Below, one piece after another: positions 1 to 64,000 of a stretch of DNA of 64,000 bases (position 1 is its first letter; each line of letters opens with the position of its first letter). Position numbers and translations under genes: made by a program. The DNA is from Paludibacterium paludis (lineage in GTDB: Bacteria > Pseudomonadota > Gammaproteobacteria > Burkholderiales > Chromobacteriaceae). A model generated the notes under the pieces. It was not told the DNA's origin and made no database searches. It saw nothing but the letters and a program-made list of their open reading frames with translations. The stretch is from NCBI RefSeq assembly GCF_018802605.1, contig NZ_CP069161.1, forward strand, positions 1,860,001 through 1,924,000, written 5' to 3'.

Positions 1-2
1 GT

Positions 3-892
3 CATGAGGCCATCGGCGAAGCCAGCAACGATTTTTACATGTTCGTGCTGGAGGCCGGGGACAAAGTGGTGGGGACCGCCTCCATCGCCGCGTCGGCCGG
101 TTTCGACGAACCGTTTTACAGTTACCGCAGCGAAACCTTCGTGCACGCCTCGCGCGCCCTCAAGGTCAACAACCGCGTGCATGTCTTGACCATGTGCCAC
201 GATTTGACCGGCATGTCCCAGCTGTGCGGCTTTTATGTCGAGCCGTCCCATGCCGCGGCGGGAGGGGAGTTGCTGTCGCGCGCGCGCCTCCTGTTCGTCG
301 CCGGTCAGCGCGAACGTTTCGGCCGGCGCATCATCGCCGAAATGCAGGGTCTGCACGACGAGGCCGGCCAGTCGCCGTTCTGGAACGCGCTGGGCCGGCG
401 CTTTTTCAATATGGATTTTTTGCAGGTCGAGCAGGCGTTCGTCTCGCACAGCAAGACGTTCATCGCCGAACTGATGCCGAGCTATCCGATCTATGTGCCG
501 CTGCTGCCCGACGAGGCCCAGGACGCCATCGGCCAGATTCACCCGGATTTCGAGTGGCCGTGCCAGCTGTTGACGCGCGAGGGATTCGAGGCGGATCACT
601 ACATTGATATTTTCGATGGCGGCGCGGTGCTCACCGCCGAAATCGATCGCCTCAAGACCCTCGAAACGGCGCGCTGCTATCCGGTCGAGGTCGCGGTGAG
701 CCTGCCCGAGGGCGCGGCGCCGCGGCTGATCGCCAACGAGCGCGTGGAAACCTTCGAAGCCACCCTCGACAAGGTGGCGCTGGTCGGCGGCGTGGCGTTC
801 ATTCACCCGGACGCGGCATCCGTGCTGTCGGTGCGCAGCGGCGACAAGGTTCGTCTCGTGGCGCGCCAGACCGAAGAAGCGGGAGAGACATC

Positions 893-896
<4 letters not shown>
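3..896 (+). CDS. aruF: Arginine N-succinyltransferase, alpha-type subunit (5'-truncated by window edge)
   Basis: The frame is already open at the first in-frame codon (position 3), so the gene begins upstream; about 297 residues are visible of the roughly 340 usual for the family. The family transfers succinyl from succinyl-CoA to arginine (or ornithine) in the cytoplasm, the first step of the AST arginine-degradation pathway. The visible part aligns along its length with the next gene: the FDEPFYSYR, GRRFFNMDF and IAELMPSYPIYVPLLP stretches match GLKEPWYNYR, GRHFFSIDF and VAELMPKYPVYVDFLP. Two tandem succinyltransferase genes are typical of the AruF/AruG arrangement. Its stop overlaps the next start (ATGA). 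Which paralogue is alpha is inferred from order only. Confidence 0.88.
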
Positions 897-4730
<3,834 letters not shown>

Positions 4731-4750
4731 CGCCACGCCTCACCCAAACG

Positions 4751-4777
4751 AAGCCGGGCTTGCCCCGGCTTTTTTTC
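4751..4777 (+). terminator. Rho-independent terminator of the AST operon
   Basis: Inverted repeat AGCCGGG / CCCGGCT with a short loop, followed directly by a run of seven T residues, about 20 bases after the astB stop. This is a classic intrinsic terminator and separates the core catabolic operon from the Rhs island. Confidence 0.92.
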
Positions 4778-4838
4778 TGTCCGCCGTACCGGCCGCCTGT
4801 CCTTTCTGTCAGTTTTCGGCAAAATTTATTCCAAAGTC

Positions 4839-4870
4839 CTAAACACCTGGCGATTTCCCCGGACAACTTG
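4839..4870 (+). promoter_or_regulatory. Conserved upstream block of RHS-A
   Basis: The 32 bases beginning CTAAAC and ending TTTCCCCGGACAACTTG recur, with small changes, upstream of RHS-B at 45248-45279 and 45530-45559, although the bases between this block and the start codon differ (28 bases here against about 43 in RHS-B). Preservation next to diverged DNA suggests a promoter or 5'-leader element. Its exact role is unknown. A GAGGGAGA ribosome site lies at about 4884-4891. Confidence 0.5.
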
Positions 4871-4897
4871 AACAACAAGAACGTGAGGGAGAGCGCA

Positions 4898-7800
4898 ATG
4901 GTATCGGTGGTGACGGGATCGGGTTTGGGGTTGCATCGGGGCGTGCAGGGGCTGGTGAACGGGCTGGGCCAGTGGGGCGCGGGGGTGACGGGTCGGGGCG
5001 GGGAGCGGGTGCAGGTGAACGCGGCGAGCGGCAACCTGGTGCTGCAGCACCGCGACGAGTTTCTCGCCAACGGCAAGGTCGGCGCGGGGGTGCTGCGCAG
5101 CTACAACAGCCAGGGTCGGGAGGTGGCGGGAGGCAACTGGCGGCTGGGGTTCGCGCGGCGGGTGTTCGGGTTGACGGGAGCGGCGAACACGCCGGGCAGC
5201 GAAGTGTGGCGGGAGGGCGAGGACGGGGCGCAGGTGCGCTACCGCTACGACGCGTCGAGCGGCGGCTATCTTGGCGCGGACGAAGGCGGGGCGGACGACC
5301 GCCTGACGCTGTCGGCGGACGGGACGCAGTGGCGGTGGCGCGACAGCGACAGCGGGCAGAGCGAGCGCTACGCGGCGGCGAGCGGGCGGCTGTTGGCGGT
5401 GACGGGGTCGGACGGGTCGGAGACCGCGCTGTCGTACGGGGTGGACGGGCAACTGGTGCGGATCGCCGGGTCCGGGGGCGAGCGCATCGACGTGGTGTAC
5501 GACAGCGCGCCGGGCAAGGGCTGGCGGGTGAGCGGGCTGCGCACCACGCTGGTGGAGAACGGGGTGGCGCGCACGGTGACGGCGGCGCGCTACGGCTATG
5601 ACGAGCTGGACCGGCTGGTGTCGGTGACCACCGATCTGACGCCGGACGACGACAGCGTGGCGGATGGCCGGGTGTACGTGACGCGCTACGGCTACGACGG
5701 GACGTCGAACCGGCTGGCGAGCCTGAGCCAGAGCGACGGCAGCCGGCTGGAGTTCGGCTACGCGTCAGTGGACGGGACGTGGCGTCTGGCCGAGGTGCGC
5801 GATGTGCGCGGGGCGACGGACGTGCGGGTGACGCGCTTCGGTTACGACGCGGCGCAGCGCGTGACGCAGATCACCGACGCGCTGGGACAGGTGACGCGGC
5901 TGGTGTGCGACGCGGACGGGCGGGTGCGGACGGTGAGCGGCGCGGACGGGCAGCGGCTGGCGGAGGTGGCGTACGACGCGGCGGGGCGGGCGGAGACGCT
6001 GACCGACGCGCAAGGGGGCGTGACGCGCTGGGGGTACGGCGAGCGGGGCGAGCGGGTGTTCGAGCAGGACGCGGCGGGTCGGGTGGTGCGGCGGCGCTTC
6101 GACCCGGCGGGCAATCTGCTGAGCGAAACGCAGTACGCCGGGGCGGCGGGCGAGACGGCGGCGGGCACGGCGCCGGCCGACGCGGCGCAGACGCGCTATG
6201 TGTATGACGCGGCGGAGTCGGGACGGGTGCGCTTTGGCGTGTCGGCGGACGGGCGGGTGACGGAGTGGCGCTACGACGGCCAGGGCCGGGAGGTGGCGCG
6301 GCTGCGCTACCTGGGGGGGGTGACGGCGGCGGAACGAGACGGCGACGAGGCGGCGCTGGCGGCGTGGGCGGCGCGGCAGGCGGTCGGCGAGCGGGTCGAC
6401 ACGGCGTACGACGCGCGCGGTCTGGCGTGCCGGGTGACCGGCTACAGCCGGGTGGACGGCGCGGGCAACGGCGTGGCGGACGGCAGCGAGACGACGGTGC
6501 GCTACGTGTACGACGCCTGGGGCCAGCGGGTGCAGGAAATCGACGGGCGGGGCAACGCGGCGAGCTATGCGTACGACGGGCTGCACCGGGTGGTGTTGGC
6601 GCGTGACGCGCTGGGGAACGCGACGACGACGGTGTACCTGGACGCGGCGCAGCGCACGGAGGTGACGCTGGCCAACGGCCTGACCACGACGACGAGCTAC
6701 GACGCGGCCGGTCGGGTGGTGGCGGAGGCGCGGCAGGCGGCGGGGGTGGAGTTGGGCACGACGACCTATCGCTACGATGCGCTGGACCGGTTGTACGAGG
6801 AGGTGGACGCGAGCGGGCGGTGGCGGCGCTACCTGTACGACGGGCGCGGACGGCGGGTCGGGGAGGTGGACGGGGCGGGATCGCTGACGGCGTACCTGTA
6901 CGACGCGTTGGACCGGCGCATCGTGAGCTACCGGTTCGCCACGGCGGTGGATGCGGCGCGGCTCACCGGGCGGCCGGAGAGCTGGACGCTGGCGGCGCTG
7001 GCGCCAGCGCGCCATGCCGGCACCGACCAGATCGCGCTGGACTTCTATGACGCGGCGGGACGGCGGGTGCGCAGCGTGGAGGTTACCGGCAGTACGGTCG
7101 AGTACCGCTATGACGCGGTCGGCCGGGAAGTAGCGCGGCGGGCCTATGCCAACCGTGTGTCGCCTTCCTATGTGCTTTGGACCGGTGGGAAAGTGTATGA
7201 GGCCATGATGCAAGCCACGGCCCTCCCCGTATCCGATCTGGCGATGCACCGGTGGGCGGTGCCGGGCCAAAATGAGGCCAACGACCGGGTGGAGCGGCGC
7301 TTCTACGATGGGGACGGCCAGCTGACCGGGGTGCTGGACGGGGAAGGCGGACTGACCGAGTACCGCTACGACGCGGCGGGACGGCAGGTGGCGACGGTGC
7401 GCTACGCGACGGCGTGCGCGGCGGCGTTGCGCGCGACGGGCAGTCTGGCGGCGCTGCGGCCGGCCGCCACGGCGGCGGACCAGGTGACGCGGCGCTTCCA
7501 CGACGGCCAGGGACGCGTGGTCGGGGAACTGGACGCGGAAGGCTACCTGAGCGAGTGGCGCTACGACGCGGCGGGCAACCGGGTGCAGACGGTGCGCTAC
7601 GCGACGCCGGCGCGGGCGGGGGAGACGCTGGAGGCGTGCCGTCCGGTGGCGAGCGCAGCGGACCGCGGCGAACGGATCCGCTACGACGCGCTGAACCGGG
7701 AGATCGAGCGCGAGCGCCAGCCGGACGGGCTGGTGGTGCGCACGGTGTACGACCGGCGCGGCAACCGGATCCGGGAAGAGCGGGTGGCGGGAGGCGACAG

Positions 7801-10800
7801 CCGGGTGACGCTGGCGCGCTACGACGCGCTGGGACGGCTGGAGGCGGAACTGGGCGGCGAAGGGGCGGCGGCGCTGGCGGAGCTGGGCGCGACGCCGGAG
7901 GCGGCGCAGGTGGAGGCGGTGTGGCAGCGCTGGGGACGGCGCCACCAGTACGACGCGGCGGGGCGCCGGGTGGCGACGCTGGAGCCGGTGGGGGCGGACG
8001 GCGCGGTGGCGCGCACCCTGTCGGTCTACGACGCGGCGGGCCGGCGCAGCGCGACGGTGAACGGGCTGGGCGAGGTGACCGGGTACCGCTACGACGCGCT
8101 GGGGCAACTGGTGGGCGAGACCCGCTACGGGACGCGCCTGGACGCGGCGGCGCTGGCGAACCTGGCGCCCGGATCGGCGCTGCCGGCCCTGCCGGCGACC
8201 GGCGAGGCCGACCGGGTGACCGGGTACTATTATGTCAAAGGACAGTTGAGAGGGCGGGTCGAAGGGGGCGCTACCCAGATCGCGTATGGGTATACCGCCT
8301 TCGGCGAGGTTTCCTCTCAGGACGACATGCTGTCGTTGGCTCAGGTGTACCGCTATGACCGGGCCGGCCGGCAGGTGGCGCAGGAGCGTGACTTCCGCGG
8401 GCAGACGCGCACGGCGACCGCGCGGCGGGTGGACGTGTTCGGTCGGGTGGTGGAGGAGCGCGACGCGCAGGGCAATGTGCGGCGCCACGCGTACGACCGG
8501 CTGGGGCGGGAAGTGCAGACGGAGGACGCGACCGGGGGGCGGCGCGCGGTGCGCTACGACGCGTTCGGTCGGGTGCTGAGCGTGGTGGACGCGCTGGGTC
8601 AGGAAACGCGGCAGGTGTACGACGACGCGACGGGGAGCGTGACGCTGATCGCCGCGTCGGGGGTGGCGACGCGCACCGAGCGCAACGCGCATGGCGAGAC
8701 GGTGCGGGTGGTGGACGGCGAGGGGCGGGAGACGGTGTACCGCTACGACCGGGACGGACGTCAGGTGGGGGTGGAGACGGCGGCGGGGGCGACGTGCACG
8801 CGCTACGACAGCGCGGGTCAGGTGTTCGAGACGGTGGACACCGGAGGCACGGTGACGCGCTACGCGTATGACGCGGCGGGTCGGGTGCTGAGCCGCACGG
8901 TGGACCCGGCGGGTCTGGCGCTGAGCACGCGTTACCGCTACGACGCGCAGGGCCGGACGGCGAGCGTGACCGACGCGGCGGGGGTGGAGACGGTGACGCG
9001 CTACGACGCGCAGGGTCGGGTGAGCGAGGTGGTGGTCGACCCGGCGGGGTTGGCGCTGAGCACGCGCTACGAGTACAACGCGCGCGGCGACCGCATTGCG
9101 GTGACGACGGCGGCGGGGACGGTGCGCTACGCGTACGACGAACTGGGTCGGCGGGTGGCGGAGACGGTGGACCCGGCGGGTCTGGCGCTGACCACGCGCT
9201 ACGCCTACGACGCCAACGACAATGTGGTGGCGGTGACCGGGCCGGACGGGGCGGTGACGCGCCATGTCTACGATGGCGAGAACCGCCTGAGCGTCAGCGT
9301 CGATGCGCTGGGCTACGTGACGCGGCGCGTCTATGACGCCGCGGGCCGCGAAACCGAAACGGCGCGGCTGGCGCGCCCGGTCTCGCTGGACGGGTTGGGC
9401 GCCGAGCCGGGCGCGGCGCTGATGGCGCGCCTGGTGAGCGGGCCGGACGACGTGGTGACGCGCCAGGCCTACGACGAAGACGGCCGGCTGGTGCTGCGCC
9501 GCGACGCCGCCGGCAGCGTGACGCGCTACCGCTACGACGCGGCGGGCCAGCTCCTGAGCGAGCGGCGCTACGCGCGGCCGGTCACCGAAGCGGGCACCGT
9601 CAACCGGCTGGTCAACGGCCAGTTCGCGCAGCCGGACACCCAGGGCGTGCCGGCCGGCTGGCGCTATACCTTCCAGGGCGCCGGGGCGGCGAGCGGCATC
9701 GACTTCGGCGGCGACTGGCAGCTCAACGGCCAGCCCGGCGAGCACACCGTGTACCTGAAACAGAGCGGGCGCGGCGAGGCGGGCAGCGAACAGCGCCTGG
9801 CGCAGCGCCTTGACGGGATCCGCGCCGGACAGCGCTACGCGTTCTCGGTGTACACCGGCGCGCACCGGGCGACGGCGAGCGTGGCGATCGTCTGGTACGA
9901 CGCCGCCGGCCAGCGGCTGGGCGCCAGCGCCGACACCGCCGCGTCGCGCAACACCGAACGGCTGGGCGGACGCACCCTGGGGAGTTACCGGCAGATCGTC
10001 GCCGAAGGGCAGGCGCCGGCCGGTGCGGTGTACGCCGAGGCGGTGCTGAGCAAGGGCAACACCGCCGACGGGCAAAGCGATTCCTACCTGTTCGCCACGC
10101 GGGCGGTGTTCGAAGCATTGCCGGAGGACGGCGAGCGCGTCGCGGACTGGACCCAGGCGGTGCGCGCCAGCGCCGCCGACCAGGTGGCGTACAAGGTGTA
10201 CGACGCGGCGGGGCGGGTGAGCCTCGCCGTCGACGCGGCGGGCCAGGCGACCGGCTTCGCTTACGACGCGGGCGGTCGCCTGGTGGCGACGCGGCGCTAC
10301 GCGATCCCGCTGGCGGCGGAAACCCTGGCGCAAGCCGAGCAACCGGCCGCGCCCGGCCCGGGCCGCAACCAACTGGCCAACGGCCTGTTCGGCGGCGTCG
10401 CCGGCCCCGGCGTGCCGACCGGCTGGCGCTACCGCGCCGTGGGCGCCACCGGCCAGGTGGGCAGCGGGTTGAGCGCCGACTGGCGCGTGGCCAACGGCCT
10501 GCCCGGCGAGAACACCGTGTACCTGAAGCAGAGCGGGCGTGGCGGCGACGACGCGCTGCAGGAACTGGCGCAGACCGTGAGCGGCATTCAGGCCGGTCAC
10601 CGCTACGCGTTCTCGGTGTACACCGGCGCGCACCGGGCGACGGCGAGCGTGGCGATCGCCTGGTACGACGCGGCCGGGCGCCTGCTGGGGCGCACCGCCG
10701 AGGACGCCGCGGCGCAGAACCGCAGTCAGCAGCCGGGCGGCAAATCGCTCGCCGGCTACCGCCGGCTGGTGGCGCAGGGCGACGCGCCGGCCGGCGCGGT

Positions 10801-13800
10801 GAGCGCCGTGGTGGAACTGCGCAAAGGCAACACCGCTGACGGGCAGAGCGACGCCTACCTGTTCGCCACGCGCGCGCAATTCGAGGAACTGGCGGCGGGA
10901 GGTACCGTCAGCGACTGGAATCCGCGCGTGCTCGACGGTCGCGCCGCCTGGCGCCCGGTACCGGTGGACAGCGCGGCGGACCGGGTCAGCCGCACCGTGT
11001 ACGACGCGGCGGGGCGGCCGGCGTACGAGATCGACGCCGTGGGCGCGGTGACGCGGCACGACTACGACGCGGCGGGCCGCGAGGTGCGCACGGTGCGCTA
11101 CGCCACGCCGTTGAGCGGCAATGATCCGGCGCGGGTGGTGGCGGACGCGGCGCGCGACCGGGTGGAATGGCGCCGCTACGACGCGGCGGGGCGGCGCGTG
11201 CAGCACGGCGACGCGGAAGGCTATGTGACCGCGTGGCGCCACGACGCGGCCGGGCGGGTGACGGAAGAGACGCGCTACGGCGGCCGCGCGGCGGAACCGG
11301 CGGCCGGACAGACGGCGAGCGTGGCCGGCGAGAGCGTGACGCGGCGCTGGCGCTACGACGCGGCGGGCCGCACGCTCGAAGCGGTCGACGCGCTGGGCGG
11401 CGTCACCGCCTTCGACTACGACGCGGCCGGGCGGGTGGTGAGGGAGACGCGCGCCGGCAGCGTGACGCGGCGCGAGTACGACGGCGCGGGGCGGGTGACG
11501 CGGGTGCGGCGCGGCGCGGCCGGGCAGGAAATCGAGGTGGCGCGCTACGAACTGGACGCGCTGGGCAACCGGGTGCGCGAATGGGACGCCAACCGGCACC
11601 TGACGCAGCGCGAGTACGACGCGGCCGGACGGGTGACGCGGGTGACCGACGCCGAGGGTGGCGTGACGCGTAGCGAGTACGACGCGTTCGGCAACGCGGT
11701 GCGGGTGACCGACCCGCGCGGCCAGGTGGGGACCTTCGTCTTCGACGCGGCGAACCGCGCGGTGCGGCACCTCGACCCGGAGGGCTGGGCGACCAGCACC
11801 GAGTACGACGTGTTCGGCCAGGCGGTGCGCATCACGCGCCACGCGGTGGCGAGCGTGTCCGGGGAAACGCCGGCGCCGAACGCGCGCGACGCGGTGACGC
11901 GCCTCGAACACGACGCCTTGGGGCGGCAGACGGCGATCACCGACGCCGAAGGCTACACCGAGCGGCTGACCTACGACGCGTTCGGCAACAAGACCGGCTA
12001 CACCACCAAGACGGGCGGAGTGTACCGCTACCAGCACGACCGGGCCGGACGGGTGGTGGAGGAAACCGACCCGCTGGGGGTGGTGAAGCGCTTCGAATAC
12101 GACGCGCGCGGCAACCGCACGGCGCAGATCGAGGCGGCGGGGCGGGCGGAGCAGCGCACCACGCGCTATGGCTACGACGCGCTGGACCGCTTGGTGAGCC
12201 AGCGCGGCGACGCGGTGACGACCTACAGCGTGGCCGAGGGCGGGCCGCGCCAGGTGATCCCCAGCGAGAGCTACCGCTACGACGCGGCGGGGAACCGGGT
12301 GGAGCGGGTGGACGCCAACGGCAACGTCACCCGCACCGCGTACGACAGCCTGGGTCGCAAAGTGGCGGAGCGCGGCGCCGACGGGGCGCTGACGCGCTGG
12401 GAGTACGACGGCGCGGGGAACGTGACGTGCGAGCGGCGCTACGCGACAGCGGTGGGGCTGGCGGCGGACGGCGGCGTGGCGGAACCGGCGGACGGGGCGG
12501 CGCGCGAGACGCGCTACGAGTACGACGGCAACAACCGCCTGGTGCGTACCATTGTGCCCAAACAGCTGGTTGGTCGCCTGGATGACAGCAGCGGCAACTA
12601 CCGGCTCGACGAAACGGACCTGATCACCACACGGCGTTACGACGCCAACGGCAACGTGATCCAGGAGACCGACGCGCGCGGCAACAGCGTGCGCCGTTAC
12701 TACGACCGCCGCGGCAACGCCACGCTGGCGATCGACGCCGAAGGCTACGTGACCGCGTGGCGTTACGACGGCAACGGCAAAGTGACCGAACAGCTGCGCT
12801 ATGCGGCGCGCCCGGCGCTGCCCAATCCGGACGGACTGAGCGAAGCCGAGATCGTCGCGCGCCTGACGCCGGGGGCGGATGACCGCATCAGCCGCTACCG
12901 CTATGACCGGCTGGGCCGCGTCATGGAAGAGACACAACTGAACGTGGCGCAAGGCAGCGTGGACAGCAAGGGTGTCTTGAGTGAGCGCATCGCCGCGGTG
13001 ACCACGCGCTACGAGTACAACGGTCTGGGCAAAGTGGTGCGCAAGATCGACGGGGCGGGCGGCGTGAGCGACTGGCAGTACGACGCGCTGGGGCGGGAAG
13101 TGCGGCGCCAGGAGGCGGGATTCACCGACTTCGAAGGGCAGGTGGTGCGGCCGACCACCGACACCGAGTACGACGGGGTGGGTAATGTGGTGCGCAGCGT
13201 GCGGCGCGGCAAGGACGACAACCGGGAGAGCGACGACCAGATCACGGTGAACCGCTACGGCGCGGGCGGGCGGCTGACGAGCCAGACGGACGCCGCGGGG
13301 GCGACGACCGAGTACGAGTACGACGCGGCGGGGAACGTGACGCGGACGCGGCGGGCGCGGCGGCAGGCGGATGGCAGCCGGGTGACGGACACCACGAGCT
13401 ATCGCTACGACGGAGCGAACCGGCAGGTGGAACGGCGCGACGAAGCGACGGGGATGCGCTTCGAGACACGCTACACGGTGTACGGCGAGGTGGCGGGCAA
13501 GCGCACCAGCCCGAGTGGCGAAGGGGTGTGGCAGGAGTTCGCCGAGTACGACACGGCGGGGCGGGTGCTGAAGAGCAACAGCGGCAGCGGTGTGACCAAG
13601 GGGTATGTCTACGACGAGAACGGCAACGCCACGCTGGTCATGGAGTCCGGTGGCGGTGGCATCGATCCGGCCGATCCCGAGCGGCTGGGTCGCGACCTGC
13701 GCGGCATGACCCTCTGGCAAATGCTCAACGACGCCACCTTGCGCAAAACGGTGAGCGTGTACGACAAACGCGGCCAGCACATAGCCAGCAAGGAGCAGAA

Positions 13801-16800
13801 AATCACCATGGCCCGCGACGCGGTGCGGGTCGAGCAGTGGACCTCGGTCAAGCCGCAGACGGGAACGGCGGGGACGGTGACGGTGGGCGCGGCGACGGCG
13901 AACACCGAGCGGCCCGGGCGCCTGGCGGAGACGGGAGGGGTGTCGGTGACGGCTCAGCGCCCGGTCAAGGTGGGGGTGGCTGTGTCGGGAACAGCAAAGG
14001 AATGGTTCGACTATATACCACCTTATACCGTTTCTTATGCGACGACGGCGACGGTCGACGTCGAATTGCCGCAGGCTATCCTTCAGGAGCGTGATTGTGC
14101 TGGATTGTTTGTCCGGGTCAAGTTCGTGGGGGTGCGGGGCGAGAAAACATATAAGATTGCTGGTGGTTCTGGCGGCAATTTCCTGCGCTGGGAGAACGGG
14201 CGGTTTACCACGAAGATCGGTATCTGGATCGGGATGGCCAAAAGTCGTTTGGTATCTGAGGATGATCAGATATATGGAAATGTGCGGTATACCGTTGATT
14301 TATACAAGGTGGCGCCCGACAATTCACAAAGCCTGCTGACCACGCTAGCAAATGACACTTGGTGTTCATTAAACCGGGGGGCGGTGCTGACATCCGGCGT
14401 CGCCGGCGCCAACCTGCTGCATTTCACCGACCAACCTCAAAACGCATCGCGGCTGATCCTGCAGACGCGGTCGCTGAATTCCAATACTGGCTGGCACCAG
14501 ACCGAGGTGCCGCGCTTTGTCACCTCCGCCGGGCCGCAAAGCGGCTGGTTCGCCATGGACTGGAGCGGCTGGGCGCGGGGAGGCTATGAGTACCGCTACG
14601 TGTCGGTGAACGACGCGGGCGAGGTGTTGAACGCGGCGCACGGCACCCTGCAGTTGAACGACCAGGGGCCGTCGGTCACGCTGACCGGCCGTGATTACGT
14701 GGGCGGTGCCGGCCGGGCGTTCGTCAGCGACGACGGCATGGTCAATGTCAGCGAACTGGGTGCCGAGGTACGCAGCGTGCGGCTGCGCCGGCGGGTGCCC
14801 GGCGGGGCGTGGGGCGGGGTGGAGACGTTGCCGGCCAGCCCCTTGCCCGGCTGGTTCCGCTTCAACCCCTACAGCGCGGGATTCGGCCAGGGGGCGGCGT
14901 GCGAATACCAGATGGAGTTGCTCGACGGCAACGGGCTGGCCATCGGCAAGCTGCTCGGCCGCCTGACCGTCGGCGATCCGAACAGCGCGACGTCGCCGGT
15001 GGCGTACCGGGATCTGCCGCAGGTGATCACCATCGCCAACCAGCCGCTGACCGCGGCGCGCGGGGTGATCCGCTATCGGCTGGCGGGCAGCAACGCGCCA
15101 TTCCAGGAAACGGCGCTGATCAAACAGGGAGCGGGCAGCTTCTATTGGGACGCGACCCAATTGCCCGCCGACCGATTGAACCTGAGCGCCTACGAATTCG
15201 AGTATCAGATGTTCGACAGTGCGGAGCGCATGGTCAACCGTGCCAGCGGCACCTTGACGCTGGGCATGGGCGGCGAGCAGGTCGGCGTGAGTGCCCGCGG
15301 GGAGGCGCTGCCGTCCGTATTGAGCTTTGCTCCGGACGCGCCGCAGGCGAGCACCCTGGTGCTGTCGTACCGTCTGGCTGGCGGCAACGGACCCTTCCAG
15401 ACCGTACGCGTGCCGCGTCATGCCAGCGGCGAGTTTCGTTGGGACGCGGGTGCGCTGATGCCGGCCAGCGGCCGCCTGGATTTCGACTACGTCTATGAGC
15501 TGGAGGCCGCCGGCGGCGACACGCTCAAGGCCGCCACCGGCGAGGTCATGCGCACCGCCGGGCACTTCCTGCTGGGCGCGGACGGCACCTCGACCGAGCC
15601 GCGTCTGGTGATCGTGGGTCTGGTGTCCAACGCGGCGACCATCAGCCGATCCCAACGCTACAACGCGTTCGGCGAGGTGGTGCAAGAGATCGATGGCCTC
15701 GGCCGGGTAACCGACTTCGCTTATTCGACGTTCGGCAAGCTGCTACGCAAGCAGGATCCGGAAACCGTGATCACGCTGGAGAATGGCAGCCAGCAGACGT
15801 TGCGGCCGGTGACGCGCTACGTGTATGACGGGCTGGGCCGCGCGCTGGCGGCCATCGATGCCAATGGCCACACGACGACCCAGGCATACCTGGCGTCGGG
15901 GGTGAACGGTACCGCGCCGGTCGCCCAGGAATTCCATGCGGACGGCGGCAATAAAACCTGGGGTTACGACGTGTTCGGCAACCGCCGCGTCAGCTTCGAT
16001 GAGCTCGCCCGGCGCACCGACTACTTTTACGATCAGGGCAACCGGCTGATCCGTCAGGATCACGCCCGCCGCAGCGACGGCCGCCGCGGTTACGATCTCT
16101 ACGACTATGACGAGGCCGGGCAGCGCATTGCGCACCTGAGCACCACCGACGGCACCGAGGTGCTGCGCGACACCACCCGCTTCGACAGCCTCGGCCGGGT
16201 GACCGGCACAATGAGCGCGGCGGGGCGCGCGACTGACTACCGCACTGTATGGGACAGCGCGATCGCCGGGGTTGGCGGACAGGTCGGCGGGGGATGGCGC
16301 ACCATCGTGACCGATGCCAATGGACGGCGCCGCAGCGACGACACCGATAGCTTCGGTCGCCGGGTGGGGCATGTCGACCTGAGCGGCCGGAACTTCGTGT
16401 ACCGCTACAACTGGGCCGGCAAACTCTACGAGCAATCCGGCAGCAGTGGGCAGCTGATCCGCTTCGGGTATTACCAGAACGGTTACCTGGCGCAGATCGA
16501 CGACAAGGCGCTCAACAGCCTGACCACCTACGAGTACGACGCGGAAGGCAACCGGACCTTCGAAGGGTACCGGCGTTCGACCGATACCATGGATCAGTCG
16601 TTCCAGTACGCCGAAATCACGTACGACGCACTGAATCGGGTTAGTGAAATCCGGGACCCGCGCTTCACCACGCGTTACGAGTACGATGCGGTCGGCAACC
16701 GCCGGCGTGTCTGGGCGTATTACCACAATGGCCTGAATGGACACGTGCAACTCCAGGACAACTGGTACCGCTACGACGCGATGAACCGGTTCGTCGTGTC

Positions 16801-19800
16801 GATGGGGCGGTTGGTGAATGGTCAGATCGTCAAGGGCGACGGCGAGGCCGGCGTGGAGATCCTGTACAACGCGGCCGGGGAGCGCATCAAGGCGTCGTAC
16901 GCCGGCTCGGGTACCCAGGAGACTTACGGCTACAGCGCCGACGGTTATCTGGAAAACGTCTGGATCAACGGCCAACTGGCCGCCAGCCGCGACAACGACT
17001 TGCTGGGCCGTACCACGCGCTATCGCGCCTTCGCCTGGAACGGCGCCGGCAATCAGACCAGCCAGGTGACGTCCAGCTACGACGCCGACCATCGTCTGAT
17101 GCGGCAGGACAGCGATGGCACCATCACCACCTTCACGCTGATGAACGATGGCACCCTGGCCTCCAGCGCCCAGGTCGACAAGGGCGGGACCACGATCACC
17201 ACCACCTACGCCTACGACTGGTGGGACGAGGCAAAGCAGACCGACATCAAGATCCAGGGGAAAAACGACCAGGCGCCGAACTGGGCGCCGGGCTTCTCGA
17301 AATTGACTTATGACGTCAACGGCCACATCGCGACGTCGGAGGACGCGCAGCGTCATCTGCAGCGACGCTACGTCAACAATGCCCAGGGGCTGGTGCTGCA
17401 ACGCCAGGAATTCTCCGAGACGAAAGACGGCTACACGATGTTCAAGCGTCAGGCCTACTACTACCTGGATGGCAAGGAGGTGGGGGCGATTGGCGACGAC
17501 GGGCCAAGCCGTGTCGACTACGCCAGGGCGCTGGCGACCAAGGTGAACCGGCATCCCACCTATTACGAGTGGGATCCGATCGCCTCGGCGGACTTCGACC
17601 AGAACTACGAGCCGATCGGCCCGAACTACCCGCCGCAAAGCCCGGGCAGCTACACCCTGCGCGATGGCGATACCTTGCAAAGCATCGCGACGCTCCTGTG
17701 GGGTGACAAGACGATGTGGTACCTGCTGGCGGACGCCAATGGTCTGAGCGGCGGCGAAACGTTGGTGGCGGGGCAGGTGCTGAAGGTACCGAACAAGGTG
17801 ACGAATGTGCACAACACGAGCGCGACGTTCCGGGTCTACAACCCGGGCGAAGCGATCGGGGACACTTCGCCGACGCTGCCGGATCCGCCGCCGCCTCCGC
17901 AACGCTCAGAGGGAGGCGGAGGATGTGGCGGGATCGGCGCGCTCTTTGCCGCAGTGGTATCGGTGGTAGTGGGGACGTTTACGGGAGCATGGATGCTCGC
18001 TGGCGCGATCGGTTCGATCATCGGTCAAGGGGTCTCGATGGCGGTTGGCGAACAAGATCGTTTCTCATGGCGTCAGGTCGCCCTCAGCGCCATCGGGTCT
18101 GGCGTATCCGCGGCCATTGGCGGGGGAGTTCAGGCAGGCGCTTGGGAAAAGGTTGGCCGTGGCATGCTCAGCAATGCCGTGACGCAGGGAGTCGCGGTGA
18201 TGACCGGGCTGCAGAAGAAGTTTGACTGGACCGGTGTTGCTGGCGCCGGGCTGGGAGCCGGCGTCGCCTCCCAGATCAATCTGGGCAGTATCGAAAGCTC
18301 CTCCGGAGGAAGAATCGTTGCCGGAACGCTGAGAGGAGTTGTCTCGGGTGGTGTGCAATCGGTGGTTTCCGGACACACTCCTAATTGGGGAGCAATTGCC
18401 GTGGAGTCGTTCGGCTGCTCGCTGGGTAATACTCTCGTTGAGAGTCAGGTACGAAATCTTCGTCTGGAACGGTCGGGATATGAGCAGTTTAGGGAGGGTG
18501 AGAGTACGTATAGTATAAATGCCCTGCTGCGCGCAGGGTATCCGAAAAATGCGGAATTTATTACTTCACCTGTGGATGATAATGGGAATCCGCTGCAAAT
18601 TGGTATGCCAATTAATCTGGGCGAGATGAAGGTCTATGGAAGTGCGATACCGTATTCGCCACATAATTCATTATCTTATAGCGATGGAAATGGTACGCCG
18701 ATAATGGTGACAAGGGACGCCGTTTACTACGCGGATGGTGTCGAGGTGTTCAGTGATGATTCATCTGCAATGTTTGAGCGGAGACTTAATCTTGACCTTG
18801 TTTTGGATGATGGTCATTGGGACAGAGTTAAGCAGCGAGTCAGCTACCTTAATGATAAAGATAGCCAATTTTTTGGGTGGCTAACTAATTCAAATAATAG
18901 CATCACAAATGCTGAGCGCTATGAACTTGAATTGCTGAAGCGCATTGACATGGCTAACAGTGTTTCCCGATTTGAAAAGGGGTTTTTCGATGCTGCTACC
19001 ACTATGGCAAAGAGTTTGGATGCCCTGGGAGAGGACTCTCTAAATCGAGCTTTTTCAGGGATGGCTGGTGCGCTGAATATTAAAGGGAATGATGCCCCAT
19101 CGGCACGTAGTCCTCTGGTTCAATCTATCGAGCAACGCGGGTGGGGTAAGACCGCAATGAGTGTAGGTGAGTCAATAATCCATTCAGTAGTGGATGTTCC
19201 TCGCATACTGTGGCGTGGTAGTGCAGAGGAACAAGGAGCGCTTACTTTTGGAGTGGCGTCAACGGCCCTTGCTGCTCCTGTACGAATGGCTCGCATGGCT
19301 AGCTTGACCCGTGCTGGACTAGTAGAGGCGGAGACAGCCTCTGCAATTCGTGCTAGTGTTCCAAGCAGACCTGCAGGTCTTTTCCTGAATGAAGTCAGCA
19401 CAACTTGGCGCGGCCATGAAAATTCTGTTGTCGAACAGCTAAGATCAACGATTGGTGAAGATTTTGCGTCAAAAGTGTATTTGAGAGTAGAAACGGCTGG
19501 CGGTAAGACATACAGCATTATTCCAGACGGGCTTGAGCGATCCGGCAATTCCTTTATCGTGCACGATGCGAAGTTCAGTCAGGTTAGGGACTTAGTCAGT
19601 GCAACCCCCGAGCAGCTGCGAAGTACATTTACCATAAACCAGAAGCCTGCATTTGACGCCATTGCAGCAGGAGAGGCCAAAGTAATGCTGCTTAACTCGC
19701 AAGGTGGCAGAGCGTTACTTGGTGACGAATTTAGGGTTGGCATGCCAATTCAAGTGCAGCCTTCAATCAATCTGTATGTGAACTCTCCTGTAGGAGTTAT

Positions 19801-19819
19801 CAAAAGGACTTGGCCATAA
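4898..19819 (+). CDS. RHS-A: giant Rhs/YD-repeat polymorphic toxin with LysM module and nuclease-like tip
   Basis: About 4973 aa. The ATG at 4898 has a good ribosome site and gives the same MVSVVTGSGLGLHRG start as RHS-B. In order: a short N-terminus without signal peptide or PAAR domain; the VNAASGNLVLQHRDEFL Rhs entry motif (about residues 36-52); more than 2800 residues of YD repeats (YDAAGR-type) that form a shell in this family; two CBM-like inserts (about 1569-1741 and 1824-2001); a beta-rich repeated region (about 3160-3560); further YD repeats; a LysM module (about 4252-4299); a proline-rich linker and Gly/Ala-rich hydrophobic segment; and a low-GC tip from about 4510. The extreme C-terminus has PDG (D4877) and HDAKFS (D4890, K4892), which fits a PD-(D/E)XK nuclease fold. 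That toxin call is inference. An immunity-like gene follows at once. Confidence 0.85.
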   Translation: MVSVVTGSGLGLHRGVQGLVNGLGQWGAGVTGRGGERVQVNAASGNLVLQHRDEFLANGKVGAGVLRSYNSQGREVAGGNWRLGFARRVFGLTGAANTPGSEVWREGEDGAQVRYRYDASSGGYLGADEGGADDRLTLSADGTQWRWRDSDSGQSERYAAASGRLLAVTGSDGSETALSYGVDGQLVRIAGSGGERIDVVYDSAPGKGWRVSGLRTTLVENGVARTVTAARYGYDELDRLVSVTTDLTPDDDSVADGRVYVTRYGYDGTSNRLASLSQSDGSRLEFGYASVDGTWRLAEVRDVRGATDVRVTRFGYDAAQRVTQITDALGQVTRLVCDADGRVRTVSGADGQRLAEVAYDAAGRAETLTDAQGGVTRWGYGERGERVFEQDAAGRVVRRRFDPAGNLLSETQYAGAAGETAAGTAPADAAQTRYVYDAAESGRVRFGVSADGRVTEWRYDGQGREVARLRYLGGVTAAERDGDEAALAAWAARQAVGERVDTAYDARGLACRVTGYSRVDGAGNGVADGSETTVRYVYDAWGQRVQEIDGRGNAASYAYDGLHRVVLARDALGNATTTVYLDAAQRTEVTLANGLTTTTSYDAAGRVVAEARQAAGVELGTTTYRYDALDRLYEEVDASGRWRRYLYDGRGRRVGEVDGAGSLTAYLYDALDRRIVSYRFATAVDAARLTGRPESWTLAALAPARHAGTDQIALDFYDAAGRRVRSVEVTGSTVEYRYDAVGREVARRAYANRVSPSYVLWTGGKVYEAMMQATALPVSDLAMHRWAVPGQNEANDRVERRFYDGDGQLTGVLDGEGGLTEYRYDAAGRQVATVRYATACAAALRATGSLAALRPAATAADQVTRRFHDGQGRVVGELDAEGYLSEWRYDAAGNRVQTVRYATPARAGETLEACRPVASAADRGERIRYDALNREIERERQPDGLVVRTVYDRRGNRIREERVAGGDSRVTLARYDALGRLEAELGGEGAAALAELGATPEAAQVEAVWQRWGRRHQYDAAGRRVATLEPVGADGAVARTLSVYDAAGRRSATVNGLGEVTGYRYDALGQLVGETRYGTRLDAAALANLAPGSALPALPATGEADRVTGYYYVKGQLRGRVEGGATQIAYGYTAFGEVSSQDDMLSLAQVYRYDRAGRQVAQERDFRGQTRTATARRVDVFGRVVEERDAQGNVRRHAYDRLGREVQTEDATGGRRAVRYDAFGRVLSVVDALGQETRQVYDDATGSVTLIAASGVATRTERNAHGETVRVVDGEGRETVYRYDRDGRQVGVETAAGATCTRYDSAGQVFETVDTGGTVTRYAYDAAGRVLSRTVDPAGLALSTRYRYDAQGRTASVTDAAGVETVTRYDAQGRVSEVVVDPAGLALSTRYEYNARGDRIAVTTAAGTVRYAYDELGRRVAETVDPAGLALTTRYAYDANDNVVAVTGPDGAVTRHVYDGENRLSVSVDALGYVTRRVYDAAGRETETARLARPVSLDGLGAEPGAALMARLVSGPDDVVTRQAYDEDGRLVLRRDAAGSVTRYRYDAAGQLLSERRYARPVTEAGTVNRLVNGQFAQPDTQGVPAGWRYTFQGAGAASGIDFGGDWQLNGQPGEHTVYLKQSGRGEAGSEQRLAQRLDGIRAGQRYAFSVYTGAHRATASVAIVWYDAAGQRLGASADTAASRNTERLGGRTLGSYRQIVAEGQAPAGAVYAEAVLSKGNTADGQSDSYLFATRAVFEALPEDGERVADWTQAVRASAADQVAYKVYDAAGRVSLAVDAAGQATGFAYDAGGRLVATRRYAIPLAAETLAQAEQPAAPGPGRNQLANGLFGGVAGPGVPTGWRYRAVGATGQVGSGLSADWRVANGLPGENTVYLKQSGRGGDDALQELAQTVSGIQAGHRYAFSVYTGAHRATASVAIAWYDAAGRLLGRTAEDAAAQNRSQQPGGKSLAGYRRLVAQGDAPAGAVSAVVELRKGNTADGQSDAYLFATRAQFEELAAGGTVSDWNPRVLDGRAAWRPVPVDSAADRVSRTVYDAAGRPAYEIDAVGAVTRHDYDAAGREVRTVRYATPLSGNDPARVVADAARDRVEWRRYDAAGRRVQHGDAEGYVTAWRHDAAGRVTEETRYGGRAAEPAAGQTASVAGESVTRRWRYDAAGRTLEAVDALGGVTAFDYDAAGRVVRETRAGSVTRREYDGAGRVTRVRRGAAGQEIEVARYELDALGNRVREWDANRHLTQREYDAAGRVTRVTDAEGGVTRSEYDAFGNAVRVTDPRGQVGTFVFDAANRAVRHLDPEGWATSTEYDVFGQAVRITRHAVASVSGETPAPNARDAVTRLEHDALGRQTAITDAEGYTERLTYDAFGNKTGYTTKTGGVYRYQHDRAGRVVEETDPLGVVKRFEYDARGNRTAQIEAAGRAEQRTTRYGYDALDRLVSQRGDAVTTYSVAEGGPRQVIPSESYRYDAAGNRVERVDANGNVTRTAYDSLGRKVAERGADGALTRWEYDGAGNVTCERRYATAVGLAADGGVAEPADGAARETRYEYDGNNRLVRTIVPKQLVGRLDDSSGNYRLDETDLITTRRYDANGNVIQETDARGNSVRRYYDRRGNATLAIDAEGYVTAWRYDGNGKVTEQLRYAARPALPNPDGLSEAEIVARLTPGADDRISRYRYDRLGRVMEETQLNVAQGSVDSKGVLSERIAAVTTRYEYNGLGKVVRKIDGAGGVSDWQYDALGREVRRQEAGFTDFEGQVVRPTTDTEYDGVGNVVRSVRRGKDDNRESDDQITVNRYGAGGRLTSQTDAAGATTEYEYDAAGNVTRTRRARRQADGSRVTDTTSYRYDGANRQVERRDEATGMRFETRYTVYGEVAGKRTSPSGEGVWQEFAEYDTAGRVLKSNSGSGVTKGYVYDENGNATLVMESGGGGIDPADPERLGRDLRGMTLWQMLNDATLRKTVSVYDKRGQHIASKEQKITMARDAVRVEQWTSVKPQTGTAGTVTVGAATANTERPGRLAETGGVSVTAQRPVKVGVAVSGTAKEWFDYIPPYTVSYATTATVDVELPQAILQERDCAGLFVRVKFVGVRGEKTYKIAGGSGGNFLRWENGRFTTKIGIWIGMAKSRLVSEDDQIYGNVRYTVDLYKVAPDNSQSLLTTLANDTWCSLNRGAVLTSGVAGANLLHFTDQPQNASRLILQTRSLNSNTGWHQTEVPRFVTSAGPQSGWFAMDWSGWARGGYEYRYVSVNDAGEVLNAAHGTLQLNDQGPSVTLTGRDYVGGAGRAFVSDDGMVNVSELGAEVRSVRLRRRVPGGAWGGVETLPASPLPGWFRFNPYSAGFGQGAACEYQMELLDGNGLAIGKLLGRLTVGDPNSATSPVAYRDLPQVITIANQPLTAARGVIRYRLAGSNAPFQETALIKQGAGSFYWDATQLPADRLNLSAYEFEYQMFDSAERMVNRASGTLTLGMGGEQVGVSARGEALPSVLSFAPDAPQASTLVLSYRLAGGNGPFQTVRVPRHASGEFRWDAGALMPASGRLDFDYVYELEAAGGDTLKAATGEVMRTAGHFLLGADGTSTEPRLVIVGLVSNAATISRSQRYNAFGEVVQEIDGLGRVTDFAYSTFGKLLRKQDPETVITLENGSQQTLRPVTRYVYDGLGRALAAIDANGHTTTQAYLASGVNGTAPVAQEFHADGGNKTWGYDVFGNRRVSFDELARRTDYFYDQGNRLIRQDHARRSDGRRGYDLYDYDEAGQRIAHLSTTDGTEVLRDTTRFDSLGRVTGTMSAAGRATDYRTVWDSAIAGVGGQVGGGWRTIVTDANGRRRSDDTDSFGRRVGHVDLSGRNFVYRYNWAGKLYEQSGSSGQLIRFGYYQNGYLAQIDDKALNSLTTYEYDAEGNRTFEGYRRSTDTMDQSFQYAEITYDALNRVSEIRDPRFTTRYEYDAVGNRRRVWAYYHNGLNGHVQLQDNWYRYDAMNRFVVSMGRLVNGQIVKGDGEAGVEILYNAAGERIKASYAGSGTQETYGYSADGYLENVWINGQLAASRDNDLLGRTTRYRAFAWNGAGNQTSQVTSSYDADHRLMRQDSDGTITTFTLMNDGTLASSAQVDKGGTTITTTYAYDWWDEAKQTDIKIQGKNDQAPNWAPGFSKLTYDVNGHIATSEDAQRHLQRRYVNNAQGLVLQRQEFSETKDGYTMFKRQAYYYLDGKEVGAIGDDGPSRVDYARALATKVNRHPTYYEWDPIASADFDQNYEPIGPNYPPQSPGSYTLRDGDTLQSIATLLWGDKTMWYLLADANGLSGGETLVAGQVLKVPNKVTNVHNTSATFRVYNPGEAIGDTSPTLPDPPPPPQRSEGGGGCGGIGALFAAVVSVVVGTFTGAWMLAGAIGSIIGQGVSMAVGEQDRFSWRQVALSAIGSGVSAAIGGGVQAGAWEKVGRGMLSNAVTQGVAVMTGLQKKFDWTGVAGAGLGAGVASQINLGSIESSSGGRIVAGTLRGVVSGGVQSVVSGHTPNWGAIAVESFGCSLGNTLVESQVRNLRLERSGYEQFREGESTYSINALLRAGYPKNAEFITSPVDDNGNPLQIGMPINLGEMKVYGSAIPYSPHNSLSYSDGNGTPIMVTRDAVYYADGVEVFSDDSSAMFERRLNLDLVLDDGHWDRVKQRVSYLNDKDSQFFGWLTNSNNSITNAERYELELLKRIDMANSVSRFEKGFFDAATTMAKSLDALGEDSLNRAFSGMAGALNIKGNDAPSARSPLVQSIEQRGWGKTAMSVGESIIHSVVDVPRILWRGSAEEQGALTFGVASTALAAPVRMARMASLTRAGLVEAETASAIRASVPSRPAGLFLNEVSTTWRGHENSVVEQLRSTIGEDFASKVYLRVETAGGKTYSIIPDGLERSGNSFIVHDAKFSQVRDLVSATPEQLRSTFTINQKPAFDAIAAGEAKVMLLNSQGGRALLGDEFRVGMPIQVQPSINLYVNSPVGVIKRTWP
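9602..10120 (+). repeat. First CBM-like module inside RHS-A
   Basis: Encodes about 173 residues beginning NRLVNGQFAQPDTQGVPAGW, then VYLKQSGRG, RYAFSVYTGAHRATASVAI and KGNTADGQSDSYLFATRA. The pattern (NLVNGxF...GWRY...YxFSVYxxA...WYDAAG) resembles jelly-roll carbohydrate-binding modules. It interrupts the YD repeats and is absent from the equivalent place in RHS-B. A second copy is at 10367-10899. Confidence 0.6.
10367..10899 (+). repeat. Second CBM-like module inside RHS-A
   Basis: Second copy of the module at 9602-10120, with the same landmarks: NQLANGLF, GWRYRAVG, VYLKQSGRG, RYAFSVYTGAHRATASVAI and KGNTADGQSDAYLFATRA. A stretch near 10602-10660 is almost base-for-base identical to the first copy, which points to a recent internal duplication or conversion. 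Confidence 0.6.
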
Positions 19820-20487
19820 TGACTGTTATTGCCGTTCGTAAACTGGACAAAGCCATTTCTCAAGCATTGCTGGAGTGGCTATCCCCCCACGGCTTTATCG
19901 CTGCCGAGGGTGGGGGGGTGGAGCGTTGGTTGGGTAATCGCTATGACTTCATCGGTGCGGTGGTTAATCGTGTTGGGGGGCTGAATCGCATATCTCCGTT
20001 TGGACAGATGGGTTTTTCTGATAGGAAAAACATTTACTCCTATTTCATGTCTGACAACCCGCAGGAGTCCAGCAAGATTGCGGTTGATGTGCAATTGAAA
20101 TATGCGCACTTTGTGAAGAGCTGGACGACGGATATGCTGTGCCAAGAAATTGAGCAATTGGATGCTTTTTTGGCAGAGTTGCGGGTTTTTGTTTTTGAAA
20201 AACTATATCCTGCATTGCAGGCGTATGATTCACCAGAAAAGATACTCGCTGCGTATCTCAAGAAAAATGAGAAAGATCGACGCAGTTTTGATCCGCCAAG
20301 CTGGTTTGGGTTTAGTTCAGCGTTGACAGGTTTGATTCTGGCGCGCCTGTACTCCCCAGAGGATTACCCAGGCTTAAAGCAACGCTATGCGGGTGAGTTT
20401 GAGGGTCTGGATGAAGAAAAGCTTTCCCGGGGCAAACGACTGATCGCCTATCTGGATCAGCCAGGAGTGCTGCCACCGCTGAAATGA
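19819..20487 (+). CDS. Candidate immunity protein for the RHS-A tip
   Basis: A 222-aa protein starting at the ATG at 19819, which shares one base with the RHS-A stop (TAATG). It is low in GC like the toxin tip and unlike the GC-rich Rhs shell. I do not recognise the family. It has no signal peptide or clear membrane segment, so it is probably cytoplasmic. The sequence is rich in aromatic and acidic residues (for example DFIGAVVNRVGGLNRISPFG and YSPEDYPGLKQRYAGEF). Position and coupling argue for an immunity protein protecting against the RHS-A nuclease-like tip; this is inference from the standard polymorphic-toxin arrangement. The frame also offers a TTG at 19810, which I consider less likely. 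Confidence 0.7.
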   Translation: MTVIAVRKLDKAISQALLEWLSPHGFIAAEGGGVERWLGNRYDFIGAVVNRVGGLNRISPFGQMGFSDRKNIYSYFMSDNPQESSKIAVDVQLKYAHFVKSWTTDMLCQEIEQLDAFLAELRVFVFEKLYPALQAYDSPEKILAAYLKKNEKDRRSFDPPSWFGFSSALTGLILARLYSPEDYPGLKQRYAGEFEGLDEEKLSRGKRLIAYLDQPGVLPPLK

Positions 20488-20562
20488 TAATTTGCCCACC
20501 GGGCTGATAGGTATTTTTACATCTGTGGTTCGACCTTGGTCGAGGCTTCTGGCTTGCTGTAA

Positions 20563-20772
20563 CCGTACGGTGCAATTGTTCCAAACAGCGGGGCGACAAA
20601 TAGTGTCGTGGATTCGGAAGTCAGTGCGCTGCAACGTATTGCAGCGAATAACGCCGTCGATACTGGATCGGCTGCGCGCATGGTTCGCATTGACGAACTG
20701 GTGGCGAATAACTACAACCGCTTGCTGACTCAGGACTTGAGCACACAGGGCTATGTGTCGCATCCCGGATGA
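20563..20772 (+). pseudogene. Orphan coding remnant, possibly an old toxin-tip fragment
   Basis: An open stretch of 69 codons directly after an in-frame TAA, with no convincing start codon: PYGAIVPNSGATNSV..., then ALQRIAANNAVDT, RMVRIDELVANNYNRLLTQD and a TGA stop. It has the composition of real protein and sits where displaced Rhs C-terminal tips are often found. I do not recognise the family. Its last residues overlap the possible left end of the following insertion sequence. Confidence 0.4.
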
Positions 20773-21830
20773 TCATATAAGCAAACGCTTTTGAGAAACT
20801 TGCCATCGCCCGGGAAGGTATGGGTAGGCTTCTGCACGCCCTACAACAGCAACAACAATGATCGTCAAACTGCACAAACAAGCCCGCACAACGCCGGCTA
20901 TCCGCGAGGAAATTCGCAACGCAACCGGCACCTTGGCCGAACTGGCGGCACGCTTCAACGTCAGCATCCCCACCATCATCAAGTGGCGGAATCGTGACTC
21001 TGTTGAAGACCGCTCGCACACGGCCCATCGGCTGCAAACCCGGCTGACACCGGCCCAGGAGCACATCGCGGTCGAACTGCGCAAGTTGCTCAAGCTCGGC
21101 CTGGATGACCTGCTGGTCGTCGTGCACGAGTTCCTGAACCCCGACGTTTCCCGCTCCGGGCTGGACCGCTGCTTACGTCGCCACGGCGTAGGCAACCTGC
21201 GTGATCTAGAGTCCTCGTCCGCGCCGGTCAACCGCCTCAGCAAGCCATTCAAGGCGTACGATCCGGGCTACTTTCACATCGACGTCAAATACTTACCGCA
21301 GATGCCGGACGAAACATCCCGCCGCGACTTGTTCGTTGCGATCGACCGCGCCACACGCTGGGTCTTTGTGCAGATTAAGTCGAACAAGACGGCCCATACC
21401 GCCAGAGCGTTTCTAACCGCCCTGCAAAAGGCGGTGCCGTGCCATATCCGAACGATCCTGACCGACAACGGCAGTGAGTTCACCGACCGGCTGTTCAACA
21501 AGCAAAAGCAACCGAGTGGTGAACACGAATTCGATCTGCTGTGCACTGCGCTCGGGATTGAGCACCGATTGAGCAAACCGCGCACCCCGCAAACCAACGG
21601 GATGGTAGAACGCTTTAACGGCCGGATCAGCGACGTGCTGGCGACGCACCGCTTCGAATCCGGCAAGGACTTGGCCGAGACGCTGGAGCGCTATGTACTG
21701 CTCTACAATCAGCACTTACCGCAATTGGCGCTGCAACATCGAACACCGATTCAGGCCATGAAGGAGTGGCAAAAACAGCGCCCTGAATTATTCAAAAAGC
21801 GCGTTAGCAATCGTCCGGGACTGGACAGTT
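20753..21830 (+). mobile_element. IS481-type element, right end apparently lost
   Basis: The transposase core is intact, but I cannot find a matching pair of terminal repeats. The left boundary is a guess at a TGTGTCGCATCCCGGATG sequence; no reverse complement of it occurs after the transposase. Similarity to IS481 transposases appears to stop near 21830, after RPGLDS, and a foreign low-GC tail continues in frame. The right end has therefore probably been deleted or replaced. Confidence 0.45.
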
Positions 21831-22000
21831 ACTGCGCTGACCTTAAGCTGCGTGGAGCGACGGAATTGCTAGCTGTTTCCGAAAAGTGGATTGACTTCTA
21901 TTGGGAACGTTTGAGCAGCATTCCTTTTGATCAGCTTGAGCGGACTGCAAAGTCAGCGCCGAAACTTTCAAAATTGCTCATTGAATTGCTTGGAAAGTAA
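20858..22000 (+). CDS. IS481-family transposase with an unrelated C-terminal extension
   Basis: 380 aa. The N-terminus has a helix-turn-helix (TLAELAARFNVSIPTIIKWR, about residues 27-46). The integrase core carries the DDE residues in FHIDVKYLP, ILTDNGSEF and GMVERFNGR, and the typical end MKEWQKQRPELFKKRV is present. Homology to the family should stop near residue 325. The last 57 or so residues (ELLAVSEKWIDFYWERLSS, then FDQLERTAKSAPKL) look like the end of a different protein with lower GC. The likely explanation is that the element inserted into, or recombined with, a low-GC cargo gene such as an immunity gene and lost its own end. The transposase core looks intact, but the element may not be mobile. 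Confidence 0.85.
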   Translation: MIVKLHKQARTTPAIREEIRNATGTLAELAARFNVSIPTIIKWRNRDSVEDRSHTAHRLQTRLTPAQEHIAVELRKLLKLGLDDLLVVVHEFLNPDVSRSGLDRCLRRHGVGNLRDLESSSAPVNRLSKPFKAYDPGYFHIDVKYLPQMPDETSRRDLFVAIDRATRWVFVQIKSNKTAHTARAFLTALQKAVPCHIRTILTDNGSEFTDRLFNKQKQPSGEHEFDLLCTALGIEHRLSKPRTPQTNGMVERFNGRISDVLATHRFESGKDLAETLERYVLLYNQHLPQLALQHRTPIQAMKEWQKQRPELFKKRVSNRPGLDSYCADLKLRGATELLAVSEKWIDFYWERLSSIPFDQLERTAKSAPKLSKLLIELLGK

Positions 22001-22016
22001 GTAAGGCTGTGGCTGG

Positions 22017-22047
22017 TCGCAACTCTCGCTTACGACGAGAGTTGCGA
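22017..22047 (+). terminator. Perfect 12-bp hairpin after the transposase fusion
   Basis: Inverted repeat TCGCAACTCTCG / CGAGAGTTGCGA with a 7-base loop, starting 16 bases after the stop of the preceding gene. There is no T run, only TAAATAG. It may be a bidirectional terminator belonging to the original low-GC cargo gene. Confidence 0.45.
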
Positions 22048-22120
22048 TAAATAGTGTTCATGTTGAACGAGCTACATTAGCCTGACCGCGGCTTGGCATC
22101 GAAGGTCGGCGCATTTTCAT

Positions 22121-23182
22121 GGCTTTGTTGCATAACCCCGCACAAGAACGAGGGGCCTCTTTCCCAAGACGGATTTACCCCATCGCCGCTACCGCCACGG
22201 TCTTCGGGCAGCCAAGGGCGGTAAAGCGGTTCAACAGCGCCGCACGCACCTGAAGTTCCGCCACCTGTCGGTCAAAGGTGCGCGCCTTCACTCGGCTACC
22301 CAACCGCTTGAAACAGTGCATCTTCGTTTCCACCAGACTGCGGCGGTGATAGCCGCTCCAGCGTTTCCAGATTCGACGGCCCACACGCTTGCATGCCGCA
22401 ATCGCTGCATTGCGCACTTCGCTGCCGACAATTTTCGACTTCCACGCCTTGGCGTTCTTGCGCGGCGGAATCACGGGCATGATTCCCCGTTCAAGTAGCG
22501 CTGCGTAACTGCCCAGGGTGTCATACGCGCCATCCAGGGTCGCTGTGGCAATGGGCTCATCCGCCGGCAGCTGCATCAACAGCTCCGGCAGTATCGGTGC
22601 ATCTCCCACACCATTGCCCGTCACCTCGATGGCGCGAATTTCCAGCGTTTCAGCATCGATACCAAGGTGTACCTTGCGCCACTGCCGACGATACTCGGCA
22701 CCGTGCTTTTTACGTTTTCCATTCGCCTTCGCCGAGAAACTGGATGCCGGTGCTGTCGACCAGCAGGTGCAGTGGGCCGTTGCTGAGGCGATAGCCGATC
22801 TTGACCTGCAAGGTGCGCTGGCGACGGCATACGGTGGAGTGATCGGGCGCCGGTCAGTCGAGTCCGGCTAATAATTGCAGCAGGCTTTGCACCATGCCCA
22901 GACTCTGGCGCAATGGCAGATTGAACAGGCATTTGATACTCAGACAAAACTGAATAGCCCCGTCGGTGTAGTTGGCTGGCCGGCCGTTGTTGCCGGCAGG
23001 TTCCGCCAGCCACTTCAGTCTTTGTCGAGCCAGACCAGCAGAGATCCGCGTGCGGTCAGCGCTGCGTCGTCGTCATGCCAGTTGGTGGTCGTGTAGCGTT
23101 GCTTGGGCTTCTTGTTCTGATGTGCTGCGGTATTCATCGCCTTAGCATACCGCAGCGGGTGGCGGGGTTATGCAACAAAGCC
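22121..23182 (-). mobile_element. IS5-family insertion sequence with intact ends and a dead transposase
   Basis: The ends are a perfect 21-bp inverted repeat (22121-22141 and 23162-23182, beginning GGCTTTGTTGCATAACCCC). The 1062-bp length fits a small IS5-group element. The single reverse-strand transposase gene is broken by at least three lesions. I could not identify a convincing target-site duplication. Confidence 0.85.
22175..23137 (-). pseudogene. IS5-family transposase pseudogene
   Basis: Reading on the reverse strand from the ATG at 23137, the conceptual protein starts MNTAAHQNKKPKQRYTTTNW and ends ALGCPKTVAVAAMG. Three breaks are visible: a one-base loss near 23015 that brings TGA into frame where DKDMKWLAEPAG is expected; a nonsense codon at 22854-22856 (GLD-stop-PAPDHSTVC, where family members usually have W); and an extra base in the run of four T at 22715-22718, between FLGEGEWK and RKKHGAEYR. 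Some IS5 relatives use programmed frameshifting, but the stop codon plus two shifts makes a pseudogene much more likely. Downstream pieces such as LDGAYDT and SLVETKMHCFKRLG are intact. Confidence 0.85.
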
Positions 23183-23361
23183 GCTGAAACCGTCTTCCGG
23201 CGAATTCCATCAAGGCCCGCAGCCCTATGGGGCTGCAACAAGGCCGGATATAAGCGAGCAACCAACCGCTGCATGTCATTTTATGAAACTGCCCTTGGCA
23301 AACGGGAGGCGTCCATATAAGCCGCTCTCAATACTCGGGGGACGTCGGACCCATCACAGCG

Positions 23362-23402
23362 TTGTCTTTGTGTGTCACTGGGTGATATAGTGTGTGCCAC
23401 AC
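23362..23402 (+). promoter_or_regulatory. Promoter and candidate operator of the toxin-antitoxin pair
   Basis: TTGTCT (23362-23367) and TATAGT (23386-23391) are separated by 18 bases, a good sigma-70 promoter. Immediately after the -10 lies the inverted repeat GTGTG-C-CACAC (23392-23402), and the toxin ATG follows at 23416. The palindrome position fits autorepression by the HTH antitoxin; that role is inferred. Confidence 0.6.
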
Positions 23403-23415
23403 AGTGGGCCAAACC

Positions 23416-23805
23416 ATGCATATTTATAAAACCCGACAGTTCGGCAAGTGGGCTGGCAAGGAAGGCCTCTCCGACTCAGTCTTGGCCGCGGCTGTTGCCG
23501 AGATGGAACGTGGTCTGATCGATGCCGACCTTGGAGGCCATGTGGTGAAGAAGCGTGTCGCCTTGCCCGGTCGCGGCAAGAGCGGTGGCGCTCGCACGCT
23601 GTTGGCCTATCGGTTGGCCGATCGTGCTTTTTTCGTCTACGGTTTTGCCAAGAATGAGCGTGACAACATTGACGACAAGGAGCTGAAGGCCTTGAAATTG
23701 TTGGCGTCGACCTTGCTGAGGTGGACGGAACAACAGCTGGCTCATGCGCTGGAAGAGGGCGCGTTGCTGCCGGTGAATCCTGATGTGCAACGAGGTGAAT
23801 CATGA
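23416..23805 (+). CDS. RelE/HigB-type toxin of a type II toxin-antitoxin system
   Basis: 129 aa. MHIYKTRQFGKWAGKEGLSD, then the basic core GHVVKKRVALPGRGKSGGAR, the strand TLLAYRLADRAFFVYGFAKNE, and a C-terminal helix. This matches the HigB-2/RelE-like group in which a basic toxin gene precedes an HTH antitoxin; members usually cleave mRNA on the ribosome. The ATG at 23416 is chosen over the upstream in-frame codons because it lies just after the promoter and operator and matches the family start. Its end overlaps the antitoxin start by 4 bases. Confidence 0.85.
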   Translation: MHIYKTRQFGKWAGKEGLSDSVLAAAVAEMERGLIDADLGGHVVKKRVALPGRGKSGGARTLLAYRLADRAFFVYGFAKNERDNIDDKELKALKLLASTLLRWTEQQLAHALEEGALLPVNPDVQRGES

Positions 23806-24107
23806 CTAGCCGACTGTTGGAAACCCTGCACGAAACCGCCCGGGAGTTCGCCGAGATCGGGTTGGTCGATGCTCAAACCATGCGCGAATTCGATGCGGCC
23901 TGCTTGCCGCCGGTGAAGAACTTCACGGCCGACGAGATCAAGAATCTGCGCCTGCGTTGCCGAGCCAGCCAGGCCGTGTTCGCGGCCTACCTGAATACCA
24001 GCCCTTCGACCGTGCAAAAATGGGAACGGGGTGATAAGCATCCTAACGGTCCATCATTGAAACTGTTGAATCTGGTCGAGCGAAAAGGCCTGGAAGTGTT
24101 GGCCTGA
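23802..24107 (+). CDS. XRE-family HTH antitoxin (HigA/NadS-like)
   Basis: 101 aa. The C-terminal half is a Cro/C1-type helix-turn-helix: IKNLRLRCRASQAVFAAYLN followed by TSPSTVQKWERGDKHPNGPS. The N-terminal half (ETAREFAEIGLVDAQTMREF) probably wraps the toxin. ATGA overlap with the toxin gene gives coupled translation. The gene probably binds the palindrome upstream of the operon. The pair sits between insertion-sequence debris and the export locus and may stabilise the island. Confidence 0.88.
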   Translation: MTSRLLETLHETAREFAEIGLVDAQTMREFDAACLPPVKNFTADEIKNLRLRCRASQAVFAAYLNTSPSTVQKWERGDKHPNGPSLKLLNLVERKGLEVLA

Positions 24108-24208
24108 CGGCGATATCTGCCTTCGGTTCTCTCAGTGTTCGCTCGGTAAAATCGCAGGTCGTTCGTCCGTTTTACACTTTGCCTTCCATCATCCATCTCC
24201 AGGCGAGC

Positions 24209-24241
24209 ACGCCCCTCCATGCGGGAAGGGGGGCGTTCTGT
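24209..24241 (+). terminator. GC-rich hairpin downstream of the toxin-antitoxin pair
   Basis: ACGCCCC pairs with GGGGCGT, extended by a G-T pair, around a loop of about 10 bases, and is followed by TCTGTT. The T tract is weak. It lies in the 330-base gap before fliQ and would end the toxin-antitoxin transcript. Confidence 0.4.
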
Positions 24242-24350
24242 TCGCTACGCCAACTCATCCTACCGTCTTTCCTCTTGAACGAGAGCGTCGTCGCGCCTGA
24301 AGTCGTGAGGGCGGATATTTTAATGCATATTGGGTATTGACATTATTTTC

Positions 24351-24367
24351 GTTTGTATAGTACAAAC
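24351..24367 (+). promoter_or_regulatory. Palindrome over a -10-like box upstream of fliQ
   Basis: GTTTGTATAGTACAAAC is a perfect 7-bp inverted repeat around TAG and contains TATAGT, a good -10. A TTGACA occurs upstream, but the spacing to this -10 is only 13 bases, so another activator or -35 would be needed. The surrounding 100 bases are markedly AT-rich. It is a plausible operator or promoter for the whole export operon starting at 24438. Confidence 0.45.
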
Positions 24368-24437
24368 GGCTGTTTATTTCTTTTTGTTATTCTAATTGTT
24401 TAATGACAATACGAATAACGGGAATGGCCGCGACTGA

Positions 24438-24704
24438 ATGACAAACGATCTTGCTTTGCAGTTGATGTCACAGATGATGTGGAGCGCGTTGCTGATCGCC
24501 GGGCCGATCCTGCTGCTGTCGGTGGCGGTCGGCGTGCTGGTCAGCCTGTTTCAGGTGGTGACCCAGATTCAGGACGCGTCGCTGGCTTTTGTTCCCAAAC
24601 TACTCGCCGTGTTTATCGCCCTGGTCTGTTTCGGCCCCTGGATGCTCAAGCGTCTGGTTTCGTTCGCCACCTCGATGGTGGGCGGCATTCCCGGGCAGTT
24701 CTGA
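24438..24704 (+). CDS. fliQ: Flagellar-type export gate protein FliQ
   Basis: 88 aa, normal FliQ length, with two membrane segments (about residues 14-36 and 53-74). It is part of the FliP-FliQ-FliR export gate in the inner membrane, through which substrates leave the cytoplasm. Family signatures visible are LLISAGPILLLSVAVG-like packing in segment 1 and VTQIQDASLAFVPKLLAVF. It is the first gene of the operon, 71 bases after the palindromic promoter candidate. fliR follows after 9 bases. Unlike the common fliP-fliQ-fliR order, fliP lies about 17 kb away at the other end of the locus. Confidence 0.93.
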   Translation: MTNDLALQLMSQMMWSALLIAGPILLLSVAVGVLVSLFQVVTQIQDASLAFVPKLLAVFIALVCFGPWMLKRLVSFATSMVGGIPGQF

Positions 24705-24713
24705 GCACGGCCG

Positions 24714-25484
24714 ATGATGACTTTTACCCTTGATCTGTCGTGGGTGTACGCAACGCTGCTACTGTCCCTGCGTCTTGCCCCTTCTTTTTTCCTGACCCCG
24801 CTGCTGGGGCCATCCCCGATCCCCGCGCCGGTCAAGGTTGTGCTGACTCTCGGTCTGTCGTCGTTCATGGTGCTGGCGCAGGCGGTGCCGGTGCGCATTC
24901 CCGATAGCGTGTGGGAACTCATCGGGCAGATGGCGTCCGAGGCTCTGCTGGGCGCGGCGCTGGCCTACTCGGTGCAGGCGGCGTTCGCCGCCCTGTCCTT
25001 CGCGGGGCGTACCGTCGACACGCAGATCGGCTTCAGCCTTGCCGGGCTCGTCAATCCGATGACCCGCGTTTCCGAAGCGTTGAGCGGTTTGCTGTTCGAG
25101 CTTCTTGCCGTGGCGTATCTGTATGCGGTGAACGGCCATCACATGTTGCTGCGCGCCCTGGCGTTCAGTGTGCGCAGCGCGCCATTGGGGCTGCCGTTCG
25201 CCGTTCCGCGACCGGAGATGATCATCGGGCAGTTCGCGACCGTGTTCACGCTGGCGCTGGCGCTGGCCGCGCCGCTTCTGGTGACCCTGTTCGTGCTCGA
25301 CGCGGGGGTCGCGGTGATGTCCCGCTCGTTGCCGCAGTTCAATGCGTTCGTGATCGCCATGCCGGTGAAAGTGCTGGTCGGCCTCGCGGTTTTTGCCATT
25401 CTCATTCCCCGGCTGGGCGATTTCTTCGAGCGTTGGCTGACGTCCATCCTCGATGGCTGGGCGAAACTGGTGCCGTTGGGGTAA
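24714..25484 (+). CDS. fliR: Flagellar-type export gate protein FliR
   Basis: 256 aa with about six hydrophobic segments, the FliR size. FliR joins FliP and FliQ in the helical export gate. Typical features are an N-terminal RLAPSFFLTPLLG, the loop GRTVDTQIGFSLAGLVNP (about residues 100-117) and a late LPQFNAFVIAMPVKVLVGL. The ATG at 24714 gives the usual family start; a second ATG follows at 24717. flhB begins 2 bases after its stop. Confidence 0.94.
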   Translation: MMTFTLDLSWVYATLLLSLRLAPSFFLTPLLGPSPIPAPVKVVLTLGLSSFMVLAQAVPVRIPDSVWELIGQMASEALLGAALAYSVQAAFAALSFAGRTVDTQIGFSLAGLVNPMTRVSEALSGLLFELLAVAYLYAVNGHHMLLRALAFSVRSAPLGLPFAVPRPEMIIGQFATVFTLALALAAPLLVTLFVLDAGVAVMSRSLPQFNAFVIAMPVKVLVGLAVFAILIPRLGDFFERWLTSILDGWAKLVPLG

Positions 25485-25486
25485 GC

Positions 25487-26548
25487 ATGGCCGAACAGGA
25501 ACAGGATCGCTCCGAGGAGGCGACGCCGCACAAGAAGGACGAGGCGCGCAAGAAGGGAACCGTGCTGCGCAGCCAGGATGTGATGGCATTGGGGTCGGTG
25601 GCGGCGTTTCTTGGTTTCGCCGCGGTGTTCGGGCCGGCCGCCATCGGACGCTGTCTGACGGCCTACACCGGATTGTGGAGCCGGGCGGCGGAGCTGCCGT
25701 TCTCGTTGACGGGTCTGACCGTCTGGCTTGGCGATATCGGCCGCGAAACCATGCTGATCTTTCTGCCGCTGTGGCTGATGCTGGGCGTGGTGGCGGTGGT
25801 GCTGTCCGCCGGACAGTCAGGCTGGAAGGTCTCGTTCGAACCGCTGAAGCCCGACTGGCAGAAAGTGAATCCCATCGAAGGATTCAAGCGGCTTTTCACC
25901 GTGAAAATCCTCTTCGAGGCGGTGAAGTCGGTTCTCAAATTCGTTTTTTATGCCGCGGCATTGTATGCCCTCGTCAAGGCGGGCATGGCCCACTGGTTGG
26001 GGTTGCCGATGGCCGAGCCGGGCGGCGTGGCGGCCGTGATGGGCGGCAGTGTGCTCGAGGCCGTGCAGCGCATGGCGCTGGTGATGCTGGCCATCGCCTT
26101 GCTGGATTTTCTGTTCGCCCGGCGTTCCCTCGCGCGCAAACTGCGCATGTCGCGGCGCGAGGTCAAGGAGGAGATCAAGCGGCGCGACGGCGACCCGCGG
26201 ATCAAATCCAGACTGCGCGAAATCCGCCTGCAGTTCCTGCAGAAAATCCGCTCATCCTCGCGGGTGGGCGAGGCGGACGTGCTGATCGTCAATCCCCGCC
26301 ATCTGGCGCTGGCCATCCAGTACCGGCGCGAGGCTATGCCCGCGCCGCGGCTGCTGGCCAAGGGCGCGGGCGATACCGCGCTGAAAATGCGCCGTCTGGC
26401 GAGGCGCCATGGCGTGCCCATCCTGGAAAACAGACCGCTGGCGCGTGCCCTGTTCAGGGAGGCGCAGATCGATGACTGGATTCCCGACACGCATTACGCC
26501 GGCGTGGCCAAAGCCCTGGCCTGGGCGTTCAGGGTCAGGCGGAAATAA
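25487..26548 (+). CDS. flhB: Export switch protein FlhB
   Basis: 353 aa. FlhB has four N-terminal membrane helices and a cytoplasmic domain that self-cleaves to switch substrate class. The start EQEQDRSEEATPHKKDEARK is the classic FlhB N-terminus, and MSRREVKEEIKRRDGDPRIK is the cytoplasmic linker. The cleavage motif reads NPRH rather than the usual NPTH (VNPRHLALAIQY, about residue 267). The ATG at 25487 is chosen because the much longer open frame from 24911 runs through fliR. It sits directly after fliR and before flhA. Confidence 0.95.
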   Translation: MAEQEQDRSEEATPHKKDEARKKGTVLRSQDVMALGSVAAFLGFAAVFGPAAIGRCLTAYTGLWSRAAELPFSLTGLTVWLGDIGRETMLIFLPLWLMLGVVAVVLSAGQSGWKVSFEPLKPDWQKVNPIEGFKRLFTVKILFEAVKSVLKFVFYAAALYALVKAGMAHWLGLPMAEPGGVAAVMGGSVLEAVQRMALVMLAIALLDFLFARRSLARKLRMSRREVKEEIKRRDGDPRIKSRLREIRLQFLQKIRSSSRVGEADVLIVNPRHLALAIQYRREAMPAPRLLAKGAGDTALKMRRLARRHGVPILENRPLARALFREAQIDDWIPDTHYAGVAKALAWAFRVRRK

Positions 26549-26566
26549 CACGGGACACTAGCGTCG

Positions 26567-28630
26567 ATGGCGAAACTGATTCAATGGCTCAAAAGCGGCT
26601 CGGACGTGTCGATCGTCATGGTGATGGTCGGCATCCTCTTCGTGCTGTTCGCGCCGGTGCCGGCGCGGGTGCTCGACGCGCTGATCCTGACGAACGTCAG
26701 TTTCGCCCTGTTCGTTCTGCTGATGACCTTCTATGTCGCCAAACCGGTGGAATTCTCGACCTTTCCCTCGGTGCTTCTGGTCGCCACGCTGTTCCGTCTC
26801 GCGCTGAACGTAGCCGCCACGCGTCTGATTCTCTCCGAAGGCAATGCCGGACAGGTGATCGCGGCAATCGGCAGTTTCGTCGTCGGCGGCAATTACGTGA
26901 TCGGGGTGATCGTGTTCCTGATTCTGGTGGTGGTCCAGTATGTCGTGGTGACCAGCGGCGCCCAGCGGGTCGCGGAAGTGGCGGCGCGCTTCACCCTCGA
27001 CAGCATGCCGGGCCAGCAGATGAGCATCGACGCCGATCTGAACATGGGGTTCATCGATCAGGAAGAGGCTCAGCGGCGCCGCAAGGAACTGGAGAACGAA
27101 GCGGGTTTCTACGGCGCGATGGACGGCGCCAGCAAATTCGTCAAGGGTGATGCCATCGCCGGCATCATCATCATGCTGATCAACATCCTGGGCGGCTTCG
27201 CCATCGGCGTGGCGCAACTTGGCATGCCCTGGCAGGAGGCCTTGCAGACCTATACGTTGCTGACCATCGGCGACGGGATCGTGACTCAGGTGCCCGCCCT
27301 GGTCATCGCCGTGGGCACCGGCATCATCATCACCCGCTCCTCATCGGGCGAGCGACTCAGCAAAGAACTGTTCGGCCAGTTCGCGGCCTATCCCGGCATC
27401 CTTTTCATGGTGGCGGGCGCGATGCTGCTGGTGGCCATTCTGCCCGGCATGCCCGCAGCGCCGGCGCTGCTGCTGGCGGCCGCCTTGCTGGGCGCGGGAT
27501 TGCTGCTGCGACGCCTGCGGGCCGTGCGTTCCGCCACCGGTCCGGTCGCCGAAGAAGGCGCCGGCGGCGCGGGCGAGGATTCGATTTACGACACGCTGAA
27601 GGTCGATGTGCTGGCCATCGAGTGCGCCTCTTCGCTGCTTCCGCTTTTTGGCAAGGATGGCGCGTTGCTGACCGAGCGCATCGGGCTGTTCCGCAAACAA
27701 TACGCGCTCGAGTCCGGCCTGGTATTGCCCTCCGTGAAAATCCGCGAAACGAAAAGTCTGCCCGACAAGCGCTACCGCATTCTGTTTCAGGGCGACCGGC
27801 TGGGAGACGGCGAGCTGGAGCCGGACTTGTGGATGGCCATCCACCCGGGGGGAGAGCGCGCCGCGCTGCCGGGCGTGGAAACACTCGAGCCCGCCTACCG
27901 GCTGCCGGCCGTCTGGATCGAGGACAAGCAGCGGGTCAGGGCGCGCGAGGCAGGCTACACGGTGGTGGATCCGGTCACCGTGTTCATGACGCACTTTTCC
28001 GAACTGGTGAAACGCAATGCATCCCAGATTCTCACGCGGGATGAAGTCGGACGGCTGATTCAGCACCTGGGCAAAGAGCACGCCGGGCTGATCGAGGAGT
28101 TGGTGCCGAACGTCCTGTCGCTCGGCGAAATCCAGAAAGTACTGCAATTGTTGCTCAAGGAAAACGTTTCGATCCGGCAACTGGTGGCGATCTGCGAGGT
28201 GCTGGCCGATGCCGGAAAGGCGAGCAAGGACCCGGAGCACCTAGCCGGCATCGTTCGGCAACATCTGGGCACAGCGATCTGCCAGCCGCTGCTCGACGGC
28301 GCGGGAACTCTCAACGTGATCGCCATGGATGCCGGGCTCGAACAAACGCTTTACGAGGGACTGCGCCGGGCCGAATCCGGCGGTGCCACGCTGGCGGTCG
28401 ATCCGCGCATTGCCGAAACCGTGATTAAACAACTGGTCGGTCACGCCGAGCGCATGGCCGCCGCCAACCTGATGCCCGTGCTGTTGTGTTCGCCCGATGT
28501 CAGGTCACCGCTGCGCAAGCTGTGCGAACGAATGCTGCCGCATTTGCATGTTCTGTCGCTGGGCGAGATCCCCGCGCAAACCAGTCTGAAATCCTTTGCC
28601 GTCGTGACGGCGCGAGAGGGAGTGGCATGA
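26567..28630 (+). CDS. flhA: Export apparatus protein FlhA
   Basis: 687 aa, standard FlhA length. The N-terminal half has about eight membrane helices and the family block FRLALNVAATRLILSEGNAG (about residues 76-95). The cytoplasmic half forms the nonameric ring that docks chaperone-substrate complexes; EELVPNVLSLGEIQKVLQLL and LLKENVSIRQLVAICEVLAD are typical. It is the largest export-gate component and energises export. Its stop overlaps the next gene (ATGA). No missing segment is visible. Confidence 0.96.
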   Translation: MAKLIQWLKSGSDVSIVMVMVGILFVLFAPVPARVLDALILTNVSFALFVLLMTFYVAKPVEFSTFPSVLLVATLFRLALNVAATRLILSEGNAGQVIAAIGSFVVGGNYVIGVIVFLILVVVQYVVVTSGAQRVAEVAARFTLDSMPGQQMSIDADLNMGFIDQEEAQRRRKELENEAGFYGAMDGASKFVKGDAIAGIIIMLINILGGFAIGVAQLGMPWQEALQTYTLLTIGDGIVTQVPALVIAVGTGIIITRSSSGERLSKELFGQFAAYPGILFMVAGAMLLVAILPGMPAAPALLLAAALLGAGLLLRRLRAVRSATGPVAEEGAGGAGEDSIYDTLKVDVLAIECASSLLPLFGKDGALLTERIGLFRKQYALESGLVLPSVKIRETKSLPDKRYRILFQGDRLGDGELEPDLWMAIHPGGERAALPGVETLEPAYRLPAVWIEDKQRVRAREAGYTVVDPVTVFMTHFSELVKRNASQILTRDEVGRLIQHLGKEHAGLIEELVPNVLSLGEIQKVLQLLLKENVSIRQLVAICEVLADAGKASKDPEHLAGIVRQHLGTAICQPLLDGAGTLNVIAMDAGLEQTLYEGLRRAESGGATLAVDPRIAETVIKQLVGHAERMAAANLMPVLLCSPDVRSPLRKLCERMLPHLHVLSLGEIPAQTSLKSFAVVTAREGVA

Positions 28631-29298
28631 ATGCATTGATGGGAGTGCTGGCAAGCTCGATGAACGCCGATATGGCGCGTCTTGGCGGCGTGGCGCACAA
28701 CATGGCGAACGCAACGACACCCGGGTACAAGAAAGTTTTCGCCTTGCCGCCCGAGGTGACACGTGGCGGCACGGTGGATCGGCGATCCGGTGTGCTCTCC
28801 CGAACCGGCGACGAGTTTCATTTGGCGATCGACGGTGACGGGTTTTTTGTGGCGGGCGGAGACGGCGAGCCAATGGTGACCCGAGGTGGAGCGATGAAGC
28901 TCGACAGCCGAGGCCGGCTACTGTTCGCTCAGTCCGGGCGCCCTGTTCGGGGAGAGGGCGGCGACATCTTTCTCGCGCCCGGCGCATTCACCGTCACCGC
29001 GGCCGGCGAGGTGACGCAGGGCGGCGTCCCGGTGGCCCGCCTGCGCCTGGTATCGACGAAAGGACGGACAGCGCTGGACGCCATGGGCGAGGGCTTGTAC
29101 CGGATGTCCGGCGTGGATAGCGCCGAACCGGCCGGCGGGCATGTCCGGCAAGGGTATCTGGAAATGTCGAATGTGAATTCGGCCCGGGAGATGGTCGAGC
29201 TGATGGAAGCGACCCGCCATTTCGAATCGGTGCAGCGCGCCGTGACGGGTCTGGATGCCGTTTGGGAAAAATCGTTGAAAACCCTGGGCGAATTCTGA
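28627..29298 (+). CDS. flgF: Proximal rod protein FlgF
   Basis: 223 aa. The N-terminus MNALMGVLASSMNADMARLG followed by NMANATTPGYKK is the rod/hook family signature, and the C-terminus MSNVNSAREMVELMEATRHF is the matching D0 helix. The middle (FHLAIDGDGFFVAGGDGEP) is the FlgF/FlgG central domain. It is somewhat shorter than many FlgF proteins (about 245-250). Its order before flgG supports FlgF. The true start is the ATG at 28627, overlapping the flhA stop. Confidence 0.88.
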   Translation: MNALMGVLASSMNADMARLGGVAHNMANATTPGYKKVFALPPEVTRGGTVDRRSGVLSRTGDEFHLAIDGDGFFVAGGDGEPMVTRGGAMKLDSRGRLLFAQSGRPVRGEGGDIFLAPGAFTVTAAGEVTQGGVPVARLRLVSTKGRTALDAMGEGLYRMSGVDSAEPAGGHVRQGYLEMSNVNSAREMVELMEATRHFESVQRAVTGLDAVWEKSLKTLGEF

Positions 29299-29324
29299 AC
29301 GCCGGGGGCACGGAGAACACCTTC

Positions 29325-30110
29325 ATGATCGATGCACTGTATTTGGGCTCGTCGGGGATGTCGGCGCAGCAAAGCCATCTGGAAACGGTGGCCAATAACT
29401 TGGCGAACATGAATACCACCGGCTTCAAGCGCTCCCGGGTGGTTTTCGAGGACTTGATGGCCCGGGAAACGGGTGTGCTGGCGGGACCATTGGCCGAAGA
29501 CAGCCCGGGTTCCGTCATGCTTGGCGGCGGCGTGCGTGTCGCGTCCATCGACACGGTGTTCGTTCAGGGCGATTTGCGCCAGACCGACTCACCGATGGAT
29601 CTGGCCATCAATGGTCCCGGTTTTGTCGAGGTGACGCGCGCCGACGGCAGCGTGGCCTATAGCCGCGCCGGCACCTTGCGGGTCAACGATGACGGATTGC
29701 TGGCGTTGGGCAACGGAGTACCCCTTAACCCGCCGATTTCCGTACCGGCGGACACCCGGCAATTAACGATCGGCCGGGACGGCAAGGTGAGCGTGGTGGC
29801 GGGCGGCGATTCCAGACCGGTGGAAATCGGACGGGTCGAACTGGCCATGTTCAATAGTCCGGTCAATCTCAAACCGCTGGGCGAGGGTCTCTACGAAGCC
29901 ACCGCGCAATCGGGAGAAGCCCAGCTGGGGCAGGCGGGAGAGTCGGGGCGCGGCGTACTGGCCCAGAAGTATCTCGAAGGCTCCAACGTCAAAATGGCGG
30001 ATGAAGTCGTCAGCATGATGCTCGCTCAAAGAGCATTCGAAGCCAATGCAAAAATCATTCAGGCCGCCGACGAAATGCTGGCGATCAGCAATAACCTGCG
30101 CCGCGGCTAG
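29325..30110 (+). CDS. flgG: Distal rod protein FlgG
   Basis: 261 aa, the usual FlgG length. It starts MIDALYLGSSGMSAQQSHLE, then NNLANMNTTGFKRSRVVFED, the rod signature. The distal-rod landmarks SPMDLAINGPGFVEV and the C-terminal YLEGSNVKMADEVVSMMLAQ and FEANAKIIQAADEML are clear. It builds the distal rod through the P ring. The ATG at 29325 is chosen over the upstream open frame, which overlaps flgF. Confidence 0.95.
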   Translation: MIDALYLGSSGMSAQQSHLETVANNLANMNTTGFKRSRVVFEDLMARETGVLAGPLAEDSPGSVMLGGGVRVASIDTVFVQGDLRQTDSPMDLAINGPGFVEVTRADGSVAYSRAGTLRVNDDGLLALGNGVPLNPPISVPADTRQLTIGRDGKVSVVAGGDSRPVEIGRVELAMFNSPVNLKPLGEGLYEATAQSGEAQLGQAGESGRGVLAQKYLEGSNVKMADEVVSMMLAQRAFEANAKIIQAADEMLAISNNLRRG

Positions 30111-31050
30111 GTGTCTGGCGCTTGCCATCCTCGTAGTCGCGCTGAACCCGTCGCTGGCCGGTGCACTGGAGATCGAGGTGGCGGAGCGCAGCGAGATCCG
30201 CCGTGGCGACCTGCGGTTGATCGACCTCGCGCCCGGCCCGTGGCCGGACGCCGTGCGAGGCGCGCTAGAGGCGGTTCGTCTTGGCCGCGCGCCCCTGTTT
30301 GGTGAAACGCGACGGCTTCCTCGTTCTTTGCTTGCGGCGGGATTTCGGCGGGCGTCATTCGCAAGCGGCATCGAACTGCGTGCCCGGCTGCCGGCGGAAG
30401 TGTCTGTCACGCGCGCGGGGGGCGTCGCCGATCGCGGGCGATTGGGCCATGACGCGCAGAACCGGTTGAGCGAACGCTTGGCCCGCGAGTGCGAAAACCA
30501 CGCCGCCACGGCACTCGATGAGCCGCGGGAGAGCTGGCTTCCTCCGGATGACGTCAGGCGCGAACAGTGGCGGATCCCGTCCCCGCTGTCCGGGCGCATG
30601 GTGGCCTGGGTCGATATTTTCGAGAACGGGAGTTTGTACCGGAGTATCCCTTACTGGTTTCGCGTCAGTTGCCAGGTGCCGGCGTTTCGCCTGAATACCA
30701 CGGTAGGCGAAGGGGAGACGCTTGGCTCGCCCTCGGTCCGGAGCGAATCGGTCGACCTGGCGGCCTTGGCGCCGGGCGAGCGTCCTGTTCGGGTACTGCG
30801 CGATGCCGTTGCCCGTCGCACGTTGGCTGAAGGGCGATTGCTGCTTGAAGAGGACATCATGGCGGCCCCGGCGGTGCGCAAGAACAGTCTGGTGCAATTG
30901 CGGGTTGTCAGTGGCAGTGTCGAGCTGGAGTTGACCGGTACGGCGCTAACCGATGGCGCTATCGGTGAAGTTATATGGGTTCGTTCCGGTCTGGGGGGGG
31001 AATTGCTTCGGATTAAAGTGACAGACAAGGACAATGGTGTTGCTATATAA
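30046..31050 (+). CDS. flgA: P-ring assembly chaperone FlgA
   Basis: Up to 334 aa. FlgA is a periplasmic chaperone that helps FlgI assemble into the P ring. The C-terminal SAF-like region is recognisable (DLAALAPGERPVRVLRDAVA, LLLEEDIMAAPAVRKNSLVQ, and a final ELLRIKVTDKDNGVAI). The N-terminus contains a hydrophobic export signal (LALAILVVALNPSLAGA). The start is uncertain: the ATG at 30046 overlaps flgG by 65 bases and gives a long basic leader, but I see no better ATG in frame. It is the last gene before an AT-rich gap. Confidence 0.82.
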   Translation: MQKSFRPPTKCWRSAITCAAARCLALAILVVALNPSLAGALEIEVAERSEIRRGDLRLIDLAPGPWPDAVRGALEAVRLGRAPLFGETRRLPRSLLAAGFRRASFASGIELRARLPAEVSVTRAGGVADRGRLGHDAQNRLSERLARECENHAATALDEPRESWLPPDDVRREQWRIPSPLSGRMVAWVDIFENGSLYRSIPYWFRVSCQVPAFRLNTTVGEGETLGSPSVRSESVDLAALAPGERPVRVLRDAVARRTLAEGRLLLEEDIMAAPAVRKNSLVQLRVVSGSVELELTGTALTDGAIGEVIWVRSGLGGELLRIKVTDKDNGVAI

Positions 31051-31115
31051 ATAATAATTTCTGTGGTAATAATACGTACGACATTAATTTAAGGTCGAGA
31101 AAAAGGCGGACTTGA

Positions 31116-32234
31116 ATGCGCAAAACAGCGGTGACATGGCTTCGGGCAGCGATTCTGTCGCTGGCGGTCGTCGCTTCGGCTGGCGCGGCGCAACGCGTCA
31201 AGGATCTGACACGTTTCGAGGGTTGGCGGGATAACCAACTGGTCGGTTACGGCCTGGTGACCGGTCTGGCCGGCAGCGGCGACAGTCCGCGCAACAAGAC
31301 CACCCAGCAGTCGCTGGCCAATATGCTCAAGCGCTTCGATCTCACCTTGCCGATGGATGAGTTGTCCAGCCGCAATGTGGCGGCGGTCATGGTGACCGCG
31401 ACCTTGCCGGCCCTGTCGGAGCCGGGCTCGAAAATCGACGTGACCGTGACCTCCATGGGGGATGCGCGCAGCCTGTTGGGGGGCGCCTTGCTCCAGACCC
31501 CGCTCAAGGGCAGCGACGGTCAGATTTATTCGCTGGCCCAGGGAGCGATTTCCGTTGGCGGATACCGTTACGACAGCAATGGCAACGTCGTGCAGAAAAA
31601 CCACCCGACCGTCGGGCAGATCCCCGAGGGCGGAATTGTCGAAAAGGCGGTCTTCACCGAAATCGTGAAGGACGGCCGTGTCCGACTGATTCTGAATTCG
31701 CCGGACTACACCACCGCGCATCGCATCGCCGCCTCCATCAACCAGACACTCAAACGGGTCGCCGCCACCCCGCTCGACGCCCACAAGATCAGCGTGGCCA
31801 TTGACGCCACGGCGCCGGGGGCCGTGGCGGAGCGACTCAGTCGCATCGAAAGCGTCGTCGTGCAGTCGGATGAGCGAGCGCGTGTCGTCATCAATGAACG
31901 CACCGGCACCGTGGTGGCGGGCGGCAATGCCACCCTGTCCGCCGTGACCATCGTGCAAGGCGCGCTGAAAATCGCCATTGTCACCGATTACTCGGTCTCG
32001 CAGCCCGGAGGCCTCATCCTCGGCGCCGACGGCGTACGTTCCGTGGTCGTGCCGCAAACCCGTATCGACGTGAGCGAGCCCAAAGGCGCGGGCATTACCC
32101 TCAAGGGCAATTCGACAATCGCGGATCTGGTGGCCGCGCTCAATCGCGTGCATGCCGCGCCGCGCGACATTATCGCGGTCTTGCAGGCCGCCCGGGCCGC
32201 CGGTGCGCTGCACGCGGAATTGATCATTCAATAA
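31116..32234 (+). CDS. flgI: Flagellar P-ring protein FlgI
   Basis: 372 aa, full length. There is a clear signal peptide (RAAILSLAVVASAGA, cut before AQRVKDL), then the FlgI start WRDNQLVGYGLVTGLAGSGD and NVAAVMVTATLPALSEPGSK. It forms the peptidoglycan-level ring around the rod. The L-ring gene flgH, usually next to flgI, is absent, and so is flgJ. A 65-base AT-rich gap precedes it and may hold a promoter (TAATAAT near 31064). Confidence 0.95.
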   Translation: MRKTAVTWLRAAILSLAVVASAGAAQRVKDLTRFEGWRDNQLVGYGLVTGLAGSGDSPRNKTTQQSLANMLKRFDLTLPMDELSSRNVAAVMVTATLPALSEPGSKIDVTVTSMGDARSLLGGALLQTPLKGSDGQIYSLAQGAISVGGYRYDSNGNVVQKNHPTVGQIPEGGIVEKAVFTEIVKDGRVRLILNSPDYTTAHRIAASINQTLKRVAATPLDAHKISVAIDATAPGAVAERLSRIESVVVQSDERARVVINERTGTVVAGGNATLSAVTIVQGALKIAIVTDYSVSQPGGLILGADGVRSVVVPQTRIDVSEPKGAGITLKGNSTIADLVAALNRVHAAPRDIIAVLQAARAAGALHAELIIQ

Positions 32235-32255
32235 CCGTCAGGAAAGAGAAACGGC

Positions 32256-32618
32256 ATGTCGCAACTGGGGCAGATCAGCGGGATCGTGATGACGGCGCTG
32301 GACGGATTGGCACTGCGTCAGCAGGTCATCGCCGAGAATATCGCCAATATGAACACGCCCGGCTATACCCCGCGCGCGGTGGACTTCGAAGCCGCGTTGG
32401 GGCGCCTCCGGGATGGCGGGGCATCGGGGTTCTCCCGGGATGACGCGGCATCGTTGTTTCGCGTTCACGAGCAGGATGCCGCGATGTCCGACGCCGGCTT
32501 GGGGGGGCAGGTCGCCATGCTGGCGGATACCGTATTGAAGTATCAGGTCTTGCTCAAAGGGGTCAATCGTCAGCTTGGCCTGATGCAATTGGCCATTTCC
32601 GAAGGAAAACGCGGATGA
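32256..32618 (+). CDS. flgB: Proximal rod protein FlgB
   Basis: 120 aa. Rod family start (DGLALRQQVIAENIANMNTP then GYTPRAVDFEAAL) and a C-terminal helix ADTVLKYQVLLKGVNRQL. It is slightly shorter than common FlgB (about 135). It joins FlgC, FlgF and FliE at the base of the rod. flgC overlaps its stop by 4 bases. Confidence 0.9.
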   Translation: MSQLGQISGIVMTALDGLALRQQVIAENIANMNTPGYTPRAVDFEAALGRLRDGGASGFSRDDAASLFRVHEQDAAMSDAGLGGQVAMLADTVLKYQVLLKGVNRQLGLMQLAISEGKRG

Positions 32619-33052
32619 ATCTGTGGCAGACGCTGGCGATCAGCCAAAGCGGGATGAATGTCGAACAACTGCGTGCGGAAACCGCCGCGCGCAATCTGGC
32701 CAATAGCCATGTCGCCCAGGCGCCGGGCTCGCCGCCGGTCAAGCCCTTGCGGGTACTGGCCAAGCCCGGCCCTGCACCGGGTTTTGCGGCGATGGTCGGA
32801 CACGCCGACGGCGGACGGCCGGTCACGGGCGTGTCCGGTGTCGTGTACGAAGCGGAGGCGACGCCCCGGCGTGTGCTGGATCCCGGGCATCCTTACGCGG
32901 ACGCCAAGGGGTACGTTTCTTACCCGGGCATTAACGGACTGGACGAGATGTTTTCCCTGACGCTGGCTGTCCGCGCCTATGAGGCCAATGTCACCGCGTT
33001 CAACGCCGCGCGTTCGATGGCGCTCAAGGCGCTGGATATCGGAGGCCGGTGA
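32615..33052 (+). CDS. flgC: Proximal rod protein FlgC
   Basis: 145 aa. The N-terminus LAISQSGMNVEQLRAETAAR followed by NLANSHV is the rod motif. The C-terminal VSYPGINGLDEMFSLTLAVR and YEANVTAFNAARSMALKALD are typical of FlgC. The start is the ATG at 32615, overlapping flgB; the stop overlaps fliE. Confidence 0.92.
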   Translation: MNLWQTLAISQSGMNVEQLRAETAARNLANSHVAQAPGSPPVKPLRVLAKPGPAPGFAAMVGHADGGRPVTGVSGVVYEAEATPRRVLDPGHPYADAKGYVSYPGINGLDEMFSLTLAVRAYEANVTAFNAARSMALKALDIGGR

Positions 33053-33348
33053 TGATGGAAATGGAAAGCATCGCGCCGCTGGCGATCGACAGCGGCGCCT
33101 TCCGGCTGGATGGCGCCGCGGCGGCGGAAGCGCCTGCGCCGGGAGTGTTCGAACGCGTCCTGGAAACGGTGGAAAACACGGAGCGCGGGGTGGGAGAGGC
33201 TCTGGCCGACGTCGCCACGGGGCGCGTCGGCAATTTGCATCAGGTGATGCTGAGCCTGGAACAGAGCCGACTGCGCTTCGAGCTGTTCCTTCAGGTGAGA
33301 AACCGGGTACTAGAAGCCTATCAGGACATCATGCGCATGCAGGTCTAG
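33052..33348 (+). CDS. fliE: MS-ring/rod junction protein FliE
   Basis: 98 aa. FliE links the MS ring to the rod and is among the first exported substrates. The C-terminal GNLHQVMLSLEQSRLRFELF and LQVRNRVLEAYQDIMRMQV is diagnostic. The start could be the ATG at 33052 (TGATG overlap with flgC) or at 33055. Order flgB-flgC-fliE-fliF is the standard one. Confidence 0.93.
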   Translation: MMEMESIAPLAIDSGAFRLDGAAAAEAPAPGVFERVLETVENTERGVGEALADVATGRVGNLHQVMLSLEQSRLRFELFLQVRNRVLEAYQDIMRMQV

Positions 33349-33384
33349 CCCGATGCGCTGTAATACACACAGGCAGGAAGCCGA

Positions 33385-34812
33385 ATGATTGAATTTATCC
33401 GCCATGTCTGGGCGCGCCGCCGCTTTTCTGAAAAGGCGGGGCTGACCGCCGCCGTGCTCGTGCTCACCGCTGGCGGGATCGGGGCCTTTTTCTGGCTGGG
33501 ACGCAGTGATTACCAGGCACTGTTCTCCGGCATGGAGGCGAAGGACGCCGCCGCGGTGGTGGCGTCGCTCGAGAAGCAGAAGATTCCCTATCAACTGGCC
33601 GACGAAGGGAAGACCGTTCTTGTCGACAAGGGCATTCTTTACCGGACACGAATGAAGCTGGTGGCGGGCGGACTCGACCTGAAAAACAGCGTCGGACTGG
33701 AGATTTTCAATAACGCCGAATTCGGCGCGACCGAGTTTGCCCAGAAAATCAATTACCAGCGCGCCATGCAAGGCGAGCTGGCGCGCACCATCCAGGGGTT
33801 CGACGAAGTCCAGAATGCGCGGGTTCATCTGGTGCTTCCCGAAAACGGCCTTTTGCGCCGGCGCAATGGCAAAGCCAAGGCTTCCGTCTGGGTCACCCTG
33901 AAAGGCGACAAGACCCTGTCGCCCGACCAGGTATCGGGCATCCAGCGGCTGGTCGCGGCATCGGTGTCCGAGCTCGAACCGGGCGCCGTCACGGTACTGG
34001 ACCAAAAAGGCGTGGCGCTGTCGCCCAGAGACCGGGGCGACGATGTCACCCTGGCCGCCGACGGCCAGCTGCAATTGAAGAAAGACACCGAGGCGTATTT
34101 GCAACGCAAGGTCAATGACATCCTCGATGAGGCGCTCGGGCCGAATCAGGGTGTCGCCGGCGTGGATGTGATTCTGGATGCCAGCACCCGAAAACTGACC
34201 CGCGAGGCGGTGTTGGGCAACAACGGGGAGTCGAACGGCACGGGCGTCATGGTGCGCAAGCGCGAGCAGCGCCAGCCTGGCGATCCGTCCATGAAAACCG
34301 GTGCCGTTTCCGGCATTCCTTCCACAGGCGGGCAATCGCTGGAAACCGAATACCAGGTCGGCAAGGAAGTGTGGCAGATGCTCAATGCGCCCGGCACGAT
34401 CCGGCGTATTTCCGTGGGAGTCGTGACCGGTCGGCCTTTGCCGGACGGCACGGTCGAGCAACTGCGCAATGTGATCGCTATGACGGTGGGTCTGGATCTT
34501 GCGCGTGGCGACAGCATCGCGTTCTCCTTCGCGGATCGCGTGGCGCCGGAGATGACGGGTCCGGACCGGCCGGGGCTTCCCTCCGCGGCGGGCCCGCGCA
34601 CGCCGGGCGAACCGGTGCCTGCCTCGTGGCTGGCGGCGGGCCTGGCGGTTCTGGCCGGCGTCGTTGGCGCGGTGTTCTGGACCGCGAAACGCCGCCGTCG
34701 CGATGCGCTGGCAGGGATGACGCTGAGCGAAGACGAGCGGGCAAAACTGCTCAGGCAGTTGCGCGAGTGGCTGGATGAGGAAGGACGCCCGGCAACCGGA
34801 GAGCGGCCGTGA
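33385..34812 (+). CDS. fliF: MS-ring protein FliF (short form)
   Basis: 475 aa, shorter than the usual 550 or so. Membrane segments lie at about residues 19-38 and 413-433, with the periplasmic ring-building region between (DYQALFSGMEAKDAAAVVAS, GLEIFNNAEFGATEFAQKIN, QNARVHLVLPE). The cytoplasmic tail after the second segment is only about 42 residues and ends LREWLDEEGRPATGERP. In canonical flagella this tail binds FliG, but no FliG follows here; a 171-aa unknown occupies that slot. It forms the inner-membrane base of the machine. Confidence 0.94.
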   Translation: MIEFIRHVWARRRFSEKAGLTAAVLVLTAGGIGAFFWLGRSDYQALFSGMEAKDAAAVVASLEKQKIPYQLADEGKTVLVDKGILYRTRMKLVAGGLDLKNSVGLEIFNNAEFGATEFAQKINYQRAMQGELARTIQGFDEVQNARVHLVLPENGLLRRRNGKAKASVWVTLKGDKTLSPDQVSGIQRLVAASVSELEPGAVTVLDQKGVALSPRDRGDDVTLAADGQLQLKKDTEAYLQRKVNDILDEALGPNQGVAGVDVILDASTRKLTREAVLGNNGESNGTGVMVRKREQRQPGDPSMKTGAVSGIPSTGGQSLETEYQVGKEVWQMLNAPGTIRRISVGVVTGRPLPDGTVEQLRNVIAMTVGLDLARGDSIAFSFADRVAPEMTGPDRPGLPSAAGPRTPGEPVPASWLAAGLAVLAGVVGAVFWTAKRRRRDALAGMTLSEDERAKLLRQLREWLDEEGRPATGERP

Positions 34813-35324
34813 CGACCCCGACCAATCATTTGCGCGCGGCCCTGGCCGTCTGCGCCTTGTCGCCCGAGGATCGTCAGACCCTGGTCGCCTTGCTGGACGA
34901 CACGCATCGCGCGAAGCTGGCTCGGGCACTCGACGAATTGTCGGACGGCGAACCATTGCCGGACGCGGGCGGGTCTTTTTTCCGCGCACCCGCCGAGCGC
35001 GACATGTCGCCTGGCGAGGCGGCTCCGATGGGGCGCGTGATCCTTGCCCAGCCAAGATCGCTATGGCCGGTATTGGGCGCGGCGCTCGGCGAGCCCGGCC
35101 GGCGGCAGGTTCTGGCATCGTTGCGTGGCTCCGCGGATGCCGCTCGCCTGGCGGCTGTCTGGATGGGCAACGGCGACGCGCCCGGAGACGAGCTGAAGAC
35201 GGTGTTGCTGGAATTGCTGCGCGAGGAGGTGGCCATGCTGCCGCCGTCACCGTCTGGCGAACTCGACGCCAGGGCGAAAGCGGGGCATGGAACACGCCGG
35301 CTTTTCGGGTGGATGCGGCCATGA
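34809..35324 (+). CDS. Protein X: 171-aa unknown in the FliG/SctK position
   Basis: GTG start overlapping the fliF stop; its own stop overlaps fliH, so it is tightly built into the operon. I do not recognise a family. It is predicted soluble, with helical stretches (RQTLVALLDDTHRAKLARAL, SLWPVLGAALGEPGRRQVLA, ELKTVLLELLREEVAMLPP). FliG, expected here, is about 330 aa with a charged torque-helix domain; nothing of that is seen. In injectisomes the same slot between SctJ and SctL holds SctK, a small cytosolic protein that links the base to SctQ. An equivalent adaptor role is my inference from size and order. Confidence 0.6.
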   Translation: MTTPTNHLRAALAVCALSPEDRQTLVALLDDTHRAKLARALDELSDGEPLPDAGGSFFRAPAERDMSPGEAAPMGRVILAQPRSLWPVLGAALGEPGRRQVLASLRGSADAARLAAVWMGNGDAPGDELKTVLLELLREEVAMLPPSPSGELDARAKAGHGTRRLFGWMRP

Positions 35325-35995
35325 ACCGGATCATCCGTGCCGAACTCGTGCGCGAAGCGCCGGTTCCTGAGCTGGCGCCACTTCCGGAAATGACGCCCAC
35401 CTCGGCGATGGCGCCGGAAACCCGGCTGGCCGACGAAGCCGAGGCTTGGCGCCTGCGCATGCAGAGCGAGGGCGAAGCGATCCGGCAGAGTGCCTACCGG
35501 GAAGGTTTCGAGAAAGGGCGCGATGAAGCGCTCGCGGCGGCGGCAAAACAGGCCGAGGCGGAAGAGCGGGAGCGGGTCGAGCGTCTTGGCCGGCTGGACG
35601 CGCTGCTCGCCGCCGTGCCCGCGTCCGTGGCCCGCGCCGAATCGGAGCTGGAGGCCGCCCTGATGCCGTTGCTTTTCGCGGCGCTTGCCAAAATACTTGG
35701 TGAACACGGCCGGCAAGGGGAATGGATCTCGGCAGCCATACAACAGGCGTTGGCGCAGTATCGGGGACGGGATGCCGTCGAAGTCCGCCTGCATCCGCAG
35801 GATCTTGCCGAACTTGCGCGCTTCGGCAAGGACGGCGTGTCGCAGGCCGCCGACACGGCGCTCACACTGGTGGCCGACCCATCCGTGACGGGAGGGGGAT
35901 GTGTGCTTGTGACGGGCAAAGGCGAGTGGGATGCGCAGCTGACAACCCAGTTCGACGCGTTGCGCCGCGCGCTCTTGGGAGCCTTGCGCGAATGA
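35321..35995 (+). CDS. fliH: Export ATPase regulator FliH
   Basis: 224 aa. FliH dimers hold the FliI ATPase at the export gate. The middle has the family's Gly/Ala-rich coiled stretch (AYREGFEKGRDEALAAAAKQ then AEAEERERVERLG), and the C-terminal domain contains AVEVRLHPQDLAELARFG and LVADPSVTGGGCVLVTGKGE, as in FliH/SctL. The ATG at 35321 overlaps the preceding stop; the longer frame from 34775 is rejected. fliI overlaps its end. Confidence 0.9.
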   Translation: MNRIIRAELVREAPVPELAPLPEMTPTSAMAPETRLADEAEAWRLRMQSEGEAIRQSAYREGFEKGRDEALAAAAKQAEAEERERVERLGRLDALLAAVPASVARAESELEAALMPLLFAALAKILGEHGRQGEWISAAIQQALAQYRGRDAVEVRLHPQDLAELARFGKDGVSQAADTALTLVADPSVTGGGCVLVTGKGEWDAQLTTQFDALRRALLGALRE

Positions 35996-37317
35996 AGTTT
36001 CACCATTCCGCGCTCCTTGAGGCGATCGATGCCGCACACCTCGTTGAATCGGCCGGATTCGTGACGCGCAACATCGGCTTGTTGCTGGAGTCTCGCGGAC
36101 CGGCCGGCGCGGCGGTGGGCGAGATGTGTCGCATCGAAATGCCGCAAGGTTCCGCCTCCCTTCTGGCGCAAGTCATTGGCCTTAACGAGGACAGGCTGGT
36201 GTTGCTACCGTTCGCGCGGATGCACGGACTGCAATCGGGCAGCCGGGTGGTCGCGCTGCGCCGTCCGCTGTCGGTGCCGGTCGGCGACGCTTTGCTCGGC
36301 CGGGTCGTGGACGCGTTTTGCCGGCCGCTCGATGGCGCGGCCGCGCCTCGGGGCCGCGAGCGGCCCGTGCGCGCCGATCCCGCCGCGCCGCTGTCCCGCC
36401 GGCGGATCGGCACGGTTCTGGAAACGGGGGTGCGCGCCATCGATGGCCTGTTGACACTGGGCGATGGCCAGCGCATCGCGATCCTCGCCGGAAGCGGCGT
36501 CGGCAAAAGCACGCTACTGGGCATGCTGGTGCGCAATAGCGCCGCCGATGTCGTGGTGGTCGGCCTGATCGGCGAGCGTGGGCGCGAAGTGCTCGAATTC
36601 ATCGAGGAGACGCTCGGCGGGCAAGGCCTCGCTCGCGCCGTGGTGATCGTGGCAACGGCGGACGAACCGCCGCTGGTGCGCGAAACCGCGACCCTGACGG
36701 CGATGACGGTCGCCGAGCATTTTCGGGATCAGGGCAAATCGGTGCTGTTGATCGTCGATTCATTGACCCGCTATGCCATGGCGCGAAGGGATGTCGGACT
36801 CGCCGTGGGCGAACCGGCCACGGCTCGCGGCTATACGCCGTCGGTGTTTTCCGAGATGGCGTGTCTGCTTGAGAGGTGCGGGCCGGTCAGGGGGGCCGGA
36901 TCGATCACCGGCGTGTTCACGGTGTTGGTGGAGGGGGACGATATTCATGATCCCATCGCGGACAGCGTGCGGGGCATCGTGGACGGTCATATCGTTCTCT
37001 CCCGCGAATTGGCCAACCGCGGGCATTTTCCCTCGATCGACCTGATCGCCAGTGTCAGCCGGCTGGCGTCCGGTCTGGCGGATACGCGGGAGCGCGCGCT
37101 GGCGTCGACCGCGCGCAAGGTGTTGAGCGTCCTGCATTCCGCCAAGGATGTGCTGGAACTGGGGGTGTATCGTGCCGGTTCCAATCCGGAATTGGATCAG
37201 GCATTGGTCAAACAGCCGTTGCTCAATGATCTTTTTCGGCAAGCGGTCGACGAGCGCACGTCACGAAAGGACACCATGAATCTTTTGGCTCAGGCGCTGG
37301 CAGGTGACGGACGATGA
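35992..37317 (+). CDS. fliI: Flagellum-type export ATPase FliI
   Basis: 441 aa, normal FliI length. It is a hexameric ATPase that releases chaperones and unfolds substrates. Walker A is AGSGVGKST (about residues 166-174), Walker B VLLIVDSLTRYA (about 251-262), and the family block VVGLIGERGREVLEFIEE is present, as is the ELANRGHFPSIDLIASVSR stretch. The ATG at 35992 overlaps the fliH stop. fliJ overlaps its stop by 4 bases. Confidence 0.96.
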   Translation: MKFHHSALLEAIDAAHLVESAGFVTRNIGLLLESRGPAGAAVGEMCRIEMPQGSASLLAQVIGLNEDRLVLLPFARMHGLQSGSRVVALRRPLSVPVGDALLGRVVDAFCRPLDGAAAPRGRERPVRADPAAPLSRRRIGTVLETGVRAIDGLLTLGDGQRIAILAGSGVGKSTLLGMLVRNSAADVVVVGLIGERGREVLEFIEETLGGQGLARAVVIVATADEPPLVRETATLTAMTVAEHFRDQGKSVLLIVDSLTRYAMARRDVGLAVGEPATARGYTPSVFSEMACLLERCGPVRGAGSITGVFTVLVEGDDIHDPIADSVRGIVDGHIVLSRELANRGHFPSIDLIASVSRLASGLADTRERALASTARKVLSVLHSAKDVLELGVYRAGSNPELDQALVKQPLLNDLFRQAVDERTSRKDTMNLLAQALAGDGR

Positions 37318-37760
37318 ATCACTCATTGCCCTTTCGCTACCGGTTGGCCGCTCTGCTGAAGCATGAGGAAAACGGAATCGCCGGACTGCGCGAACAGGTG
37401 GCGCAAGCCGTGCATCGTCTCGACGGCGCGCAACGCGAGGAGGCCCGACTGCGGGAGAGCGGGGAAGCGGGTCGCAAAGCGTCGGCGGCGCTGCTGGCCG
37501 ATAGCGCGATGTACTGGGCGTCGCTGTGTTTTTTGCGCGAACTTGAAGAGCAACGCGTCGCGGCGGATCGCCGGCTTGATGACGCACGGAGCGCTTACGA
37601 GGATGCCTGCGCCCGCTTGAAGGCGGCGCAGGCGCGTGTCCGTCAGCTGGAACGGCACCGGGACAGGCAGCGCGAGGTGCACCGGGTCGAGTCCAAACGG
37701 CGAGACTACCTGGCGCTCGATGAGGCATGGGCTCGGCGCGCGGTACGGAATCCGTTATGA
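37314..37760 (+). CDS. fliJ: Export stalk protein FliJ
   Basis: 148 aa, almost entirely a long helical coiled coil rich in Arg, Glu and Ala (LREQVAQAVHRLDGAQREEA and LKAAQARVRQLERHRDRQRE). FliJ is the central stalk of the FliI ring and cycles chaperones. The N-terminal LPFRYRLAALLKHEENGIAG is the family start (fRLaaLLkhre pattern). Assigned by motif and by position after fliI. Confidence 0.88.
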   Translation: MNHSLPFRYRLAALLKHEENGIAGLREQVAQAVHRLDGAQREEARLRESGEAGRKASAALLADSAMYWASLCFLRELEEQRVAADRRLDDARSAYEDACARLKAAQARVRQLERHRDRQREVHRVESKRRDYLALDEAWARRAVRNPL

Positions 37761-38425
37761 AAATCCGGCCAGCGGGAGTTCCCGCCAGGTTGCCCGGCGA
37801 CGTTACGTCTCCGGCCCTTGCCGGAAAAGAGTGGCTCCGCCACTGGGAGGCGCGCCTGGCCAGGGACAGCGTGTGCGAGGCATTGCGCGCTCCCGGATAC
37901 GAGCCGGACACTCACCGCTCACCCGGTGGCGCACGCTATCCGGCGGATTCGCCGCAACACGGAAGCGGGACCGACAGTGCTCCACGCGGGCCGGCTGATG
38001 GGCCGCCTAACTCTGCGCGGTCGATCGTCCCGGTTCTGAGTGCCTCCTATTCAGGAGCTGACGACGGTGCGCGCCACGCGCGGATAGTGCCGGGAAGCTC
38101 CTGGCCGGTCTCCGTTATCGATACGATCAATACCGTGTCGTCGGAAACCCAGACGCCCGATCCGGCCGGCCGGATCGCGATGCTGATCCGCAAAGTCTGG
38201 CCACGCTCACGGGTAATGGCGGTGAGCGACGAGGCGGGGCGGGTGTGCGTGTGGGTCCGCGACACTCGACTGTCGCGGATGGACGCAGACGCCCTCTGTG
38301 CCGCGCTTTGTCGGGCGGCGCAGGCCGAAGGCGGCCGGCTTGGCGCGCTGACTCTCAATGGTGTGCCGGTCGATATCGACAGCCGGCGGATGCATGGCTC
38401 AGGAAAGGACGGACAGGATGGCTAA
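37757..38425 (+). CDS. Protein Y: 222-aa protein in the FliK position
   Basis: ATG at 37757 overlaps the fliJ stop. It lies between fliJ and flgD, where fliK (hook-length ruler and substrate switch) is normally found. The N-terminal two-thirds is low-complexity, rich in Pro, Gly, Ser and Arg, like FliK linkers. The C-terminal part, from about residue 135, looks folded (RIAMLIRKVWPRSRVMAVSD, VCVWVRDTRLSRMDADALCA). FliK is usually 350-450 aa and I cannot see its typical C-terminal domain. A reduced FliK/SctP-like ruler is the first guess, by position only. flgD follows inside the same coupled operon. Confidence 0.5.
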   Translation: MKIRPAGVPARLPGDVTSPALAGKEWLRHWEARLARDSVCEALRAPGYEPDTHRSPGGARYPADSPQHGSGTDSAPRGPADGPPNSARSIVPVLSASYSGADDGARHARIVPGSSWPVSVIDTINTVSSETQTPDPAGRIAMLIRKVWPRSRVMAVSDEAGRVCVWVRDTRLSRMDADALCAALCRAAQAEGGRLGALTLNGVPVDIDSRRMHGSGKDGQDG

Positions 38426-38837
38426 TTACGGTTTGGGCGCGACTCCCGGCGCGGATGGCATCGCCGGGCAGACGAAAGGCCTGACACAGAAGGATTTCCT
38501 GAAAATCCTCTCGACTCAGTTGACGCTGCAGGACCCCCTCAAGCCCATGGACAACCAGCAGTTCATGGCGCAGATGGCACAGTTTTCAGCGTTGGAACAG
38601 ACGCGCATGGGCAACGAGAAGCTGGACGCGATGCTGGCGCAGCAGGCGGCGGCCCAGTCCCTGGGACTGATCGGCAAGACCGTGGAGGTCGCCTCGGCCG
38701 GGGGGACGGCCACCGGTGTGGTCACAACGGTATCGTTCGCGCGCGGAGAGCCTCGCCTGACTGTCAAAACAGCCGGGGGCGAGCTGCTCAACGACATTTC
38801 CCTCTCCCTGGTTTCCCTGGTACGGAGTTCGACCTGA
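38418..38837 (+). CDS. flgD: Hook-capping protein FlgD (short)
   Basis: 139 aa from the ATG at 38418 (the open frame from 38358 overlaps Y). The FlgD signature is clear: QKDFLKILSTQLTLQDPLKP then MDNQQFMAQMAQFSALEQT. The C-terminal domain (LIGKTVEVASAGGTATGVVT) is the compact Tudor-like part. It lacks the large Ig-like insertion of the 230-aa FlgD proteins. It caps the growing hook. Its stop overlaps the flgE start (TGATG). Confidence 0.93.
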   Translation: MANYGLGATPGADGIAGQTKGLTQKDFLKILSTQLTLQDPLKPMDNQQFMAQMAQFSALEQTRMGNEKLDAMLAQQAAAQSLGLIGKTVEVASAGGTATGVVTTVSFARGEPRLTVKTAGGELLNDISLSLVSLVRSST

Positions 38838-40036
38838 TGATCGACACGATTTATACCGCGCTCAGTGGCATGCAATCCTTTCAAAAAGGACTGTCGAACA
38901 TCAGCGGCAATATCGCGAACCTCAATACGCCCGGCTACAAGCGGACGGAGTTGCAATTCACCGATCTGATGTACCGCTACGACTCACCCGGCCGTGATGG
39001 TGAGTTCAAGGGCACCGGGGTGGGAACGGGGTCGACGATTTCGAATTTTCACCAGGGGGAACTCGGCTCCTCGCCCAATCCGCTGGATATCGCGATTGAT
39101 GGCGAAGGATTCTTTATCTGCGCTCAGCCGGGGCAGACCGTGTACACCCGTGCCGGCCAATTCGAACTGGATGCCGAAGGCAATCTGGTCAACCGCAACG
39201 ACAAATCGAAAGTGCAAGGGTTGGCCTCGGACGGCAAGATCCGGAATTTTTCGGTCCGGTCGCTGCGCAGCCAGGCGGCCAAACCAACCAAAACCGTCAC
39301 CTTCACCGACAACCTCTCGACCGGATCGCAAAGTCACAAGGTCGACGCCACGGTATACGACAGCGAAGGCCAGGAGCGACGGTTGAAGTTCAGTTTCGTG
39401 TCCAATACCGCGTCGACACCGGGGAGCTGGAAGGTCGAAGCCTCCGATGGCGCCAGCGGCTCGGTGGTTGGCTCGGGGGAAATTCGTTTTGGTCCGGATG
39501 GCACGCTGCAGGCCGGTTACAACCAGTTCACGCTTTACCTTCGGACATCGAAAGGCGGTGCATCGCCGATATTGCTGGATTTCGGCACGCCCGGTTCGCT
39601 GTCCTCGGTCACCAGCCTGTCGTGGGGCAGCACGTCGACATTGAGTGTCGCCAAGCAGGATGGCTATGTGTCCGGGAGTATGACGAAACTCGCCTTCGAC
39701 AAGGATGGCGTGGCGACGATTTCCTATTCCAACGGGCAGGAGACCAAGGGAGACCGGCTCGCCCTGGCCTGGTTCAGTTTGCCCAATACCCAATTGCAGC
39801 GTGTCGGTGGTGGTGCCTACAAAGCCGTGGACGAAGGTGTCAGGCAGCTCGGACGCGCCAATCAGGGCGTGTTCGGCAAAATTGCCGGCGGCTCCCTGGA
39901 GCTGTCGAACGTGGAATTGTCCGATGAGTTCAGCCAGATGATCACCACGCAGCGTGGTTACCAGGCCGCCTCGCAATTGATATCGGCGGCCAATGAAATG
40001 ATGCAGCAGGCACTGGGCATGAAGGCGAGCCGGTGA
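38837..40036 (+). CDS. flgE: Hook protein FlgE
   Basis: 399 aa, normal FlgE length. It starts MIDTIYTALSGMQSFQKGLS, then ISGNIANLNTPGYKRTELQF. The middle hook domains include PNPLDIAIDGEGFFI and TKTVTFTDNLSTGSQSHK. The C-terminal SNVELSDEFSQMITTQRGYQ and AASQLISAANEMMQQALGM form the D0 helix. FlgE builds the hook, so this machine should have a hook-like outer tube even though no filament or junction proteins are encoded here. Confidence 0.95.
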   Translation: MIDTIYTALSGMQSFQKGLSNISGNIANLNTPGYKRTELQFTDLMYRYDSPGRDGEFKGTGVGTGSTISNFHQGELGSSPNPLDIAIDGEGFFICAQPGQTVYTRAGQFELDAEGNLVNRNDKSKVQGLASDGKIRNFSVRSLRSQAAKPTKTVTFTDNLSTGSQSHKVDATVYDSEGQERRLKFSFVSNTASTPGSWKVEASDGASGSVVGSGEIRFGPDGTLQAGYNQFTLYLRTSKGGASPILLDFGTPGSLSSVTSLSWGSTSTLSVAKQDGYVSGSMTKLAFDKDGVATISYSNGQETKGDRLALAWFSLPNTQLQRVGGGAYKAVDEGVRQLGRANQGVFGKIAGGSLELSNVELSDEFSQMITTQRGYQAASQLISAANEMMQQALGMKASR

Positions 40037-40785
40037 TGGATATTCTGGAATACCGGCTGTATTCGGATAGCGAGCGGCAATGCCTGAATCAGGCGCTGGA
40101 TGCCCTGTGCCGTCCCTGGCTTACGGCGTGGTGCCATTCCCCTGCCGTGGCGGCCAGTGTGCACTGCGAGGTGTCGGGGACGGATGTGCCGGATTCCGCC
40201 GGTGCATGGCGTGCGGCCGGCTCCGACTATCCCGCGGTGCTCGAGACGGACCGGACCCGGGATGCTCTGGCCGCCTTGTGCTTTGGCCGGGAGGCGGCGG
40301 GGGCCATGATCCGTTCCCGCCTCGCCGACGGCGTGCTTGAGCGGGCGTTCGCCGCGCTGCTGGAGGTGTTTGGCGGTCGCGCGGGCGAGACCGGGATGCG
40401 CTGGAGCGCGTCGACCCTGCCCGCGGTGTATCGCCGCGTTGGCGCGTTAGCCGCCGTCATGCCGCTGGGGGACAGTGATATCCGTCTGCGGCTTCCCGCC
40501 GCGTGGGTACGCCAGCATTTGCTGGTTGAGCCGCCGCGCGAACCGTTGCCGGCAATCCGCCTTGCAACGCTGGGCCTGAATGCGTCAGTGACCTTGCGAG
40601 CCACGGTGCCGGGCGCCACCTTGACAGTACAGGAGCTGACCTCGCTGCGCCCGGGGGACGTCGTGCGTCTGGACCATCCGGCGGAGGGCGCGGTCGAACT
40701 GCGGCTGAAGGATGGAACGACGCTGGCTTGCGGAATCTATGGAACGTTTCGGGATCAGTCGGCGGTCCGGCTGGTGGAATCATAA
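40036..40785 (+). CDS. Protein Q: SpoA-domain switch protein replacing FliM (SctQ-like)
   Basis: 249 aa from the ATG at 40036 (one base shared with the flgE stop). The C-terminal 75 or so residues form a SpoA domain (VQELTSLRPGDVVRLDHPAE then GAVELRLKDGTTLACGIYG). The N-terminal part lacks the EIDALL-type N-terminal motif of FliM that binds CheY and shows no recognisable CheC-like middle domain. Size and layout are closer to injectisome SctQ or short FliM/FliN fusions than to FliM (about 330 aa). It is followed by fliN, the usual partner. It is likely to form cytosolic sorting-platform pods rather than a switchable rotor. Confidence 0.7.
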   Translation: MDILEYRLYSDSERQCLNQALDALCRPWLTAWCHSPAVAASVHCEVSGTDVPDSAGAWRAAGSDYPAVLETDRTRDALAALCFGREAAGAMIRSRLADGVLERAFAALLEVFGGRAGETGMRWSASTLPAVYRRVGALAAVMPLGDSDIRLRLPAAWVRQHLLVEPPREPLPAIRLATLGLNASVTLRATVPGATLTVQELTSLRPGDVVRLDHPAEGAVELRLKDGTTLACGIYGTFRDQSAVRLVES

Positions 40786-40797
40786 AGGTAAGGCAAC

Positions 40798-41115
40798 ATG
40801 AATCAGGAAGTGCATCGTTTTGTCGCCGGTGAGTTGCAGCCCGGCGTCTCCGGCTCCGGAGCCGGTCTGCTGGAAGGCAAGCTGCGGTTACTGAAGGATG
40901 TCAAAGTGACCCTGGAGACGTCGCTTGGCGAGTGCGAAGTCAGTCTTTCCCGCCTTGGCGAACTGAAGGCGGGAGAAGTGCTGACCCTTGACCGGATGCC
41001 GGGCGATCCGGTCGATTTGCGGCTTAACGGGGTTGTGGTCGCCCGGGGCCGTCTGGTCGTGACCGGCGACTATCTGGGGGTGCGCATCGACGATGTGGCC
41101 GAGTTGACGCCATGA
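40798..41115 (+). CDS. fliN: C-ring / sorting-platform protein FliN
   Basis: 105 aa, nearly all one SpoA domain: LLKDVKVTLETSLGECEVSL, LGELKAGEVLTLDRMPGDPV and LNGVVVARGRLVVTGDYLGV. FliN forms the lower C ring and receives FliH-FliI-substrate complexes. It follows Q by 12 bases and overlaps fliO (ATGA). Confidence 0.92.
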   Translation: MNQEVHRFVAGELQPGVSGSGAGLLEGKLRLLKDVKVTLETSLGECEVSLSRLGELKAGEVLTLDRMPGDPVDLRLNGVVVARGRLVVTGDYLGVRIDDVAELTP

Positions 41116-41540
41116 GACGCGTTGGCGCATGGCTCGGCATCGGCGCGGCGTGTCTGGGGCTGACGTTGATCACTCCCGCTCTGGCCGCCGGCGAGGCGAG
41201 CGACGCTTCCGCCCCGGGGCTGCGTCTGCGTCGCGAAGACAGTTCGTCGAATTTGCGGAACCTGACCGGTTCTTACGGCGTGGCCGGTTCGCTGCTTCTT
41301 GCCGCGGCCGGGGTTTATGGCTGGCGTCGCAGATTGTCCGCCCAAAGAGAGGTGGCGCCCGATGTGCTGCAGGTGCGCCAGCGAACCCGGCTTTCCCCGA
41401 AAACCGTCGCCTATGTGCTCAATCACCGCGGACGCGAGTACGTGCTGCTGGAAAGCGACAAGGGGGTGACCGTACTGGATTCGGGCGCGCATACGGATCC
41501 ACAAACCACACAGGATGGCGGTACGCCATTGACGCCGTGA
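41112..41540 (+). CDS. fliO: Export gate assembly factor FliO
   Basis: 142 aa. A cleavable or anchoring N-terminal signal (WLGIGAACLGLTLITPALAA), one membrane segment (about residues 57-72, VAGSLLLAAAGVYGWR) and a small cytoplasmic domain with VRQRTRLSPKTVAYVLNHRG and EYVLLESDKGVTVL, the FliO pattern. It helps FliP assemble. Located directly before fliP, as usual. Confidence 0.85.
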   Translation: MRRVGAWLGIGAACLGLTLITPALAAGEASDASAPGLRLRREDSSSNLRNLTGSYGVAGSLLLAAAGVYGWRRRLSAQREVAPDVLQVRQRTRLSPKTVAYVLNHRGREYVLLESDKGVTVLDSGAHTDPQTTQDGGTPLTP

Positions 41541-41580
41541 CTGACTATTGTGCCGCATACCGTGGCATGGCCCGAACATA

Positions 41581-42306
41581 ATGAAACGATTGATCGCCGT
41601 ATTGCCGCTGCTGCCCGGTATCGCCGTGGCGAAGACCGGTCTGGCTCCCCACGCCACCCAGTTGACCATATCGTCATCCAGCATGAACCAGGCTGTCAGC
41701 ATCGTACTGGGCTTGACACTGATTGCCGTTATCCCCGGGATGCTGGTGGCCATGACATCCTTTACTCGTACCATTGTCGTGCTGTCACTGCTCCGTCATG
41801 CTATTGGTATGCAAGATACCCCGCCGAACTCGGTGCTGGTGGTGCTCGCGGCATTCCTGACCTTGCTGTCGATGTCGCCTACCTTCGACAAGCTCGATCA
41901 AGAGGTCATCACCCCGGTGACGCAGCAGCGTCTCGCCACCCCGAAAGCGCTCGCGCGGGGAGGGGACATCATGAAGGAGTACATGCTGTCGAGGGTGAAC
42001 GAAACCGATATGGTTTTTGTTCTGGAGTTGAGCGGCAAACCACTGCCGGATGACGCCGCCTCCATCGGTCTGGCCCATGTGGTACCAGCCTTTCTGCTGG
42101 GCGAGCTGCGGCGGGCGTTCCAGATCGGTTTCGTGATTTTTTTACCGTTTTTGCTGGTGGACTTGATCGTGTCCAGCGTTCTGATGTCCATGGGCATGAT
42201 GATGGTGCCACCGGTCAGCATCGCCCTGCCAATCAAGATCCTGATGTTTATTCTGATGGATGGCTGGACGCTGGTGGCGCGAGCCATCCTGTCGGATGGC
42301 GTGTGA
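41581..42306 (+). CDS. fliP: Flagellar-type export gate protein FliP
   Basis: 241 aa from the ATG at 41581. Signal-like N-terminus (MKRLIAVLPLLPGIAVA), then about four membrane helices. Family signatures are MTSFTRTIVVLSLLRHAIGM, LVPAFLLGELRRAFQIGF-type sequence (here VVPAFLLGELRRAFQIGFVI), and VLMSMGMMMVPPVSIALPIK. FliP forms the core of the gate with FliQ and FliR. Its separation from fliQR at opposite ends of the locus is unusual. Confidence 0.95.
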   Translation: MKRLIAVLPLLPGIAVAKTGLAPHATQLTISSSSMNQAVSIVLGLTLIAVIPGMLVAMTSFTRTIVVLSLLRHAIGMQDTPPNSVLVVLAAFLTLLSMSPTFDKLDQEVITPVTQQRLATPKALARGGDIMKEYMLSRVNETDMVFVLELSGKPLPDDAASIGLAHVVPAFLLGELRRAFQIGFVIFLPFLLVDLIVSSVLMSMGMMMVPPVSIALPIKILMFILMDGWTLVARAILSDGV

Positions 42307-42315
42307 GGTCGTGGC

Positions 42316-43041
42316 ATGCCGGTCCGGCCCGAAGAGTGTTTGCAGGCGGAGGAGGTGGCGTCGACATGGATGGCGTTTCGCGCAACGGGAAAGCCGGAAC
42401 TGCGCGCCTCTCTGGCGATGCATTACCGCCCCTTGGTGAAGCGCCTGGCCGCATCGGCTTTTGCGAAGCGCTTTGACGATTCGATCGAATTCGAGGATCT
42501 CTATCAGTTTGGAATGGTCGGCCTTCTGGAGGCGCTGGATCGTTTCGATCCGGAGGGTGGTGCCAACTTTGTCTCCTACGCCACGCACCGCATTCGCGGC
42601 GAGATCCTGGACGGGTGGACGAGAAACAGCGAGGTGGGGACACAGCTATCGGCGCGTCGGCAGCGGTTGAAAGACCGGGCACAATCACTCGATGAAGGCA
42701 GCGGCTCGCCCTTTGAGCAACTGTATTCCCTGTCGGTGAACCTGGCGATCGGCTTCATGCTGGATGATACGGGCATGTATGCCGAGGCGGCGGAAGGGGC
42801 CTCGGCGCTCCCCTCCGCGTATGACTCCTTCAGCTTGAAACAGGCGGCGGAGCATTTGCATCGGCGGGTGGAGGGCTTGCCGGACAAGCAGAAAACCTTG
42901 CTGAAGCTGCATTACTTCAACGGGATGCAGTTTTCCGAGATCGCCATGTTGCTCGGTCTGAGCAGGGGGCGGGTGTCGCAATTGCACAAGGAGGCGCTGC
43001 AGAGCCTGCGCACGGAGATGCCGTCCGCCACGGGGCGCTGA
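42316..43041 (+). CDS. fliA: FliA-type (sigma-28) RNA polymerase sigma factor
   Basis: 241 aa. Region 2 is clear: LVKRLAASAFAKRFDDSIEF, EDLYQFGMVGLLEALDRFDP, then FVSYATHRIRGEILDGWTR as in FliA/WhiG. Region 4 has the helix-turn-helix FSEIAMLLGLSRGRVSQLHK. FliA normally directs late genes (flagellin, motor, chemotaxis) and is held by the anti-sigma FlgM until the hook is complete. No flgM and none of those late genes are present in the window, so its targets are an open question; the Rhs genes or the TPR operon are candidates. It is the last gene of the forward operon. Confidence 0.9.
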   Translation: MPVRPEECLQAEEVASTWMAFRATGKPELRASLAMHYRPLVKRLAASAFAKRFDDSIEFEDLYQFGMVGLLEALDRFDPEGGANFVSYATHRIRGEILDGWTRNSEVGTQLSARRQRLKDRAQSLDEGSGSPFEQLYSLSVNLAIGFMLDDTGMYAEAAEGASALPSAYDSFSLKQAAEHLHRRVEGLPDKQKTLLKLHYFNGMQFSEIAMLLGLSRGRVSQLHKEALQSLRTEMPSATGR

Positions 43042-43042
43042 C

Positions 43043-44185
43043 TCAGGACTGTCTGGCGATCAGGGCCCGGGCCACGGCCTGTTGCAGCGTCGATCCGTCG
43101 GGCAGAATGGCGGTTCCGCTCAACCGGGCGATGAGTCCGGCGGCTTCCTGTTCCTTGCCGGCCGCTTGTAGCAGCAGGCTTTGCGCGAATACCCCGGAAA
43201 AACTCCCCGAATCCAGTCCCAGTGCCCGTCTGCATGCCTGCCGGGCTTCTTCCATTCGGCCTTCGGCGATGGCGATGACGGCGAGTGCGCCGTGGCTGTC
43301 GGCGAAATTCCTGTCCAGCTCCAGTGCATGGGCGAAGGTCGCCTTGGCATCGGCGATCCGGTTGTCCAGAAACTGGCACCACGCCAGCGCGTGCCAGGTA
43401 CCGATGTGCCCGGGCAGTCGCTGCGCCGCGAAGGCGAGGCGTTCTTCCGCGCCGTGCAGGTCGCCGTCCAGCATGCGGCCAAGCCCCTGGCCGATCGCGG
43501 CCCTTCCGCTGCCGGGTTTGTTGTCCATCGCTACGCCGAAATAGCGGTGTGCCGTTTCGGTATCCTGCCGTGATAACGCAATCATCCCCATGACTGTATT
43601 CGCGTCGGGGTCGCGGGGTGCCATTCCGAGCACCGACCTCGCCTGGCGTTCCGCATCGTCCCACCGGCTGTCATCCAGATAAAGGGTGGCCAATTGGCCG
43701 AAGCGCTCCGCCAGGGCGGGGTGCTGCCGCAAGGTCTCTTCGGCGAAGGCGATGGCCTCGGGGACGCGGCCTTGCCTGTGAAGCAGGGTCGCGTACAGTG
43801 GCGCGGCCATCTCCCGGATCTCCTCGCAGTCAGTGGCTTCCCTGGCCCAGGGTTCGGCCTCTCCGTCGCGCCCGTCGAGCATCAGGGCGTAGGCAAGGTT
43901 GTACAGCAAGGGCGCGGCGCGATGCCCGTCACTCACCAACCGCGCAAAATGGTCCGCGGCGGCACCGGCATGGCCAAGGCTCAATTCGCACAAGCCAAGC
44001 AGGGATGTCGCTTCGAGGTGCCCGGGTTCCCGCTCGAGAAGCCGGGATGCCGTGCCGTGAGCCAGGGCGAATTCCCTTTCCTGATACGCCGCATCGGCCA
44101 CCGCCAGTAGCAGGGAAGGATTGTCGGGGTCGGCTTTCAAATAGGCGAGCCATTGATCCAGGCGTCGGGAAGTATCGTTCGTCAT
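43043..44185 (-). CDS. TPR-repeat protein, 380 aa
   Basis: A soluble protein built of about ten tetratricopeptide repeats from near residue 25 (for example LLEREPGHLEATSLLGLCEL, QHPALAERFGQLATLYLDDS, DPDANTVMGMIALSRQDTET). No signal peptide or membrane segment. It ends one base from the fliA stop on the opposite strand and is the last gene of a three-gene reverse operon, with 4-base overlap to the gene before it. TPR proteins often act as class II chaperones or regulators in type III systems. A link to the export locus or the adjacent Rhs toxin is my inference. Confidence 0.82.
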   Translation of the reverse strand: MTNDTSRRLDQWLAYLKADPDNPSLLLAVADAAYQEREFALAHGTASRLLEREPGHLEATSLLGLCELSLGHAGAAADHFARLVSDGHRAAPLLYNLAYALMLDGRDGEAEPWAREATDCEEIREMAAPLYATLLHRQGRVPEAIAFAEETLRQHPALAERFGQLATLYLDDSRWDDAERQARSVLGMAPRDPDANTVMGMIALSRQDTETAHRYFGVAMDNKPGSGRAAIGQGLGRMLDGDLHGAEERLAFAAQRLPGHIGTWHALAWCQFLDNRIADAKATFAHALELDRNFADSHGALAVIAIAEGRMEEARQACRRALGLDSGSFSGVFAQSLLLQAAGKEQEAAGLIARLSGTAILPDGSTLQQAVARALIARQS

Positions 44186-44550
44186 GGTGATTGCGGATGA
44201 TGCAGGGCTAATTGTTGATCGATGAATGCGGCCAGACTGTCGTACCGCGAAGAAAACCGGATAGCGTCGGCGACGTCCGCGACCAGTCCGGCAAATCCCG
44301 GGTCCTGGCCGGCCTCGGCGCCGAACTGATCGGCGAGAATCGCCTGCACGAACACTTTGAACGCTTTGTCGCGGGCATCGGGCGCAGTCGGGTCGATATT
44401 CGCGAGGCCCAGCGCGATGCGCTGTTCAAAAGACGCGCTACGGTCGGCCGAGTTGTGCGGATTGCGCGCCCGAGACGCGGCCGAAGACGGATTTTGCGCG
44501 GTGAATCTGAGAATGCGACGCAACGCGCCCGTCTTGTCGATCGGATCCAT
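44182..44550 (-). CDS. Unknown 122-aa protein in the TPR operon
   Basis: Start ATG at 44550, stop overlapping the next TPR gene. No recognised family. It has a basic, Ser/Asn-rich N-terminal third (LRFTAQNPSSAASRARNPHN) and a helical, acidic C-terminal part (KAFKVFVQAILADQFGAEAG, VADVADAIRFSSRYDSLAAF). It is small and acidic toward the C-terminus, like many secretion chaperones or needle-type subunits, but nothing proves either. Lies between two TPR genes and is clearly co-transcribed. Confidence 0.7.
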   Translation of the reverse strand: MDPIDKTGALRRILRFTAQNPSSAASRARNPHNSADRSASFEQRIALGLANIDPTAPDARDKAFKVFVQAILADQFGAEAGQDPGFAGLVADVADAIRFSSRYDSLAAFIDQQLALHHPQSP

Positions 44551-44565
44551 GGTGTTTTACCGCGA

Positions 44566-45156
44566 TCAATGCCGGGTCGAGTCGTCGTGTCCGGCATAGC
44601 CGCGCATGAACAGCGAGCCGGTGGCCGGCGCTGGCTGTGCCTCTTCGGCGGCCGCCGGTTGCGGGGCGGATGCCGCGTCGACGCGATCGAGGATCTGCTG
44701 CATGTCATGGTTCAGCGCGGGCAACGCCGTGTTGATTTCCATGCCTTTTTTCAGACTGTCGCGGCAGGCATCGAATTCATCCGCGATCAGGTGTTCGAGT
44801 CCTTTGCGGAAGTGCGGCAGCGCCGACGTATCCTCCAGGCCGTCCAGACCTTTCCAGGCGCTGATCGCTTTATCGGGTTGCCCTTGCGTGAGTCGCAGCA
44901 GACCCAACTGAAAAACCGCCATATGCAGTGAAGGATCCAGGGCCGCTGCGGTTTCCAGCGACTCGGCGGCCCGGTCGTATAACCCGATCTGCGCGTATTC
45001 GGCGCCCAGCAGATAGTGCAGGCGGGCATCTGAGCGATACCGGGTCGCTCCATCCTTGAGCAGCGCAATCGCCTCGGCGTGCTGATTGTCGCTCACCAGG
45101 TTCAAAGCCAATTGAAAAATTTCATCGGCGTCGAGTATCGAGAGGTCCATGAGCAT
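44566..45156 (-). CDS. TPR-repeat protein, 196 aa, divergent from RHS-B
   Basis: 196 aa (start ATG at 45156, or 45150). Three to four TPR units: IFQLALNLVSDNQHAEAIAL, LHYLLGAEYAQIGLYDRAAE, MAVFQLGLLRLTQGQPDKAI, then a helical segment LIADEFDACRDSLKKGMEIN and an Ala/Pro-rich tail. No signal peptide. Its size is close to class II type III chaperones (about 160-170 aa, three TPRs), which also act on large hydrophobic cargo. First gene of the reverse operon, transcribed away from RHS-B, with a shared upstream region of about 165 bases. Confidence 0.8.
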   Translation of the reverse strand: MLMDLSILDADEIFQLALNLVSDNQHAEAIALLKDGATRYRSDARLHYLLGAEYAQIGLYDRAAESLETAAALDPSLHMAVFQLGLLRLTQGQPDKAISAWKGLDGLEDTSALPHFRKGLEHLIADEFDACRDSLKKGMEINTALPALNHDMQQILDRVDAASAPQPAAAEEAQPAPATGSLFMRGYAGHDDSTRH

Positions 45157-45243
45157 GTCGCAGTGAGTCGTTGGTATTCAACATGATGACACGGGGTCGA
45201 TTTGCTAACAATAAAGATTGCAAATTTAAAATAAATATTGTTT

Positions 45244-45492
45244 TCGACTAAACAATTTGGATTTTCCCGGGACAACTTGCCTGAGAGAAACGATTTCTGC
45301 TGGGCAGATCAGGGGATATTCCATGGTATCGGTGGTGACGGGATCGGGTTTGGGGCTGCATCGGGGCGTGCAGGGGCTGGTGAACGGGCTGGGCCAGTGG
45401 GGCGCGGGGGTGACGGGTCGGGGCGGGGAGCGGGTGCAGGTGAACGCGGCGAGCGGCAACCTGGTGCTGCAGCACCGCGACGAGTTTCTCGC
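45244..45492 (+). repeat. Tandem duplication at the start of RHS-B, copy 1
   Basis: This segment, holding the conserved leader block, the ribosome site and the first 57 codons of the Rhs gene, is repeated at 45527-45771. The copies differ by two single-G length changes in the leader (CCCGGG/CCCGG and AGGGGA/AGGGA) and a few bases near the left edge. The start codons are 279 bases apart, a multiple of three, so the two copies are in frame. Confidence 0.9.
45248..45279 (+). promoter_or_regulatory. Conserved upstream block, RHS-B copy 1
   Basis: CTAAAC ... GGATTTTCCCGGGACAACTTG-type block matching the RHS-A block at 4839-4870. It lies 43 bases before the first in-frame ATG (45323). Surrounding DNA is AT-rich, which suits a promoter. 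Confidence 0.5.
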
Positions 45493-45526
45493 GGTGGTTC
45501 AAAGTGGTAGAAATAAAAGTTGTTGT

Positions 45527-45771
45527 TCGCTAAACCATTGGATTTTCCCGGACAACTTGCCTGAGAGAAACGATTTCTGCTGGGCAGATCAGGGATATTC
45601 CATGGTATCGGTGGTGACGGGATCGGGTTTGGGGCTGCATCGGGGCGTGCAGGGGCTGGTGAACGGGCTGGGCCAGTGGGGCGCGGGGGTGACGGGTCGG
45701 GGCGGGGAGCGGGTGCAGGTGAACGCGGCGAGCGGCAACCTGGTGCTGCAGCACCGCGACGAGTTTCTCGC
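45527..45771 (+). repeat. Tandem duplication at the start of RHS-B, copy 2
   Basis: Second copy of the leader plus first 57 codons, joined directly to the full RHS-B frame. About 34 unrelated-looking AT-rich bases (45493-45526) separate the copies, though weak similarity continues into the bases upstream of copy 1. Confidence 0.9.
45530..45559 (+). promoter_or_regulatory. Conserved upstream block, RHS-B copy 2
   Basis: Second copy of the block (CTAAAC ... TTTTCCCGGACAACTTG), 42 bases before the ATG at 45602. If this copy is active, translation from 45602 gives the same N-terminus as RHS-A. Confidence 0.5.
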
Positions 45772-48700
45772 CAACGGCAAGGTCGGCGCGGGGGTGCTGC
45801 GCAGCTACAACAGCCAGGGTCGGGAGGTGGCGGGAGGCAACTGGCGGTTGGGGTTCGCGCGGCGGGTGTTCGGGTTGACGGGAGCGGCGAACACGCCGGG
45901 CAGCGAAGTGTGGCGGGAGGGGGAGGACGGGGCGCAGGTGCGCTACCGCTACGACGCGTCGAGCGGCGGCTATCTTGGCGCGGACGAAGGCGGGGCGGAC
46001 GACCGCCTGACGCTGTCGGCGGACGGGACGCAGTGGCGGTGGCGCGACAGCGACAGCGGGCAGAGCGAGCGCTACGCGGCGGCGAGCGGGCGGCTGTTGG
46101 CGGTGACGGGGTCGGACGGGTCGGAGACCGCGCTGTCGTACGGGGTGGACGGGCAACTGGTGCGGATCGCCGGGTCCGGGGGCGAGCGCATCGACGTGGT
46201 GTACGACAGCGCGCCGGGCAAGGGCTGGCGGGTGAGCGGGCTGCGCACCACGCTGGTGGAGAACGGGGTGGCGCGCACGGTGACGGCGGCGCGCTACGGC
46301 TATGACGAGCTGGACCGGCTGGTGTCGGTGACCACCGATCTGACGCCGGACGACGACAGCGTGGCGGATGGCCGGGTGTACGTGACGCGCTACGGCTACG
46401 ACGGGACGTCGAACCGGCTGGCGAGCCTGAGCCAGAGCGACGGCAGCCGGCTGGAGTTCGGCTACGCGTCAGTGGACGGGACGTGGCGTCTGGCCGAGGT
46501 GCGCGATGTGCGCGGGGCGACGGACGTGCGGGTGACGCGCTTCGGTTACGACGCGGCGCAGCGCGTGACGCAGATCACCGACGCGCTGGGACAGGTGACG
46601 CGGCTGGTGTGCGACGCGGACGGGCGGGTGCGGACGGTGAGCGGCGCGGACGGGCAGCGGCTGGCGGAGGTGGCGTACGACGCGGCGGGGCGGGCGGAGA
46701 CGCTGACCGACGCGCAAGGGGGCGTGACGCGCTGGGGGTACGGCGAGCGGGGCGAGCGGGTGTTCGAGCAGGACGCGGCGGGTCGGGTGGTGCGGCGGCG
46801 CTTCGACCCGGCGGGCAATCTGCTGAGCGAAACGCAGTACGCCGGGGCGGCGGGCGAGACGGCGGCGGGCACGGCGCCGGCCGACGCGGCGCAGACGCGC
46901 TATGTGTATGACGCGGCGGAGTCGGGACGGGTGCGCTTTGGCGTGTCGGCGGACGGGCGGGTGACGGAGTGGCGCTACGACGGCCAGGGCCGGGAGGTGG
47001 CGCGGCTGCGCTACCTGGGGGGGGTGACGGCGGCGGAACGAGACGGCGACGAGGCGGCGCTGGCGGCGTGGGCGGCGCGGCAGGCGGTCGGCGAGCGGGT
47101 CGACACGGCGTACGACGCGCGCGGTCTGGCGTGCCGGGTGACCGGCTACAGCCGGGTGGACGGCGCGGGCAACGGCGTGGCGGACGGCAGCGAGACGACG
47201 GTGCGCTACGTGTACGACGCCTGGGGCCAGCGGGTGCAGGAAATCGACGGGCGGGGCAACGCGGCGAGCTATGCGTACGACGGGCTGCACCGGGTGGTGT
47301 TGGCGCGTGACGCGCTGGGGAACGCGACGACGACGGTGTACCTGGACGCGGCGCAGCGCACGGAGGTGACGCTGGCCAACGGCCTGACCACGACGACGAG
47401 CTACGACGCGGCCGGTCGGGTGGTGGCGGAGGCGCGGCAGGCGGCGGGGGTGGAGTTGGGCACGACGACCTATCGCTACGATGCGCTGGATCGGGTGTAC
47501 GAGGAGGTGGACGCGAGCGGGCGGTGGCGGCGCTACCTGTACGACGGGCGCGGACGGCGGGTCGGGGAGGTGGACGGGGCGGGATCGCTGACGGCGTACC
47601 TGTACGACGCGTCGGACCGGCGCATCGTGAGCTACCGGTTCGCCACGGCGGTGGATGCGGCGCGGCTCACCGGGCGGCCGGAGAGCTGGACGCTGGCGGC
47701 GCTGGCGCCGGCGCGTCAGGTTGCCTCCGACCTGGTCGCGCTGGACTTCTATGACGCGGCGGGACGGCGGGTGCGTAGCGTAGGGACGGGCTGGGAGGTG
47801 ACCGATTACCGCTATGACGCGGCCGGCCGGGAGGTGGCGCGGCGCGCCTATGCCCGTGCCTTGGCCGGCGGAGCTCAGGTGCGGGTCGGCAAGCAAGTGT
47901 ACGACCTGCTGATGCAATCCGGCACGGCACCGGTCGATCTGATGGCGAGCTCCTGGCTGCAGCCGGTGGCGGAGGAGGCCAACGACCGGGTGGAGCGGCG
48001 CTTCTACGATGGGGACGGCCAGCTGAGCGGGGTGCTGGACGGGGAAGGCGGGCTGACCGAGTACCGCTACGACGCGGCGGGACGGCAGGTGGCGACGGTG
48101 CGCTACGCGACGGCGTGCGCGGCGGCGTTGCGCGCGACGGGCAGTCTGGCGGCGCTGCGGCCGGCCGCCACGGCGGCGGACCAGGTGACGCGGCGCTTCC
48201 ACGACGGCCAGGGGCGCGTGGTCGGGGAACTGGACGCGGAAGGCTACCTGAGCGAGTGGCGCTACGACGCGGCGGGCAACCGGGTGCAGACGGTGCGCTA
48301 CGCGACGCCGGCGCGGGCGGGGGAGACGCTGGAGGCGTGCCGTCCGGTGGCGAGCGCGGCGGACCGCGGCGAACGGATCCGCTACGACGCGCTGAACCGG
48401 GAGATCGAGCGCGAGCGCCAGCCGGACGGGCTGGTGGTGCGCACGGTGTACGACCGGCGCGGCAACCGGATCCGGGAAGAGCGGGTGGCGGGAGGCGACA
48501 GCCGGGTGACGCTGGCGCGCTACGACGCGCTGGGACGGCTGGAGGCGGAACTGGGCGGCGAAGGGGCGGCGGCGCTGGCGGAGCTGGGCGCGACGCCGGA
48601 GGCGGCGCAGGTGGAGGCGGTGTGGCAGCGCTGGGGACGGCGCCACCAGTACGACGCGGCGGGGCGCCGGGTGGCGACGCTGGAGCCGGTGGGGGCGGAC

Positions 48701-51700
48701 GGCGCGGTGGCGCGCACCCTGTCGGTCTACGACGCGGCGGGCCGGCGCAGCGCGACGGTGAACGGGCTGGGCGAGGTGACCGGGTACCGCTACGACGCGC
48801 TGGGGCAACTGGTGGGCGAGACCCGCTACGGGACGCGCCTGGACGCGGCGGCGCTGGCGAACCTGGCGCCCGGATCGGCGCTGCCGGCCCTGCCGGCGAC
48901 CGGCGAGGCCGACCGGGTGACCGAGTACGCGTATGATCGCGCCGGCCGGTTGCGCATGCGGGTCGAAGGGGGGGAACTCCAGGTTTCGTCTACCTATACC
49001 GCGTTCGGCGAACTGGCTTCGCTGTCGGATCCTCTTCTGCTGGCGCAGTTTTACCGTTATGACCGGGCCGGCCGGCAGGTGGCGCAGGAGCGCCAGATCA
49101 GCGGGCAGACGCGCACGGCGACCGAGCGGCGGGTGGACGTGTTCGGTCGGGTGGTGGAGGAGCGCGACGCGCAGGGCAATGTGCGGCGCCACGCGTACGA
49201 CCGGCTGGGGCGGGAAGTGCAGACGGAAGACGGGACCGGGGGGCGGCGCGCGGTGCGCTACGACGCGTTCGGTCGGGTGCTGAGCGTGGTGGACGCGCTG
49301 GGCCAGGAAACGCGGCAGGTGTACGACGACGCGACGGGGAGCGTGACGCTGATCGCCGCGTCGGGGGTGGCGACGCGCACCGAGCGCAACGCGCATGGCG
49401 AGACGGTGCGGGTGGTGGACGGCGAGGGGCGGGAGACGGTGTACCGCTACGACCGGGACGGACGTCAGGTGGGGGTGGAGACGGCGGCGGGGGCGACGCG
49501 CACGCGCTACGACAGCGCGGGTCAGGTGTTCGAGACGGTGGACGCCGGAGGCACGGTGACGCGCTACGCGTATGACGCGGCGGGTCGGGTGCTGAGCCGC
49601 ACGGTGGACCCGGCGGGTCTGGCGCTGAGCACGCGTTACCGCTACGACGCGCAGGGCCGGACGGCGAGCGTGACCGACGCGGCGGGGGTGGAGACGGTGA
49701 CGCGCTACGACGCGCAGGGTCGGGTGAGCGAGGTGGTGGTCGACCCGGCGGGGTTGGCGCTGAGCACGCGCTACGAGTACAACGTGCGCGGCGACCGCAT
49801 TGCGGTGACGACGGCGGCGGGGACGGTGCGCTACGCGTACGACGAACTGGGTCGGCGGGTGGCGGAGACGGTGGACCCGGCGGGTCTGGCGCTGACCACG
49901 CGCTACGCCTACGACGCCAACGACAACGTGGTGGCGGTGACCGGGCCGGACGGGGCGGTGACGCGCCATGTCTACGACGCGGCGAACCGTTTGACACACA
50001 CGATCGACGCGGACGGCCATGTGATGGAACGTCGCTACGATGCGGCGGGGCATGAGCTGGCAACCACTCAATATGCGATCGCAATTGTTTTGCCGTCGAC
50101 CGGAGCGGAACGGAACTCACTGCTGGCGGCGTTGCGGCCGGATGCGGCGGACCGGTGCTTCCGGCAATTCTACGACCGGGACGGCCGCGTCACGGCACGA
50201 CTGGATGCGCTCGGTTCTCTGACGGAATACCGCTACGATGCCAGCGGCCGTGTGATTGAAACGCGACGGCGTGCCACTTTGGTGGCATCGGCGGCCGACG
50301 GCGTGGTTCCGACCGTTCCGGACAGCGCGGCGGACCGGGTCAGCCGCACCGTGTACGACGCGGCGGGGCGGCCGGCGTACGAGATCGACGCCGTGGGCGC
50401 GGTGACGCGGCACGACTACGACGCGGCGGGCCGCGAGGTGCGCACGGTGCGCTACGCCACGCCGTTGAGCGGCAATGATCCGGCGCGGGTGGTGGCGGAC
50501 GCGGCGCGCGACCGGGTGGAATGGCGCCGCTACGACGCGGCGGGGCGGCGCGTGCAGCACGGCGACGCGGAAGGCTATGTGACCGCGTGGCGCCACGACG
50601 CGGCCGGGCGGGTGACGGAAGAGACGCGCTACGGCGGCCGCGCGGCGGAACCGGCGGCCGGACAGACGGCGAGCGTGGCCGGCGAGAGCGTGACGCGGCG
50701 CTGGCGCTACGACGCGGCGGGCCGCACGCTCGAAGCGGTCGACGCGCTGGGCGGCGTCACCGCCTTCGACTACGACGCGGCCGGGCGGGTGGTGAGGGAG
50801 ACGCGCGCCGGCAGCGTGACGCGGCGCGAGTACGACGGCGCGGGGCGGGTGACGCGGGTGCGGCGCGGCGCGGCCGGGCAGGAAATCGAGGTGGCGCGCT
50901 ACGAACTGGACGCGCTGGGCAACCGGGTGCGCGAATGGGACGCCAACCGGCACCTGACGCAGCGCGAGTACGACGCGGCCGGACGGGTGACGCGGGTGAC
51001 CGACGCCGAGGGTGGCGTGACGCGTAGCGAGTACGACGCGTTCGGCAACGCGGTGCGGGTGACCGACCCGCGCGGCCAGGTGGGGACCTTCGTCTTCGAC
51101 GCGGCGAACCGCGCGGTGCGGCACCTCGACCCGGAGGGCTGGGCGACCAGCACCGAGTACGACGTGTTCGGCCAGGCGGTGCGCATCACGCGCCACGCGG
51201 TGGCGAGCGTGTCCGGGGAAACGCCGGCGCCGAACGCGCGCGACGCGGTGACGCGCCTCGAACACGACGCCTTGGGGCGGCAGACGGCGATCACCGACGC
51301 CGAAGGCTACACCGAGCGGCTGACCTACGACGCGTTCGGCAACAAGACCGGCTACACCACCAAGACGGGCGGAGTGTACCGCTACCAGCACGACCGGGCC
51401 GGACGGGTGGTGGAGGAAACCGACCCGCTGGGGGTGGTGAAGCGCTTCGAATACGACGCGCGCGGCAACCGCACGGCGCAGATCGAGGCGGCGGGGCGGG
51501 CGGAGCAGCGCACCACGCGCTATGGCTACGACGCGCTGGACCGCTTGGTGAGCCAGCGCGGCGACGCGGTGACGACCTACAGCGTGGCCGAGGGCGGGCC
51601 GCGCCAGGTGATCCCCAGCGAGAGCTACCGCTACGACGCGGCGGGGAACCGGGTGGAGCGGGTGGACGCCAACGGCAACGTCACCCGCACCGCGTACGAC

Positions 51701-52909
51701 AGCCTGGGTCGCAAAGTGGCGGAGCGCGGCGCCGACGGGGCGCTGACGCGCTGGGAGTACGACGGCGCGGGGAACGTGACGTGCGAGCGGCGCTACGCGA
51801 CAGCGGTGGGGCTGGCGGCGGACGGCGGCGTGGCGGAACCGGCGGACGGGGCGGCGCGCGAGACGCGCTACGAGTACGACGGCAACAACCGCCTCATACG
51901 CACCCTCGTGCCGGGCCAGACCGTGGGGCAGCGCGACGCGCAGACCGGCAACTACGCCTTGGGGCAGCAGGACCTGGTGACCGTGCGGCGCTACGACGCC
52001 AACGGCAATGTGGTTCAGGAGACCGACGCGCGCGGCAACGGCGTGCGCCGTTACTACGACCGCGCGGGGCGCAAGACGCTGGAACTGGATGCCGCGGGCT
52101 ACGCGACCCGCTGGCGCTATGACGGCAACGGCAAGGTCGTGCAGGAAATTCGCTATGCGGCGCGCCCGGCGCTGCCCAATCCGGACGGACTGAGCGAAGC
52201 CGAGATCGTCGCGCGCCTAGCGCCGGGGGCGGACGACCGCATCGTCGAATTCGACTACGACGCGCTCGGGCAGGTGCGCGCCGAGCGGCGCCTGAACGTG
52301 GCGGTGGCGACGGCGGACGGCGGCGCCACGACCACCACCACCGTGACCACGCGCTACGAGTACAACGGTCTGGGCAAAGTGGTGCGCAAGATCGACGGGG
52401 CGGGCGGCGTGAGCGACTGGCAGTACGACGCGCTGGGGCGGGAAGTGCGGCGCCAGGAGGCGGGATTCACCGACTTCGAAGGGCAGGTGGTGCGGCCGAC
52501 CACCGACACCGAGTACGACGGGGTGGGTAATGTGGTGCGCAGCGTGCGGCGCGGCAAGGACGACAACCGGGAGAGCGACGACCAGATCACGGTGAACCGC
52601 TACGGCGCGGGCGGGCGGCTGACGAGCCAGACGGACGCCGCGGGGGCGACGACCGAGTACGAGTACGACGCGGCGGGGAACGTGACGCGGACGCGGCGGG
52701 CGCGGCGGCAGGCGGATGGCAGCCGGGTGACGGACACCACGAGCTATCGCTACGACGGAGCGAACCGGCAGGTGGAACGGCGCGACGAGGCGACGGGGAT
52801 GCGCTTCGAGACGCGCTACACGGTGTACGGCGAGGTGGCGGGCAAGCGCACCAGCCCGAGTGGCGAAGGGGTGTGGCAGGAGTTCGCCGAGTACGACACG
52901 GCGGGGCGG
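45602..52909 (+). repeat. Long direct repeat, copy 2 (RHS-B shell) shared with RHS-A
   Basis: Counterpart of 4898-13562. Near-identical blocks: about 45602-47714, 47975-48920, 49120-49976, 50323-51892 and 52350-52909. Diverged islands lie between them. Same orientation as copy 1, so recombination between the copies would remove the 40.7 kb between. Confidence 0.85.
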
Positions 52910-55900
52910 ATACAGCGCAGCAATGTCGGCGGCGTGACGAAAGTCTTTCTGTACGACGCCAACGGCAATGCGACGCTGACCGTGGAATCGGGCAAAGAGG
53001 ACGGCGACGAACTGCGTCGCCTGACGATCGACCAGATCCTGGCGCAGATCGATCCGAAGCGGAGTCCGAACGGCAACGTGGAAACGGCGCAGCTGCGGCT
53101 GACGCTGAGCGAGTACGACGCGGCGAACCGGCACGTGGGCACCTACCAGCCGAAAATGACGAACGCGCGGGATGTGGCGCAGGTGCAGTCGCAGTCATGG
53201 GTGAGCGCGGTGCCGCAGGATGGCCGTGGCGGGGTGGTGACGGCCGGGCCGGTGGGTTCCGTGGCCGGCGGGACGGGGAGCAATCCGTTGGCGGGGGGAA
53301 CGACGGGGTCCACCGCGGTGACCGTCGGCCGGAGCCAGGCATGGTTGTCAGGAATCAAGGTCGACTACGAGAGCATGCCCGACGAGAACTGGCCGCCGCC
53401 GGTGTCGCGCTCGCTTAACGCAACGCTCATGCACCTCGAGGTGCCGATTCCGCCTTCGGTCGTGGTGCTGGGGGGCGGTGGTCTGACACTGACAACCACC
53501 GTCACGATTTATCATCGCACTTACTACAACCAGAGAGAGACATTCACCGCGACATTCCACGCGGCGGCCGGCGCGAGTGTCATGAGTGTCGATATCCCTA
53601 TCGGCGGAGCCATGCGCAGTATTGCGCTGGTGGATGAAGGGTATTTGGGGGGGAAAGGTCCCGATTGGCGTAAAACAGGAGAGCATTGGGAGATTCCAAG
53701 GGAATATGCTCCGGTATTCGATGTTTCCTATTCGCTGATCAAGGGACTGCCCAACGGCACTCAGCACCCCGTATTGAGCAGCAGCCAGTCCGGACAAGTT
53801 CGCTCATTCTTGAAGGGCGGCAAGTTCATGGAGGCCGGATCGTCCACTTCCCGGGGAGATGGGCCGACAATACCCGTAAATGGTGTCGCCTGGTCCTCCG
53901 TTGGCATGTGGAACGGGTTGTATTTTCAGGGGCAGCCCCAGAACGCCACCCGGCTGTTGTTGCTGACACGCCCGCAGGGCAGTGGAGGCGGCTGGAACGT
54001 GACCGGGGTGCCACGGATGGTGGTCGGCGGGCAGGCGATGCCGGGCTGGTTCGCCGTCGACTGGTCGGGCATGGGGCGCGGCAACTTCGAGTTCCGCTAC
54101 CTGGCGCTGGATGACGCCGGAAACGTGCTGAACGCCCAGCAGGGGGCGATGACGCTGGCGGATGGCGGCGCCTCGATCGCCCAGAATGGCGCGGCGGTGG
54201 ACAAGGCGCTGATGTACGGCGACGGGACGGTGAATCTCACCGGGCTCGGCGCGGCGGCGGTGGGCGCGCGGATCCGCTTTCGTACGCCGGGCGGCGCCTG
54301 GAGCGCGGCCTACGGACTGGGTCCGGCGCAGTACCAGGGCAGCCTTCCCGGGTGGTTCCAGTTCCAGCCGGCGGCCTACGGCCTGGCGGGCGGAACGACC
54401 TACGAGTACCAGCTGGAAACCCTCAACGGCGCCGGGCAGGGGCTGGGCACCTTGCTGGGCCGCTTCCGCCCGGGCGAGCCGGGGTCGGTGAGCCAGCCGG
54501 TGGCGTGGCGCGACCAGCCGCAAATCGTGCATCTGGGCAACCAGCCGCTCAGCGCGGTGCGCGGGGTGATGCTCTATCGCCCGGCCGACAGCGGCGCGCC
54601 GTTCGCCGAGGCGGCGCTGGTGAAGGCGTCGGACGGCACATTCGACTGGGACAGCGCGGCGTTGGCGCGTGGGCTCGCCGCTCCTCGCGACTACGAGTTC
54701 GAGTACCGCCTGTTCGATGCGCAAGGCGCGATGGTGAATCGGGCGGCGGGGCAACTTACCCTGGGCGGCGAGCAGCCGGTGTCGGTAACGAGTCGCGGGC
54801 TGGCGCTGCCGCTGCAGGTGACCTTCGCGCCGGGCAACGACAAGGCGCAGGCGCTGCGTCTGGCGTATCGCCCGGCCGGGGGCGCGGGCGCCTGGACGGA
54901 AGTGCGCCTGCCGCGCAGCGCGCAAGGCACCTTCGCGCTGGAGGCGTCGGGCCTGGCGGCGGGCGATTACGATTACCGCTATCAGTTGGAGGGCGCCGAT
55001 GGAGCGCTTCTGACCGGCGCCGATGGCGTGGTGCTGCAACAGGAGGGACACATGCGGCGCGCCGACGGCGCGCAGGTCCGCGACCTGAAATGGGTGATCA
55101 CCGGGGTGGCCAACAGCGAGGCGACCATCGTGCGGCGGCAGAGCTACACCGCCTTTGGCGAGGTGGCGAGCGAAACGGACGGCCGCGGCAACGTGACGCA
55201 GTTCGTCTACAGCACGGCGGGCAAACTCCTCGTCAAGCAGAACGCGGCGGTGTCGGTGACGCTGGAGAACGGCAAGACGGAGACGCAGACACCGCTGACC
55301 CAGTACCGCTATGATGCGTCGGGCAACCTGGTGGCGACGCTGGACGCCAACGGCCAGCTCAACCGGCTGGAGTGGCTGGCCGGCAGCCAGAACGGCCAGG
55401 GGCGGGTCGCGCGCGAGCGCCATGCCGACGGCGGTGTGGTGACGCACGGTTACGACGGCTTCGGCAACCTGCGCCAGCGCGTCGACGAAATCGGCCGGCG
55501 CAGCGATTACCGCTATACGGCGCTGAACCAGCTGGCGCAGATCGACCGGGCGGCGCGCGCCGACGGCACGCGTGGCTACGACGCCTACGACTACGACGAA
55601 GCGGGCCAGCGCATCGCGCACCGCAGCACGGCGGACGGCAAGACCGAACTGCGCGACAGCACGGCCTACGACAGCCTGGGACGGGTGCTCTCGACGGTGA
55701 GCGCGGCGGGGCGGCAGGTCCGCTACCGCTACGACTGGGATGCGATGCTCCTTGGCGCGGGCGGCGCCATCGTGGGCGGCTGGCGTACCGTCACGACCGA
55801 TGCCAACGGTCGCCAGAGCGTGGACGACGTCAGCCTGTTCGGCCTGAAAGTGCGCCACGTCGACCTCGGCAACCACACCTTCACCTACCGCTACAACAAC

Positions 55901-58900
55901 GCCGGACAGATCGTGCGCCAGCAGGGCAGTACCGGGCAGTCGCTGCGCTACGAGTACTACGGCAACGGCTACCAGAAGAGCCTGGCGGACGAGGCGACCA
56001 ACAGCTACACGCTGTACGAGTACGACCGGGACGGCAACAAGACCTTCGAAGGCTACACCACGCTGAGCGGCGGCGCGCGCGAGTTCTACCAGTACGCGGA
56101 CATCCGCTATGACGCGCTCAACCGCGTGACCGAAATCCAGGATCCCAAGTTCCTGACCCGCTACGAGTACGACGCGGTGGGCAATCGGCGCCGGGTATAC
56201 GCCGAGTACCATGACGGCACCAACGGCAACCGCCGCACCCAGGACTACTGGTACCGCTACGACGCGATGAACCGCTTCGTGGTCACGCGCGGCAGCCTGG
56301 TCGACGAGCGGATCACCCGCGGCGCGGCGGGCGGCGACGGCGTGGACATTCTGTACAACGCCGCCGGCGAACGCCGCCAGGCCGTCAACGCGGCGGACGG
56401 CACGGTGGAAACCTACGCCTACACGGCCGACGGCTTCCTGGCGACGACCTGGATCAATGGCCGGCTGGCGGCGGAACGCGACAACGACCGGTTGGGCCGG
56501 GCCGTGAGCTATCGCAGCTACCGCTGGGACAGCGACGGCGGGCTGAAGAGCCGGACCGACTCGGTGTACGACAACGACGCCAAACTGCTCAGCCAGATCA
56601 GCGACGGCACCACCACGCGCCAGACGCTGATGGCCGACGGCACGCTGGAGAAGAGCGAGCAGCGCAGCGGCGACAGCGTGACGACCAGCTACTACGGCTA
56701 CGAATGGTGGGACGAAGCCAAACAGGCGACGATCACCGCGCAACCGTATAACCCGAACGCGCCGGGCTGGCAAAAAGGCACCTCGCATCTGGTGTACGAC
56801 GTGAACGGTCACCTGAAGGAGGCGCGCGACGAAGTGGGCCAGCGCAGCCTGCGCTACACCAACAACGCGCAAGGGCTGGTGCTCAAGCGCGAGGAAATCG
56901 ACAAGGGCACGACCTACAAGCGCCAGGAATATTACTATCTGGACGGGCGCCAGGTGGGGTCGGTGGGCAACGATGGCCCGAGCCGCGTCGACTACGCCAG
57001 GGCGCTGGCGCAAGGCCCGTTGGGCAACCGCAAGGATGATTACCGCAACGGCGCGCCGGTCAACTCGGCGGACTTCGACCAGAACTACGAACCGATCGGC
57101 CCGAACTATCCGGCGCAGGTGCCGGGAATGGTGACGGTGCGCAGTGGCGATACGTTGCAAAGCCTCGCGGCGGCGCTGTGGGGCGACAAGGCGATGTGGT
57201 ACCTGCTGGCGGACGCCAATGGTCTGAGTGGCGGCGAAACGCTGGTGGCGGGTCAGATGCTGAAGGTGCCGAACAAGGTGACGAACGTGCACAACACGAG
57301 CGCGACGTTCCGGGTCTACAACCCGGGCGAAGCGATCGGGGACACCTCTCCGACGTTGCCGGATCCGCCGCCTCCGCCACGTTCGTCGGGCGGGGGATGC
57401 GGCGGGATCGGCGGCATCTTTGTCGCCGTGGTGGCGGTAGTGGCGGCCGTATTCACCGCTGGGGCCGCCATTTCGGTGATCGCGCCTTCGCTCGTTTCGA
57501 CGGGAGGCATCATGGCGACCGGTGCCGCCGCGCTGACCGGCGGCCTGGGCGGATTCGGACTGGCCGCCGCGGCGATCGGCGGCGCGGTGGGGTCGATCGC
57601 CAGCCAGGGTGTGGCGATGGCGATGGGCATGCAGGAAGGGTTCTCCTGGAGCCAGGTCGGGAAGGCCGCGCTGGGCGCGGGACTGACGGTGGGGCTTGGC
57701 GCGGCGATGCAAGCCGGGCCGGTGGCGCAGGCTTTTGCCAATACGTTCGGTGCGGCGGCGCCCTATGCCCAGGCCGCGGCGGCGAATGCCGCCTCGCAAG
57801 GCGTGGCGATGCTGTCGGGGCGGCAAACATCATTCAGTTGGACCGGCGTCGCCGCCAGCGTGCTGGGTCAGGCGGTGGGTCAGTCCGCGTGGGGCAAATC
57901 GCTGAGCCGTGGCTGGCAGGACTCCCTGCAATCGAACGGCCTGTCCGGCGAATTGTCCGCGACGCTGGCGCGCATGCCTTGGAATTATACCGCCGCCGTG
58001 CTGGGTGACTTCGCGGCGGGTGAGCGGGGCCAGCAGGCGTGGGGGCATGCCTTCATGCAAAGCGGGGCGCAAGCGGTGGGCGACTACGGTTCCGGCATGG
58101 CCTTGAGCGATGCCGCACAAGGTAATCTGGACAGTGCCTGGGGTGAGGGCGGGCATGCGCGAGTGCTCGCTCATATGGGCGTAGGAGCCGTCGGCTCGGC
58201 GTGGATGGAACAGGATATCGCCGCCGGCGCGCTGGGTGCTGGAGCGAGCGCCTTGGCGGGAGGCTGGCTGGCCGGTCGCGTGGACGACGCCACCGGGCGG
58301 TATCTGGCTCCGGAGCTGGGCCGATTGGCGGGCTCGGCCGCCGCGCAGCTGGCCGGACGTGATGCCTTGATGGGCGGCGCGGCCGGTTGGAACACCACCG
58401 AGAATAACTACCTGCGCCATGACCAGGTGACCCGGTTGCTGGAGCGCCTGCGGAGGGCTTCGCCGGACGAGCAGGTCCGATTGCTGGCCGAAGCGCGCGA
58501 ACTGGACAAGAGGCAACGTTTCACCGATCTCGCGGGTAATGAAGAACTGCAGCGTTCCGTGGCGGATGGCGTGGCCGAATTGCGTCAGTTGCGGGTGTCG
58601 TCGACGCTGGGATTCCGCGCCGTGAGCGAGCTGGCCGTGTTGGCCGATGGACAATCCTCGCAACTGGCCCGGGCGCGGCGCATGCCGGTCATGCGCGATT
58701 TGCAGGTTGTCGAGCGCGAGCGGCAAAAAATCGAGGCACGCAATGCAACGTTCGACGCCATGGCCGGAGGACCGTTCGGCACGGCCGGGTATTTGATTGG
58801 CGAAATATGGGGGCAAGGTGACAGAGGCGCGGAGCTCGGCGGTATCGCCGATGGCGCGATGACCGGGCTGGCGTTCCGGCAAGGAGGCGTTGCCGGCGCC

Positions 58901-59401
58901 GCCAGGGTGCGAACGGCGTTCGAGAGCGTGGGCGAGCGCAGCTTGTCGGTTGACGCGCGGAACCCGTATGGGGTGAGGTACAATGTTTCAAGCACAGAAT
59001 CTATTAAGATTGCAAGACCTTCGTGGCGCCAGTCTGAATTGGATGTAGGGTTGGACTTGCTGGATCAAGGATATCGCCCGCAAGTGTCATTCAAGAATGG
59101 CCTTGAAGTGCCATATGGAACCAAGGGTAGTGTTAGGCCAGAGTATTACAGAGATGGCATGAGTGTAGAAGTTAAGAATTACGACGTAGAAACAGAAGCG
59201 GGTCGCTTAAGGCTTGTTCGGAATGTGGTGAATCAGGCTGCGCAGCGACTTTCTAATCTGCCAGAAAATACAGTTCAGAACTTAACTATTGATGTGCGCG
59301 GACAGAGTATTTCTCGTGGCGAACTCAATCGTATGTTAGAGAGTATCGAGAGAAAATCTGGCGGATCTATTTCTAGGGAAAATATTAATATTCTGCGCTA
59401 G
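45602..59401 (+). CDS. RHS-B: giant Rhs/YD-repeat polymorphic toxin with LysM module and REase-like tip
   Basis: 4599 aa from the ATG at 45602 (4692 aa if translation begins at the in-frame ATG at 45323, which would repeat the N-terminus). No signal peptide or PAAR domain. Rhs entry motif near residues 36-52, then a long YD-repeat shell nearly identical in DNA to RHS-A for most of the first 7.3 kb. No CBM-like inserts; a short unique stretch replaces them at about 49977-50320. Then a beta-rich region (about residues 2780-3160), YD repeats, LysM (about 3844-3891), a proline linker, Gly/Ala-rich hydrophobic segments, and a tip from about residue 4453 where GC drops. The tip has RPEYYRDGMSVEVKNY with E4514, D4518, E4523 and K4525, which fits a PD-(D/E)XK-type nuclease; SISRGELNRMLE follows. 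Toxin activity is inferred. Confidence 0.85.
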   Translation: MVSVVTGSGLGLHRGVQGLVNGLGQWGAGVTGRGGERVQVNAASGNLVLQHRDEFLANGKVGAGVLRSYNSQGREVAGGNWRLGFARRVFGLTGAANTPGSEVWREGEDGAQVRYRYDASSGGYLGADEGGADDRLTLSADGTQWRWRDSDSGQSERYAAASGRLLAVTGSDGSETALSYGVDGQLVRIAGSGGERIDVVYDSAPGKGWRVSGLRTTLVENGVARTVTAARYGYDELDRLVSVTTDLTPDDDSVADGRVYVTRYGYDGTSNRLASLSQSDGSRLEFGYASVDGTWRLAEVRDVRGATDVRVTRFGYDAAQRVTQITDALGQVTRLVCDADGRVRTVSGADGQRLAEVAYDAAGRAETLTDAQGGVTRWGYGERGERVFEQDAAGRVVRRRFDPAGNLLSETQYAGAAGETAAGTAPADAAQTRYVYDAAESGRVRFGVSADGRVTEWRYDGQGREVARLRYLGGVTAAERDGDEAALAAWAARQAVGERVDTAYDARGLACRVTGYSRVDGAGNGVADGSETTVRYVYDAWGQRVQEIDGRGNAASYAYDGLHRVVLARDALGNATTTVYLDAAQRTEVTLANGLTTTTSYDAAGRVVAEARQAAGVELGTTTYRYDALDRVYEEVDASGRWRRYLYDGRGRRVGEVDGAGSLTAYLYDASDRRIVSYRFATAVDAARLTGRPESWTLAALAPARQVASDLVALDFYDAAGRRVRSVGTGWEVTDYRYDAAGREVARRAYARALAGGAQVRVGKQVYDLLMQSGTAPVDLMASSWLQPVAEEANDRVERRFYDGDGQLSGVLDGEGGLTEYRYDAAGRQVATVRYATACAAALRATGSLAALRPAATAADQVTRRFHDGQGRVVGELDAEGYLSEWRYDAAGNRVQTVRYATPARAGETLEACRPVASAADRGERIRYDALNREIERERQPDGLVVRTVYDRRGNRIREERVAGGDSRVTLARYDALGRLEAELGGEGAAALAELGATPEAAQVEAVWQRWGRRHQYDAAGRRVATLEPVGADGAVARTLSVYDAAGRRSATVNGLGEVTGYRYDALGQLVGETRYGTRLDAAALANLAPGSALPALPATGEADRVTEYAYDRAGRLRMRVEGGELQVSSTYTAFGELASLSDPLLLAQFYRYDRAGRQVAQERQISGQTRTATERRVDVFGRVVEERDAQGNVRRHAYDRLGREVQTEDGTGGRRAVRYDAFGRVLSVVDALGQETRQVYDDATGSVTLIAASGVATRTERNAHGETVRVVDGEGRETVYRYDRDGRQVGVETAAGATRTRYDSAGQVFETVDAGGTVTRYAYDAAGRVLSRTVDPAGLALSTRYRYDAQGRTASVTDAAGVETVTRYDAQGRVSEVVVDPAGLALSTRYEYNVRGDRIAVTTAAGTVRYAYDELGRRVAETVDPAGLALTTRYAYDANDNVVAVTGPDGAVTRHVYDAANRLTHTIDADGHVMERRYDAAGHELATTQYAIAIVLPSTGAERNSLLAALRPDAADRCFRQFYDRDGRVTARLDALGSLTEYRYDASGRVIETRRRATLVASAADGVVPTVPDSAADRVSRTVYDAAGRPAYEIDAVGAVTRHDYDAAGREVRTVRYATPLSGNDPARVVADAARDRVEWRRYDAAGRRVQHGDAEGYVTAWRHDAAGRVTEETRYGGRAAEPAAGQTASVAGESVTRRWRYDAAGRTLEAVDALGGVTAFDYDAAGRVVRETRAGSVTRREYDGAGRVTRVRRGAAGQEIEVARYELDALGNRVREWDANRHLTQREYDAAGRVTRVTDAEGGVTRSEYDAFGNAVRVTDPRGQVGTFVFDAANRAVRHLDPEGWATSTEYDVFGQAVRITRHAVASVSGETPAPNARDAVTRLEHDALGRQTAITDAEGYTERLTYDAFGNKTGYTTKTGGVYRYQHDRAGRVVEETDPLGVVKRFEYDARGNRTAQIEAAGRAEQRTTRYGYDALDRLVSQRGDAVTTYSVAEGGPRQVIPSESYRYDAAGNRVERVDANGNVTRTAYDSLGRKVAERGADGALTRWEYDGAGNVTCERRYATAVGLAADGGVAEPADGAARETRYEYDGNNRLIRTLVPGQTVGQRDAQTGNYALGQQDLVTVRRYDANGNVVQETDARGNGVRRYYDRAGRKTLELDAAGYATRWRYDGNGKVVQEIRYAARPALPNPDGLSEAEIVARLAPGADDRIVEFDYDALGQVRAERRLNVAVATADGGATTTTTVTTRYEYNGLGKVVRKIDGAGGVSDWQYDALGREVRRQEAGFTDFEGQVVRPTTDTEYDGVGNVVRSVRRGKDDNRESDDQITVNRYGAGGRLTSQTDAAGATTEYEYDAAGNVTRTRRARRQADGSRVTDTTSYRYDGANRQVERRDEATGMRFETRYTVYGEVAGKRTSPSGEGVWQEFAEYDTAGRIQRSNVGGVTKVFLYDANGNATLTVESGKEDGDELRRLTIDQILAQIDPKRSPNGNVETAQLRLTLSEYDAANRHVGTYQPKMTNARDVAQVQSQSWVSAVPQDGRGGVVTAGPVGSVAGGTGSNPLAGGTTGSTAVTVGRSQAWLSGIKVDYESMPDENWPPPVSRSLNATLMHLEVPIPPSVVVLGGGGLTLTTTVTIYHRTYYNQRETFTATFHAAAGASVMSVDIPIGGAMRSIALVDEGYLGGKGPDWRKTGEHWEIPREYAPVFDVSYSLIKGLPNGTQHPVLSSSQSGQVRSFLKGGKFMEAGSSTSRGDGPTIPVNGVAWSSVGMWNGLYFQGQPQNATRLLLLTRPQGSGGGWNVTGVPRMVVGGQAMPGWFAVDWSGMGRGNFEFRYLALDDAGNVLNAQQGAMTLADGGASIAQNGAAVDKALMYGDGTVNLTGLGAAAVGARIRFRTPGGAWSAAYGLGPAQYQGSLPGWFQFQPAAYGLAGGTTYEYQLETLNGAGQGLGTLLGRFRPGEPGSVSQPVAWRDQPQIVHLGNQPLSAVRGVMLYRPADSGAPFAEAALVKASDGTFDWDSAALARGLAAPRDYEFEYRLFDAQGAMVNRAAGQLTLGGEQPVSVTSRGLALPLQVTFAPGNDKAQALRLAYRPAGGAGAWTEVRLPRSAQGTFALEASGLAAGDYDYRYQLEGADGALLTGADGVVLQQEGHMRRADGAQVRDLKWVITGVANSEATIVRRQSYTAFGEVASETDGRGNVTQFVYSTAGKLLVKQNAAVSVTLENGKTETQTPLTQYRYDASGNLVATLDANGQLNRLEWLAGSQNGQGRVARERHADGGVVTHGYDGFGNLRQRVDEIGRRSDYRYTALNQLAQIDRAARADGTRGYDAYDYDEAGQRIAHRSTADGKTELRDSTAYDSLGRVLSTVSAAGRQVRYRYDWDAMLLGAGGAIVGGWRTVTTDANGRQSVDDVSLFGLKVRHVDLGNHTFTYRYNNAGQIVRQQGSTGQSLRYEYYGNGYQKSLADEATNSYTLYEYDRDGNKTFEGYTTLSGGAREFYQYADIRYDALNRVTEIQDPKFLTRYEYDAVGNRRRVYAEYHDGTNGNRRTQDYWYRYDAMNRFVVTRGSLVDERITRGAAGGDGVDILYNAAGERRQAVNAADGTVETYAYTADGFLATTWINGRLAAERDNDRLGRAVSYRSYRWDSDGGLKSRTDSVYDNDAKLLSQISDGTTTRQTLMADGTLEKSEQRSGDSVTTSYYGYEWWDEAKQATITAQPYNPNAPGWQKGTSHLVYDVNGHLKEARDEVGQRSLRYTNNAQGLVLKREEIDKGTTYKRQEYYYLDGRQVGSVGNDGPSRVDYARALAQGPLGNRKDDYRNGAPVNSADFDQNYEPIGPNYPAQVPGMVTVRSGDTLQSLAAALWGDKAMWYLLADANGLSGGETLVAGQMLKVPNKVTNVHNTSATFRVYNPGEAIGDTSPTLPDPPPPPRSSGGGCGGIGGIFVAVVAVVAAVFTAGAAISVIAPSLVSTGGIMATGAAALTGGLGGFGLAAAAIGGAVGSIASQGVAMAMGMQEGFSWSQVGKAALGAGLTVGLGAAMQAGPVAQAFANTFGAAAPYAQAAAANAASQGVAMLSGRQTSFSWTGVAASVLGQAVGQSAWGKSLSRGWQDSLQSNGLSGELSATLARMPWNYTAAVLGDFAAGERGQQAWGHAFMQSGAQAVGDYGSGMALSDAAQGNLDSAWGEGGHARVLAHMGVGAVGSAWMEQDIAAGALGAGASALAGGWLAGRVDDATGRYLAPELGRLAGSAAAQLAGRDALMGGAAGWNTTENNYLRHDQVTRLLERLRRASPDEQVRLLAEARELDKRQRFTDLAGNEELQRSVADGVAELRQLRVSSTLGFRAVSELAVLADGQSSQLARARRMPVMRDLQVVERERQKIEARNATFDAMAGGPFGTAGYLIGEIWGQGDRGAELGGIADGAMTGLAFRQGGVAGAARVRTAFESVGERSLSVDARNPYGVRYNVSSTESIKIARPSWRQSELDVGLDLLDQGYRPQVSFKNGLEVPYGTKGSVRPEYYRDGMSVEVKNYDVETEAGRLRLVRNVVNQAAQRLSNLPENTVQNLTIDVRGQSISRGELNRMLESIERKSGGSISRENINILR

Positions 59402-59412
59402 TGAGGTATTAA

Positions 59413-59829
59413 ATGACTGTTGGGCTTAAGTTGGGTAGTATTACCGATGAAATTGGGAGTGATGATTTTTTTCATTCCTTCTTTTCTACTATTAGTGGAA
59501 ATCTTGAGTCGGCTGGATGGGGGAGTCGGTTTCCAGTTTTATTGAATAAGCTCTATCAGGGGGAGCTGAGCCAGGAGTGGGCGGCAGATGCTTTGGACGA
59601 GCTGGAAGCCATTCGAAAGATGTTTTCAGAGTTGCCTGTTACGGATGTTATATGGGATCTGGAAGATAGAAAAAAAACACCTCCATGGGGTGATGTTATT
59701 AGTAATGATATTACTGATCTTTCAAATTACTTTGTCACATCAACTGGTAGGCCGCTTTTCTCAGTGATCAGAGAGTGCCTAGAGGAACTTCGCGATAGTG
59801 GCGGTGTCTTGAAGGTGGTTGCGTATTAG
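59413..59829 (+). CDS. Candidate immunity protein for RHS-B (Imm70-like)
   Basis: 138 aa, starting 11 bases after the RHS-B stop, with a GAGG ribosome site. Low GC like the tip. The sequence GLKLGSITDEIGSDDFFHSF, FSTISGNLESAGWGSRFPVL and LYQGELSQEWA followed by VIWDLEDRKKTPPW looks like the Imm70 family of polymorphic-toxin immunity proteins as I remember it. No signal peptide, so it is probably cytoplasmic. The family name is from memory and the pairing is from position. Confidence 0.72.
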   Translation: MTVGLKLGSITDEIGSDDFFHSFFSTISGNLESAGWGSRFPVLLNKLYQGELSQEWAADALDELEAIRKMFSELPVTDVIWDLEDRKKTPPWGDVISNDITDLSNYFVTSTGRPLFSVIRECLEELRDSGGVLKVVAY

Positions 59830-59883
59830 AACGTGATGAATATTTTTAATTTGCCCACGTTGGATAGAGGCTATTGATATTTG

Positions 59884-59915
59884 ACGGCATGTCATTCTTG
59901 GTGATGACATGCCGT
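59884..59915 (+). terminator. Perfect 12-bp hairpin after the immunity gene
   Basis: ACGGCATGTCAT / ATGACATGCCGT around an 8-base loop, followed by only TTG. It probably ends the RHS-B-immunity transcript. The ATG that opens the following orphan tip lies inside the right arm, which argues against that tip being translated on its own. Confidence 0.55.
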
Positions 59916-60328
59916 TTGTAGTTCCAAACACACCGAATCCGAATATTGTGTATCGTGCGCTGACTCCTTCAGATGCGGCGGCAATTAAAGCTGGAGAAGG
60001 TTTAACTGCTAAAGCTCCTGATGGGATATGGACTGCTTCATAACATGTTGCAAATGCAGGCCCTGGAGCTGGTGGTGCGGTGGCCAATAGCCCTTGGATT
60101 TCTACGACTAGGGTTTTAGATGTGGCCAAGGGATATGAGGGAGGGAATGGAATTGTTGCAATTGATCTTAATAAATTGGATGCATTGCAGGTTGAGGTTT
60201 GGCAGCATGTACCACGTGTCAATGGTGTAGAAGGACTTCCATATCATCGCTCAATATGGGCGCAGGAAGTAACCATATTTCAGCATATTCCGCGTGACGC
60301 AATTGTTGGACCAGTAAGGATGCCATGA
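59909..60328 (+). pseudogene. Orphan Rhs toxin tip, broken by an in-frame TAA
   Basis: Reads PFVVPNTPNPNIVYRALTPS, then DAAAIKAGEGLTAKAPDGIW, then TAS and a stop at 60041-60043; the same frame continues HVANAGPGAGG, SPWISTTRVLDVAKGYEGG, NGIVAIDLNKL, VPRVNGVEGLPYHRSIWAQE and IPRDAIVGPVRMP to the TGA at 60328. The pattern resembles DUF7587 / ADP-ribosyltransferase-like Rhs tips, from memory. It has no Rhs shell and no usable start (the ATG lies in a hairpin), so it is a displaced tip of the kind that can be swapped onto a full-length gene. The stop codon makes it non-functional as it stands, unless recombination restores it. An immunity-like gene overlaps its end. Confidence 0.72.
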
Positions 60329-60666
60329 GCAATATGATATTTGATCAAGAGGGTTTGAGGAGGCAGATTGGGAGGCTTCTTCTTTCTATTCAAGCAGAGC
60401 GAAGCATTGATTTGTTGGCGGTGCAGATGGTTGTTGAACAAGTTAAAGAATTGGCTAAAACCCTAAAGGGAAGTGAGCTTCTTCCTCGGACTGTTCTTTA
60501 TGAGTTACATACGGCGATAAAGATATTGCGTGCAGAAATTCCGCACATCAAGCATGGGCGGGATGATGTTGTTAGAACAGTCGATGAGATTGAGCTGGCA
60601 TTCGATTTAATTCTTCGCGGAGAGTGTCATGAAAGTAGGGTTCCTGGCGTTCCTCGTATTGTTTGA
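60325..60666 (+). CDS. Candidate immunity protein for the orphan tip
   Basis: 113 aa, ATG overlapping the orphan-tip stop (ATGA). Helical, no signal peptide (GLRRQIGRLLLSIQAERSID, VEQVKELAKTLKGSELLPRT, VVRTVDEIELAFDLILRGE). No family recognised. Low GC like its neighbours. Coupling to the toxin-tip frame supports an immunity role, which would still be useful if related toxins come from neighbours. Confidence 0.65.
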   Translation: MSNMIFDQEGLRRQIGRLLLSIQAERSIDLLAVQMVVEQVKELAKTLKGSELLPRTVLYELHTAIKILRAEIPHIKHGRDDVVRTVDEIELAFDLILRGECHESRVPGVPRIV

Positions 60667-60698
60667 ATTGTATTTATGTAAATAATTTGGGGTGCGCC

Positions 60699-61187
60699 GT
60701 GTTTGTTGAGTCAAAAAAAATCCCTAATAAGGTTGAAGTGCTTGGTTTTGAGCAGGTAGATAAAAATGCTCACATGATTGAGTGGCTGAGGAAGGGTGAG
60801 AATTGCCGGGAGTTTATTACTCTGGATTTAGAGGGTGAACTCTATGCTCAGGATCAAGGTGCTCAGCTTTTATCAGTTCATTTAAATTCGCAGCCAAGCT
60901 TTGAAACAAGAGTACGCAAAGACGAATCGGGTAAGCAGGCTATAGTGACGCACTTTTCTGTCATTTTCCCAATTTCTTTGCGCGTAAAGGCATCGAATGG
61001 GGTTGTTTGGTTGTTGGATGTTATTAAGCCGGCAATAATAATCCGTACAAATGGTATACTACCGCCGAAGTTCGACAGTTTGTCCCTCAAAATCGCTGTT
61101 TTTGACTCCTTCGCTCTAATAAACATGCGGATTCCAGAGGTGTTTTTGCCAAACTTATTGTGGTGGCACGTTGGTAACGAAATGTAA
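60699..61187 (+). CDS. Unknown low-GC gene, 162 aa
   Basis: The best start is the GTG at 60699 (VFVESKKIPNKVEVLGFEQV), with a GGGG ribosome-like site at about 60689-60692; TTG codons at 60663 and 60687 are alternatives. It reads LDLEGELYAQDQGAQLLSVH, VTHFSVIFPISLRVKASNGV, then WLLDVIKPAIIIRTNGILPP. Predicted soluble and beta-rich. No family recognised. It may be another immunity or cargo gene of the Rhs tip array. The IS1634-type transposase begins 39 bases later. Confidence 0.6.
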   Translation: MFVESKKIPNKVEVLGFEQVDKNAHMIEWLRKGENCREFITLDLEGELYAQDQGAQLLSVHLNSQPSFETRVRKDESGKQAIVTHFSVIFPISLRVKASNGVVWLLDVIKPAIIIRTNGILPPKFDSLSLKIAVFDSFALINMRIPEVFLPNLLWWHVGNEM

Positions 61188-61226
61188 TAACATTGACAGC
61201 GCATGTGCGCCTGCTACAGTGGAGGC

Positions 61227-62921
61227 ATGTTCGTCAAAATCACCACCTCCGGCGGTCGCCGGTATATCCAACTGGTCGAGTCCTTCCGCGACGAGAACGG
61301 CCGTGTAAAGAAGCGCACCGTCGCCACGTTGGGACGACTAGACCAGCTGCAGGGCGAACTTCACACCGTCATCCAGGGATTGCAAAAGGTGTCGGGTATC
61401 GAACCCTCTGTTTCAGACGGGCCACTTTCTCTGTCGTTCGAGTCGGCGCGTGCGGTGGGGGATCTGTGGGCACTGACCGAACTGTGGCAGGAACTGGGAT
61501 TTGACCGTTTACGGCAGGTATTTCGCCGTACCCGCTTCAAGCTCGACATCGAGGCGTTGCTGCGCATCATGGTGTTCAATCGCTTGTGCGATCCGGAATC
61601 CAAACTTGGCGTGCTGCGCTGGTTGGAGGGGGTGAGCTTCCCCAAGCTTCCATTGGAGGCTATTGACCATCAGCATCTCCTTCGAGCCATGGACGCGCTG
61701 ATCGAGCACCGAGAGGCTGTTGACGACGCCGTATCCGGGTTGCTGCGCCCCTTGCTGGATCAGGATCTGGCGGTGGTGTTCTACGACATGACCACCATCC
61801 GGGCAGAAGGGCTGTCGCAACACGCGGATGACGTTCGCCAATTCGGCATGGCCAAAGAAGGGATTGTGGCGCGGCAATTCATGCTGGGAGTGGTGCAGAC
61901 CGCGGACGGCATCCCGCTCTATCACGAAGTGTTCGACGGCAATACCGCCGAAGTCACCACCCTCAAGCCGACCATTGAAAAAATCGTGCAACGCTTTCCG
62001 ATCAAGCGAGTCATTGCCATTGCGGACCGGGGCTTGCTGTCCACCGACAACCTGACCGAGTTGCAGTCGATTACCTTGCCCAGCGGCCAGCCGCTGGAAT
62101 TCATCTTGGCGGTGCCGGGACGACGCTACGCGGATTTCGTGGAATTGCTGACGCCATTCCAGTCCGACTGCTGCGAGCCCGCCATGGTGGAAATCACGGG
62201 GGAGGTGCAATGGCAGGGGCTACGCCTAATCGTTGCGCACAATCCGGAAACCGCCAGAGACAAAGGCGCACAACGTGACCGAACGATTGCTGATCTGGAA
62301 CGAAAAGCTGTCGAATGGAGCGGAAAGTTGGACGAACAGGACGCAGGGAAACGCAGTCGGGGACGCAAGCTCTCTGACGGTGGTGCCCGTGCCCGTTTCT
62401 ATCATGAGGTCAAAGAAGCGCACCTGGCGCACATCATCAAGGTGGATCTCAAGAGCGAGCTATTCAGCTACAGCATCGATGAGTCGGCGCTCACCCATGC
62501 TCGGTTGATGGACGGAAAATTGCTACTGGCCACCAACACCCCCGAGCTAAAGCCGGAGCAGGCCATCAAACGCTATAAATCGCTGGCGGATATCGAGAGG
62601 GGTTTCCGTGTTCTTAAGTCGGAAATCGAGATTGGTCCGGTCTATCACCGGCTACCCGATCGCATCCGCGCGCACGCGCAGATCTGTTTCCTGGCGCTGA
62701 TTCTGTACCGCGTCATGCGGCAACGGCTGCATGCCAGTCAAAGCGGACTCTCGCCGGAACGCGCCCTGTCATTGCTGAAACGCATCCAACATCATCGCGC
62801 GACGCTGCCGAGTAGCCAAACCATTGAGGGACTGTCTTCCATTACGGATGAGCAGGCCAGAATTCTAACCGCCATGGGGATCGCAAAACCGACGAAAAAC
62901 GAGCAGCTGACCCTCTTGTAG
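61227..62921 (+). CDS. IS1634-family transposase
   Basis: 564 aa. MFVKITTSGGRRYIQLVESF followed by RDENGRVKKRTVATLGRLDQ is the family N-terminus. The DDE transposase core contains LAVVFYDMTTIRAEG (first D), IKRVIAIADRGLLSTDNL (second D) and YKSLADIERGFRVLKSEIE (E), followed by IRAHAQICFLALILYRVMR. It looks intact. The ATG at 61227 is preferred over an earlier in-frame codon at 61203. I could not find the terminal inverted repeats, so the element's borders are unknown. It lies at the edge of the low-GC cargo. Confidence 0.92.
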   Translation: MFVKITTSGGRRYIQLVESFRDENGRVKKRTVATLGRLDQLQGELHTVIQGLQKVSGIEPSVSDGPLSLSFESARAVGDLWALTELWQELGFDRLRQVFRRTRFKLDIEALLRIMVFNRLCDPESKLGVLRWLEGVSFPKLPLEAIDHQHLLRAMDALIEHREAVDDAVSGLLRPLLDQDLAVVFYDMTTIRAEGLSQHADDVRQFGMAKEGIVARQFMLGVVQTADGIPLYHEVFDGNTAEVTTLKPTIEKIVQRFPIKRVIAIADRGLLSTDNLTELQSITLPSGQPLEFILAVPGRRYADFVELLTPFQSDCCEPAMVEITGEVQWQGLRLIVAHNPETARDKGAQRDRTIADLERKAVEWSGKLDEQDAGKRSRGRKLSDGGARARFYHEVKEAHLAHIIKVDLKSELFSYSIDESALTHARLMDGKLLLATNTPELKPEQAIKRYKSLADIERGFRVLKSEIEIGPVYHRLPDRIRAHAQICFLALILYRVMRQRLHASQSGLSPERALSLLKRIQHHRATLPSSQTIEGLSSITDEQARILTAMGIAKPTKNEQLTLL

Positions 62922-63561
62922 GGGCACGTTTGAAAATTTGGTTCAGATAAAACAGTCGCTTACGCCGCGAACCGTCGAACTCGGGTGTTCAACCTCTCCA
63001 GCGTATCCGGTCTACCCTGAATTCATCGACTGCATAGTAAAAGCTGTCGATTGAGGGGGGCAGCGCCGGGCTGTCTCAACCCTGACCACTACGCCTCAGC
63101 GTCCCAGCGCAACTTACCGGACTCTTTCACCTGAACTGATCGGTATTTAGCCAAGCGAGTGTGGCGACACACTGACACAGGGCGAGGATCTGTCTTTGCT
63201 ACGCTAAATTATCTAAAAGGAATATATTGGGGTGAGCGGAGGTGTCGCAAAGCGAAGAATGTAGATCGTATACAAACGATCATTGCGGGGCGGAGGATTC
63301 GTTGTTTTTCGTTTTAGAAAACAGCTGGTTCGTTTTGCGTGATTTCTGTCCGTTCGCATGAAATTGGCGGTGTCACAGAAAATCAGCAAATTATCAATCA
63401 TCGTGTGCTAATGCTCATGTCAGTGCTTTTCATTTCTCGCTGCAAATCATAAAAAATACAAAAAATTCAAAAACTTACATTCATTAAAAAATATTTGCAC
63501 AACAGTCCCGTTTAACATTTTCTTAAGATTGACAGCCCATGGGGCCGCAAGCATAATCCGA

Positions 63562-63605
63562 GCGAACTGTCAGACAGAAGCCAATCGAATGGCCAGACAG
63601 TTCGC
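63562..63605 (+). promoter_or_regulatory. Stem-loop with 10-bp arms in the livH leader
   Basis: GCGAACTGTC pairs with GACAGTTCGC across 24 bases, and an inner GCCA / TGGC can extend the fold. It is followed by AATAAAAC. It could be a regulatory leader or an upstream terminator. Confidence 0.45.
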
Positions 63606-63625
63606 AATAAAACAGGCGGCAGCCT

Positions 63626-63643
63626 GCCGGCGGTAACGCCGGC
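63626..63643 (+). promoter_or_regulatory. Hairpin with GTAA tetraloop in the livH leader
   Basis: GCCGGCG-GTAA-CGCCGGC, a perfect 7-bp stem closed by a GNRA-type tetraloop, about 40 bases before the permease start. It is a stable RNA hairpin; possible translational or processing signal. Confidence 0.45.
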
Positions 63644-63684
63644 GGGATAAGACCGCGGCGGCATCAACTCAAGGAGATTTTCCA

Positions 63685-64000
63685 TTGGACACTTTTCTGC
63701 AACAGATCCTGAACGGTCTCGTGCTGGGCAGCATCTATGCGCTGATCGCATTGGGCTACACCATGGTGTACGGGATCATGGGACTGATCAACTTCGCCCA
63801 TGGCGAAGTGGTCATGGTCGGGGCGATGGTCACCATCTCGGTGATTTCGGCGCTGACCGGCATGGGCGTCAATCTGCCGGGTCCCGCGCTGCTGCTGATC
63901 GGCGTGATGATCGCCATCCCGGCGTGCATGCTGCTCGGCTTCCTGATCGAGCGCGTCGCTTACCGGCCGCTCAGGGGGGCGCAGCGCCTCGCGCCGCTGA
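63685..64000 (+). CDS. livH: Branched-chain amino-acid ABC transporter permease LivH (3'-truncated by window edge)
   Basis: The first 105 residues are visible. TTG start at 63685 with AAGGAG eight bases upstream; the protein then reads DTFLQQILNGLVLGSIYALI, ALGYTMVYGIMGLINFAHGE, the classic LivH N-terminus with its first two membrane segments. LivH pairs with LivM to move leucine, isoleucine and valine (or short amides) delivered by a periplasmic binding protein. No binding-protein gene precedes it here. It is core-genome in character and marks the right edge of the island. Confidence 0.92.
   Translation, partial: MDTFLQQILNGLVLGSIYALIALGYTMVYGIMGLINFAHGEVVMVGAMVTISVISALTGMGVNLPGPALLLIGVMIAIPACMLLGFLIERVAYRPLRGAQRLAPL

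What the first reader, a model, noticed from the sequence alone, without database searches (positions are those of the whole stretch)
4898..61187. A filament-less, motor-less flagellar export locus bracketed by two giant Rhs toxins: a candidate new toxin-delivery system
Seen: a 19-kb operon with the complete export gate (fliPQR, flhA, flhB), ATPase complex, MS ring, rod, hook and P ring, but no flagellin, FliD, FlgK, FlgL, MotA/B, FlgH or FliG in the window. Seen: two polymorphic Rhs toxins, each over 4500 aa, directly on its flanks. Neither has a signal peptide or PAAR domain, and no T6SS or Tc genes are near. A dedicated TPR operon sits between. Inference: the machine has been repurposed to export the Rhs toxins. 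A flagellar-type secretion system with Rhs cargo would be new to my knowledge.
Basis: partly seen in the sequence, partly recalled or inferred. Interest (0 to 1): 0.92.

Follow-up and report, generated by a model that had tools for sequence, protein, structure and literature searches.

The report
Candidate flagellum-derived exporter of Rhs toxins
A stripped-down flagellum without filament or motor genes appears, in this bacterium and its relatives, to have become a machine that sends out giant toxin-like Rhs proteins, a use of the flagellum that I did not find described.

Summary
The window carries an intact flagellar-type operon (export gate, ATPase, MS ring, rod, hook, P ring, sigma factor) between two giant Rhs genes. 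The "missing" fliG is there as a half-length FliG-like protein that no FliG_C profile recognises. Markers of two other flagella lie elsewhere in the genome. Three lines of evidence tie locus and Rhs together. (1) Co-occurrence: of 399 genomes of the order, 14 have this FliF type and 14 this Rhs N-terminus; 11 have both (Fisher 1.5e-16). (2) Linkage: in 21 of 37 genomes with the locus, Rhs lies within about 5 kb of it, in several arrangements. (3) Regulation: 23 of 27 Rhs genes (11 of 15 held out) carry a sigma28-like box, CTAAAC-N15-TGGATA..TTG, against 1 of 405 upstreams of other genes in the loci. The locus encodes its own FliA-like sigma factor, and the genome has no T6SS TssC. Best reading: Rhs replaces flagellin as the late, sigma28-class substrate of a flagellar secretion system that no longer serves movement. 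Export and killing are inferred, not shown. The window's copy lacks FlgH, which several relatives keep; 13 of 37 genomes have the Rhs elsewhere and 3 none found.

The parts
4839..4870 (+). sigma28-like promoter box CTAAAC-N15-CGGACAACTTG before Rhs1
4898..19819 (+). Rhs1, giant LysM-Rhs polymorphic toxin-like protein (4973 aa)
19810..20487 (+). 225-aa ORF overlapping Rhs1 end, candidate immunity gene (inferred from position; no Pfam match)
24438..24704 (+). fliQ
   Evidence: homology to the relatives' loci and position
24714..25484 (+). fliR
   Evidence: E 2.2e-50
25487..26548 (+). flhB
   Evidence: E 3.3e-97
26567..28630 (+). flhA of locus III
28627..29298 (+). flgF
29325..30110 (+). flgG
30046..31050 (+). 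flgA
31116..32234 (+). flgI, P ring
   Evidence: E 1.3e-118
32256..32618 (+). flgB
   Evidence: below curated cut-off
32615..33052 (+). flgC
   Evidence: below curated cut-off
33049..33348 (+). fliE
33385..34812 (+). fliF, MS ring
34809..35324 (+). orfX, half-length FliG-like protein
35321..35995 (+). fliH
35992..37317 (+). fliI ATPase
37314..37760 (+). fliJ
   Evidence: weak
37727..38425 (+). fliK-like ORF (by position and a C-terminus conserved in relatives; start uncertain)
38394..38837 (+). flgD
38837..40036 (+). flgE hook
40033..40785 (+). short FliM-like (FliMN_C)
40798..41115 (+). fliN
   Evidence: below curated cut-off
41112..41540 (+). fliO
   Evidence: weak
41548..42306 (+). fliP
42316..43041 (+). 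FliA/WhiG-type sigma factor
   Evidence: E 1.2e-35, below the subfamily cut-off
43043..44185 (-). TPR protein (380 aa)
44182..44550 (-). conserved 122-aa helical protein, no fold match
44566..45156 (-). TPR protein (196 aa), possible substrate chaperone (inference)
45248..45279 (+). sigma28-like box, first copy, before Rhs2
45530..45559 (+). sigma28-like box, second copy, before the second Rhs2 N-terminus
45257..59401 (+). Rhs2, giant LysM-Rhs protein with duplicated N-terminus
59413..59829 (+). 138-aa ORF directly after Rhs2, candidate immunity gene (inferred from position)

Best explanation
The locus encodes a third, non-motility flagellar-type secretion machine whose late substrate is the giant Rhs protein. 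Proposed working: the operon builds MS ring, a C ring with a half-length FliG, the gate, ATPase, rod, P ring (and in relatives the L ring) and a hook. When the hook is finished, the locus's own FliA-like sigma factor switches on the Rhs genes through the dedicated CTAAAC-N15-TGGATA box, as sigma28 switches on flagellin in ordinary flagella. The Rhs chain, perhaps handed over by the TPR proteins, is threaded unfolded through the gate by its conserved N-terminus and folds outside around its C-terminal toxin. Shown: the parts, the short FliG, co-occurrence, linkage, the shared promoter box. Inferred: which sigma factor reads the box (no anti-sigma factor was identified), that the machine does not turn, export itself, the chaperone role, delivery into other cells.
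For: Co-occurrence in the same 399 order genomes: 11 with both, 3 FliF type only, 3 Rhs only, 382 neither, p 1.5e-16; by genus 10/3/1/145, p 1.4e-12. 34 of 37 locus genomes have the Rhs class; in 21 of 37 a Rhs lies within about 5 kb, on either side and in several orientations. Promoter box: 23 of 27 Rhs genes score 14 or more, 11 of the 15 not used to build the matrix, against 1 of 405 upstreams of other genes in the loci and 11 of 3000 random 300-mers. In the own genome the box of these genes occurs nowhere else (3 matches, all at the two Rhs, control 0). A stricter pattern in 37 genomes: 9 matches, control 0, 7 directly before a Rhs start. FliA-like sigma factor and no filament or stator gene in the locus. 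No TssC in the own genome.
Against: No export data. The window's copy lacks FlgH; the genome's two FlgH lie elsewhere, so passage of the outer membrane is unproven here. In 13 of 37 genomes the Rhs was found only elsewhere, in 3 of 37 none was found. 3 of 399 genomes have the Rhs class without the FliF type. Four of 27 Rhs genes score under 14, and the threshold was set after seeing scores; single-gene shuffles reached up to 19.1. The patterns were made partly from the sites they find. In the 399-genome searches only the best 4 (FliF) or 6 (Rhs) candidate stretches per genome were scored, so misses are possible. The structural match of orfX does not settle which FliG domain its second half is. 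A chain of 4600 to 12800 aa would be very large for such a gate (recalled).
Confidence: 0.76

Rival explanations
1. The Rhs proteins are carried by a type VI secretion system or another known Rhs route, and the neighbourhood is incidental.
For: Rhs proteins are known T6SS cargo, in Chromobacterium violaceum too (PMC13324451, listing and start of abstract only); 30 of 37 locus genomes have a TssC.
Against: The window's single-contig genome has no TssC, nor do G073, G090, G094, G108, G306, G455 (7 of 37; some are drafts, and only TssC was searched). Six of these seven have the Rhs class, four of them beside the locus (G000, G090, G108, G455). The N-terminus shows no PAAR. Incidental placement does not explain.
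Confidence: 0.06
2. The Rhs is secreted by the cell's ordinary flagella, and locus III is only a co-inherited relative of them.
For: All 33 locus genomes have at least one further FlhA; the box resembles a sigma28 box, and ordinary FliA might read it.
Against: FliF of some kind is common (276 of 399 genomes), yet the strong Rhs class is in 14 of 399 and follows locus III. The one canonical sigma28 box found at the own flagellins (TAAAG..GCCGAT at 627008) has another -10 element, and no Rhs-type box was found in the eight flagellin loci held; the other flagellins showed no box of either type, so this contrast is thin.
Confidence: 0.09
3. Locus III is a decaying third flagellum in an island that is also a landing site for Rhs genes and insertion sequences.
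For: Integrase or transposase ORFs lie near Rhs genes or boxes; FlgH is missing in the window; FliF of G073, which has no Rhs found, holds a stop, but so does FliF of G306, which has Rhs.
Against: The gene set is open and conserved in order in the loci mapped, and the FliF type occurs in ten families of the order sample. A shared landing site would not give Rhs genes far from the locus the same promoter box.
Confidence: 0.06
4. The machine exports Rhs but to coat the cell surface or matrix (LysM, adhesion), not to poison neighbours.
For: LysM before the C-terminal part; Pfam names no toxin domain in the last parts, only a weak PT-VENN pre-toxin hit in Rhs2.
Against: The two Rhs are 91% alike over their first 1565 residues, 60% after, and their last parts do not align; each is followed by a different small ORF, the usual look of toxin and immunity pairs (inference).
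Confidence: 0.2

Closest known systems
Bacterial flagellum (flagellar type III secretion, sigma28-driven late substrates)
   Same: Gate, ATPase, MS ring, rod, hook, P ring, FliA-type sigma factor; late-gene promoter logic
   Different: No filament, hook-filament junction or stator genes in the locus; FliG half-length; proposed late substrate is Rhs in place of flagellin
Non-flagellar T3SS (injectisome); Abby and Rocha 2012, PMC3459982 (passages read)
   Same: Flagellum turned to protein delivery; motility parts lost
   Different: Keeps rod, hook and P ring; no secretin match among the ORFs scanned; its FlhA groups apart from the own T3SS-like FlhA (long branches)
Myxococcus needle-less T3SS* used in predation (PMC10433427, passages read)
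   Same: Stripped T3SS with LcrH chaperone homologues (TPR type, recalled), tied to killing of bacteria
   Different: Myxo systems lack FlgBCDEK, FliEG, FlgH, MotAB (PMC3459982); here rod and hook are kept; the passages read do not tie Rhs to T3SS*
Reduced flagellar sets in Buchnera and Lysobacter (PMC3459982, PMC9927559, passages read)
   Same: Flagellar genes without filament, proposed (Buchnera) or reported (Lysobacter) to secrete proteins
   Different: There a reduced set in non-flagellated bacteria; here an extra, conserved locus beside other flagellar sets, with candidate cargo of its own
Colicin E5/D-like RNase with firmicute flagellar operons (PMC3482391, passages read)
   Same: Toxin-type gene with a flagellar operon; delivery by the flagellum was raised there as a question
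   Different: Other phylum, an RNase, not Rhs

Membership tests
Motile bacterial flagellum | Filament and hook-filament junction genes with the locus | tested here: not met
   No such match among scanned ORFs of 24438-45156; no Flagellin_N hit near the window; own flagellins give no BLAST hit in 49 stretches of relatives' loci
Motile bacterial flagellum | FliG with C-terminal torque domain | tested here: inconclusive
   FliG_C profile hits only two other places in the genome, so not met by profile; but the second half of the orfX model fits the FliG middle domain (99-194) and the C-terminal part (237-322) about equally
Motile bacterial flagellum | Own MotA/MotB stator | tested here: inconclusive
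   None among scanned ORFs of the locus; not searched genome-wide
Flagellar-type T3SS (export machine) | FlhA, FlhB, FliPQR, FliHIJ, FliF | tested here: met
   fliQ by homology and position; fliJ weak
Injectisome (NF-T3SS) | Secretin | tested here: not met
   No secretin match among the locus ORFs scanned; P ring FlgI present. No genome-wide search
Injectisome (NF-T3SS) | Needle SctF and translocon | not tested
   No specific search made
T6SS Rhs effector | T6SS in the genome | tested here: not met
   No TssC (PF05943) in G000
T6SS Rhs effector | PAAR or VgrG-binding N-terminus | tested here: not met
   N-terminal 500-600 aa give only RHS repeat and a weak DUF6531
Tc toxin (TcB/TcC) | TcB-type N-terminal part and TcA partner | tested here: inconclusive
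   N-terminal pieces show no such Pfam domain; TcA not searched
Polymorphic Rhs toxin | RHS repeats with variable C-terminus and following small gene | tested here: met
   toxin and immunity activity not tested

The most novel reading that the evidence does not exclude
A second, separate conversion of the flagellum into a toxin-delivery machine: a non-rotating hook-basal body, spread through many families of one bacterial order, that injects or displays giant Rhs toxins as its sigma28-controlled 'filament', used in competition between bacteria.
Probability: 0.54. Interest if true: 0.95.

Novelty: new variant of a known kind. Interest (0 to 1): 0.9.

Why it matters
If true it adds an export route for giant Rhs toxins in cells without a T6SS, shows the flagellum being turned to toxin delivery a second time, with an intermediate (hook kept, filament and motor genes gone) that bears on how injectisomes arose, and gives a gene-deletion test in culturable soil and water bacteria.

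Tried and rejected
T6SS carriage: rejected for the own genome. 'No FliG': corrected. A role for the box in front of the structural genes: best scores upstream of fliQ, flgF, fliA, TPR380 and orf122 stay under 10; upstream of TPR196 L026 scores 22.2 and the window 12.5. Fold of the 122-aa protein: no useful PDB match. A first FlhA tree held a wrong-strand ORF for one own copy and was replaced. I first took the canonical sigma28 box for three sites; they are one site seen in three overlapping loci. A first script found no locus files and gave no map. The strict pattern hits only 6 of 37 genomes, none of them the own genome: the -10 part varies. Papers: the listings showed no paper that ties Rhs to a flagellar export locus (two of them were empty); the library holds open-access papers only.

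Linked genomes, 21 of 37: G000, G035 and G108 (Rhs N-terminus only, at the contig end; G035 weak, E 8.5e-4), G036 and G081 (Rhs body with LysM, N-terminus not on that contig), G085, G086, G087, G088, G090, G093, G095, G099, G100, G101, G105, G106, G132, G152, G325, G455. Rhs found only elsewhere, 13: G069, G079, G084, G089, G091, G092 (122-aa Rhs fragment beside the locus), G094, G096 (box then an integrase beside the locus), G097, G098, G103, G107, G306; in several of these the contig ends near the locus. No Rhs of the class found, 3: G012, G073, G405 (a draft, 87% complete). Genomes met under two handles were counted once (G035=G082, G036=G109, G069=G102, G012=G083, G103=G349, G105=G453, G107=G445; judged by equal sizes or coordinates). 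G104 (Planctomycetales, FlhA 42%) was left out. Left out of the 27 Rhs genes: those whose start my pattern did not find (L077, L078, L080, L085, L086, L098, L110, L111, L120, L121), one false start (L104), repeats (L089, L117, L119) and two from genomes without the locus (L109 score 15.1, L112 score 1.7). L091, L092 and L097 come from close relatives and are not independent.

Full report
What is there. The window is G000:C1:1860001-1924000 of a 4.07-Mb single-contig genome. Between 24438 and 43041 lies one plus-strand operon with the flagellar export gate, ATPase complex, MS ring, rod, P ring with its chaperone FlgA, hook cap, hook, short FliM-like and FliN proteins and a FliA/WhiG-type sigma factor. 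A minus-strand set of TPR380, a 122-aa protein and TPR196 follows (43043-45156), and giant Rhs genes lie on both sides (4898-19819 and 45257-59401). RHS repeats and LysM were found in the pieces scanned. The two Rhs are 91% alike over their first 1565 residues and 60% over the next long stretch; their last parts do not align.

Other flagellar sets. FlhA occurs four times; FliG_C and FlgH twice, flagellin-type domains 14 times, none near the window. These are markers of two other flagella; I did not check their full gene sets. FlhA of locus III and its relatives forms a group apart from the own flagellar and T3SS-like copies (support 94/98; outgroup branches are long).

Relatives. A pattern search with FlhA found 29 loci, 28 of them close and mainly from Chromobacterium, Aquitalea, Massilia, Duganella, Janthinobacterium, Undibacterium, Noviherbaspirillum, Andreprevotia and Chitinimonas, one from a Planctomycetales bin at 42%. 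Gene order is conserved with a rotation: in one type fliQ-flhA come first, in the other last. FlgH is present between flgA and flgI (three tested, E 2e-44 to 2e-40) or after fliA in Aquitalea and C. alticapitis (E 6e-47 and 8e-46). The window's copy lacks it; there the TPR block is inverted, and flgH may have gone with that rearrangement (inference). Own flagellin and FliG sequences give no BLAST hit at E 1e-3 in 49 stretches of these loci.

Co-occurrence. The first 250 residues of Rhs1 were searched in 399 genomes of the order and FliF of locus III in the same 399; only the best 6 and 4 candidate stretches per genome were scored. Both show a clear gap (Rhs 6.5e-23 to 5.3e-8; FliF 5.7e-68 to 1.4e-52). 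FliF type: 14 genomes. Rhs class: 14. Both: 11. FliF only: G012, G405, G073. Rhs only: G250, G320, G367. Neither: 382. Fisher p 1.5e-16; by genus 10, 3, 1, 145, p 1.4e-12. The five genus mates searched (G001-G005) lack the FliF type, so the locus is sporadic.

Linkage. 37 genomes with the locus came, chosen without regard to Rhs. 34 have the Rhs class. In 21 a Rhs lies within about 5 kb of a locus gene (list in Tried and rejected): on both sides in G000, G085 and G093, divergent from fliQ in G106 and from TPR380-fliQ in G325, behind fliA in G090, behind the TPR genes in G035, G108 and G455. With about two Rhs genes in about 5.8 Mb, chance would link about one of 37 (rough estimate).

Regulation. 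The Rhs genes begin with MVAIVSGNGLGL...S...LG..G..G....G..GE.VYVNAANGNLVLQ. The first 12 residues hold no K or R in the seven printed for that check, but L101 and L105 have one K there. Upstream stands CTAAAC-N15-TGGATACcTTG. A matrix from 14 sites scores 14 or more in 23 of 27 Rhs genes of locus genomes, 11 of 15 among those not used for the matrix, in 1 of 405 upstreams of other genes in the loci (many of these lie inside operons) and in 11 of 3000 random 300-mers. The threshold was set after seeing scores; of 100 shuffles per gene the best reached 8.7 to 19.1. In the own genome the pattern made from these sites occurs three times, all before the two Rhs, control zero. A strict pattern, made from sites of five of the genomes, gives nine matches in 37 genomes, control zero: seven before Rhs starts (two of these new), two before integrases in G096, one of these beside locus III. 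Rhs genes far from the locus carry it too (G092, G096). The one canonical box found at the own flagellins, TAAAG..GCCGAT at 627008, differs in its -10 part. The structural genes mostly lack the box. This is the layout of an early operon with a sigma factor and late genes read by it; that this sigma factor reads this box is inferred.

Rivals. TssC is absent from the own genome and six other locus genomes; six of these seven have the Rhs class. FliF of some kind is far commoner than the Rhs class, which speaks against ordinary flagella as the route but does not exclude it. Surface display in place of killing is not excluded.

Against. No export was measured. FlgH is missing in the window. In 13 of 37 genomes the Rhs was found only elsewhere, in 3 none was found. 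FliF holds an in-frame stop in G073 (no Rhs) and in G306 (Rhs present). Three of 14 Rhs-class genomes in the order sample lack the locus; of two upstreams read there, one passes the threshold (L109, 15.1) and one does not (L112, 1.7). A 5000-aa or longer chain would be far above common flagellar substrates (recalled).

Known work. Passages read: Abby and Rocha 2012 (PMC3459982), Zhang 2012 (PMC3482391), a myxobacteria review (PMC10433427), Lysobacter (PMC9927559). The listings showed nothing tying Rhs to a flagellar locus. Only open-access papers are held, so an unseen report is possible.

Noticed in passing
window 45257-45602: The promoter box and first 60 codons of Rhs2 are duplicated in tandem (95% alike), so the gene may start at either copy.
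   Followed up: partly
window 20858-22000 and L143, L150: rve-type integrases lie close to Rhs genes; in G096 two of them sit directly behind a Rhs-type promoter box, as if a Rhs gene had been replaced.
   Followed up: partly
window 23392-24107: Small ORF pair that looks like a HigB/RelE-type toxin and HTH antitoxin between Rhs1 and fliQ (judged by eye, no family search).
   Followed up: no
window 1-4730 and 63685-64000: Two arginine succinyltransferase genes and AstB upstream of Rhs1; a LivH-like permease fragment at the right end (by eye).
   Followed up: no
G000:C1:623887-628566 and 3098295-3105910: Clusters of five and six flagellin-type genes in the own genome.
   Followed up: no
G073:C4:16127-17533: FliF of locus III has an in-frame stop in a genome where no Rhs of this class was found; G306 has such a stop too but keeps Rhs.
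   Followed up: no
G000:C1:2898343-2900304: A fourth FlhA-like gene, perhaps of an injectisome.
   Followed up: no
G094:C18:4073-4795 and G089:C8:110283-111005: Rhs-class open frames of 12840 and 12451 aa, the largest listed.
   Followed up: no
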